From Vulcanisaeta distributa JCM 11216 (GTDB taxonomy: Archaea; Thermoproteota; Thermoprotei; Thermoproteales; Thermocladiaceae): DNA of 45,604 bases. Each line of letters opens with the position of its first letter. The first letter of the stretch is position 1. A program made the translations under genes and the position numbers. The stretch spans positions 1 to 45,604 of the forward strand of contig NZ_BBBI01000018.1 of NCBI RefSeq assembly GCF_001315985.1, written 5' to 3'. Shown piece by piece: positions 1-45,604 of the stretch. The notes below the pieces were generated by a model, which saw nothing but the letters and a program-made list of their open reading frames with translations, ran no database searches and was not told the origin of the DNA.

Positions 1-3000
1 CGCGTAGGGCGGGTACTGCATCTTAAATATGCCGGCGTTGTCGGCGGCCCAATACGAACAATAAGCACATGTGAACATTATCACCTTCCTCTCAGGCTCC
101 TCAGCCAAGGCAGCCTCAATCTGAGCCATAATGCGTCGTCACTCAAGGCATCAAGTGTTATGGCATCCTGTGGGCATTCAGCCACGCACGCACCGCAGCC
201 CTGGCAGGCGGCTGGTATATGCTCAATCCATTTACCCGGTACACCCCTAATGGCGCCGTATGGACAAGCCTTAATGCAGAGACCGCACTTAGTGCATTTA
301 GACCAATCGAACTTTGGTATGAATGGTTCCTTGGTGACATAGCCCTGGGCAAGCATCATTAACGCCCTTGAGGCAGCTGCATAGCCCTCGGCGATGGCCT
401 CGGCCACATTCTTCGGACCCCCCCTAGCTGCACCGGCTATGAATATTCCTGGGGGGGTCATCGTGTCCACGGGGGGGCCAAGCTTCGGGTGAGCCTCCAT
501 CAGGAAGCCCTCCTGATCCTTAGAAAGCCTCAGCACCTTGGAAACCTCGTCTGTATCCTCACTGGGCACCAGACCTATGTTGAGGATTACGTTGTCAAAC
601 GGCACCTCAACCTCATCTCCTAACTCGACGTCATGTACTATTAACTTATTGGTATCCATTCTTATGGCCTCGGTTAACTCGGCCTTCCTGGGAATCCTAA
701 TGAAGAGCACGCCGGCATCCCTGGCCTTCTTATATAAGTCCTCGACCTCAGGGTCCACGCCCATTATATCCCTGTAAATTAGGACCACGTTCTTACCCTG
801 ACTCCTCAACTCAATGGCCTTACTCAAGCCCACGGCACAGCAGTACCTTGAACATCCCCTACCACTGGTTCTAGAACCGACGCAGTTTATTATCGCCACA
901 TTCCTACCATCGACGGTTTTCCCACTCTCAAGGTCAAGCGTTGTTAATACCCTTGGATCCTTACCATAGTTAAACTCCATCGGTACGTAGGGCTTGGCTC
1001 CCGTAGCCACTATTATTGCGCCAACGTCGAGTTCAACGCCGTTGCTTAGGACTACGTGGAAGTTACCCGTGAAGCCAGACACGTCCTTAATAGTCGTTCC
1101 AAGCATGAACTTAACACCAACCTCCCTAGCCTCCTCAACCATCCTATCGAGCAATTTCTTGGACTCAATACCCTCAGGCTCAAGCCTATTCAAACGCCTA
1201 AGCATGCCGCCGCATTCATCGGCCTTTTCAACAAGTATTGTCTCAATACCGGCACCAGCTAACCCAGTGGCCGCCGCCAGCCCAGCAGGTCCGCAACCAA
1301 CAACCAACGCTCTCTTAATCACCGGTAACTTTATTGTCTGTAGCGGCACCATGTGATGAACCTTGCTACGGCCATTCTTATCATGTCCTTGGCCTTCTCT
1401 GTGGCTACCTTCCTGTCGTTGTGGACCCAGGTGTCCAGGTTCCTAATGTTCGTCATCTCCACGAGGTAAGGATTAAGACCAGCCCTCCTCGCAGCATCCT
1501 GGAAAAACCTCAAATGCGTAACTGGGGGGGAGCATGATGCAACGACGACCCTATTCAGTTTCTTCTCCTTAATTACCTCAGTTATCCTGTCTAATGATGA
1601 TTTAGCACATGCGAACTGGAGATCCTCTGCATGAACTACGTCGGGCATTTGCTTAGCGGCCTCCACCAACGCAGGAACATCAGCAACACCGGCTATGTTA
1701 GTGCCGCAGTGGCATACGAAGACCCCCCCGACCCTAATTGGGTATGGTTCTATGGTCTCCTCATACTTCTCCTCCTCAATCACACCAGGGCTTGCGTACC
1801 TAATAGCCTGTATCGCTGCAGCCAAACCAGTAACCACTGACTCTGAAATATCCCTGGGTCCACCCGCTGAGCCAGCAACGAAGATACCAGGTCTCGTTGT
1901 TAATGTTGGGTTGGCAGGGTCAGTCCTTACAAAACCAACCCTATCTAGTGAAATACTCAATATCTTACTCAACTTACTCATGTCATTCACAGGCTTTGCA
2001 GAGGGTGCTAGGACGACCATGTCATACTCATTTACAACGACCTTCTTATTCCTCGTGTCCTCAAATCTAACGATTATCTTACCATTCCTCTCACCAAGGA
2101 TTTCAGGCCTGCCCCCCCAAACAATGTTTATACCCTCTTTTAGAGCCCCTGTCGAAGAAACCCTCGAATCCCTTACCGTATGTCCTGACATCATTCATGT
2201 ACATTATAGTCACGTTTTTAATGCCATGAAGTACCTTGGCATATATACCCTGCTTAAGCAGGTAGGTGCAGCAGAAACCGGAACAATAATCATTATACTT
2301 ATTATTTCTCGAGCCAACACAGGACACGAGCAATACGTTTTCCGGCTCCTCACCTGTGCTCGGTTTAACAACAACACCACTTGATGGTCCTGATGCATTA
2401 ACGAGCCTCTCGAATTCCATTGACGTGACCACGTCCATGTACCTACCATAACCATACTCCCCAAGTATGTCGCCCCCCCTCTCTAACTCAAAACCTGTAG
2501 ACACAATTACGGCAGCGACGTCGCGTTCTATGACCTTGGGCATCATTGTGTATATTATGGCGTTCCTATCGCATGCCTTGGCGCATCTATCGCATGGGAA
2601 GTAATTCGGCGGTTTGTTTAGGCAATGATCAATGTCGAGCATGTATATTCCTGGCTCGGCCTGTGGGAATGGTAGGTATATCGCCTTCCTCGCACCAATA
2701 CCTGCCTCAAACTCACTGGGAACAACCACTGGGCATACATCCTCACATTGACCGCATTTGGTGCAGTCGTCGGTCACGTACCTAGGCTTAACCAATATCC
2801 TAGCCTTAAAGTCACCCGGTGATCCCATTAAGTCAAGTAATTCGGCGGGTGCCAGCAATTCGATATTTGGATGTCTCGCAACATCGCTTATTAGTGGTCC
2901 TTCTATGCATATGCTGCAGTCGAGTGTTGGGAATGTCTTGTCGAGCATCGCCATCTTACCGCCAATGGCGGGTGACTTCTCAACAAGCGTAACTCTATAA

Positions 3001-3076
3001 CCATGTTAGCCAGGGCAAGGGCAGCCTCAATACCGGCAATACCGCCACCCAGGATTAGAATTCTATTGGTTGGCAT
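1..3076 (-). CDS. hdrA: HdrA-like flavoprotein with two FAD modules and MvhD-like tail (partial, frameshifted)
   Basis: This is a heterodisulfide reductase A-type electron-transfer protein. It reads as one polypeptide once single-base slips near 2998, 2145, 1366 and 132 are closed, so it exceeds 1000 residues and continues past the left edge. Order: ATG at 3076; Rossmann loop (LILGGGIAG); ferredoxin Cys cluster (CTKCGQCEDVCP); a CGSR-type segment; the HdrA FVCHCGTN segment; a second Rossmann domain (VVGCGPAGL); two 4Fe-4S motifs (CTKCGLCIKACP and CQGCGACVAECP); then an MvhD-like start (TCAYCSYWAADNAG). Ordinary methanogen HdrA has one FAD module. It starts 4 bases after the gamma subunit of a 2-oxoacid:ferredoxin oxidoreductase, so coupling of ferredoxin to another carrier, perhaps by flavin-based bifurcation, is inferred. 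The family call is firm; the partners are not visible. Confidence 0.85.
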
Positions 3077-3080
3077 GTGA

Positions 3081-3680
3081 TCACCTTAACCCCCCCTGCA
3101 GATACTTCCTACCATAATCAAGACCTGCCTGGAATGCCTTTATGTTCATTTCCTGAATCGATGTATCGAGTTTACCAGCCCTTCTTGTTACATTCTTTAT
3201 TGCGTTGATTATATGGTCCTCCTTTAGTAATGGGTCAAGGACGGCCGTTATAACGCCGACCAAAACAACATTCATTGTTAATCTTCTGCCTGTTACGTTC
3301 TCGGCTATTTCAGTTGCAGGTACAGGAATTATTACATAATCACTTGCATTTGTGATTGATGGCTTATAAATCGTATTTTCATAAATGAATATACCACCTC
3401 TACGGAGACTCTTAAATTCCAGGTTAAATGCCTGTTGCGTGGTCGCGAGGAATATGTCGGCCTCATCAATGAGTGGGTAATCAACCATCTCCTTAGCTAT
3501 TATGAGGTCAGCCCTGGACCAGCCACCCCCCCTCTGCTCTGGGCTATACGTTATTGTCAATATTGAGTCAAGACCACCCATTGCGGCCGCCATACCAAGA
3601 AGCCTACCAGCAAAGACTATGCCATGGCCGCCAAGCCCCCCCATGAGCCTGATACGTATCTGATCGAACTGTTGTAGCAT
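3081..3680 (-). CDS. 2-oxoacid:ferredoxin oxidoreductase, gamma subunit
   Basis: This is the gamma subunit of a CoA-acylating 2-oxoacid:ferredoxin oxidoreductase, which oxidises a 2-oxoacid such as 2-oxoglutarate to the acyl-CoA and reduces ferredoxin. The 199 residues match the family length. The N-terminus has the glycine-rich loop GLGGHGI and the middle has the SPEQRGG-WSRAD segment typical of gamma domains. Both places carry an extra Gly from a 7-base G tract. It follows the beta subunit after 111 bases and precedes hdrA by 4 bases, so translational coupling with hdrA is likely. The substrate (2-oxoglutarate, pyruvate or branched chain) cannot be decided from sequence alone. Confidence 0.88.
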   Translation of the reverse strand: MLQQFDQIRIRLMGGLGGHGIVFAGRLLGMAAAMGGLDSILTITYSPEQRGGGWSRADLIIAKEMVDYPLIDEADIFLATTQQAFNLEFKSLRRGGIFIYENTIYKPSITNASDYVIIPVPATEIAENVTGRRLTMNVVLVGVITAVLDPLLKEDHIINAIKNVTRRAGKLDTSIQEMNIKAFQAGLDYGRKYLQGGLR

Positions 3681-3791
3681 ATTTTTCTATTGATAAATAA
3701 TCATGAAACCTTAATAAACTTTATTCTAATTTGACAAAAATTATTTTAAATTATACGAAAATATGAGAAAAAAGTTTAAGATTTATGATCA

Positions 3792-4628
3792 CTATCCATA
3801 CGATATGGGTCTCTCTCTTTTCACAAAATTTCCCAGGATAATCTTCTTCATACTGAAATCAATCTCTAAATCCGCCAGATTCGCATTATGGTCAATCACG
3901 GGTCTTTCTCTTAATATCTTCATTAAGTCGACGGCATCACCCATGGCATTTCTATCGGTATAGATAATACAAGGTGATAGCACTTCAATAACGGCGAAGC
4001 CCTTAACCTTAAACATCTCAAGGAGGGATTGGTAAAGTTCATTTTGGTGAAGAACCGTCCATCTGGCCACGTACGAGGCGCCCGCAGCGTATGCCAATAA
4101 TGGCACGTTGAATGGATTCTCGTAATGACCATATGGCGATGTCGTCGTCTTAGCGCCCTTGGGCGTTGTTGGACTGTACTGGCCGCCTGTCATTCCATAG
4201 ATGAAGTTATTGACTATTATTACGTTAATATCATCATTCCTCCTGGCCGCATGTATGAAGTGGTTACCACCTATGGCGAGGATATCACCATCGCCGCCAA
4301 CTACTGTCACCTCAAGTTCAGGGTTAGCCATCTTTAACCCAACGGCGAAGGGTATGGCCCTACCGTGGGTTACGTGGTACGCATCTAGTTTTAAGTATCC
4401 GCCAAGCCTACCTGTGCAGCCTATGCCCGTGACTATCACGTGCTTCTCAACGGGTATTCCCGAATTCTTTATGGCCCTAGCCAATAATTTAAGTAGTATG
4501 CCTAACCCACAACCCGGGCACCAAATGTGCGGTAACCTATCAATCCTTATTAAGTCCTTAATATCCTCATAGGACTTAGGCAGTTCCACCTTAACTCCTG
4601 TGGTCGTTACCTCGGCCTCCACACTCAT
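3792..4628 (-). CDS. 2-oxoacid:ferredoxin oxidoreductase, beta (TPP-binding) subunit
   Basis: This is the thiamine-diphosphate-binding catalytic subunit. The CPGCG motif lies near residue 38, the GDGD TPP/Mg site near residue 113 is followed by AIGGNHFIHAARRN, and NNFIYGMTGGQ follows. Length (278 residues) fits KorB-type beta subunits. Its ATG overlaps the TGA of the alpha subunit (ATGA), so the two are translationally coupled. KorB-like motifs favour 2-oxoglutarate or a broad 2-oxoacid substrate over pyruvate, but that is inference. No frameshift is seen in this gene, and it contains no 7-base G/C tract. Confidence 0.9.
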   Translation of the reverse strand: MSVEAEVTTTGVKVELPKSYEDIKDLIRIDRLPHIWCPGCGLGILLKLLARAIKNSGIPVEKHVIVTGIGCTGRLGGYLKLDAYHVTHGRAIPFAVGLKMANPELEVTVVGGDGDILAIGGNHFIHAARRNDDINVIIVNNFIYGMTGGQYSPTTPKGAKTTTSPYGHYENPFNVPLLAYAAGASYVARWTVLHQNELYQSLLEMFKVKGFAVIEVLSPCIIYTDRNAMGDAVDLMKILRERPVIDHNANLADLEIDFSMKKIILGNFVKRERPISYG

Positions 4629-6145
4629 CCTTCAATCACCTTTCTCACGTTATTAATTACATAATCAGGATCTGGAATATAACCAGGGGGGGCGTAAGGT
4701 ATGTGCTCCACTGGAACACCTCTCGAGAATTCCCTAACCACGTGGTACATCTTACCCATGTTGACCTCAACAGTTACGAACTTCTGAACGCCTCTAGAGG
4801 CCAAGTTCTCCACGACCCAGCCTGGGAATGGCCACGCGGTCTTTGGCCTAAGCATACCAACCCTGTAGCCCTGTGCCCTCAGCACCTTTATTGCCCTCCT
4901 CACAGAGCCCGATGTTGAACCGTAGGATACAATTACGTACTCCGCATCATCGAGCATATACTCCTCCCACTCGGCTATTTCCTTCTCATTCTCCCTAATC
5001 TTACGGACAAGCCTCATCACAAGCTTAAACGATGCATCCCTATCCGTGGTCGGGTATCCCTTATCAGTATGCGTCAATGACTCATTATTAGCCCTATAGC
5101 CGGTGCCGGCTATAGCCATTGGCGGTACTAAGTACCTACTGTCGTATGGCAAGTATTGGTCTGGGGGGGGCACCGTGGGCTTCGGCCTCTCCACAATCTC
5201 TATCTCATCGAACTCGGGAACCCTAACCTTACCATACATATGCCCAACTAATTGATCAGAGAGTACAATGGCCACAACCCTATACTTCTCAGCCATGTTA
5301 ATTGCCTTTATTGTAAAGTCAAAGGCCTCCTGAGGATTGGCAGGTAAGTAAGCCACTATCTCATAATCACCATGTGAACCATACTTAGCCTGCAGTATGT
5401 CTCCCTGCCCTAATAATGTCGGTATTCCAGTTGATGGGCCTGCCCTCATTACATCAACAATCAGCGCCGGAATCTCGAGCATTGAGCCAAGCCCAATCTC
5501 CTCCTGCATCAGTGAGAAGCCTGGACCTGATGTTGCCGTCATCGACTTAACCCCCCCAGCGGCTGATGCCCCCCCAAGCACAGCCATTATACTGCCTATC
5601 TCGTCCTCCATCTGGATGAACTTACCACCAACCTGCGGTAGCCTGTACGACATGTACTCCGCAATCTCATTTGACGGGGGGGTTATTGGGTAACCGGCAT
5701 AGAACCTACAACCCGCCGTTATTGCGCCCTCGGCAACGGCCGTATTACCATCTAGGAAGTGAATGCCAGGCCTTAACAGTTTATCCAAGTCCTTCTTATA
5801 GAGTTCAGCACTGTGGGCATGTCTACTCACCCCGTAGTACTTATCGTATGTTATGTACTCCTCAGAAACAACCGTAATTGCGAAGTCTGGGCAAACCTTC
5901 TCGCACATTCTACAGGCGACGCAGTCAAGTTCCTTACCCGGCTTAACAACTGGGTAGTGATAGCCCTTGGAATTAACGTCCTTGGACTCCTCAAGGACAC
6001 CGTTGGGGGGGCAGAACTCAATGCAGAACCTGCAATCCTTACAAAGATCAATATTAACGATAATCTTACCAATCGGCCGTTTCATCTTATGGAGATTTAC
6101 GAGCCTACGCATTGACCAGACCTCGTCTTGTTGAACCAAAGCCAT
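4625..6145 (-). CDS. 2-oxoacid:ferredoxin oxidoreductase, alpha subunit fused to N-terminal ferredoxin
   Basis: The first ~100 residues hold two 4Fe-4S motifs (CKDCRFCIEFCP and CVACRMCEKVCP), equivalent to the separate delta subunit of other species. The rest is the alpha (pyrimidine-binding) chain with GYPITP, the TATSGPGFSLM segment and a C-terminal transketolase-like domain. I chose ATG 6145 because it has a GGAG ribosome site 4 bases upstream; an in-frame ATG at 6232 would add 29 unlike residues and lies close to the TATA box. 7- and 8-base C tracts insert an extra Pro in several conserved places, for example ITPPSNE instead of ITPSNE. It leads the operon alpha-beta-gamma-hdrA and shares a divergent promoter region with the RIO kinase gene. 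Confidence 0.9.
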   Translation of the reverse strand: MALVQQDEVWSMRRLVNLHKMKRPIGKIIVNIDLCKDCRFCIEFCPPNGVLEESKDVNSKGYHYPVVKPGKELDCVACRMCEKVCPDFAITVVSEEYITYDKYYGVSRHAHSAELYKKDLDKLLRPGIHFLDGNTAVAEGAITAGCRFYAGYPITPPSNEIAEYMSYRLPQVGGKFIQMEDEIGSIMAVLGGASAAGGVKSMTATSGPGFSLMQEEIGLGSMLEIPALIVDVMRAGPSTGIPTLLGQGDILQAKYGSHGDYEIVAYLPANPQEAFDFTIKAINMAEKYRVVAIVLSDQLVGHMYGKVRVPEFDEIEIVERPKPTVPPPDQYLPYDSRYLVPPMAIAGTGYRANNESLTHTDKGYPTTDRDASFKLVMRLVRKIRENEKEIAEWEEYMLDDAEYVIVSYGSTSGSVRRAIKVLRAQGYRVGMLRPKTAWPFPGWVVENLASRGVQKFVTVEVNMGKMYHVVREFSRGVPVEHIPYAPPGYIPDPDYVINNVRKVIEG

Positions 6146-6245
6146 ATCTCCTAAATTCTTTTCATTAGAAATACTTTTAAATCTTTTTTCTTCTTCAATC
6201 GTACAATACCCATTGATTTTAACCTTTTGCATGCATTTTTATTCA

Positions 6246-6258
6246 TCTTTATATATTG
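6246..6258 (-). promoter_or_regulatory. TATA box of the oxidoreductase-hdrA operon
   Basis: On the minus strand this reads CAATATATAAAGA, a good archaeal TATA element. A start of transcription about 25 bases downstream would fall near 6228, just inside the longer reading frame, which argues for the inner ATG at 6145. A second AT-rich element (TTTAAAA near 6178) could serve a leaderless start at 6145. Confidence 0.5.
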
Positions 6259-6315
6259 AATTCATTAGAATATTTCTCATGGGAGTAAGCAAAATGGCTT
6301 TTACGGACCAAATTA

Positions 6316-6325
6316 ATATATAAAG
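6316..6325 (+). promoter_or_regulatory. TATA box of the RIO kinase gene
   Basis: The element ATATATAAAG is centred about 28 bases before the GTG at 6349, the spacing expected for a leaderless archaeal transcript. It supports the GTG start. Confidence 0.6.
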
Positions 6326-6348
6326 TACCAATTTGTTTCATTAATCCA

Positions 6349-7233
6349 GTGGGTAATCACGATATTGATAGGATCATCCGGGAGAGAATGGAGAGTAGAA
6401 GGTTTAGGATAAAGGATATTGATCAATTAAAGACCATCGATGATGTATTTAATCAATACACAATAGATGCCTTGAGAGAACTAATGAATAGGCGTGTTAT
6501 TGATGAGGTTTATGGCCCAGTTGCGCAGGGTAAGGAGGCCAAGGTAATATGGGCTAAGGCACCCGACGGCACAGACATCGCGCTAAAAATCTTTTATACA
6601 TCAACGGCACAATTCATTAGGGGGGGTAGGTACAAGTACCTGCTCGGTGATCCACGATTTACAGGCGTTAGGATTACTAATACGAGGAAGCTCGTTGAGT
6701 ATTGGTGCAGGAAGGAGTTCAGTAATTTAGGTGATGCTTACAACGCGGGTGTCAGGGTGCCCAAGCCAATAACCTTTAATAGGAATATCCTGGTCATGGA
6801 GTTCATAAGCTATAGAGGAATAAGCGGTATACCGGCGCCGCTGATCAAGGATGAACCACCTGAAAACCCTGCGGCTGCCTACTTAACAATAATTAAGTAT
6901 GTGGAGAGAGCATTTATTTTGGGTAAGATAATCCATGCAGACCTAAGCGAGTTTAATATCGTTAATACGGGCAATGAATTAGTAATAATTGATTGGGGGG
7001 GTAGTGCCGTAAAGGCAAACCACCCCAATGCAACTGAGTTCTTACTAAGGGATATCGAGAACGTGAATAGGTACTTCAGTAGGGAGTTCCGTATCGAAGT
7101 ATTCAACAGCAAAGTATTACTCAATACTCTACTGCGTAGATACGAGCATAGGGATAAGGCGATGAGTGACGACGATGACTGGTTATTAATTAATGGTAAG
7201 AGATTAATTGATGAGTTATCAGCCAATAATTAG
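6349..7233 (+). CDS. rio1: RIO-type serine/threonine protein kinase (Rio1 family)
   Basis: This is an atypical protein kinase of the RIO family; archaeal Rio1 is linked to small ribosomal subunit maturation. An N-terminal helical segment is followed by the nucleotide loop GPVAQGKEAKV (near residue 56), the lysine in IALKIF, VPKPI and VMEFIS hinge segments, the catalytic loop HADLSEFNIV, and the metal-binding Asp in IIDWGG. The 294 residues are typical. The start is GTG, with a TATA box at leaderless spacing. Two 7-base G tracts add a Gly (IRGGRYKY, DWGGSAV) where IRGRYKY and DWGSAV would be expected. A 4-base C tract in the same gene (HPNA) is normal. Confidence 0.9.
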   Translation: MGNHDIDRIIRERMESRRFRIKDIDQLKTIDDVFNQYTIDALRELMNRRVIDEVYGPVAQGKEAKVIWAKAPDGTDIALKIFYTSTAQFIRGGRYKYLLGDPRFTGVRITNTRKLVEYWCRKEFSNLGDAYNAGVRVPKPITFNRNILVMEFISYRGISGIPAPLIKDEPPENPAAAYLTIIKYVERAFILGKIIHADLSEFNIVNTGNELVIIDWGGSAVKANHPNATEFLLRDIENVNRYFSREFRIEVFNSKVLLNTLLRRYEHRDKAMSDDDDWLLINGKRLIDELSANN

Positions 7234-7502
7234 GTGACAACACCGTATACCTAGACAGTAATTTAACATGGCAACTAGGCATTGATGACGCTTCCAATAC
7301 TGCCCGAACACAAGCCATTTACTTTTCTTTAATTTATAAATGGAGATTTCCTTTCCGTAACATGTTGATTATTGGCTTTTTGGTTCTCTTTTCAATTCAC
7401 TTACCTAGAGCGACTTAGTAAAAATATTGACTAATGACCTAACATCAAGTACGACGTTGGTCACCACCGACAATATGTGGAATACTTGATTACGTAGGTT
7501 AG
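7234..7502. other. Intergenic region, no gene seen
   Basis: This spacer between convergent genes holds no supportable ORF. It has an AT-rich part near 7320-7345 and no clear C/D-box RNA or terminator that I can defend. Confidence 0.5.
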
Positions 7503-7874
7503 TTATTGAGTTTTAGTGTCTCTCTCGCCCTGTTTCGTTAATGAATCATTAATTATACGTATTAACTCGCATATTTCCTCGCAAATACTTGATGGTTTTG
7601 CATTCGAGTACACATACTCTATTATCATTATAGGTGTCGCATACGTATTGATCCAGAATTCGGCAAAAAACCTTCCATCTCTATCCACCAAATGAACCTC
7701 CATATTACTATTATTGCTGAACCTGATCATGTACCTTGACCCATCAGTAAATGACTGTCTCTCCACTGAACTTGCATTACAGGTTCTCATAAGTAAATCA
7801 GCCACTAAACCGGCAATACGCATATTCACTAAGTTCCCCTTTTCAATGCCTATTTTTAAACCATGCCATTCCAT
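7503..7874 (-). CDS. Hypothetical protein
   Basis: I do not recognise this family. The frame stays open to a TTG at 7895, but ATG 7874 is preferred because a TATA-like element (GCATAAATTG, 7902-7911) lies about 28 bases upstream. The ~123-residue product is soluble, mixed alpha/beta, with a central stretch (VHLVDRDGRFFAEFWI) that looks like adjacent beta strands, and a charged C-terminus. It sits alone between the RIO kinase and a small membrane protein on the same strand. A stand-alone small-fold protein of Thermoproteales is the safest reading. Confidence 0.5.
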   Translation of the reverse strand: MEWHGLKIGIEKGNLVNMRIAGLVADLLMRTCNASSVERQSFTDGSRYMIRFSNNSNMEVHLVDRDGRFFAEFWINTYATPIMIIEYVYSNAKPSSICEEICELIRIINDSLTKQGERDTKTQ

Positions 7875-7914
7875 CCCGATGCAGTACAGAACCAATTCAA
7901 TTTATGCTAAGTAA

Positions 7915-8460
7915 TTACTTAATTATGATTGTATCATCGTCATCATCACTAGACTGAGACTTAAACATCATAATGAAGAACTTATACAGCGATGATAATT
8001 TACCGTTAAGCAAATCCTCGATTAATTGCCATGACGTGGTTAACAATCCAGCGTCGTAGAGCGCAAGTCCAAAACCGAGGTAATGATCACCGATTAATTG
8101 CGGGTCTGATATCGTAAGTCCTAGGCCTGCATAGTGAATTATTGATACGTATGTGAAGTATATGAGGGCTATTATGAAGAACGTGATGTAGGTTATCATT
8201 AATGCCTTAGCCCTAGAGGTCATCTTGCTAAAGTTTCCCCCCCTTAATTGCTTGATCATCGTTATTGACGATATGACTAGCATGGAAAGCATGAACATGA
8301 ACACGGGCGTTATCACGAGTATTGTCAAGTCAGCTGTGCCGTAAATCCACAGTTCAGTAAGTACGTAATCCACGGCAACTGCCATGGCCAGGGCAGACAC
8401 TAGCGACATTATGTATACGTACCGCACATAGTCCTGAATACTGCCCGTATTAACTGACAT
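7915..8460 (-). CDS. Small membrane protein with acidic tail
   Basis: The family is not recognised. About four hydrophobic segments can be seen (roughly residues 17-35, 45-68, 85-108 and 125-150), followed by a soluble C-terminus ending in five consecutive Asp. ATG 8460 is chosen over TTG 8469; a TATA-like TTAAATATT near 8491-8499 would start transcription close to either. A 7-base C tract gives LRGGNF between segments. It is divergent from reverse gyrase and shares its upstream region. Confidence 0.5.
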   Translation of the reverse strand: MSVNTGSIQDYVRYVYIMSLVSALAMAVAVDYVLTELWIYGTADLTILVITPVFMFMLSMLVISSITMIKQLRGGNFSKMTSRAKALMITYITFFIIALIYFTYVSIIHYAGLGLTISDPQLIGDHYLGFGLALYDAGLLTTSWQLIEDLLNGKLSSLYKFFIMMFKSQSSDDDDDTIIIK

Positions 8461-8569
8461 ACTACTCAAGCAATATCATTGTAATATCAATATTTAACCC
8501 TATCAATTAAGATCTCGGTTGGTAACGAATGTTTATTAAGGGGGGGTTTAATAATGTGGTGAGGATTAA

Positions 8570-11500
8570 ATGGAGAAGCAACCGTTGGTTATATATCGAA
8601 GGGCGTGCCCTAACTGTGGAGGGGGGGATATTACATCAGATAGGTTGGGTGCTGGTTTGCCATGCCATAAGTGTTTACCTGATGTACCAAGGAAAGTAGC
8701 GAGTGCCGTTGAGGTATTAAATACATTGGAAAGGCTTGGTACGATAAATAGATTAAGGTCGTTGGCTAACCTGATCAATGAATATAACGAATTCGCCAAC
8801 ATGTTCAGGAGGATAATTGGAACTAACATGTGGGGGGGTGCTCAGAGACTGTGGGCCAGGAGGATAATTAAGGGCAAAAGCTTCGCAATAGTTGCACCAA
8901 CTGGGAGTGGAAAAACGACCTTCGGCATGGTTGCATCGCTATACATAGTCACTAGAAAGAGGGGGGGGAGGGTATTGATTGTTGTTCCAACGTCGACGTT
9001 GGCTTACGACATTCATAGAAGACTAAGTGATTACTCGGCTAAGATAGGCGCCAGTGTTAGGATTGTAATGGCGTCATCAATACTGTCGAAGCAGGAGTTG
9101 GCTGAGGCCATGAAGACAATTGAGAATGGTGACTTTGACATATTAATAGTAACCAATGCCTTTCTACCGAGGCACATGGACCTGCTCAGTAGGTATAGGT
9201 TCTCGCTTATATTCGTTGATGATGTGGATAGCGTCCTTAAGGCATCCAGCAAAAACATTGATAGGCTGTTGCTACTGCTTGGTATTAATGAGGAGGCGCT
9301 CCATAAGGCTTTGACCGTGGTTGACCTAATGAAGAAGCTCAGAAAGGCTATTAGGTTTAGAGCGAGTGAGGAAGAGATTAGTAGGCTTAGGAGGATATTA
9401 AGAAATTGAATGCTGAACTAACCAATTACATCAAGAACAATAATATCGGCATACTAATAGCCTCAGGGGCATTAACGAGGATGAGGAGGACAGCCAGGTT
9501 ATTCCTATTCAGGGAGTTTCTTGGTTTTGAAACCGGCGGTAGGGCTGAGGGGTTAAGAAATGTGGTTGATGTTTACGTAAAGCCCAAGGACTCTTTAATA
9601 AGCACGACCGTCGATGTAGTGAAAAGACTAGGCGGTGGGGGGGAATAATTTACGTACCACCAGACCTGAAGGACATTATTGATAAGTTAAGTGAGATGTT
9701 AAATAATAATGGGATAAGGGCGGCAACCTACCTAAAGCCAAGTAAGTCCTTACTTAATGACTTTGTTGAGGGTAAAATCGACGTATTAATAGGGCTTGCC
9801 ACATCCAGGTCATCCCTGGTCAGAGGTATTGACTTACCTCAAAGGGTCACATACGTAGTTTTTGCGGGTATTCCACGCATGAGGTTTAGGTTAAGGCTTG
9901 AGGAATTCACGCCAATAAAGTACCTAGTATTTCTATTCTCAATTAGGAATGTCGTCCCTCAATACTTAAGGAATGATATTGATAGGGTCATCGCAAGGCT
10001 CAGGAACTTAACTGTACTAAACCAGGAACAAATCAATAACTTATTAAAGGCTATTGAGGAAGGTAAGGAATTAAGTGGGTTCGATAAATACGCGGCCGAT
10101 GTAATTAAGGAAGCAATAGACCTAGTAAATAAACTGTTAGGTGACCCAAGCACTAGAAGAATGATAGAACAATCAAATGAGGTCGGCCTTGAATATAGGG
10201 GGGGTAATGAACTTTATATAATTATTCCTGACGTGACGACGTATATCCAGGGTAGTGGTAGGACCTCAAGGCTCTACGTCGGCGGTGTGTCTTTGGGTTT
10301 GTCAGTGTTGATTGTGGATAATGATAAGGTGTTTAATGGCCTAGTCAGGAATCTTAGATATAGACTTGAGGATATTAAGATACAAGACATCAATGAAGTT
10401 AATATTGATGATTTAATGAAAAAGATCAGAGATGAGAGGGAGCTGATAAGGAATATAATGCTTGGGAAGATACCCAATCAATTCATCGAGAGGGATCCAT
10501 TAAGAACCGTCTTTGTCATTGTTGAATCACCGACCAAGGCAAGGACCATTGCTAGTTTCTTTGGAGTGCCCACTAGGAGGGAGGTTGGTCCTTTAATAAT
10601 CTACGAAGCCACCCTGGGCAACCTGTACCTATTAATAACGGCCACTAAGGGCCACATGTGGGATTTAATACCGGCCAGCCCAGCCGATGTTAAGGAACTA
10701 ACACCGGCCTTAAGGGCAGGGAAGATCCTTGATTACTATGGAGTGCTCAGGATCGGTAATAATTTCGTGCCAATCTACGGAACAATAAAGAGGTGCCCTG
10801 TCGGTGGCGAGGCGTATACCGAGGATGCTGATGTTTGTAAGATTCATGGTGTTAAGCTTGTTGATGCTATGGACATAGTTAATGCGATAAGGGATATAGC
10901 CACCGAGGTCGATCAGGTAATGATTGGTACCGACCCGGATGCTGAGGGTGAAAAGATTGCTTGGGATGTCTACATGATGCTGAGGCCCTACGTTAGTAAC
11001 ATTGTTAGGATTGAGTTTCATGAGGTCACTAAGAAGGCTATTATTGACGCAATCACAAATCCAAGAGCCATAAGTCTTAGCATGGTTGGTGCCCAATTGG
11101 TGAGGAGGATTGAGGATAGGTGGATTGGGTTTGGGCTTAGTCAGATTGTTCAGGGGGGGAAGTTTAATAGGAGGACATTATCGGCGGGTAGGGTCCAGAC
11201 TCCAGTCCTTGGTTGGATAATAGAGAGGTATGATGAAAGTAGGAAGGATAAGATATACGCGGTAACCATGACGCTGAGCAATGGTGTAAAGGTTAGGTTA
11301 AGCATACCGCCAGATAAGGAGGAACTTATAAAGGCCCTCAAGGCAATGCATAGGAATAAGTCGACAGATGTTGAGATTAAGGTTAAGGTAACTAAGGCAG
11401 GTGAAGCTGAGGAGGAATTGAATCCAGCACCACCGTACACAACGGACGCCCTACTTAGGGACTCAGCGAACATACTTGGTTTAAGTGTTGAGCAGACAAT

Positions 11501-12380
11501 GGCCATTGCCCAGGAATTATTCGAGTCAGGGCTTATAACATACCACAGGACCGACAGTACTAGGGTATCCAATGTGGGCATTGGCATTGCTAAGGAGTAC
11601 ATAAGTGATAGGTTTGGAAGTGATTATTTTGTGGGTAGGGCCTGGGGGGGTGGGAAGGAGGTTGGCGCTCATGAGTGCATAAGACCGACTAGGCCCATTG
11701 ATAGTGATGACCTAAGGAACTTACTTAATACAGGTTTGCTTCAGTTGGCAATTAGGGTTACGGCTAATCACCTTAGGGTTTATGACTTAATCTTTAGGAG
11801 ATTTATGGCAAGCCAGATGAAGAGCGCCAGGGTTTTGAAGGAGAGGTTTAAGATAAGTCTTTACCTCAATGGCGTAAGTGTTCATGAGGAGGAGGTGGAG
11901 AGGGTATCCAAGATATTAGAGCCTGGCTTCACAAAGGTTTGGGGTTACATCGAGGGTAGGGAGTATCAAGAACTTACGCCAGGTGAGTATGATATAACGA
12001 GTATTGATTATATTAAGAAGGTGAGCAGGACACCGCCACTTAGGGAGGGTGATATAATTGCTATGATGAGGGAGAGAGGTATTGGTAGACCAAGCACCTA
12101 CGCTAAGATCGTTGATGTAATACTGAAGAGGCGCTATGCCCTAGTTGTCGGTAGGAGAATTAGGTACGTAGTGCCCACGAACCTTGGCCGCCAGGTTTAT
12201 AGGTTCCTAACTGAGGAGAATAAGGAGTTTAGTGACTTGGTTAGTGAGGAGAGGACTAGGATTGTCGAGAAGCACATGGATGATGTTGAGGTTGGTGAGA
12301 GGGATTACATGGATGTGCTTAATGAGTTATTTAATGAGGCAATAAGTAAGGGCATACTTAAGGAGAACGTTATTAGTTAA
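8570..12380 (+). CDS. rgy: Reverse gyrase (frameshifted in two places)
   Basis: This enzyme introduces positive supercoils and is the hallmark of hyperthermophiles. The N-terminus has a zinc finger (CPNC near residue 13, CHKC near residue 34), then helicase Walker A (PTGSGKTT), a DDVD box, and helicase domain 2. The type IA topoisomerase half begins near 10500 (FVIVESPTKART), with DPDAEGEK, the RTLSAGRVQTP segment and the active-site Tyr in TYHRTDSTR. The second zinc finger is reduced (CPVGG...C). The total is about 1270 residues, normal for the family. A base is missing near 9405, and the tract at 9637 (7 G) must be 5 or 8 G to continue as GGIIYVPP. The ATG is preceded by GTGAGG. The stop lies 2 bases from the convergent nrdJ stop. 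Confidence 0.93.
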
Positions 12381-12382
12381 AC

Positions 12383-15084
12383 TTAACCACATGAACCAGT
12401 CTTGCAGTATGGGTCATCGGTCTCCCCCCCAAGCTCCTCCTGCATCTCCTCCTCAATACTCTCACCGCCATTGCCCTTAATCCTAACCAGCTTATCCTTA
12501 AGCGCAGATAAGGAAGTGTAACTAGTCTTTGCCTCGACCTTAGGCTTCGCCTCAACCTTAACCTCCTTAACCTCGACAGTTGGCTTAGCTCCGCGCCCTT
12601 AACGCCGGTGTATATTACCTGCACAGACTTACTCTTGTCCCTATACACAGTTATTCCAAAGGCATTGAGTAACCAGGCCAACCTATAGGCCTGCTCAACA
12701 TCCTCTATGGGAGTATTGCTCGGCATATTAATCGTCTTACTAACGCCTGAGTCATTCCACCTGGCCCAAGTCACCTGCATGTATACGTGCCACTTCCAGT
12801 GAATCTCATGAGCCGTCCTAAGCAGGTCAGCCAGTGGGTGATCCCTCGGAAGTATTCCGTACTCCTCGACAAACTTCCTCGTTGATTCATCCAGCGTCTT
12901 CGTTTGCATTAACAGCTTGAGTGCAGTGTAGTTATACTCAATGAGCCTCCCAATTGATAAATTCCTAATGTAGGCAATTGCGAAGAGGGGCTCGATGCTT
13001 GAGTTCACACCGGCGATTAAGCTCCTGGAACCCTCAGGCGCTATACTCATTATGGATCCATTCCTAATACCCATCATACTAACATCTATCGACAAATCAC
13101 CATCTAATGCCCTATATCCCTTAAGTACCGTTGCTGAGCCATCAATGATAGCCTTAACCTTCGGATCGTTATAGCCAACGTCAAGGATCTTCATGTACTC
13201 ATCAACAGCCCCCCCTATCAATGGTGCTGGAGAACTTCTCAAGTCTCTCCCTGTGCTTTGTCCACGGTAGTACGCCCTCAGCCCAATCACTATGCTTATA
13301 TGCCGGGTAAACACCCTTCTCCTTAGCCAACTCAATACTAGCCCTAACGGCCATCCTGGCTATGAAACTAGCCAATTCATTAGAGACGGCTAATGCCTGT
13401 GGTGAGTCGTATCTGAGGCCAAGGGCTATTAGGGTATCGGCAAGGCCGTTAGCACCAAGGCCAATCCTCCTGGTCTCAAGCACCCTCTTCCTAAGTCTTT
13501 CATGCGGTAGTTTATTGACGTCAATAACATCATCAAGGAACCTAACCGCCAACTGAACATCCCTCGCCAGAGAGTCCCAGTCAATTTTACCATCATAAAC
13601 ATATTTCACTAAATTAATGCTACCTAAATTACAACTTTCAAAATCATAAAGAGACTCTTCGCTACATGGGTTAGTTGCATTTATGACCTCACCAGGCAAC
13701 TTCTCATTATTTATGAAGTTAGCCAGGTCCCTATTCCATAATCCCGGATCTCCACTGTCCCATGCAGACTTGACGATCTTGTCCCAAAGCTCCTTGGCAT
13801 TTATCCTTCTCCAAATCCTTATTTTGCCGGCTTTTATAGCCTCGACACATCCCTCATAGCACTTAACGAACTCCTCACCCCCCCAGGTCTTGTATAGGCA
13901 TGGGCACTCCCTCGGGTTTATTAGGTAAATGTCCTCGCCCTTGAGTGCCCTCTGCATGAAGTAGTCGTCTATGGTGACACTTATGTTGAAGTTCTGGAGC
14001 TGAAGGTCCTTAAGCTCGCCGCTCTTCGAGGTTATGAACTTCTCAATGTCTGGGTGCCACCAGAAGAGCATGCCCATCTGCGCACCACGCCTCTTGCCGC
14101 CCTGCTTAATCGTGTCCACCAACGTATCAAAGAGCCTCATGAAACTAAGAGGCCCGGAGGCTATCCCTGTCGTGCTCCTGACAATATCGCCCTCGGGCCT
14201 TAACTTCCCGAAGTTATAACCAACACCACCGCCCGATTGGAATATCAATGCGGCGAGTCTCAGGGCATCCATTATGCCAAAGTTGCACTCGGGATCCTCC
14301 CTATTCGTATCGCTCTCCCTGGATAGGCAGTCATCAATGGGCACAACGAAGCATGCAGAAAGTTGTCCAAGCCTCGTCATGGCGTTATAGAGCGTTGGTG
14401 AGTTGGGCATGAATTTTAGCTGGCTCATCATGTCGTAGAACCTCCTGGCCCACGTTATTGGGTCACCACCGTACTTAAGCTCTGCGTAGGCAACGCCCAT
14501 CGCAGTCCTCATCACAGGTACTGGGGGGGCGTCTCGAAGAATGTGCCATCAAGTCTCTTCAGTAGGTATCTACTCATTAGCGTCCTAACGCCATTGTAGG
14601 TTAGCAATAAGTCCCTGCTGGGGGGGTCGAGGTACTCAGCCAACTCATCAATGTGCTGGGCATACCAAGCACTCATCTCCGAATCCCAAATCCTAAGCTC
14701 AAGCCCAATCCTGAACCATGTCTTGAAGCCCTCCCTATACGCATCCTCGAATTTAATTCTGCCCTTATTAATCGCCTTAACGATGTCCTTACCCCCCCAA
14801 ACCTGCTTATACACGCTCCATAGTAAGTAATTCCTAGCCGCGTCATGCCATCTTAGGTCATCAGTGACCATGTTCAGCATTATCAATTGAATCCTATCTG
14901 ATAATTCATTGGTTGATATAGTGCCTTTAATATCGAGAGCACCAATGACTAAGTCAGGATCTGGTACACCGGCGAGTTTAAGAGAACTAGCTAGCTTATC
15001 TTTTGAGTAGTCCTCGGTACTTCCATTCCTCTTTAGAACCTTTATCTCAATCACCTTACTTGTTATCTCAGTACTTAATGACAC
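12383..15084 (-). CDS. nrdJ: Adenosylcobalamin-type ribonucleotide reductase (frameshifted)
   Basis: This enzyme makes deoxyribonucleotides. Joined across slips near 14515 (CTGTG should read CTGTGG), 13207 and 12592, the order is: ATP-cone-like N-terminus (KVLKRNGSTEDY); the ETPQYLWMR region; the LSACFV cysteine; the radical-site loop NPCSEE with NLGSINL; the barrel; a Lys/Glu/Pro linker (VEAKPKVEAK); and a C-terminal Cys pair (YCKTGSCG) that would receive electrons from a thioredoxin-like donor. Nothing resembling nrdB is nearby, which fits the B12-dependent class. The start is GTG 15084, with a TATA-like TTATTAATAAAG about 25 bases upstream. The stop (TAA, 12383-12385) is almost back to back with that of reverse gyrase. 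Confidence 0.88.
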
Positions 15085-15236
15085 ATTCCAGATTTTAAAT
15101 TACTTTATTAATAATGCAAAGAGACAAAATAAGTCAGTATGAACACGCCTGTAAGGAATATATATTATCTTCACCCAACTCTAGAGTATGCTATTAAACC
15201 TGAAAGTAATAAAATATCCCTATTGAATCAATACCC

Positions 15237-15437
15237 GTGTACCTAATCATTGCGTGCCCAAAATGCGGAAATTACTCGGTTGTTCGTGACACGGTTAAAA
15301 CCCATGAGTGCCCCTATTGTGGCTACTTAATGCGTATTGAGGAAGTGCCAATAATCGCAAGGGCGAGAAATGGCAGGGAGGCTAGGGAAATCATTTTAAA
15401 ACTGAAAACACCCAGGGAATTACGGAGAAGACCCTAG
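15237..15437 (+). CDS. Small zinc-ribbon protein (DUF1922-like)
   Basis: A 66-residue protein with a four-Cys zinc ribbon: CPKC at residues 8-11 and CPYC at 30-33. The remainder is a basic helical tail. The layout is that of the small archaeal DUF1922 zinc-ribbon proteins, whose role is unknown. The start is GTG, with AATAAAATATCC about 25 bases before it (leaderless). Its TAG overlaps the end of the convergent SixA-like gene by a few bases once that gene's frameshift is closed. Confidence 0.7.
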   Translation: MYLIIACPKCGNYSVVRDTVKTHECPYCGYLMRIEEVPIIARARNGREAREIILKLKTPRELRRRP

Positions 15438-15896
15438 CACACTAAATCCGGTGTAATGAGCAAATTAATAACCCAATTACCCTCAACCCTATTAAGTCTC
15501 AATACCCCCAGAGTATCTGAACTCAACAACCTTAACGTCAGGACTACCCGTAACCAGCAATGAGACCAGGCGGCTGAGGTGTGGTAGGTGGCCCACGATC
15601 ATTAAATCGTGGTCAAGCCCTGACAACCTTTCAAACCAAATCCTAGGGTCATCATTTGGGTTTAAACCATCAACCTCCCTAACATTGCTAACACCCAAGT
15701 ACTTAGCAAGGATCTCCGCCGTCTGCCTAGCCCTAGCCTTACCACTATGAACAATCTCAGCGACGGTAATGCCAACACCATTGAGGTACCTGGCAATCCT
15801 CTCCGTCTCGAAAACACCCTCTGGAGTTAATCTCCTCTCTGGATCAACCTTCTCGTCAAAAGCCTTACCATGCTGAACAAGGTATAGACTAACCAT
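15434..15896 (-). CDS. SixA-like phosphohistidine phosphatase (frameshifted at C-terminus)
   Basis: A histidine phosphatase superfamily protein: the catalytic QHGKA near residue 8, an HSGKARARQTAEIL segment and VGHLPHLSRL with the second His. As written, the frame ends early at 15492. Reading the 5-base C tract at 15506 as 4 extends it with VLRLNRVEGNW and further to TAG 15434, giving the usual SixA C-terminal strand. ATG 15896 is preferred over 15911. A TATA-like GATTATAAG near 15924-15932 lies upstream, with a 7-base G tract between it and the start. The role is likely dephosphorylation of phosphohistidine or another small phosphoester; the substrate is unknown. Confidence 0.75.
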
Positions 15897-15955
15897 ATTG
15901 TAGGTAAGCATAGCCCGGGGGGGCTTATAATCCTATTATTAATGTAAAGCCTATG

Positions 15956-16034
15956 TGGTGCGGCCGCCGGGATTCGAACCCGGGTTCTGCGGCTCGGAAG
16001 GCCGCCATCCTAGACCAGGCTAGACTACGGCCGC
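15956..16034 (-). tRNA. tRNA-Gly(UCC) with encoded CCA
   Basis: The minus strand folds as a cloverleaf. The acceptor stem is GCGGCCG/CGGCCGC, the T arm contains GGGTTCGAATCCC, and the anticodon stem GCGGC/GCCGC encloses the loop CTTCCGA, giving anticodon TCC. The discriminator is A and the 3' CCA is encoded. No intron is visible. Confidence 0.93.
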
Positions 16035-16317
16035 GATTTGAGACACGCCACTTTAGGTTTTAAGCTTTTCATTTTCATGCTCTTATTTTAAGTAATTTGT
16101 TAAATTAATACTTAGATAATAATATTATTATTGTTAAGATATATCATATTTTTAATGATTATATGTCAATATTATTAAAATACTATTCATTTTGGATCCT
16201 CTATTTTTCGATGTTATTTTATGATGATAATGCGCATAAAGAGTAATTGAAATATCACATTTAATTTTTAAGTATTATTGAAAGAATGGTTTAGTTCGGT
16301 ACAGTATAGAGTTAGGT
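16035..16317. other. AT-rich intergenic region
   Basis: Apart from the tRNA TATA box this stretch is very AT-rich and contains no supportable ORF. It marks the change from the core-gene region to the orphan block on the right. Confidence 0.5.
16056..16065 (-). promoter_or_regulatory. TATA box of tRNA-Gly
   Basis: The minus strand reads GCTTAAAACC about 25 bases before the 5' end of the tRNA, the usual place for the archaeal TATA element. Confidence 0.55.
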
Positions 16318-17170
16318 CTACTTATGCTTGTTCTGTTTTTGTGTTTCGAGTATTTCACTTATTAATTTGCAGGCATTATTTTGATCGTTCTTTGTTACCA
16401 TTTCCATTAAATCCCATAGCTTTTTATTCATTGTCTCGTTGTTAATTATTACACTTATTAAGTTTCTAAATTCAGTGTTGCTTAATTTCTTTTCTATTTC
16501 CCACATTAAATGATCTTTACCAATACGTCTTGCAAGCATTTCTAACGCGTCATATAGTAGATCCAGGTCATTATTCTTTAATGCCTTAATTATCCTTCTG
16601 TATATCGGGCATAGTTCCTCTGAGCACTCAATATCGCCAACCCTTAACCTATAAATCCTAGTTTTAGTCTCCTTCACGTAGTCAGTATTGGTTTCATCTA
16701 TTGTCATTACCACCTTAGAATTATCAATGTACTCACTGTGTACTTCCTCAATCAATGTCACGGCTTCCTCAATATTATTATCTCTAATGGCTTTAAGGAC
16801 CTTATTAACAAGGCTTCTACCGGCTTCGGGAGTTAGTTCCTTAAGTCTTTTTAGCTAGATTTGCTAATGTACGTTGTGTCAGTTTACTTAGATCCTCAAT
16901 ATCATTTAACGGCGCATTAATACGCTTGGCTATTTGTGTCATGTATATTCTCTTTGAAATTTCCAGCTGTTTTTTCATCTTTGGTATCGTATTATTTACC
17001 ATACCTACCTCACTAACTCCATAATTAGTAAATTCGCCCTGCAATACCTTGTTCTTGACCATATTCTTTAATTCATTTATGAAGTCATCACTCAATACGG
17101 TAATAATGTACCTATGCGCATTTCTCTCACTCATGCCCAAGACACTTGCTAGTTCCTTAGCTATACCCAT
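16318..17170 (-). CDS. Putative helix-turn-helix protein of unknown function (frameshifted)
   Basis: Two reading frames join if one extra A is removed near 16855 (AAAAAGACTTAAG): the region between them stays open as KELTPEAGRSLVNKV and continues into the second part. The N-terminus (IAKELASVLGMSERNAHRYI) looks like a helix-turn-helix. The rest is helical and charged and contains two close cysteines (CSEELC). ATG 17170 is preceded by GGAG. The ~280-residue product matches no family I know. A DNA-binding role is inferred only from the N-terminus. It lies downstream of another orphan on the same strand in an AT-rich block without 7-base G/C tracts. Confidence 0.5.
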
Positions 17171-17196
17171 AACTCCTTCATACCTTCTTAATCCCT

Positions 17197-17751
17197 CTAC
17201 ACGGCCTCAGCCTTTCTCCAATCCTCCTCAGCAACCTTAAGTACATAGTTTTTAATTAATTCCTTGGCAAACTGTAACTTAACCTCCTTCAGTACCCTGT
17301 TCTTGTAGACTATGCATATTGTGGCGGCTATGGCCATTGCCACGTACCTTTCTTCACCGTCAAATTTACCAAGATCCCAAACCTCGGCCCAGACCCTATC
17401 GAGTATGTGACCCATGCTTCCTGACAACGTGGATAATGCATTGTATATGCACACATCGGCAATTAAGTAATTGGCATCGTCAAGATGCAACACAAGCATG
17501 GGCTGAAGGAGTTTACCACCAACTTTGGCTAGCTCCTCAATGTGTCCTTCGATGATCGTTCTTTCTACCTCACCATGTGGACATGGACATGGGTGCCAAT
17601 TAGGCACAACGAAATTCTTAATTAAATCCCTGAGCCTCATTTCGTACCTCTCCCTCACTATACCCAGCTTAATGACTATGTCCTTGACTTCCATTAATCT
17701 CTTTATTTTGTCTATTAATGCTTTTATAAGGTTAATTTTAGTGATGTCCAT
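17197..17751 (-). CDS. Hypothetical protein with Cys/His motif
   Basis: The family is not recognised. This 184-residue soluble, mostly helical protein has a compact WHPCPCPHGE motif near residue 52 that could bind metal, followed by the segment MLVLHLDDANYLIADVCIYNAL. A TATA-like GTTAAAATC near 17776 sits about 25 bases before ATG 17751, so it likely heads a leaderless transcript that also carries the helix-turn-helix protein 26 bases downstream. Confidence 0.5.
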   Translation of the reverse strand: MDITKINLIKALIDKIKRLMEVKDIVIKLGIVRERYEMRLRDLIKNFVVPNWHPCPCPHGEVERTIIEGHIEELAKVGGKLLQPMLVLHLDDANYLIADVCIYNALSTLSGSMGHILDRVWAEVWDLGKFDGEERYVAMAIAATICIVYKNRVLKEVKLQFAKELIKNYVLKVAEEDWRKAEAV

Positions 17752-17849
17752 GAATTATTTTTTAATAATTTGAGATTTTAACTACGTAATTATTGATAAA
17801 TATTCTAAATATTATCACCATGTAGAATTGCAATAATGTCCGTAAGCTA

Positions 17850-17877
17850 CGATGACATCAGTGCATTGATGTCATCG
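17850..17877. repeat. Perfect 11-base inverted repeat
   Basis: CGATGACATCA and TGATGTCATCG are separated by 6 bases (GTGCAT). The repeat lies in the 158-base gap between two minus-strand orphan genes, upstream of the 17751 gene. It is either an operator for a dimeric regulator or a terminator hairpin for the gene ending at 17910; it lacks the T-rich tail expected of a terminator. Confidence 0.75.
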
Positions 17878-17909
17878 CTGTATTAGAAATAATTCATGAG
17901 AAACTATGA

Positions 17910-18611
17910 TTATGGAAGGCCATATAGTGTATCGATAATTTTAATGAGTTCCTCCTTACCTAATTCCCTGAGTATATCTTTGACAGTATCTCTATCTAGG
18001 GTCTCAAGTAGTACTGCGGTTATGGCGAGCTCTATGAGCGTTCTTCTATAGAAGTGCCTTTTTCTGAATTTAGTTACCCTGCTAATGTCAACGTACTTAT
18101 TAAGAACATCATTAACATTAACGATATTCTCCAGGCCCCATTCCCTAAGAACCCTGTTTATTTGTACATTAATTAATGAACCAAAGGTCTCATTAAATGC
18201 GTTCTCAATAAGCTTCCTGAGACCTGGGTTATACTTAATGCACCCTGGGTCTAGGACACACTCAAGTACCTCATACGGTGTCGGTCTCTTCAGAGGCCAT
18301 TTACCCTTTAATGATGTGGCAAATGCCACCACTTGCCCTTCATTATATGGTATGCCTGCCTTATCGAGAATTATCTTAAACTCGACAACCCAATTCCTGA
18401 CCAAGTCTTCAAGGTCCCTGATGCCCTCCACGGGCATAAACGCCCTCTTTATCGCTGCAATACGCCTAAAAGTTCCACTTGCATTGTTCTTTATGGTGAT
18501 ACCATCATAGTATTTCGGTAAAGCTGGGTAGTACTCTGTGCCTTCATAAATTATGTCTGTTACTATGCCGTCTTCGTTGATTACCTCGCCCCTATCGTTC
18601 ACGAACCTCAT
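17910..18611 (-). CDS. Hypothetical protein
   Basis: The family is not recognised. The 233-residue product has a beta-rich N-terminus and a long helical C-terminus with basic patches (KFRKRHFYRR). A strong TATA element (GTTTATATAATC, 18634-18645) lies about 25 bases before ATG 18611, so a leaderless transcript is likely. It is divergent from the first pilin gene and may be either part of the orphan block or a regulator of the filament locus; there is no direct evidence for either. Confidence 0.5.
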   Translation of the reverse strand: MRFVNDRGEVINEDGIVTDIIYEGTEYYPALPKYYDGITIKNNASGTFRRIAAIKRAFMPVEGIRDLEDLVRNWVVEFKIILDKAGIPYNEGQVVAFATSLKGKWPLKRPTPYEVLECVLDPGCIKYNPGLRKLIENAFNETFGSLINVQINRVLREWGLENIVNVNDVLNKYVDISRVTKFRKRHFYRRTLIELAITAVLLETLDRDTVKDILRELGKEELIKIIDTLYGLP

Positions 18612-18696
18612 TATGCATTAAAAGTGTTATTGTGATTATATAAACTTTTTCACTATGTAGCCTATAATTTTTTGTTTCAGTTTCACATAAAAACCC

Positions 18697-18705
18697 TTAT
18701 AAATT
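18697..18705 (+). promoter_or_regulatory. TATA box of the first pilin gene
   Basis: TTATAAATT ends 18 bases before ATG 18723, with its centre about 22 bases away, consistent with a leaderless transcript beginning at or next to the ATG. Confidence 0.55.
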
Positions 18706-18722
18706 ATGATTATAACAAGTAC

Positions 18723-19010
18723 ATGATGGTATCAAAGGGAATATCAGCATTATTAGTTGCAATAATAATGGCGTTAACAATAATAGCCATTATTGGATTA
18801 GTCACAATAAGCATGCCTCTTGTAAAATCCAGCGTAGATAAAATGCATTGGGCAGGGTCTATGGGCGCGTATAAGCCACCAAACCCAATAAATGCGAGTA
18901 ATGTCATAGAAACTCCGCAAACCGATGGTTATTGCTTATATTCTGTTAGTAATGGCGTGACGTATATTTCATGTCCATCAACACCAATGAACCAAACAAC
19001 TAATCCCTGA
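18723..19010 (+). CDS. Type IV pilin-like protein
   Basis: The product of 95 residues starts MMVSKG followed by a long hydrophobic helix, the class III (prepilin peptidase) signal layout with likely cleavage after Gly6. The short C-terminal domain has two Cys and one glycosylation sequon. The ATG at 18723 (or 18726) fits the TATA box; a longer frame starts inside the promoter and is rejected. It is the first gene of a filament locus that includes a secretion ATPase and a platform protein further on. Confidence 0.65.
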   Translation: MMVSKGISALLVAIIMALTIIAIIGLVTISMPLVKSSVDKMHWAGSMGAYKPPNPINASNVIETPQTDGYCLYSVSNGVTYISCPSTPMNQTTNP

Positions 19011-19040
19011 CTAGCTTTTAAATATCTCATTAAATATCTA

Positions 19041-19836
19041 ATGATGACATTTGATGAGGTGTTAACGGGAACTATGGGATTCGTACTATCAATGATAATT
19101 ATAGCGCTGGTACTCGGTGGTGGGCTCTATGGCTACTATGTCTATGTGCACAAGCAGGTTCTCGAGAATTACCTATGGCCTGTGGCCGACGTTGTACCCT
19201 ATAATAACGGTTATTACCTGGGTGTTGTGAACACAGGCCACGAACCAATCATTATTAAGGAGGTCTTACTAGCCAATGGCGAAATTATTAATGTAAATAG
19301 TGGTGCACTGAATCAAAATCAGTGGTGGTTCTATCAAGCAAGTCAACTACCAACGCAGTACTTGCATGCTCAGCTACGGATCCAAGTGTGTGCACGATAC
19401 TAAGGTTAATGGTTGGGTGGATGATTATACTGGTGCTGGGGGGGATGCGATCACGGTTATCGTGGATGATCCCTATAATGCCACCTGGGTAATTACGTGG
19501 AATTACCTAAGTTTCACGGATTTAGGGGGTTGGTTTATGATCACAGGTCCACTATTTCAGTACTACATAGTCGGTGGTTCTAGTTCATCTGTATTTCACA
19601 TAAATCCACCATATACGCCAATTCAAATAAATATGAAAGCATCGTTAGCTGGAGACCCAATTAATTACTCATGTAGTATCAAACCGTACTATGTAAGCAA
19701 TACATTCAACACAGGCAGCGTCATAAGATTCGACATTAATTGTACCCAGGTAAATGAGATATGCTTCTCAATACCGATATTATTTGGTAACTTACCACCC
19801 TCACAAATATGCTTCCCACCCCCCCAACCTCCCTAA
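19041..19836 (+). CDS. Pilin-like or membrane-anchored surface protein (frameshifted)
   Basis: An N-terminal hydrophobic segment (residues ~13-35) is followed by a beta-rich extracellular domain. The frame changes between about 19340 and 19400: the first part ends in an unlike tail, and the second frame continues with a Cys-containing segment (LSYGSKCVHD) and beta-rich sequence to a Pro-rich C-terminus. A TATA-like TTTTAAATATC near 19016-19025 lies about 22 bases before the ATG. 7-base tracts fall at 19438 and 19809. No family is recognised; position in the filament locus suggests a minor pilin or anchor. Confidence 0.5.
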
Positions 19837-19908
19837 CCGTTAAATCATGGACAAATAGAAACACTATGTGGTAAAACCGCCTTATTAGGATATCCCTAGG
19901 TATTTCCA

Positions 19909-20730
19909 ATGAATAGGCTAGGTAATTGGTGGTATTACACCGAAACTACGACCAAGGTCTTAATCATAGCATTAATCGCATTATTGATAATGATTATTAT
20001 TAGTCCTCACCTTGGGCCTCTACAACCAATTGCTAAGGCCTTGGGTCTTGTTGAGATTAGGGAGATTTATAAGACTATAAACAACACTGGCAGTACAGTT
20101 TGTACTCCTAAGTACGTAAATCAAGTAACCCCCATTTACATAAACAAGACCATATTCATACCCATGAATAACGTAGTTTCCGGTGAAACCTGGTGGAATT
20201 ACACGGGTTACCTAATGGGGGGGACTGGGTGGTGTTGGGGGGGTAAGATTTTAGTGATGCATAATGATACGGCTTGGTTTATAACAACGTGGATAATACC
20301 CGATTGGTTATTGCAGAAGATGGATTTAACAACATGCGGTACAGGGTGCTATAACTTCTCATTACCATATGGATTAGAATTAATGCGTCCTGTTTACTTA
20401 CCCATGTACCTACCGATAAATGGATCAACAAGTTTCTTCCCAATTTATGGCATGAGTTACGTCGCAGTTAGTAATGAAACAATGAATTACCCATACCCAG
20501 GCTTCACAGTGATTATAATTGGGGATGTCACCGGCCACGGGCCTATCCCCCCCGTGGTTCAGGTCTTAAACATAAGTGGTAATTACGTAATACTCAGTGC
20601 ATTATCGTTTAATATAACCTTGGCGTTAAACACCACCTACTACGGTTATTTAGCCCTTACCAATTTACCTGCTAATTTCTCCTCGTATATGTCGTACATA
20701 GTGCCATGTAGCTTGATATACTTTACATGA
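19909..20730 (+). CDS. Membrane-anchored glycoprotein of the filament locus
   Basis: One N-terminal transmembrane segment (residues ~17-32) anchors a ~240-residue outside domain rich in Asn-X-Ser/Thr sequons (more than eight visible) and aromatic residues, typical of crenarchaeal surface proteins. Four Cys (CTP, WCWGG, CGTGC) may form disulfides. No catalytic motif is seen. Its TGA overlaps the ATG of the next short ORF (ATGA), which suggests coupling. Confidence 0.55.
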   Translation: MNRLGNWWYYTETTTKVLIIALIALLIMIIISPHLGPLQPIAKALGLVEIREIYKTINNTGSTVCTPKYVNQVTPIYINKTIFIPMNNVVSGETWWNYTGYLMGGTGWCWGGKILVMHNDTAWFITTWIIPDWLLQKMDLTTCGTGCYNFSLPYGLELMRPVYLPMYLPINGSTSFFPIYGMSYVAVSNETMNYPYPGFTVIIIGDVTGHGPIPPVVQVLNISGNYVILSALSFNITLALNTTYYGYLALTNLPANFSSYMSYIVPCSLIYFT

Positions 20731-20891
20731 ATAATTCCCAAGCCGCCCTTGATGTTGCAGTACCATTTGGTGCATACGTTGCCTCAATACATAATTATAT
20801 GTATTATGGTAAACTAAGTCCAGAGATGGCAACTTATAGAGAGACCTTTGGTTGGTGGGTTTGGCGTTCAGAGGTTATTAATGAACCTTAG
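20727..20891 (+). CDS. Short ORF of 54 residues coupled to the preceding gene
   Basis: ATG 20727 overlaps the preceding stop. The product begins MNNSQAALDV and ends WRSEVINEP. It is soluble, Tyr/Trp-rich and matches nothing I recognise. It could be a small subunit, or the natural C-terminus of the preceding protein displaced by an indel. Confidence 0.35.
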   Translation: MNNSQAALDVAVPFGAYVASIHNYMYYGKLSPEMATYRETFGWWVWRSEVINEP

Positions 20892-21075
20892 CATGAATTG
20901 AGGATTGTGGATACATTAATTAAAGCTCAAAGTGGGAATTGCATCGATAATTTAAAGTTCATAAAGATCTACATTAGGTAATTATGAACAGGGTAAGTTG
21001 GTCCTGTGGGCTCACGAATTTTTACGTTTAATTTCCCCCCCTTAAAAATAAATTCAATACTTAATTCTGACCAAT
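20892..21075. other. Intergenic region before the archaellin-like gene
   Basis: AT-rich spacer with a non-coding 7-base C tract at 21035-21041, preceded by TTTACGTTTAATTT, which may contain the promoter of the downstream gene. No ORF is supported. Confidence 0.45.
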
Positions 21076-21504
21076 ATGGGTAGGTCAACTAGGGGCGAGT
21101 TTAATCTGCTATGGATAGTGGTAACCGTGGTAGGCATAGTGATGGCAATAGTAATACTTTACCTAGTGTATGGTGGTGCAATGAGGTCCTTGGGCATGAC
21201 TAACTTCCTTAGTGGTCAGGCAACCACTGCTGGTGATCAATTAGTTGTTAACCTGAAAGCTACTGGGGGGGTCGGTACAATAACCATAAACGGTGTTACG
21301 CTATATGCAGGAGACAGTGCCGTGACATCTGGCTGCTCACTGAGCTCAGTAACACTTAATGGCAATTCAATATCTACTACACCACCATGGAGTCTTAAGC
21401 CTGGCGATACATTATCGCTTATTTACACAGGCTCCAACTGCGCAAGCGTTACATATGTTGATGTGTCCACAAGCACAGGCACTCAACCAATACAGGTAAC
21501 GTAA
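21076..21504 (+). CDS. Archaellin/pilin-like major filament protein
   Basis: The N-terminus GRSTRGEFN is followed by a long hydrophobic helix (residues ~11-34), as in archaellins and type IV pilins: a basic stretch, Gly, then the helix that forms the filament core. The C-terminal ~100 residues are a Thr/Ser/Gly-rich beta domain with two Cys. It directly precedes the platform protein and ATPase genes, the order expected for a filament subunit. A 7-base G tract lies in the beta domain. Archaellin and adhesive pilin cannot be told apart here. Confidence 0.65.
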   Translation: MGRSTRGEFNLLWIVVTVVGIVMAIVILYLVYGGAMRSLGMTNFLSGQATTAGDQLVVNLKATGGVGTITINGVTLYAGDSAVTSGCSLSSVTLNGNSISTTPPWSLKPGDTLSLIYTGSNCASVTYVDVSTSTGTQPIQVT

Positions 21505-21584
21505 TGGTACATTGCATTAAAAATCTTAAAAATCGTTATTTCTTGTTCATCAATACCTTTTAAAGTAATTGCGTCATCATTACG

Positions 21585-22661
21585 ATGAACCTTAGAGAAA
21601 GTGTTTCGGATTTAGTATTCATTATTAGGGTGCCCATTGAGGGTATTGAATTCGCGGTTAATGAATCTGCGAAACTAAGTAGGACATGGGCTAAGATAGC
21701 CACAATACTTAATTCGCTTGGTAATCCATGGATGCTACCCAGGAATTACAGACGTGAATTAGTGGCTTTGGCTAGCACATATTTTTCAGCTGGCTCAGAC
21801 CCTGGGGGGGTAACCTTCCTAGCCCTGATGAATAAGTATACGTCGCTCCTTAATCAGCAGGTTGAGTTTCAATCCCAGGCCCTAATAGCAGTAACAGTAT
21901 TAAGTATAATGATTGGCGTCCTATCATTCCTAATAATACTGGGTGTTCCATCTATTGTGGGTGTTCTCGGGATTGCCCTGGTGCCCGTAATACACTACTT
22001 CCAGGTTGAGGTCATAAGGTATGATTATAAAGGGCCCAGCGTTGCAGGAATAATAGCAGGCGTAATTAGCTACGTAGTAGGTTATTTCCTGCATTTAGGC
22101 ATGGATAGATTGGTTATGGTGACATTATTCGGATTTGGGATTGGCTTTGCAATACTTTATTTACCACAGCTTCTTAGATTCATTAGGGACTATGCAGGCT
22201 TAGGTTCGAGAGTTCTGAGATCTTTTGGCGAGCTACTTAATTCACCAAGTCCAGAGCCTTTAAGGCCTATAACAATTATTGAAAGGGAGTTAATGCCTCT
22301 TTGGGATTATGCGTATTCAGTGGGTGTTCGCGAGTTTGTGGAGAGAATCGTTATGGTGGTTAGTGCATTCATTGATTATGTTAGGCGTTCAATAACGACT
22401 GGGTTTATTTACGGCCCCTTCATAACGATTGGCTACGTGTTCATGCTATTCACAACGTACATTCTCTCATCACTAAACGCAGGCGCTGCCCTTGCAAATG
22501 TGCCGATGCCCATAACATTTAACATAAGTAATTTATCAACTGCCTTAATAGTATTGGCGGTATCTACGGCTGTGCTCACGGGCAAAGCCATGCACTCAAT
22601 AGGCCTTGGAATAACTTTGATCCCAGTATTCCTCGCGCCATTAATACCGCTGGTTTGGTGA
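21585..22661 (+). CDS. Type IV filament platform membrane protein (ArlJ/TadC-like)
   Basis: This 358-residue membrane protein has two pairs of hydrophobic segments (about 100-145 and 153-195), a ~70-residue charged cytoplasmic region and three more segments near 275-357. This T2SSF-like pattern plus position between a pilin-like gene and the secretion ATPase supports the platform role of ArlJ or TadC. It is shorter than ArlJ (about 550 residues). The stop is within a few bases of the ATPase start, so the two are probably translated together. The assignment rests on topology and context rather than on a signature motif. Confidence 0.5.
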   Translation: MNLRESVSDLVFIIRVPIEGIEFAVNESAKLSRTWAKIATILNSLGNPWMLPRNYRRELVALASTYFSAGSDPGGVTFLALMNKYTSLLNQQVEFQSQALIAVTVLSIMIGVLSFLIILGVPSIVGVLGIALVPVIHYFQVEVIRYDYKGPSVAGIIAGVISYVVGYFLHLGMDRLVMVTLFGFGIGFAILYLPQLLRFIRDYAGLGSRVLRSFGELLNSPSPEPLRPITIIERELMPLWDYAYSVGVREFVERIVMVVSAFIDYVRRSITTGFIYGPFITIGYVFMLFTTYILSSLNAGAALANVPMPITFNISNLSTALIVLAVSTAVLTGKAMHSIGLGITLIPVFLAPLIPLVW

Positions 22662-22666
22662 TTGAC

Positions 22667-24234
22667 ATGCACGTATCTAAACCTATGGTTATTGGTGAGG
22701 AATTAATTAAGCACTACATTATTGAGATCGACGGCGTTAAGACCGATATTGATGTGTATAGGGTTGTTGATCCTCAATACGGTGTTCACGATTATATAGC
22801 CTACGTCGTTGATAACGTTCCAGACTGGGCAATAGCATTGCCAATTGAGAAGATAGTTGAGTTAATTAGTTCTGGGATGGAGATTAGGAAGGCCATTGCC
22901 AAGGGACTTAAGGAAATTGGGGGTTAAGGCTAGTCAGGATAACGTTACCCTAGCCACCAACCTATTTCTGCGTTGGAATAATCACTATGGTCCTCTTACA
23001 CCGGTCCTAATGATGGATAACGTGACTGACATATATATAAATAAGGAAGGAAGTAAATTTGGTATTGGTGGTATATACATAGATCACTCAGAACTTGGTC
23101 TTGTTAGGGTCATAATTGGTTGGGAACCCTATGAGATTAGGAGGGGTAGGAAGGTTATCAGGATTGTTAGATTTGACTTTAATGGCTTTGTGAATTATAT
23201 AATGAGAAGGGCAAGCCGTAGAGCAGGAACGCCAATCACGGCCTACAATCCAGTGGCGTCCGTGGTTGATTCCGAGTTTGGTGTTAGGATATCCATTGAG
23301 GCCGAGCCTGTAAGTATGGGTTCCATAAGCATTAGGGTTCTGCAGGAGGCCATGGACACTCCCTGAAATGGTGGGTAGGGGGGGCATGATTAATATGGAG
23401 GACGCAGCCAGGCTTTGGTTCCTCGCTGAGCATAAGGTCCCAATTCTCATCATTGGACCGATGGGCGCCGGTAAGACAAGCTTCAAAATGCCATTGCCTA
23501 TATGCTCGTGAATAGACCCATGGCGATAATAATGGATGTCGCCGAGCTCTTTCTACCGTACCATAAGGTCGTAAAGCCCATGTTCGAGAGGGTTTCCTAC
23601 GCGCATGGTATAAGGAGTATTGATAAGGCTGAGTTAATTAAGCAGGCCCTTAGGAGTGGCGTAGATATAATAGTATTAAATGAGGCCAGATCTAGGGAGG
23701 AGTTCAGAGCATTGGCTGAGGCCATAACTCTTGGTCACGGTGCCTTAACCACATTTCACGCAGATAATATCAAGGCTGCGGAGGTTAGGCTTGAAAACTT
23801 GGTCTTGAGGCCAAGGACCTCTTGAGCATTGCGGTTGTTGTCGAGTTAGGCATGACCAAGCAATCCAGGTATAATGAGGCAACCAATGTGTATGAGTTAG
23901 TCACGCATAGGTTCGTGAAGGCCATGTACAACTTCAATGAATACCTACAAATCCTAAGCAAGACATATGGTGAGGACTACGTAACTAAGCAATTACAGTA
24001 TAGAAGGGCTTTCCTGACGAGGGCGGTAAGTTCGGAGCTTAATTACGAACAACTAGCTAATTTACTATATGCCTTCTATAAGGACCCGGAAAAATTCATT
24101 AAGGACATTGAAGCAATGCCACGTCGCAACCAAGCAACACCGAATCGGTTACGTTAAACAACCAGGAGATCCCGGAGGAGCTACTTAAGCTCGATGATGA
24201 ATTTACAAATCCTTTTAAGCATGAATTGGAGTGA
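22667..24234 (+). CDS. Type IV filament secretion ATPase (ArlI/TadA-like; several frameshifts)
   Basis: This hexameric ATPase drives filament assembly at the membrane. Joined in order: an N-terminal ~85-residue domain; LTPVLMMDNVTDIYIN (typical of GspE/ArlI N-domains); Walker A GPMGAGKT; an Asp-box/Walker B region (DIIVLNEARSREEF); and the His box (GHGALTTFHADN). Slips occur near 22920 (5 G, should be 4), 23358, 23487, 23820 and 24115. The last restores a C-terminus ending KHELE and TGA 24232-24234. A GTG at 22658 could also start the protein. It lies between the platform gene and a MinD/ParA-like gene, 6 bases before the latter. Confidence 0.78.
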
Positions 24235-24240
24235 CTATTG

Positions 24241-25050
24241 ATGCTTAAACCTAGGTTTGTCGTAGTGTCATTCTTCAGCGGATTAAAGGGTGGGACTGGA
24301 AAGAGCACATTAGCGAGTAATACGGCGATAGCCCTATCACAGGCCCTAAAGAGCAATGTAGTACTTATAGATCTTGGGTTGGACTCCACGGCAACGTCAA
24401 GCAGAATACTGGGTATAAACCCAGATAAGTATGGCGCGGTGGATTACGTAAATGGTACTGTAGATAACGTGGACCAATTAATTTCGAGGTCACCAATAAT
24501 ACCAAGCGTCTATGTAATACCGCCCGGCACGCTTAGAACATGGCAACTAAGCATTGACCCAGAGACTGCACAAGCCAGGTTTAATAACCTCATAAATCAC
24601 TCCGTAATGAAAACAATATCCCAAGTAGTCGTTATCGACCTACCAGCTCACATGGACCAGGCAATAACGATAAATTCCCTCATTCAATCATCAATAATTA
24701 ACGTAGTCCTGGACTACGCCACATACAGTGACTCTGTGGCCCAGGAAATTGATGAATACTACATACAGCCAATGATAGCAAAGGGCTTTAAGAAAATCAT
24801 TAATGTGATCCTAAATAAGGCAATACCTGGATTAGATTTAATGGAGTCCAAGATAAGGGGGGGTTTCATCCACAACGGCGAGTTCTTCGTACTGCCCATG
24901 AGCCCATAGTTCACTACCTGACATCAACAATGAAGCCCCCTCATCGTATACACGCCAAAGGGTTCCCTTGCAGACTTTAGAATACCCTTTGATAAGTACG
25001 TAGATACATTAACCAAGCAAATAAAGACTATACTTACAGGAACCTATTAA
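24241..25050 (+). CDS. MinD/ParA-like ATPase in filament locus (frameshifted C-terminus)
   Basis: A deviant Walker A (KGGTGKST, residues ~18-25) with an upstream hydrophobic strand and a later VVVIDLPAH segment place this in the MinD/ParA/TadZ group of membrane- or DNA-positioning ATPases. The frame is lost near 24905 and again in the 5-base C tract at 24936; reading that as 4 C restores LIVYTPKGSLADFRIPFDKYV to TAA 25050. It follows the secretion ATPase with a 6-base gap. In bacterial Tad systems a ParA-like protein (TadZ/CpaE) positions the pilus, which gives a reasonable hypothesis here. Start: ATG 24241 (TTG 24238 adjacent). Confidence 0.72.
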
Positions 25051-25085
25051 CAAACCCTTTTAAATAACTACTTATTATTAAGTCA

Positions 25086-25436
25086 ATGAGTAATCCTGTG
25101 GATCTTTTCTTAAGTAACGTAAAGAAGGAGAAAGCTGAAGGGCAGATGGGTGCCCGTGAACAAGCCGCGGCGCAGGCTCAACAGACCCCGCAGCCATCGT
25201 CAATAGTCACCAGCCAAAATATGCTGAGGACCTTGCTTGAGGAGGTTAAGAAGTTAACGAAGATTGAGAGAGCGATATTGGCGCAGGAAATGTTTGGTAC
25301 TGACGACGTATTTAGGCAGGTTACAGTTGATGATTGGGTGAAATTGCTCGAGGAGCGCGTGGGCAGTGAATATGCAAATGCCTTTAAGACATGGGTGACT
25401 ATCATAAGCTGCGGTGGATCAAATGAACGTAGATAG
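25086..25436 (+). CDS. Hypothetical protein downstream of the filament ATPases
   Basis: A 116-residue soluble protein with a Gln/Ala-rich linker (residues ~20-38) between a short N-terminal helix and a helical C-terminal domain (from about residue 43). The family is not recognised. A TATA-like TTTTAAATAAC near 25058 gives leaderless spacing, so it may have its own promoter. Its C-terminus overlaps the next gene by about 14 bases. Confidence 0.5.
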   Translation: MSNPVDLFLSNVKKEKAEGQMGAREQAAAQAQQTPQPSSIVTSQNMLRTLLEEVKKLTKIERAILAQEMFGTDDVFRQVTVDDWVKLLEERVGSEYANAFKTWVTIISCGGSNERR

Positions 25437-25923
25437 CCAGGATCTGAAGGATTTGAAAAAGATAGATAAGAGGGTTAAGGTTAATGAAGTAAGTAAGGTA
25501 AGGCTTAAGGCAAGACCTATTAATGTAAAGGTTACCGCACTGGGTAAGGAAGAACAGAAGCTGGTAAAGAAATGGAGCTCCAAATGCGCCGAACCGCTCA
25601 GGGAGTTCTGCACCTCAGTCCTTACCAGACTCCTTACCTACTTCACATCAAAATCAGTCGATAATATACTAAGTGAAGCAACAAGGAAAGGTCTCAGTCT
25701 TGAGATCATCCTAATCCTACTTAGCCAATATGACTTGGTAAATAATGACGATACCCTAATTAAGAATTATCTAAACACGGGAAATGTCGATATGAATATT
25801 CTCGTAAACATATTATTAAGAAATGGCGTAAATATTAAACCGGAGGAACTTAATCAATTCATCCAAAATAAGGATAAGACGAAAAGGGAAGAAGGCTTAA
25901 TTTCCAAACTCCTCAAGCATTAA
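25423..25923 (+). CDS. Hypothetical helical protein
   Basis: About 166 residues from ATG 25423 (an in-frame GTG lies at 25414). The N-terminal third is very basic and disordered in appearance; the remainder is helical and ends EGLISKLLKH. No family is recognised. Overlap with the preceding gene suggests coupled translation. The pair may serve the filament system as cytoplasmic accessory proteins, but only position supports this. Confidence 0.5.
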   Translation: MNVDSQDLKDLKKIDKRVKVNEVSKVRLKARPINVKVTALGKEEQKLVKKWSSKCAEPLREFCTSVLTRLLTYFTSKSVDNILSEATRKGLSLEIILILLSQYDLVNNDDTLIKNYLNTGNVDMNILVNILLRNGVNIKPEELNQFIQNKDKTKREEGLISKLLKH

Positions 25924-26254
25924 TCCTCACCCCCCCTTTGTATCAATCCATTCAGAGCAATACTTACGAAATAATTATTCATTACTGGTAATACCCTACC
26001 ATTATATACCAGTGCCAGCAGTTATAGAAGAAGCTGTTAAGGCCTGTGAAAATCCGTTAAAAATTATATTTATAGAAATATATCTATATTTTAGTAGGTT
26101 ATGACTTAGAATAATATAGCATTAATAAATACTTTCATGTATTTATTATTCTAAGCCATACAATATCAGGTAAAATATTTTTAAACTTAGGGGATTAAAA
26201 TTTAAAAGAGTTGTTTTGAAAGATTAAATCTGAAACTTTATTTATAAATTTAAT
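25924..26254. other. AT-rich intergenic region between convergent units
   Basis: No ORF is supported. It contains a 7-base C tract at 25930 just after the stop, a short dyad (ACTGGTA/TACCAGT near 25983-26013), and the longer hairpin listed separately at 26105-26155. Confidence 0.5.
26105..26155. repeat. Imperfect hairpin between convergent genes
   Basis: The arms are CTTAGAAT plus AATAAATAC on the left and GTATTTATT plus ATTCTAAG on the right. The left arm carries an 11-base bulge and the loop is TTTCAT. The position between two convergent transcription units suggests a bidirectional terminator or an RNA-stabilising structure. Confidence 0.6.
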
Positions 26255-27450
26255 TCATGCCCTCTGGAGAATTATTGCATAGCCCTGCCCGCCACCGACA
26301 CAAGCAGTCGCAAGCCCATACTCCTTACCAGTCAATTGCAACTGTCTAGCCAATGTACCGGTTAGCCTGGCACCTGTCGCACCAAGTGGGTGCCCAATAG
26401 CTATGGCTCCTCCCCCCCTAGGGTTCACCCTATTTTCATCAATACCTAATTCCTTGATTGCGTTTAACGTAACCACGGCGAAGGCCTCATTTATCTCCCA
26501 GAGATCTATATCCTCAACCTTAAGTTTAGCCTTGGCCAACGCCTTCCTCGATGCTGGTACCGGGCCCTCACCCATTATTGATGGGTCGACGGCAGCCCAG
26601 CCGAGGGACACTACTCTAGCCAGCGGCTTTAGACCTAATTCCTTAACCATCTTACCCGACATTAAGACGACTAATGACGCGCCAGAGTTAAGTGGTGCTG
26701 AGTTGCCAGCCGTTATTATGCCACCCGGCTTAAAGGCTGGTGGCAACTTAGCCAGGGCTTCCAACGACGTGTTTGGCCTAACACTAAGGTCTCTATCAAC
26801 ACAATCTTCTGCCCATCCTTAACAACCTCTATTGGTAGTATCTCATCCTTGAAGTATCCCTCCTCATAGGCCTTTGAAGCAAGTATGTGGCTTCTATAGG
26901 ACCACCTATCCATCTCCTCCCTGCCTATCTTCTTAAGGGCCGCCAACTTCTCGGCGGTTAGTCCCATAACGTAACCGGTGGCCATGTCGTACATTGCATA
27001 CTCAGGATTCGTGGCCAGGTCAAGGTGTGGAACTATGTATGGGTTATTGTACATAGGTACCCTCGACATGTGTTCATAACCACCTGCGAAGACTATGTCC
27101 GACTGCCCTGTCCATATCTCCATCGTGCCTATGCCTATTGCGTCGAATGATGAGGCGCACTGCATGTCAACAGCCATGGCGGGTATTGTAACCGGGAACT
27201 TGGCAAGGAACACCGGTATTCTACCACCCATACTCCAGTTATCACCACCCTGCAATGCGTTGCCAACGATCACGTGGTCAATCTGCTCAGGCTTTATGCC
27301 AAGGTCCTGTACAGCCTTAACGAGTAATTTTGAGAATAGGGTCGGGCCGCTTATGTCGTAGAACACGTCGAACTTTGGATCCTCCCTCTTAACCCTTGAG
27401 AAGGCAGTCCTCTTGAAATAAACTATGTACGCCTCCCTGTCCTCACCCAT
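26255..27450 (-). CDS. Acetyl-CoA C-acetyltransferase (thiolase), frameshifted
   Basis: This thiolase condenses or cleaves acetoacetyl-CoA, either feeding mevalonate/isoprenoid synthesis or beta-oxidation. The nucleophilic Cys is in DMQCASSFDA, NEAFAV holds the first His region, GHPLGATGAR carries the catalytic His, and ACVGGGQG has the C-terminal Cys. One base is missing near 26775: the frame should continue VVDRDLSVRPNTS. A 7-base tract gives PRGGGAIA where PRGGAIA is usual. ATG 27450 is chosen over TTG 27459, with TTAATTACC upstream at leaderless spacing. There is no HMG-CoA synthase or DUF35 neighbour in view. Confidence 0.88.
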
Positions 27451-27564
27451 ACCTATCAAACCAATTAACGCCTTGGTAATTAATATTGCTTATTAACATA
27501 TAGATTATATAGTGTGCGTCTTAAACAACTCATGTTAGGCATAGGGATTTTATTTCAGAAGAAG

Positions 27565-27579
27565 GTTCTAACTCGAAAT
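27565..27579. promoter_or_regulatory. Repeated element overlapping the fur start (probable operator)
   Basis: GTTCTAACTCGAAAT overlaps the ATG at 27578. A copy with one change lies before the rubrerythrin gene at 28013. Placement over the start of the regulator's own gene fits autorepression. Confidence 0.6.
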
Positions 27580-27985
27580 GAGTAGTACTGATGAGGTGAT
27601 CAAGCTGTTAAGGAATAAGGGACTTAAGGTTACACCACAAAGGGTAGCGATTTTACAACTATTAATGGGTGGCGGTCACTTCACAATGGATAAGGTACTT
27701 GATGAACTGAGGAAGATGGAGCCCAACATAAGCATATCCATTGTGTACAATACGTTAAATACCCTCGTCAAGCTAGGTATTTTAAGGTCCTTTGAAGCTG
27801 ATGGTAAGACTTGGTATGAAATACGTAAGGACCCTCATATCAATGTTATCTGCGAGGATACAGGCCAAATAATAGATGTGAATGCCGATACATCCATGAT
27901 AGAACGGGAAGTAGGTAAGCTGGGTATAGTGGTCAAGGATTTGAATATAATTATTCGTGGTAATTGCCAAGACTTTCATAATTAG
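27578..27985 (+). CDS. Fur/PerR-family transcription regulator with incomplete Cys pairs
   Basis: The winged helix occupies residues 1-80 (KVTPQRVAILQLL, SIVYNTLNTLVKLGIL), followed by a Fur-type dimer domain (WYEIRKDPHINVICED). Family members normally carry two CxxC pairs for a structural zinc. Here the pairs read CEDT and CQDF, so each keeps only its first Cys. The His/Asn-rich segment before the first Cys can still bind a regulatory metal. The gene directly precedes rubrerythrin and DUF3501, and both units carry the same 15-base element, so it is probably a peroxide or iron sensor controlling this group and itself. Confidence 0.85.
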   Translation: MSSTDEVIKLLRNKGLKVTPQRVAILQLLMGGGHFTMDKVLDELRKMEPNISISIVYNTLNTLVKLGILRSFEADGKTWYEIRKDPHINVICEDTGQIIDVNADTSMIEREVGKLGIVVKDLNIIIRGNCQDFHN

Positions 27986-28012
27986 GTTGAAATTGACTGC
28001 TTCTGAAAATAA

Positions 28013-28027
28013 GTTCTAACCCGAAAT
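28013..28027. promoter_or_regulatory. Second copy of the probable Fur-family operator
   Basis: GTTCTAACCCGAAAT matches the 27565 element at 14 of 15 positions. It lies immediately upstream of a TATA-like ATTTATTAA (28027-28035), so a bound regulator would cover the BRE/TATA region of the rubrerythrin promoter. Confidence 0.6.
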
Positions 28028-28058
28028 ATTTATTAATTAGCGAACAACAATCGTTCAT

Positions 28059-28504
28059 ATAGGGCACAAAGAGAGTTCCAAAGGGTACGAAAACCTATGA
28101 AAACCTAAAGGTGGCTTTTCAGGGAGAGTCCATGGCAAATAGAAGGTACCTATACTATGCAAGGATGGCTAGGCAACTGGGGGGGCTTAATGACATAGCC
28201 GAGGTCTTCGAGAAGACCGCCAACGCCGAGACAGGGCATGCCTTCGGCCACCTAATGTTCTTAGGCGTTGATCCTGTGGCTGAGATCGAGATAAACACCA
28301 TAGAAGATGCGTTGAGGGCTTCAATATATGGTGAAACATATGAGTGGACACAGATGTACCCAGGCTTTGCAAGGTAGCTAGGAGGAGGGATTCAATGAAA
28401 TCGCTGAGTGGCTCGAGGCTGTGGCTAAGGTTGAGAGGTTTCACGCAAATAGATTCAACGAGGCCTTAGAGAAGTACTACAGGACTAAGGGTATTAAACT
28501 TTAG
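28059..28504 (+). CDS. Rubrerythrin (sulerythrin type, no rubredoxin domain), frameshifted
   Basis: A diiron ferritin-like peroxide-scavenging protein. Glu/His ligands are visible in GESMANRRY, AETGHAFGHL, GETYEWTQMYPGF and KVERFHANRF. Closing single-base slips near 28061 (restoring an ATG), 28376 and 28384 gives about 148 residues ending YYRTKGIKL. There is no C-terminal rubredoxin (no CPxCG), as in Sulfolobus sulerythrin. Reading from a leaderless ATG near 28059 fits the TATA element 25 bases upstream. The neighbours, a Fur-family regulator upstream and DUF3501 downstream, form a known oxidative-stress association. Confidence 0.83.
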
Positions 28505-28528
28505 GTAAGTTGTGAGGCGTTGATTAAA

Positions 28529-29142
28529 ATGTCAACAAGCGATTTAATCAAAATAATCAACAGAGTCTATTTGCCAAGCGAATATGTGGGTCTTCGAGAG
28601 AAGGTATACTCAATTTAATTAGCAATTATAAGTTGCCAAGGTATGTTAAGGTAGATGATAGGGTCACGGTATTATTCGAAGATGCAGCCACGGTATGGTT
28701 CCAGATAGAGGAGACAGTATTTCTTGAGGGTGTTGATGATGAGAAGATACTAAATGAGGCTGTGAGGACGTATTTACCCATGATACCTGGCGATAATGAG
28801 GTAAGCATGACCCTATTTGTGTATATCTATAACGATAATGAATTACGAAACTTACTACCACTGTATAGGGGTATTGAGAAATAGGTCTTTCTGGAAATCG
28901 ATGGACAAAGAATTAATGCTGTACCAATATATCCCGAGGATTATGGTCCTAATGTACAGCCAAGGAGTATACATTATTTAAAGTTTCGTGAGGATGGTCT
29001 TGACAGGAAAATAAACAACGCCAATGAAGTAAGGCTTGTGGTAACTCACAACATGGTTAATAGATCCGTGAAGTTAACAATAGAGCAGATAAACGCCTTA
29101 AGAAACTCGATAAAAAGATCGCAAATTCCCTGGGCCATTTAG
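28529..29142 (+). CDS. DUF3501 family protein with frameshift and in-frame TAG
   Basis: DUF3501 proteins are found beside rubrerythrins; their function is unknown. Recognisable parts are DDRVTVLFEDAATVWFQIEE, the PGDNEVSMTLF strand and VFLEIDGQRINAVPIYPEDY. A missing T near 28615 splits the N-terminus from the body. An in-frame TAG at 28882-28884 (after RGIEK) interrupts it, and the same frame then continues with clear family sequence to TAG 29142. The joined protein has ~204 residues, normal for the family. The TAG is probably a consensus error or recent nonsense change; readthrough is possible but unsupported. Confidence 0.75.
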
Positions 29143-29147
29143 AGGGA

Positions 29148-31026
29148 TTAACCTTTCAAATACTCATCAATAGCACGTAGTATGTCATTCGGATCAGCTT
29201 TACCCCCTTAAATCCTTCATTAATACCTTCAATAACTTGTCCTTGTCTTTAATATTCAATTCCTTAGCCCTCTCAAAAACGACCTTCTTGACCTCCTCGT
29301 AACTCATCCTTGATAAGCCAAGTTCCTTAATTATGGTGTTGATATCCTTATTTGGTTCCTTAGACCAAGCCTTAATTATGTCGGGTACTGCCTCCTTAGT
29401 TATCGTATTAATAGCCAACACATTAAACAAGGACTTGAGATGCTCCTCCGTTATGAATGATATATCGACACCATCCCTTTGAAGAGACTTAAGCGTATTG
29501 ACTAGGGTATTGGCTATTAAAGTTGCCGAAACCTTCCCCTGAAACTCCTCAATTAAATAATCAATTAGGTCGTAATACGGCGATCTAATGACTTGCATTG
29601 CCAATTCCCTACTCATGCCATAGCTAACGTACCTACTAACCCTCGACTCAATGGGTTCAGGTATTAATAACTTGGCCTTCTCTATCATCTCAGGCGTAAC
29701 CCTAATAGGTCTTAAATCGGTCTCTGGGTACATCCTCGCGGCGCCAGGTCTGGGTCTCATGAACTTCGTGGTCCCATCGGGGGGGTTGGCCGCCCTCGTC
29801 TCTTCGGGAACTCCATGAAGTGCTTCCTTAATCCTATCGATAATGACATCGACGGCGTCATTTAAGTCCTTATCATTAGTGCCAGCTAGAAGTATGAAGG
29901 AATCAACACCGAGCCTTGAAGATACCTTAGAGACTTCCTCAGCCGTTATTCCATAGCCTGGCAATTCATCGCTATGAATAAGTCCAGATAGGCTTGTCCA
30001 AACCCTGACCCTATCAGCTAGTTCTGTGCCAAACCTCCTATTTGGTTGAACCTCCTTACCTAGTATACCCCCCCTTAGTCCTGGCGTCTTTATGGCTATG
30101 ACCTTACCACCACCATCAAGGACTTTCCTAATCAAGTTGGATTTCGTTGATGAGAATATGTCGGTAACGTCGACAAAGTCCTTAACGAACCACTCCTCCT
30201 TGACACCTCTCTTGATCAATTCATCACGAATAACCAGTAGGTTTAATTGACGTTGAACCTCATACTCAATAACCTTAGGTATTAGGCTCAAGTCTGGTAC
30301 ACCCTTAATCTCCGTCTTAGCGCCACCCTCGATAGACACGTTCACGTCCTGCCTAACCGTGCCAAGCCCCCTCTTGGCCTTACCAGTCATCTTAATGCTA
30401 TGACCAATGTAGTAAGCCACCTCCATAACCTCCTGAGGATTATAGGTGAGTACTCCCGTGGATATCTCAATCAGCGGTATACCAAGCCTATCGAGCCTAT
30501 AAACAACCATGTCACCCCTCTCCTCAATCTTCCTAGCCGCATCCTCCTCAAGGGCTATCGTCTGTATCGGAACCTTATAATCAAAGAACTTGGCCAAACC
30601 ATCATGAGCAATCAACATAGTCCTCTGGAAACCCGAGGTATTGGACCCATCAATCACGGTCTTCCTCATCACGTAAACCTCATCAAATATCTTGGCATTA
30701 AACATCATAGCAACTGCCAACGCAACCTCGAGAGACTCAGGGTCCGGATCATGCGGTGGCTCCTCATCAAGCTCCACGAGACACGTGGTGTCGTAATAAC
30801 CCTCATAAACGAAGGTCCTATGCTTCCTAAACTCCCAAATGGCCGCCGGATCAACCTCACCAAGCTCACTCATACTAGGCCTCAACCTCCTAACGACCCT
30901 GAAGTGGGGGGGCTCATCATTCCTAACGATTGGCGGGCAATTACAGAACAGCTTCCTGCCAGTGTTCAATTGAACATGTATCTCCAGGCCAACCTTAAGC
31001 CCAACAGCCCTATAATCAATCGGCAT
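29148..31026 (-). CDS. gatE: Glu-tRNA(Gln) amidotransferase subunit E
   Basis: GatE, with GatD, converts Glu-tRNA(Gln) to Gln-tRNA(Gln) in archaea. It shows LKVGLEIHVQLNT at the N-terminus, GSNTSGFQRT, RGLGTVRQDVNVSI, the AspRS-like insertion, and PRPGAARMYPETDL, followed by a YqeY/tail region. The listed stop at 29200 results from a 5-base C tract (29204-29208). With 4 C it continues GKADPNDILRAIDEYLKG to TAA at 29148, the usual length of about 625 residues. 7-base tracts add a Pro or Gly at DEPPHF, NPPDGTT and LRGGILG, where the family has one residue. ATG 31026 has a TATA-like TTAATTTAAG about 27 bases upstream. No gatD is in the window. Confidence 0.93.
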
Positions 31027-31032
31027 ATGCAA

Positions 31033-31209
31033 TCACAACATTACCGCACTTAAATTAATTTATTACTTGTAGAAGCAGGTTCATTAACCACGAAAATTAA
31101 ACCGTTACGTTATCAAATTTTTTAGATGATATCACTATACATAAAGGCCTTACTAATGAAAATGTTAGATAAAAATATTTTTAAGACTTAATTACCGATA
31201 TCATTGCGA
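31033..31209. other. Intergenic spacer upstream of gatE
   Basis: AT-rich; holds the gatE promoter near 31049-31058 on the minus strand and no supported ORF. Confidence 0.45.
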
Positions 31210-32043
31210 CTATGTTTGAAAGTTTTGGTATAGTTGATATAAGATCCATAAGATTGGTGGTAAAATATACATCTGGGTATAGCTCACATTTGAGTTTTCG
31301 CCTGTGTTGTCAGCCAATGGGCCTTGGTATAGAACCACGTTGGAGATATAGAGGAATTGACCGGAACCGCCTGGGTTGAAGTATACGGAACCTCCGCCAG
31401 CCCCCCGGCCCAGACCACGTTGAAGTTGTACCAATAATTCGAGTACTGAGACGGAATACTTGTACAGTAAGAATAGGTTTGACCACCACTCGGTACATAC
31501 ATTGACTCGCAAACTTTATTGATTAAGCCATTACTACCAACCTCATATCCAATTCCCCCACTCATAACCTGAGGCAAGGGGGGGCCATGGGACATTTAAC
31601 ACATATGTGTAATTTCTCCATTCCTACTCAATAGATCCGCATGGGAATGCCCAAACCGTGAAGTATAAAATTCCTATGCTTCCAGGTCCTCCTGGGTAGC
31701 CGCTCATCACGTAATACTCAACAGCTCCCTGGACCCAATTCCTGGTACTCCCATCAGATGGGCTCTCGCATGCCATGTAATAACCAGGATTGTACTGCAA
31801 CGTTATATAGGGTTCACCAGTGTAGGTCTGTACAGTCATCGTGTTATTTATAACCGCAGTCACACTAACAAAGCCAGGCGTCACGCCGTTTGTTGTAACC
31901 TCATAATTACAACCACCAATTGGTGGTGAGCAGAAATTACTCTGTGCCATTACCGGCTTAGGAAGTACCAATACTATAATCATTAGTATTACTACGACCA
32001 ACGCAATTGCCGATGTAACAGTAATTTTTAACCCGTCTGCCAT
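31210..32043 (-). CDS. Secreted or membrane-anchored surface protein (broken by TAG and indels)
   Basis: ATG 32043 starts MADGLKITVT followed by a hydrophobic helix (residues ~9-30) ending in a signal-peptidase-like PVMAQS. The outside domain has Cys and Gly/Tyr-rich segments. The frame meets TAG at 31624-31626, but the same frame continues with plausible protein (EWRNYTYVLNVPWPP). A 5-base C tract at 31556 and a 6-base C tract at 31401 each restore frame when read as 4. The C-terminus is then GSGQFLYISNVVLYQGPLAD and further, ending YQLYQNFQT at 31210. No family is recognised. It may be a pilin or secreted adhesin. Confidence 0.45.
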
Positions 32044-32049
32044 TCGCAA

Positions 32050-32514
32050 TCACCCATTGCTTGCATTATTTGCTTGTGGTATTGTTGGTGGTAAGTTTAA
32101 TATCATGTAGAATGATGGCGCGTATCCGGTAACGATTAGCCTCACGCTAGTTAGTAATCCTTGATTTAATACCTGCGGTAGTTCCTTTATGGGGGGGCTT
32201 GTTACGTTGTTAATCATATAAATAGATGGTTCCTCAGTTATGTACCTGCCTTCTACGTAGAATTGCTTAGCTGTTAATACATTGTTTGATGCTCCAAAGC
32301 GACCAATCCAATTATTCATTACCATTAACTTAACCTCAGCATCCTCATTAGCCACCTTACACGATGGTAGTGCATAAGGTACTGCTGAGTAGATGACTAC
32401 GGTTATTGTGTCTCCATTTGTTAAGTTGATCGTTGGGAGGCCGATATCGATAACCGTGTTGACGGCGAACTTGCCCGTGTTATTCACGGCTTTGAGGTAT
32501 TGCCATAGGTTCAT
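32050..32514 (-). CDS. Surface protein, probably the C-terminal part of the upstream ORF
   Basis: This 154-residue frame begins MNLWQYLKAV without a signal peptide, is beta-rich and contains several Asn-X-Ser/Thr sequons. Its ATG overlaps the upstream stop by 4 bases, and the upstream protein would read on naturally (YIYDNK then MNLWQYL) if one base were added near 32513. One long surface protein of ~320 residues is therefore a good alternative to two coupled genes. A 7-base G tract lies at 32191. Confidence 0.5.
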   Translation of the reverse strand: MNLWQYLKAVNNTGKFAVNTVIDIGLPTINLTNGDTITVVIYSAVPYALPSCKVANEDAEVKLMVMNNWIGRFGASNNVLTAKQFYVEGRYITEEPSIYMINNVTSPPIKELPQVLNQGLLTSVRLIVTGYAPSFYMILNLPPTIPQANNASNG

Positions 32515-33014
32515 GGTTTATTATCATAGATGTAGGGTTGGTTAACTGCGAAACTCAAGCTATTGATTGGTGATGATGTCGCTTGAAGCGTGATTAACCT
32601 ACCATTCACATAAACGCCGATTATCATTGCATCATTTAAATTTGGCAGTTTTGAGGAGTCACTTAAGGTCTCATTAATAATGCTAGCTGGGAATGATATG
32701 TAAATACCGATATCATTAATACTAACGTTACCATGAACATGATAATGAAGAACAACTATTGAATTATTAGGTAGGATAACATCATCATTATAGCAAGCAA
32801 GGCTACCAAAATTAATATAGCTAGGAATCGGGGGGGTTGGAGGGCGGGAAAAATTATGTGTATTACTCGTATTATTAGTTACATTAGTGGTTTTATTTAC
32901 ATTTACTAAATTACCAGCTGCATTGTTAGTTATATACATATGTGAAATGATGAGTAACGAAGCAATTGTTGCAACAATTACAGCTGTTACTAACGTTTTC
33001 ACCCTGAAGTTCAT
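32511..33014 (-). CDS. Membrane-anchored surface protein, N-terminal part
   Basis: MNFRVKTLVT is followed by a hydrophobic segment (residues ~8-24), an Asn/Thr-rich linker with many glycosylation sequons, a Pro-rich stretch, and a beta-rich domain. No family is recognised. The layout resembles crenarchaeal pilin-like or secreted binding proteins. It is probably the first part of a longer protein continued in the 32050-32514 frame. Confidence 0.5.
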   Translation of the reverse strand: MNFRVKTLVTAVIVATIASLLIISHMYITNNAAGNLVNVNKTTNVTNNTSNTHNFSRPPTPPIPSYINFGSLACYNDDVILPNNSIVVLHYHVHGNVSINDIGIYISFPASIINETLSDSSKLPNLNDAMIIGVYVNGRLITLQATSSPINSLSFAVNQPYIYDNKP

Positions 33015-33091
33015 AATTATTGATTAGATATTAGTATTCAGATTTTTTATTACTTCGGGTGTTCATAAAAAGTGAGTTGAGTACTGCTTAA

Positions 33092-33152
33092 ATTATGCTT
33101 AATTGCGGCGCGGACTTCTTAGAACAAATCTAACAGAAGAAGACATTATTCA
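33092..33152 (+). pseudogene. Short decayed copy of rtcB
   Basis: The bases resemble the conserved [17 protein letters not shown] region of the intact rtcB at about 36360-36420: the block ACTTCTTAGAACAAAT is identical and the flanks differ at a few positions. No start or longer frame surrounds it, so it is a remnant of a second rtcB or of a partial duplication. Confidence 0.6.
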
Positions 33153-33269
33153 TTTTTCCAATTCTTTTTCATGATCAGTCTCTTATGAAGGTTTATTAGC
33201 ATTGCAAAGATATGATGGAAATTCTTAAAATTAAATTAATATGATATATAATCTAAGATAGGAATAATG

Positions 33270-33654
33270 ATGGATCACCATAAACAGGTTGGTTTAATTT
33301 ATACTAATTACGGTCTCCCTATTAATGTTTATTTCAGGGTTTAACCCAGTACTTGCTGACTGTTCAGTACCACTAAACGTGAATTTCATATCCACTGGAT
33401 TTCCATATGTGGTGACGATTTACTCAGTTAGTGGTATGTCCGCCGTGAATGCCGGAATCGGAGACGTAGGTAGGACCTTCTTCATTACGGAAGGCAAAGC
33501 TGTAGACTTATCCTTTGTTAATGAGACCATTCATTACGTATCACCAATACCACCCTTCTTCTATGCAGCTGAGTTAACAGCTGGCTGGAATATGTTGTAT
33601 ATCCGCAAAACGCCACTGAGTACCTGGCCATTTCCCAATCAAGGTCTTGGCTAA
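33270..33654 (+). CDS. Secreted protein with signal peptide (one indel)
   Basis: Removing one T near 33303 joins an ATG at 33267/33270 to the downstream frame, giving a basic N-terminus, a hydrophobic core (ILITVSLLMFISG) and a likely cleavage site PVLADC. The mature part of ~95 residues is beta-rich with one sequon. No family is recognised. It could be a truncated relative of larger secreted proteins, since the sequence after the stop shows no obvious continuation. Confidence 0.45.
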
Positions 33655-33697
33655 CATAACTGGGAATAACAATATTTGCGAACTACGGAGCATTTCA

Positions 33698-34092
33698 ATG
33701 AACCTGAGCTTAGTACCCATCCTAGTTCATGAAAGATCTGACTGGTTATCCATCATGGGTTTCATGCTTACTCTAGCAAGGTAAAATTAGTGATTTAGAT
33801 GATGCCAATGCTTTGATACTTAGTGCTGAGGCTGAGTTAAAGGTCGCGGAGGGCAACGCTTATCCCCCCTTAATAATTTAAGGAGGGCATTTAGTTACGT
33901 GGTTAAGGCCTTGGCCCTTAAAGAAGGTTTACCGGAGGCTAAGGAGTCGTTGAGGATGGTAAGTGGACGTATCAACAAATAACAAGGGCAGTAATGAGAC
34001 TTTCAGATGAGATGCCAGTGATTAAGGAGTTATGGCTAAAGCTGAATCAAACAACCGAGATAAATGTTGATGAGGTGATAAATAAAATATAA
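33698..34092 (+). pseudogene. Helical HEPN/PaREP1-like protein with several frameshifts
   Basis: The open pieces join as MNLSLVPILV..., KISDLDDANALILSAEAEL..., LRRAFSYVVKALALKEGL... and WTYQQITRAVMRLSDEM..., ending VDEVINKI, after closing slips near 33781, 33867 (6 C, should be 4) and 33960. The all-helical pattern with repeated small-residue helices is like PaREP1/HEPN proteins that are expanded in Thermoproteales. Three slips in 400 bases could mean real decay or poor consensus. The family call is weak. Confidence 0.35.
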
Positions 34093-34193
34093 GGAATTAA
34101 TTAAATATCGGCATGGGCCCTACTCTAGAGGGTCATCACGCATTAATTGAGTTTCCTCAAAGTCTTTGCTCATTCGTTGTTTTATGCTCGTTC

Positions 34194-35483
34194 TTATTTC
34201 ACTCCATCTTTCTCTTCCTTGAGACTTACCTTGCCGTAAACCGTATTAAATACGAGGGATGCCATTATGCCTGTTGCCATGGTGATTATCATGGCCTTTG
34301 GCGCACCAATGACCGAGCCCATGAAGGCCCAAATAACGGCACTCACTATCTGTGATGCCGTGAATAATACCCACGCGGATGAGTAAACGATCCCAAACTC
34401 ACCACGTGGAACCACGGAAATAAGTGTGCTCCCCACCGCCGTGAAGAATGCATTAATGAATATGTTATAGATGAGGTTTACCATGAATAGCAATGGTACT
34501 GCAATAACTAGACTCCTAATGAACATGGGTATTATACCGAAGCCTAAACCGATTATTAACGCCATAGTTAGGATTACGTAAATAACCCTTAACCTACTGA
34601 CCCTAAACCTAGGCGTGAGCATGGAACCTATCGTCGCACCAGCGTAACCGAACAAACTATCAATACCTGCAAGTAGGGCCACGTTGTAGTATAGGGATAA
34701 TATGCTGTAGCTCAGTACGTCAAGAGATATTATTAATAGGTAGGTGACCGTTACCGTTAAGATTATGGCCCTAAAGCCAATATTCCCCTTAAACAACTCC
34801 CCAAACCTAACAAAGCCCCGCCTAATGACTTGGGCATTGGTCCCAGCCGTGACTCTACCGTGGTATTCCATGAGAATTAATGGGGGGGCTAAGGCAATTA
34901 TGGAGAGAATGGCTGAGGATAGGATCAAGTATTTAGTAATGTGAATGCTTAGGAACAGCAGGTAGCCTGAAACCACCGTTGAAAATACCGAAATCATTGA
35001 CCTCAATGTATTGTTTAATGACGTATACAGTGTTATCTTCTCATTATCATTACCTAATAAATCCTTAATCAACGCGCTCCTTATGGTCCCCATCATTGTA
35101 TACAAGCTCATGCCAATAACAATAACTATAAGTACTAACACAAGACTCAGGGTATTAATCCCCATTATAGTCAATATGAGAAAGGCAATTAGGAAAAGCA
35201 TAGCTATTAAGGCATTATTAATCACTAACGCTCTCCTCTCACGGCCAAATACGTCAATTATTACGCCACTAAATAATCGCGCCATTGACGATAATGCGTA
35301 AAGCACGTAGACCAGTGCAACGCCAAAGACACTCATGGTATAAAAACCTAAGATTGTCAACACAAACTGTGAAACATTATACACAATGTTATTAATCACG
35401 TTGGAGTAAATAAGTAAAGAGACATCCCTAATGTTTAGGATACTTCGGTACTTACTGAATAGGTCGTTTAATGGTTTAGTCAT
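34194..35483 (-). CDS. MFS transporter
   Basis: The 429 residues contain about 12 hydrophobic segments and an MFS motif A-like loop (GVIIDVFGRERR) between segments 2 and 3, with a second charged loop in the middle (residues ~205-225). It is a secondary transporter of the cytoplasmic membrane; the substrate cannot be inferred. The frame is intact apart from a 7-base tract giving APPLILM. It stands alone, flanked on the left by a convergent degenerate gene and on the right by a decayed radical-SAM remnant. Confidence 0.8.
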   Translation of the reverse strand: MTKPLNDLFSKYRSILNIRDVSLLIYSNVINNIVYNVSQFVLTILGFYTMSVFGVALVYVLYALSSMARLFSGVIIDVFGRERRALVINNALIAMLFLIAFLILTIMGINTLSLVLVLIVIVIGMSLYTMMGTIRSALIKDLLGNDNEKITLYTSLNNTLRSMISVFSTVVSGYLLFLSIHITKYLILSSAILSIIALAPPLILMEYHGRVTAGTNAQVIRRGFVRFGELFKGNIGFRAIILTVTVTYLLIISLDVLSYSILSLYYNVALLAGIDSLFGYAGATIGSMLTPRFRVSRLRVIYVILTMALIIGLGFGIIPMFIRSLVIAVPLLFMVNLIYNIFINAFFTAVGSTLISVVPRGEFGIVYSSAWVLFTASQIVSAVIWAFMGSVIGAPKAMIITMATGIMASLVFNTVYGKVSLKEEKDGVK

Positions 35484-35531
35484 AGCTCTCCTTACTGGAT
35501 GCTGGGCATGCCGCCGTTTTTAAGTCATTAT

Positions 35532-35880
35532 TTATGATGCCCTAGCCCATAATAGTAGTTTACCATCAATCGTTAAGGTCCCATCATCGTTTAGTTTACC
35601 GATTCTATTAATATCCTCGTAGAGCCTAACCGCACACTTACTCAATGTCCCATCGGGCATTATTACGAATGAGTTAAGCCATGAGGCATAGCATATGTAA
35701 GGTGATGGCAACTCAAAGAGCTTTAACCAAGTGACCTCGCGTACTCTCTAACCTCCTCAACGACATCATTATTGACTGTGTGAACTCCATCATTATTTGG
35801 GTCGACCTAACCTTGCTATGGACCTTGTGTGTAAGGAGAACCTGTCATCACTTCTCATTGCCTCGGTGAATATTCCTAAG
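35532..35880 (-). pseudogene. C-terminal remnant of a radical SAM/SPASM protein
   Basis: In the minus strand the frame ending at TAA 35532 reads WLKLFELPSPYICYASW, NSFVIMPDGTLSKCAVRLY and IGKLNDDGTL, the shape of a SPASM domain (Cys, N-S-x-V-I-x-P-D-G, K-C). Upstream pieces in other frames (VNNDVVEEVREYARSLG) belong to the same protein after one-base corrections. The radical SAM core with CxxxCxxC is absent from the window. This is therefore a truncated gene. Its 5' part is lost in AT-rich sequence near 35900. Confidence 0.5.
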
Positions 35881-35891
35881 CAGAGACTTAA

Positions 35892-36080
35892 CACTCTTAA
35901 TATTATGTCCCTAAGATAATTTTTGGCTTTTAATTGGAAATTATCAAATATTTTTTAACTTTAGCTATAATTTGTAATGAAGATTCATATTATTAAGGGC
36001 TATGCATTAAATATGTGCTATTAACCTAACTGGATGTAGAGTGAAGTTTTATTAACCCAATTAATGATTATGACTTAATC
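35892..36080. other. AT-rich intergenic region upstream of rtcB
   Basis: No ORF. A TATA-like TTTTATTAACCC lies near 36047-36058, at leaderless distance from ATG 36081. Confidence 0.4.
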
Positions 36081-37546
36081 ATGGTACCACCGTTGAAGAA
36101 GTAAGTGATTATGTGTGGGAGATACCGAGGGGGTATAAACCGTGCATGAAGGTGCCAGCTAGGATATTTGCTGATGAGACACTGCTTGAGAAGATGAAGA
36201 CTGACATGACGCTGGAGCAGGCGGCCAACGTTGCGTGCTACCCGGTATTTACAAGTATAGCATTGCACTGCCGGATGCTCATCAGGGCTATGGATTCCCG
36301 GTGGGCGGCGTAGCTGCAATGGACATGGAACAAGGCGTAGTAAGCCCCGGAGGAATTGGTTATGATATTAATTGTGGCGTGAGACTTCTTAGAACAAATT
36401 TAACAGAAAAGGACGTTAGGCCTAAATTAAGGGAGCTCGTCGACACCATATTCAAGTTAGTCCCCCGCTGGTGTTGGTGAGACTGGGCTTCTTAAGTTGT
36501 CCTTTGGTGACTTGGATAAGGTGCTTGATGAGGGTGTTGATTGGGCGTTGTCTAAGGGCTATGGTTGGGGGGGTGATGATAAGAATTTCATTGAGGAGTT
36601 TGGGCATTATGAGGGTGCGGACTCGAGTAAGGTTAGTCAGAGGGCTAAGGAGAGGGGGTAAGGATGAGCTTGGTACGACCGGCAGTGGTAATCACTTCAT
36701 AGAGGTTCAGGTTGTTAATAAGATATTCGATGCTAACTTAGCCAAGAGGCTTGGTATTGAGCAGGAGGGCCAGGTAATGGTCCTAATACACACCGGCAGT
36801 AGGGGGGGTCTTGGTCACCAGGTCGCCACTGACTACATAAGGATTGCCGAGAATAAGATGAAGCAGTGGAACCTATTCCTGCCGGATAGGGAGTTAGCTG
36901 CAATGCCCCTCACCACTAGGGAGGCCCAGGATTACTTGGCAGCCATGAAGCCGCGGCTAACTATGCGTGGACGAATAGGCAGATAATAACGCATTGGGTT
37001 AGGGAGGCCTTCAGGAGGGTCTTTGGTAAGGACTGACAAGCTGGGTCTCGAGATTGTCTACGACGTTGCCCATAACATCGCCAAGATCGAGGATCACGTG
37101 GTTGATGATGAGGGCCATGTCAGGAGGGTTCTCGTGCATAGGAAGGGAGCCACTAGGTCGTTCCCAGCAGGTAGGTCGGAGATACCGCCTAAGTATAGGG
37201 ATATTGGGCAGCCTGTCCTAATACCTGGTAGTATGGGCACTGCATCTTACGTATTGATTGGATTGCCGACCTCGTTCCAAGTGACCTTTGGCACTGCGCC
37301 GCATGGGGGGGCAGGTAGGACACTGAGTAGGTCTGCCGCTGTTAGGATGTTGCCTCCGAATAAGGTCAGGGGGGGCGCCTGGAGAGTAGGGGGGGTATCA
37401 TTGTTAGGTCCGCGGAGAGTGAGATAATATCTGAAGAGGCACCCGAGGCTTATAAGAATGTTGATAAGGTGGCCGAGGTCGCTGAGATAACAGGCATGGC
37501 TAAGAGGGTTTCGAGGCACGTGCCGATTGGCGTAGTCAAAGGTTGA
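36081..37546 (+). CDS. rtcB: tRNA-splicing ligase RtcB (about seven frameshifts)
   Basis: RtcB joins 2',3'-cyclic phosphate and 5'-OH RNA ends in tRNA splicing and RNA repair. Conserved parts in order: [24 protein letters not shown] (Mn ligand Cys), [47 protein letters not shown] and [10 protein letters not shown] with the guanylylated His nearby. Slips lie near 36100, 36240, 36462 (5 C, should be 4), 36655 (5 G, should be 4), 36950, 37035 and 37359. All are repaired by single-base changes, giving ~485 residues ending VPIGVVKG. The 7-base tracts at 36792 and 37305 add a Gly in the invariant GSRGLGHQ and PHGAGR motifs. The density of slips points to consensus error, not decay. Confidence 0.9.
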
Positions 37547-37619
37547 ACCATTGTAGTTATCTCAGTCATATAGTTGTGTGGTAAATCTTTAAAAAGGCCC
37601 TCGTTTCCTATCCCGCGTA

Positions 37620-38321
37620 ATGAGTAGTGATCAAGGAATTACACTGCCCAAGGAAACCGTTACTTACCAAGTTGGTGGTGTAACGATAATTGAGGAGTGC
37701 CCAAGGGATTTAAAGACCCTTGATGGTGAACCAATCAAGTTATTCGGTAAGTGGCCCTTTGATAATGTTGTAATCAGAGACCCAGGTCTCAGGAGGTACT
37801 TATGCATAAAGCCCATGTACTTACCACACACTGGCGGTAGGTACCAGAAGAGGAAGTTTGGTAAGGCCAAGATACCGGCCATCGAGAGGTTAATGAACCA
37901 ATTAATGCATCCTGGTAGAAATGCTGGTAAGAAGCATAAGGTCTATAACGTTGTTAAGAGGGCCTTCGAGATGATACACCTGAAGACTGGGCAGAACCCA
38001 ATACAGGTCTTTGTGGATGCCATAGTGAATGCAGCACCTAGGGAGGAGATTACGAGGGTTGTTTACGGAGGTATCGCATACCCAGTATCAGTCGATGTCT
38101 CGCCACTGAGGAGGCTTGACCTTGCCATTAGGTGGATAACCGAGGGTGCCAGGCAGTGCTCCTTCAATAATCCAAAGCCCATTGAGGAGTGCTTGGCCGA
38201 TGAAATCATCGCGGCCGCGCAGAATGACCAGAAGTCATATGCGATTAGGAAGAAGGACGAGATGGAGAGGGTCGCCGCCAGTGCAGGTGATGAGTTCAAT
38301 AGTTCTTCACCTTTTAATTAA
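37620..38321 (+). CDS. rps7: 30S ribosomal protein uS7
   Basis: Archaeal uS7 initiates assembly of the small-subunit head. The segments [41 protein letters not shown] and [20 protein letters not shown], with [16 protein letters not shown], are typical, and 233 residues is the archaeal length with an N-terminal extension. ATG 37620 lies about 26 bases after CTTTAAAAAGG (TATA), so it is probably leaderless. The gene is intact and has no 7-base tract. It precedes the RFC genes, separated by 113 bases. Confidence 0.95.
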
Positions 38322-38434
38322 CGCCTAATTTTACTAATCAGCACATGCATTCCCCCCCATCAATAATACTCAATAATCATCCCACCTGCCCAGGAGGAAT
38401 ACTTATTTAACCAATTTATTTCATTAATACCGTA
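38322..38434. other. Promoter region of the RFC genes
   Basis: Contains a non-coding 7-base C tract at 38352 and a TATA-like ACTTATTTAACC (38401-38412) about 27 bases before ATG 38435. Confidence 0.45.
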
Positions 38435-39454
38435 ATGTCCATAGCAGAATTAATTTGGGTGGAGAAGTATCGTCCTTCGAGGATTGATGATATTATTGAT
38501 CAGGAGGAGGTTAAGGAGAGGATTAAGCAGTTCCTGAAGATGGGTAATATGCCCCCCCATATGCTTTTTTACGGTCCTCCTGGTACTGGTAAGACTACGA
38601 TGGCTCTTGCCATTGCCCGTGAGCTTTATGGTGATGCCTGGCGTGAGAATACCCTAGAGCTTAATGCGAGTGACGAGAGGGGTATAACAACAATCAGGGA
38701 GAGAGTTAAGGAGTTCGCAAGAACGGCGCCGATGGGTAAGGCACCGTATAAGTTAATTATTCTTGATGAGGCTGATAACATGACATCGGATGCCCAGCAA
38801 GCCCTTAGGAGGATGATGGAGATGTACGCTAACGTGACCAGGTTCATACTCATTGCCAATTACGTGTCTAGGATTATCGACCCAATACAGTCCCGCTGCG
38901 CCATGTTTAGGTTCTCACCGCTTCCCAGGGATGCCGTTCTTGGTAGGCTTAGGGAGATTGCTTCGAGGGAGGGTGTTAAGGTTACTGATGAGGCCCTCGA
39001 GGCCGTATGGGACATAAGCCAGGGAGACATGAGAAAGGCAATAAACACACTACAAGCCGCAGCGGCTACGGCTAAGGAAATAACGCCCGAGGTCATTTAC
39101 AAGACTGTTGGTTACATAGAGCCTAAGGACATTGTTGACCTAATTAATACGGCTTTCAGTGGCGACTTTATTAATGCAAGGGACAAACTGAGGACTTTAA
39201 TGTACGAACACGGTGTATCAGGAACTGAAATACTGAGGGTAATACAAAGGCAAATAATGAGCGGTGCTATTAATGTCCCTGATGAGGCTAAGGTTGAGAT
39301 CGCCGAGGTTGCCGCTGACATTGATTATAGGCTTACCGAGGGCTCTGATGAGGAAATACAGCTCTCGGCGTTCCTGGCAAGGCTCATGCTAATCGGCAAG
39401 AAGTATGGACTAGGAACTAGTAAGGAAGCCAAAGCACCTGCTAAAAAGAGGTGA
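38435..39454 (+). CDS. rfcS: Replication factor C small subunit
   Basis: This is the clamp-loader AAA+ subunit that loads PCNA. Motifs: [13 protein letters not shown], Walker [18 protein letters not shown], Walker [11 protein letters not shown], sensor 1 ([15 protein letters not shown] with the SRC arginine finger), and sensor 2 [11 protein letters not shown]. Length 339 is slightly above the usual 320-330. A 7-base C tract at 38552 makes NMPPHMLF where essentially all RFC proteins have NMPH; this is one of the clearest extra-residue cases. It is followed 7 bases later by the large subunit. Confidence 0.95.
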
Positions 39455-39461
39455 TATTAAA

Positions 39462-40787
39462 TTGTCCAAGAAAATACCGTGGGTTGAGAAGTACCGCCCA
39501 AGGAGGCTCTCTGAAGTCGTTAATCAGGAGGAGGCTAAGAAGGCGTTACTTGATTGGATAAATAGCTGGGAGAAGGGTAAGCCGAGCAGGAAGGCTGTAA
39601 TGCTCGTCGGCCCACCGGGAATCGGTAAGACAACGCTTGCCTATGCCCTGGCTAATGAGAGGGGGGGTTACGAGGTTCTTGAGTTGAATGCAAGTGATGT
39701 TAGGACTGGCGAGAGGATTAGGCAAGTAATTGGTAGTTCAATGAAGATGGGTTCGCTCTTCGGCTTTAAAGGTAGGATTATACTCTTCGATGAGGTTGAT
39801 GGACTAAACGTTAGGGAAGATAGGGGTGGATTAGCAGCTATTGTGGAGTTGATTAGGGAGTCCACGTGGCCCATTATAATGACTGCGAATAACCCATGGG
39901 ACCCCCCCAAGTTCAGGGAGTTAAGGGACGAGGCTGAGGTTATTCAACTAAAGCCCCCCCTTGGTGAGGAGGATATATTGACAATACTAAGAAGGATATG
40001 TAACGCCGAGGGTATTAAGTGTGAGGAGGATGCGCTCAAGCTCATTGCGGTTGCGTCGGGTGGTGATGTTAGGGCTGCAATAAATGATTTACAGGCGGCC
40101 GCTGAGGGTAAGAGGGTTCTGACTAGGGATGATGTTACCGTGACTGAGAGAGCCCATCAATTCGACATGTTCAAGATACTCGACAAGGTATTCCATGCAA
40201 GGAGATTTGAGGATGCCAGGTCGGTCACGTTCCTACCAAGCTTTGATTGGGAAAGCTATTACCCCCCCTGGGTGCTGGATAACATACCCTCCGTGTATGC
40301 GAAGTCCATCGAAGCCGTTAGTGAGGCCCTCGATAACCTATCACTATCTGACGTGGTTAAAGGCAGGATTGCAAAGACACAGGAGTGGGAATTAATGCCA
40401 TACATGCTTGAGCTCATGACTGTTGGTGTAGCGCTGGTGCGTAATAAGCCTCCCCTCGCTAGGTTCGTTAGGTTAACATTCCCGGAGAGAATTAGGTTGC
40501 TGGCTAAGACTAAGGAAATGAGGCAGATGAGGGATGCCCTAATCAATAGGCTTAGGACAGAGCTCCACGTCAGTAGCTCCGAGGTATCTCTATACTACAT
40601 GCCACTGCTTAGGTTAATGGCCACAAGCGATACCTTCAAGAAAAAGTTACTTGAACGCCTAACGAGGATCATGGGGGGGTACTCACTAGAGAGCGTGGAG
40701 AAGACCTTAGGGGGGGTAGGGGTGAGCGCCAGTGGTGAGGGTGAGGGGGGGGCTCAACGTAAGTCGTCGAAAAGATCCGGAGGGTAA
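39462..40787 (+). CDS. rfcL: Replication factor C large subunit
   Basis: This AAA+ protein forms the clamp loader with RfcS. PWVEKYRPRRLSEV, GPPGIGKTTLAYALA, LNASDVRTG, LFDEVDGL and GDVRAAINDLQ are visible, followed by a helical collar domain and a charged, Ser/Gly-rich tail. The start is TTG 39462, close behind rfcS. Extra residues from 7-base tracts occur at NERGGYEV, WDPPKFREL, LKPPLGEED and YYPPWVL. The tail carries three G-rich tracts, one 8 bases long at 40745. No PCNA-binding PIP box is evident at the C-terminus. Confidence 0.93.
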   Translation: MSKKIPWVEKYRPRRLSEVVNQEEAKKALLDWINSWEKGKPSRKAVMLVGPPGIGKTTLAYALANERGGYEVLELNASDVRTGERIRQVIGSSMKMGSLFGFKGRIILFDEVDGLNVREDRGGLAAIVELIRESTWPIIMTANNPWDPPKFRELRDEAEVIQLKPPLGEEDILTILRRICNAEGIKCEEDALKLIAVASGGDVRAAINDLQAAAEGKRVLTRDDVTVTERAHQFDMFKILDKVFHARRFEDARSVTFLPSFDWESYYPPWVLDNIPSVYAKSIEAVSEALDNLSLSDVVKGRIAKTQEWELMPYMLELMTVGVALVRNKPPLARFVRLTFPERIRLLAKTKEMRQMRDALINRLRTELHVSSSEVSLYYMPLLRLMATSDTFKKKLLERLTRIMGGYSLESVEKTLGGVGVSASGEGEGGAQRKSSKRSGG

Positions 40788-40794
40788 TTACGTC

Positions 40795-40965
40795 ATGGTC
40801 ATGGACATGGATTCCTATGAATTATTAAAATCGTCAATAAGTAAGTTAGGTGTAAATGTCGAGTTTATGGGTAATTTGGTGATAATTAGGGATAAGTCCT
40901 GGAGCCGTATTAATAAGTTAATAAATACGGCCCGTGAATTAAGCATCAACGTGAACGAGGATTGA
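40795..40965 (+). CDS. Small hypothetical protein downstream of rfcL
   Basis: A 56-residue alpha/beta protein starting MVMDMDSYELL and ending SINVNED. GGAGG lies about 9 bases before ATG 40795, and the rfcL stop is 7 bases upstream, so it is probably translated from the rfc message. It overlaps the convergent TRIC-like gene by about 27 bases. No family is recognised. Confidence 0.5.
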   Translation: MVMDMDSYELLKSSISKLGVNVEFMGNLVIIRDKSWSRINKLINTARELSINVNED

Positions 40966-41634
40966 CCCCCCCCTCTGCTCAGTACTTCTCATGCTCTCCG
41001 ATGGATTACCTGTCGATAAGCGTATTGTTACATATGCCTTATCAAGGCCTTTCATTATTATTACGAACCTAGTAATTATTATAATGACGGCGGTGGCTAA
41101 AACCGCAGTCTCGCTACCCAGCAGCGACTTAAACACCAGGTATATTACGCCACCAAGCATCGCTACTGTTGCGTAGATGTCCCGTCGAAATATCGTGGGA
41201 ACCTCACCGGCCAGCACATCCCTAATAACGCCGCCGCCTGCGGCCGTCACGGCAGCCATAAGTATCACACCAAGGACATTAAGGCCGTGCTCAACAGCTA
41301 TCTCAGCACCCACAGCTGAGAAGGTACCAAGGCCAATGGCATCTGCATACATGAGGGCATTCTTGTACTTAGAAATACACGGGTAAAACACGTATGCTAT
41401 TAATGACGCTATTATCGCGGTTGCCGGGTAGGGTATGTAAACGATGTTCGTCGGTGGAAATATACCAATTAGTACATCCCTAATTATGCCACCTGCAAGG
41501 GCCACTGAGGAACCAAGTACGATCCCACCGAGGACGTCCATATCCTTCTCATATGCCTTGAATGCACCTGATGCGGCGAAGGCGATTATCCCAATATAGT
41601 TAAATATATTTATTAATAGGTTTACGAAACCCAC
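40939..41634 (-). CDS. Trimeric intracellular cation channel (TRIC/UPF0126) family protein
   Basis: Two repeated three-helix units carry the GG-x-x-RD signature (AGGIIRDVLIG near residue 48 and GGGVIRDVLAGEVP near residue 134), with a final hydrophobic helix: the prokaryotic TRIC arrangement of seven segments. It is likely a K+-permeable membrane channel. Length is 231 residues, a little long because of a hydrophilic tail that contains an 8-base C tract at 40966. It is convergent with the small ORF after rfcL. Confidence 0.85.
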   Translation of the reverse strand: MGFVNLLINIFNYIGIIAFAASGAFKAYEKDMDVLGGIVLGSSVALAGGIIRDVLIGIFPPTNIVYIPYPATAIIASLIAYVFYPCISKYKNALMYADAIGLGTFSAVGAEIAVEHGLNVLGVILMAAVTAAGGGVIRDVLAGEVPTIFRRDIYATVAMLGGVIYLVFKSLLGSETAVLATAVIIIITRFVIIMKGLDKAYVTIRLSTGNPSESMRSTEQRGGSILVHVDA

Positions 41635-41698
41635 GGGAGACGAAACCGTAGCAAGTATTTAATTCTAACTATCCATTTACTAACCCTACACCTTTAAC

Positions 41699-42835
41699 TT
41701 AAGTGCCCTGCCTAAGAACTATCACGCCTCTGGGATCCTTAATTCTAATAGCCAGTGTTTCCCACAGCACGAAGCCGTGAGCCCCATCCTCAGGGCCTAG
41801 GTAATTCAATGCTGTGTCAATGCCCATGGCCACGTCGATGACCGACTGATGGGTAGACAGCAGCAATGCTGTGTCATCCCTTAACTGGGGAATAACTACT
41901 ACATCCTTAACTAGCGATTTAACCCTCGTTAATTCCATGACACCCGTCTTCTCAACAACCATTAAGAGCTTTGTATACCTGCCAGGGCTTACGAATAATA
42001 CGTACGGCTCAGGTATATAATTACTATACAGTGCATTAACCGCGCTTGATACTTCATTAACAGCTGAACCCGGCATATCCCATGACGAGACGCCCATTGA
42101 CTTAACCTTAGGATTACCCAAAATATCACTAAGTATTGTTGAGTCCTCCTCATAACCAAGCCTAATAGCCGCCTGATCAGCGGTTACCGAGTAAACCCCC
42201 CCCTCACCCCCCCTGGCTCTGGCGTACTCTACCTGCCTTTGCGAAATTGAGAATTTCACACTTAACTCCTTAAGTGGTATCACGGACCTGGTCGCAGTTA
42301 TTGGAGTACTGATAATCACCTCATCGAGTGGCACGGCATCGAGCCCAGGACCAACCTCATAAACGGTTAAGTACTTCCTAAACCTCCTTACACCATTGGC
42401 AACCTCCCTAATCCTACCCTGTACGTATCTAAGCTCCTCTGGACTTAAGTTTGATGATGAAACTACGTCAGGCGGAGGATCACTGGCATTATTAGTCGAG
42501 CCTAACACCTTCTGACCATTGTTAGGGTCATTTACTGGTGCTTTAATGCCCGTTAGCTCACCGACTTCTGCTGAACCGGCCTTTAACTGCTCAACCTGCT
42601 CAGGATCATAGGATTTAAGTAACGTGAGAAACTCACCAAGGTGCGTCTTTTCCTCCTTAGCTATGTCCTCAAATACCCTCTTAACCCTCTCATCATCAAT
42701 AAGCCTGGACAATTGCAGGTATAGGTTTATGGCATCGAGTTCAGCCATAATAGCGAGCCTAAGCGAATCTGCAACCTCACCCTGCGAAAATTTTCTATCC
42801 CTAATAACATCTACCGGATTCTTAGAAAACACCAT
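41699..42835 (-). CDS. Encapsulin shell protein with N-terminal ferritin-like domain
   Basis: Residues ~15-85 form a ferritin-like domain (AIMAELDAINLYLQLSRL, then DIAKEEKTHLGEF with the ExxH pair). A polar linker (85-145) leads to an HK97-fold shell protein (residues ~145-378; DAVPLDEVIIS, DILGNPKV, PYVLFVSPGRYTKLL, LLLSTHQSVIDVAMG). This is the layout of the Pyrococcus furiosus particle, in which iron-storage cargo is fused to the shell. Expected role: a nanocompartment that oxidises and stores iron. ATG 42835 has TTTAAAATAAG just upstream. The LTRVKSLV...THQ pattern and length (378) support family 1. A rubrerythrin/Fur group lies 13 kb away. Confidence 0.85.
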   Translation of the reverse strand: MVFSKNPVDVIRDRKFSQGEVADSLRLAIMAELDAINLYLQLSRLIDDERVKRVFEDIAKEEKTHLGEFLTLLKSYDPEQVEQLKAGSAEVGELTGIKAPVNDPNNGQKVLGSTNNASDPPPDVVSSSNLSPEELRYVQGRIREVANGVRRFRKYLTVYEVGPGLDAVPLDEVIISTPITATRSVIPLKELSVKFSISQRQVEYARARGGEGGVYSVTADQAAIRLGYEEDSTILSDILGNPKVKSMGVSSWDMPGSAVNEVSSAVNALYSNYIPEPYVLFVSPGRYTKLLMVVEKTGVMELTRVKSLVKDVVVIPQLRDDTALLLSTHQSVIDVAMGIDTALNYLGPEDGAHGFVLWETLAIRIKDPRGVIVLRQGT

Positions 42836-42947
42836 ATTTCTTAGCCTTATTTTAAACTACTTAAGTATTTCCATTAAATTAGTGAAATGTTATTCTCAGT
42901 GAAAGCTAAACCTAGGACTTATTAATGGCAATCATTTCAATTAATCT
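42836..42947. promoter_or_regulatory. Divergent promoter region, encapsulin / molybdopterin oxidoreductase
   Basis: On the minus strand GTTTAAAATAAG (about 42847-42858) serves the encapsulin. On the plus strand ACTTATTAATGG (about 42917-42928) lies at leaderless spacing before GTG 42948. Confidence 0.45.
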
Positions 42948-43622
42948 GTGAGTAATGCGATTAATGATGTCCTTAAGACCGCATTGAGTAGGACATGCAG
43001 TAAATTAGTTTATAGACGAGAATTACCACCAAACCAAAGAGTTATCCCTCGTTTCGTGATATACGATGTTTACGACCCTCCCGAGAATGTTGACGTAATT
43101 AGCTATAGATTGAAGGTGACGGGGGGGCTCGTTGAGAATGGGTTTGAAATACCGTATATAGAATTAGTCACGAAAGTACCCTGTGTGGACCTAGTCACTG
43201 ATTTTCACTGCGTCACTGGTTGGAGCGTGCTAAATGTGGAGTGGAGGGGTATACCAACGAGGTATTTAATGGATATTGCCAGGCCCAGGGGGGGTGACTA
43301 CGTAATGGCCGTCGGTATCGATGGTTACACCACGAACTTACCATTGAACGCCTTATTTGAGGAAACAACGATAATTGCCTACGCAATGAATGGGAAAATA
43401 TTGCCTAGGGAACATGGCTTTCCATTGAGGCTTGTCGTGCCGTCACGCTACGGCTGGAAAAGCGCCAAATACCTTAGTGAGTTAATAATCATGGATAGTA
43501 ACGAGCCTGGTTATTGGGAATCGTTTGGTTATCACGATAATGGCGACCCATGGCTTGAGGAGAGATTTAATGAGAGTGGCCCAGTAACGATGAGGAGGAG
43601 GGTTAGGTTCACGAGACCCTGA
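42948..43622 (+). CDS. Sulfite oxidase-like molybdopterin-binding oxidoreductase
   Basis: The single oxidoreductase molybdopterin-binding domain (YedY/MsrP and sulfite oxidase superfamily) is recognised from TDFHCVTGWSVLNVEWRGIP, with the Mo-ligand Cys near residue 87, and from HGFPLRLVVPSRYGWKSAKYL. No Tat signal or heme domain is visible, so it is probably cytoplasmic or part of a complex. Substrate unknown. The start is GTG. Two 7-base tracts add a Gly (VTGGLVE, RPRGGDY). It is convergent with the membrane protein on the right. Confidence 0.85.
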   Translation: MSNAINDVLKTALSRTCSKLVYRRELPPNQRVIPRFVIYDVYDPPENVDVISYRLKVTGGLVENGFEIPYIELVTKVPCVDLVTDFHCVTGWSVLNVEWRGIPTRYLMDIARPRGGDYVMAVGIDGYTTNLPLNALFEETTIIAYAMNGKILPREHGFPLRLVVPSRYGWKSAKYLSELIIMDSNEPGYWESFGYHDNGDPWLEERFNESGPVTMRRRVRFTRP

Positions 43623-43633
43623 GTGTGTAGTCC

Positions 43634-44763
43634 TTACGTGGCCTTGCACGAAGTTATTAATTTCATAAGTTCTGCAATCAATTGTTTCCTTACCTCAGCG
43701 TCCTTCGTGGCTGTCTCCTCAACACTACGCCTTTCCCAGGGCCAAATACCTACGTACTGGGGGGGTGGTTCGTAATCCATAAGTCCTCTTAGCGCTTTAT
43801 TAATTTCCATGAAGTCCATGTCGCAGTTGGCGAGGGCGTAGGCAGCATAGGCTATCAATTCTTCCTTTCTGCCTCGCTTCATGAAGTCATTGATTGCATT
43901 TACGAATACATCATCCTCACTGGAAGCGAGTAATGGCGATTCCCTAACGTGTTGCTCATAGATCCTCTCAGCAATCCTCTCGCAATACCTGAAAATGCGG
44001 TATAGAGCCTGTAACCAATGATGACCACTACAATGGCCAATAGGATCATCGACATCATGGTTAGGTAACCACTGTATGGTCTTAACTGCGGTATTTGTGC
44101 AAACATCGCCATGAGACCCACAACAAAGAGCAGTGCCACAATTGGCCTTGCAACTCTCGATAAGTCACTAGCTAAGGGTTTTAGTGATGGGTGCAGGCTG
44201 ATGAGAATCGCCACGCCCATCAACGCTGAACCAATTGATGCGTAGAGAAATGGTGTACCAAGCGGTGCGTAGGCTATGGCCATTAGCCAGGCAATTCCAT
44301 ACAGAAGTACTGCAAAGCCTATGTACCTTAGTGATGATTTAATGGGCTCCCCCCCAAAGCCCCCCCTACCATAGTTTATGATCACGGCGCCAACGATGAT
44401 CACGAATGATGCGGCAAAAATACTTGGGAGCTTGTTGAAGTGTATTACGTATGAGATTATACCCAACGTACCATTCAGGAATAGGTAAGCAAGCACGATT
44501 GGCGACACTACACCAACTAATGCGCTGCCAAGTGCTTTAAATGCCGTGCCAGCCCTAGTCATTAAAGTCTCTCCAGTTAACCTAATGGCTAGGTAGATAA
44601 TGAGTGGTAACAATACTACGTTAATCAACCACTTAATAAATAATGATAGTGATGGCGCATAGCTAGTCATCGATGGACCCAGGGCAAGGACTATTAAGAG
44701 TACTGCAATTACAATGCCGATCCTGACCCCCCCGTAGTGCCTACCCAACCTGCGTAGACTCAT
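43634..44763 (-). CDS. Multi-spanning membrane protein (one frameshift)
   Basis: ATG 44763 overlaps the TGA of the next gene (ATGA). The N-terminal 260 residues have about eight hydrophobic segments. As written the frame ends at 43900, but one base near 44018 restores IFRYCERIAERIYEQHV and runs through VNAINDFMKRG into the 43634-43882 frame, giving one ~375-residue protein with a helical cytoplasmic tail. No family is recognised. Coupling to the upstream DUF4129-like gene suggests a joint membrane complex. Confidence 0.6.
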
Positions 44764-45604
44764 GCTGGGCACCCCCCCATGACCAATGCATCCCTCAATT
44801 TTGTTAATCCACGTATGAAGTCCTCATAGGATTTCCTATCGATATCCACATGACCATACCTAACGGCCTCAAACACCCTGAGACTCACCCAGGACTCACA
44901 ATTCGCCTCACTCATTAGGCCCCCCCTACTCGCCAACTCCATGCAGACCTCCCTAGGTGTCTTATTCTCAATGCCCTCAAGTCCATGCATTGCCATGTTA
45001 GCCCTAAACGCACTCATGATATCCTGCCCATAATCCTCAACAATAAGTATCTTATGAGACTCAGCAATATCATTACCAACCCTAACCCTAATCACGTGAC
45101 AGCCAGGGCTATGAAATACCAATGCGTTGCCTACGACCTCACCCTCAGGGTGCAGCTCAGGGTATGCGCCATTACTTACCGTGAACGGCAACGGATCATT
45201 AACCCTCCAGGTGAGTGGTAAATCCTTATCAATACCGAGGTCGATGAACTTACCACCACCCCCCCAACCCCCCCTAGGGGGGGTACCGGGAGGCCATTAA
45301 TGGGTAGTTCCATCCTCGGCAACGCCTGCTGCGGCTTCTCCACCGGCTTTGGTCTCGGCACCTCGGTCCTAACCTTTGGCCTCCTCTCAACTCTCCTTTC
45401 CCTCCCCCCCTCACTGAGCAATCTAACTCTCATTAGAGAACTCCTTGAACTTATTAATGTAAAGATTAGGAGTATGATTATTATGGCTATGAGGATCCAC
45501 AGTAGCAGGGTAAGAATATCTTAATTACCACGGTCTTAACAACCTCATTATTCACGGAATTAACGCCATGAAAACCACTGGCAGTCCCACCACTACTTCC
45601 GCCG
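44760..45604 (-). CDS. Membrane protein with DUF4129-like C-terminal region (partial, frameshifted)
   Basis: Reading from the right edge: a Gly/Ser-rich segment, a transmembrane helix (LLLWILIAIIIILLIF), a very basic Arg/Pro linker, a Gly-rich stretch with three 7-base tracts at 45257-45283, a domain with GCHVIRVRVG, and a helical end (REVCMELASRGG ... DFIRGLTKLRDAL). Slips near 45508 and 45285 are needed. The membrane helix plus C-terminal helical bundle recall DUF4129 proteins that travel with MoxR ATPases and transglutaminase-like proteins, but this call is tentative. The N-terminus is outside the window. Confidence 0.45.

What the first reader, a model, noticed from the sequence alone, without database searches (positions are those of the whole stretch)
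1..45604. About 80 G or C homopolymers of exactly 7 bases (a few of 8), each adding one Gly or Pro at conserved positions
I count roughly 83 tracts, 78 of length 7 and five of length 8 (5163, 8971, 40745, 40966, 42195), on both strands and also outside genes (8540, 15917, 21035, 25930, 38352). Chance would give only one or two. In well-known motifs they create an extra residue: RFC small NMPPH for NMPH (38552), RFC large WDPPK (39902), Rtc[10 protein letters not shown] for GSRGLGHQ (36792) and PHGGAGR (37305), GatE NPPDGTT for NPDGTT (29789), KorA ITPPSNE for ITPSNE (5676). The original is thus a 4-base tract (5 for the 8s), lengthened by exactly 3. About as many 4-base tracts are left untouched, with no flanking-base rule I can see. 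An artefact of base calling or assembly is the most likely cause. A real codon-neutral expansion would be remarkable.
Basis: partly seen in the sequence, partly recalled or inferred. Interest (0 to 1): 0.85.

Follow-up and report, generated by a model that had tools for sequence, protein, structure and literature searches.

The report
Sequencing artefact: stretched G/C runs
The dozens of seven-base G or C runs are almost certainly errors in a draft genome, where runs that are four bases long in relatives were read as seven, and not a feature of the organism.

Summary
In detail: the window holds 78 G/C runs of exactly 7 and 5 of 8; by the clean members of the genus fewer than one is expected. 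The cause is technical. The draft holds 4,803 exact 7-runs. Of the 83 long tracts, 62 have an alignable run in at least one of five unaffected Vulcanisaeta relatives; for 56 of 62 the longest is 4, and none reaches 7. The nearest relative held, G002, is clean, while more distant G008 and a draft of another genus, G400, are affected. Rates are alike in all codon phases and outside long ORFs, and the 16S rRNA gene is hit at conserved sites. The step is not always +3: 5-base runs read 5, 6, 7 or 8. Most likely this is a base-specific homopolymer miscall in Ion Torrent-type data. A sister V. souniana draft is recorded as Ion Torrent PGM, and two sister JCM drafts show an A/T version. The platform of this genome was not seen, raw reads were not available, and the software step is inferred. 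Not a real feature.

The parts
418..45410 (.). 83 stretched G/C runs (78 of 7, 5 of 8) scattered over the window, first at 418, last at 45404-45410
   Evidence: direct count; orthologous runs mostly 4 bases
   Evidence: translation; relatives of this protein in named Vulcanisaeta records
36654..36658 (.). example: G5 that is G4 in three relatives (G003, G004, G010): +1, not codon-neutral
40966..40973 (.). example: C8 that is C6 in G002, the only relative alignable there: +2
29203..29207 (.). example: C5 that is C4 in four relatives (G002, G003, G004, G008): +1, not codon-neutral

Best explanation
The tracts are errors in the draft assembly. G or C runs of true length 4 or more were called too long and pile up at 7 (less often 8); among runs that read 4 or 7, about 64% read 7. 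A and T runs were spared. Shown: relatives have 4 bases at most of these sites, the excess is genome-wide, it follows individual drafts and not the family tree, and it enters the 16S rRNA gene. Inferred: the data are Ion Torrent reads (recorded only for a sister draft of the same collection), and a nucleotide-specific homopolymer-length call or its consensus failed above a threshold of about 4 for G and C. The confidence given is for 'artefact'; for the Ion Torrent signal-calibration version of it I would say about 0.7.
For: Orthologous lengths: a window 7 is 4 in 46 of 50 sites (G002), 12 of 12 (G007), 12 of 13 (G010), 18 of 18 (G003), 15 of 15 (G004). Patchiness: G002, 95% identical over the first 20 kb, is clean; G008, 84 and 88% identical on its two longest matches there, is affected. 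G400 of another genus of the family has 4,190 + 3,768 exact 7-runs, its congeners G014 and G017 20 + 23 and 63 + 56; in 60 kb of G400 the lengths 7 and 8 count 154 and 32, none longer. Of 413 distinct genomes counted, 3 are affected; the next highest has 340. In 1,127 aligned columns at the start of the 16S rRNA gene G000 has 15 sevens and 4 eights, G002 1 and 0. Fraction reading 7: 0.53-0.67 over coding phases, 0.66 outside ORFs of 150 aa. The V. souniana draft BBBK01000000 is stated to be Ion Torrent PGM (whole text of PMC9872577); affected G008 matches BBBJ01, JCM 11217, in contig number and length, and the named JCM 11217 loci L012 and L033 show the excess directly. Two sister JCM drafts have a like jump in A/T runs: sixes, sevens, eights = 11, 39, 18 in 409 kb of G002 and 1, 7, 1 in 60 kb of G004.
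Against: The platform of G000, G008 and G400 was not seen in any record. G002 and G004, drafts of the same collection, have no G/C jump. Low completeness is not specific: clean G002 is at 63%. Indels of 1, 2, 4 or 5 bases between the window and three single-contig genomes (1.6-2.7 per kb) lie only slightly above those between those genomes (1.2-1.8 per kb), so the usual frameshift-rich look of such data is weak. My paper searches (listings, and passages of one paper) showed no description of a discrete 4-to-7 step. Among aligned sites reading 4 or 7 in both, G000 and G008 agree more than chance (21 both 7, 7 and 3 one only, 6 both 4; Fisher p = 0.04), so some site property matters that 10 flanking bases do not capture.
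Confidence: 0.98

Rival explanations
1. A variant of the artefact: an assembly or polishing fault rather than base calling. Reads were right or mixed, and a consensus program wrote 7 for 4 in G/C runs.
For: Discrete step; about a third of 4-runs untouched with no flank rule and little spatial clustering.
Against: Sparing of A/T here, and an A/T jump without a G/C jump in two sister drafts, fit a per-nucleotide signal calibration better than a generic assembler fault.
Confidence: 0.25
2. Real genomic expansion of G4/C4 to G7/C7, neutral because it adds one codon, arisen in this lineage.
For: Most changes are +3; in frame at the six motif sites checked.
Against: Like rates in all phases and outside long ORFs; 16S rRNA gene hit at conserved sites; absent from the sister at 95% identity but present in a more distant species and another genus; +1 and +2 changes also occur.
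Confidence: 0.005
3. Chemical modification of G/C runs in the DNA of these organisms misleads the sequencer.
For: G and C alone affected; three genomes of one family.
Against: Congeners in both genera unaffected; standard libraries are amplified, which erases modification (recalled).
Confidence: 0.01

Closest known systems
Homopolymer indel errors of Ion Torrent PGM data (PMC4079958, passages seen)
   Same: Errors in homopolymers, whose length must be judged from one signal intensity; many false indels.
   Different: Usual errors are mostly +/-1 and grow with run length (recalled); here lengths jump from 4 to 7 for G/C only.
V. souniana draft BBBK01000000, Ion Torrent PGM (PMC9872577, whole text)
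   Same: Same genus, same culture collection, accession next to that of the affected JCM 11217 draft BBBJ01.
   Different: Its own run lengths were not inspected here; the complete genome of that strain (G010 by length) is clean.

Membership tests
Sequencing or assembly homopolymer artefact | Lengths disagree with close relatives at the same sites | tested here: met
   for 56 of 62 assessable long tracts the longest ortholog is 4, none reaches 7; 21 of 83 not assessable;
Sequencing or assembly homopolymer artefact | Blind to gene, frame and strand | tested here: met
   0.53-0.67 over coding phases, 0.66 outside ORFs of 150 aa (a rough coding call); G 0.654, C 0.622
Sequencing or assembly homopolymer artefact | Follows the data set, not the phylogeny | tested here: met
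   3 of 413 genomes, two genera, clean congeners in both; that the three share a sequencing project is not shown
Ion Torrent homopolymer error | Assembly made from Ion Torrent reads | not testable with these tools
   recorded only for sister draft BBBK01; the record of G000 is not visible
Ion Torrent homopolymer error | Excess 1-base indels elsewhere | tested here: inconclusive
   1.6-2.7 per kb v 1.2-1.8 between single-contig genomes; 1-base deletions outnumber insertions in three JCM drafts against G007 (22 v 8, 17 v 6, 32 v 10), but one pair of complete genomes is as lopsided (15 v 5)
Real codon-neutral expansion | Restricted to coding DNA or to frame-preserving steps | tested here: not met
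Real codon-neutral expansion | Shared with nearest relatives, inherited along the tree | tested here: not met

The most novel reading that the evidence does not exclude
Three archaea of one family really carry thousands of G4/C4-to-G7/C7 expansions each, with ribosomal RNA and enzymes that tolerate the extra bases or edit them out.
Probability: 0.003. Interest if true: 0.95.

Novelty: not a real feature. Interest (0 to 1): 0.08.

Why it matters
As biology it does not matter. As data hygiene it does: three genomes of a one-per-species set carry thousands of false insertions each, which add false Gly/Pro residues to conserved motifs and, in G000, distort the 16S rRNA gene (none was found in G008; G400 was not checked). 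They may also lower completeness scores (67.75, 67 and 47%), though a clean sister draft is at 63%. Alignments, motif searches and structure predictions that use these genomes should mask or replace them.

Tried and rejected
Flank rule: logistic and boosted models on 10 flanking bases each side, with and without local G+C, gave AUC 0.54 on 1,464 runs of length 4 or 7; no rule found. Spatial clustering: lag-1 correlation 0.03 in the window (permutation sd 0.09), 0.03 on C1 (sd 0.03), 0.12 on C2 (sd 0.065): a weak hint at most. Repeats inside the 445 kb held: 4 matches, 480 bases, one informative run (7 v 6), so no test on identical copies. Family of G089: 0 of 31 genomes affected. The excess-indel test was weak. 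In a three-way 16S alignment the G007 stretch did not line up, probably because it was read on the other strand; a pairwise alignment with G002 replaced it. The lower Rfam score of the G000 16S gene (581 bits v 1448-1470) is not used as proof on its own, because the contig ends inside the gene. Paper searches for the accessions, for Ion PGM with JCM archaeal drafts, and for homopolymer recalibration or overcalls showed no description of a 4-to-7 jump. Of the papers I saw listings and starts of abstracts only, except PMC9872577 (whole text) and passages of PMC5069417 and PMC4079958. Dropped before counting: sites whose flanks did not match or whose relative had other bases inside the run; 21 of 83 long tracts had no usable ortholog. 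Runs of length 5, 6 and 8 were left out of the 4-v-7 fractions.

Full report
Observation. A direct count of the window gives G/C runs of length 4 to 8 of 38, 11, 2, 78 and 5, while A and T runs fall off smoothly to 6. The whole genome (G000, 2,422,819 bases, 65 contigs, 67.75% complete) has 2,522 + 2,281 exact 7-runs. In 445 kb of it (window plus 400 kb) the counts for lengths 4 to 8 are 529, 154, 59, 936 and 93, and none is longer. The ten members of the genus other than G000 and G008 have 0 to 5 exact 7-runs per genome, both strands summed; G008 has 2,031 + 1,826.

Length in relatives. In pairwise alignments of the window to fetched stretches of relatives, its 7-runs are 4 at 46 of 50 sites in G002, 12 of 12 in G007, 12 of 13 in G010, 18 of 18 in G003 and 15 of 15 in G004. 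Of all 83 long tracts, 62 have at least one usable ortholog outside G008. The longest ortholog of the sixty 7-runs is 4 for 56, 5 for one, 6 for one and 3 for two; that of the two assessable 8-runs is 5 and 6. A/T runs of the window agree with relatives at nearly all sites. G008 against G007 gives the same picture: 7 is 4 at 16 of 17 sites.

Names. G007 (2,374,137 bases) has the length given for V. distributa IC-017 in the start of the abstract of PMC3035369. G010 (2,432,148 bases) has the length of the complete V. souniana IC-059 genome. G002, G004 and G008 have contigs of the same number and length as JCM 16159 (BBDN01), JCM 14467 (BBDM01) and JCM 11217 (BBBJ01). These identities are inferred from lengths. 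The named JCM 11217 loci L012 and L033 show the excess directly, and the named JCM 14467 and JCM 16159 loci do not. G000 and G400 remain unnamed.

Not inherited. The window is 95% identical to G002 over its first 20 kb, and 84 and 88% to G008 on the two longest matches there; yet G002 is clean and G008 is affected. In the order, a third genome, G400 of another genus of the family, has 4,190 + 3,768 exact 7-runs, while its two congeners have 43 and 119 in total. In 60 kb of G400 the lengths 4 to 8 count 100, 32, 19, 154 and 32, none longer. Over all pattern counts (413 distinct genomes) 3 are affected; the next highest has 340. The phylum search drew 398 genomes from a larger group, so more affected genomes may exist. 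Inheritance would need thousands of parallel gains or exact losses.

The 16S rRNA gene. In G000 it lies at the end of contig C19 and is cut by the contig end. It matches the archaeal model in four pieces, the best at 581 bits, v 1448-1470 bits for G002, G003, G007 and G010; none was found in G008. Part of that loss is the missing end. Aligned to G002 over 1,127 columns, there are 20 mismatched columns and 56 gap columns in G002, by eye nearly all at or beside G/C runs; G000 has 15 sevens and 4 eights v 1 and 0. One stretched run stands directly before ATTAGATACCC, a universally conserved site (recalled). Several changes there are +1 or +2.

Not codon-neutral. Among runs of 4 or 7 the fraction at 7 is 0.53 to 0.67 over the six classes of coding phase and sense, and 0.66 outside ORFs of 150 aa or more, a class that also holds short or broken genes. 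Compared with G002, 5-runs read 5, 6, 7 and 8 in 6, 5, 6 and 5 cases, and 4-runs read 5 or 6 in 8 cases. In the window, C5 at 29203 is C4 in four relatives and G5 at 36654 is G4 in three: +1 changes. So lengths pile up at 7 rather than growing by exactly one codon.

Mechanism. The V. souniana draft BBBK01000000, whose accession follows BBBJ01 of affected JCM 11217 (strain names), was made with Ion Torrent PGM. In that chemistry the length of a homopolymer is judged from signal intensity (passages of PMC4079958). A calibration that fails per nucleotide above a threshold would stretch G and C runs from 4 upward and leave A and T alone. Sister drafts G002 and G004 show the mirror case: their A/T runs nearly skip 6 and pile at 7 and 8 (11, 39, 18 in 409 kb; 1, 7, 1 in 60 kb), and A/T 6-runs of the window face 7 or 8 in G002 at 6 of 7 sites. 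That instrument software recalibrates homopolymers from length 4 upward is recalled, not seen. The platform of G000 itself was not seen.

Against. Sites stretched in G000 tend to be stretched in G008 (21 both, 7 and 3 one only, 6 neither; p = 0.04). No sequence rule explains which third of 4-runs is spared (AUC 0.54). Excess single-base indels are modest. Low completeness also occurs in clean drafts (G002, 63%). These leave the exact software step open but do not favour biology.

Verdict. Artefact; not a real feature.

Noticed in passing
   Followed up: partly
L135-L137 (G400, another genus of the family): Third draft genome with the same G/C jump to 7, 47% complete; its two congeners are clean.
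   Followed up: partly
L133 (G000 C19:38001-40306): The contig ends inside the 16S rRNA gene, whose G/C runs are stretched.
   Followed up: yes
   Followed up: partly
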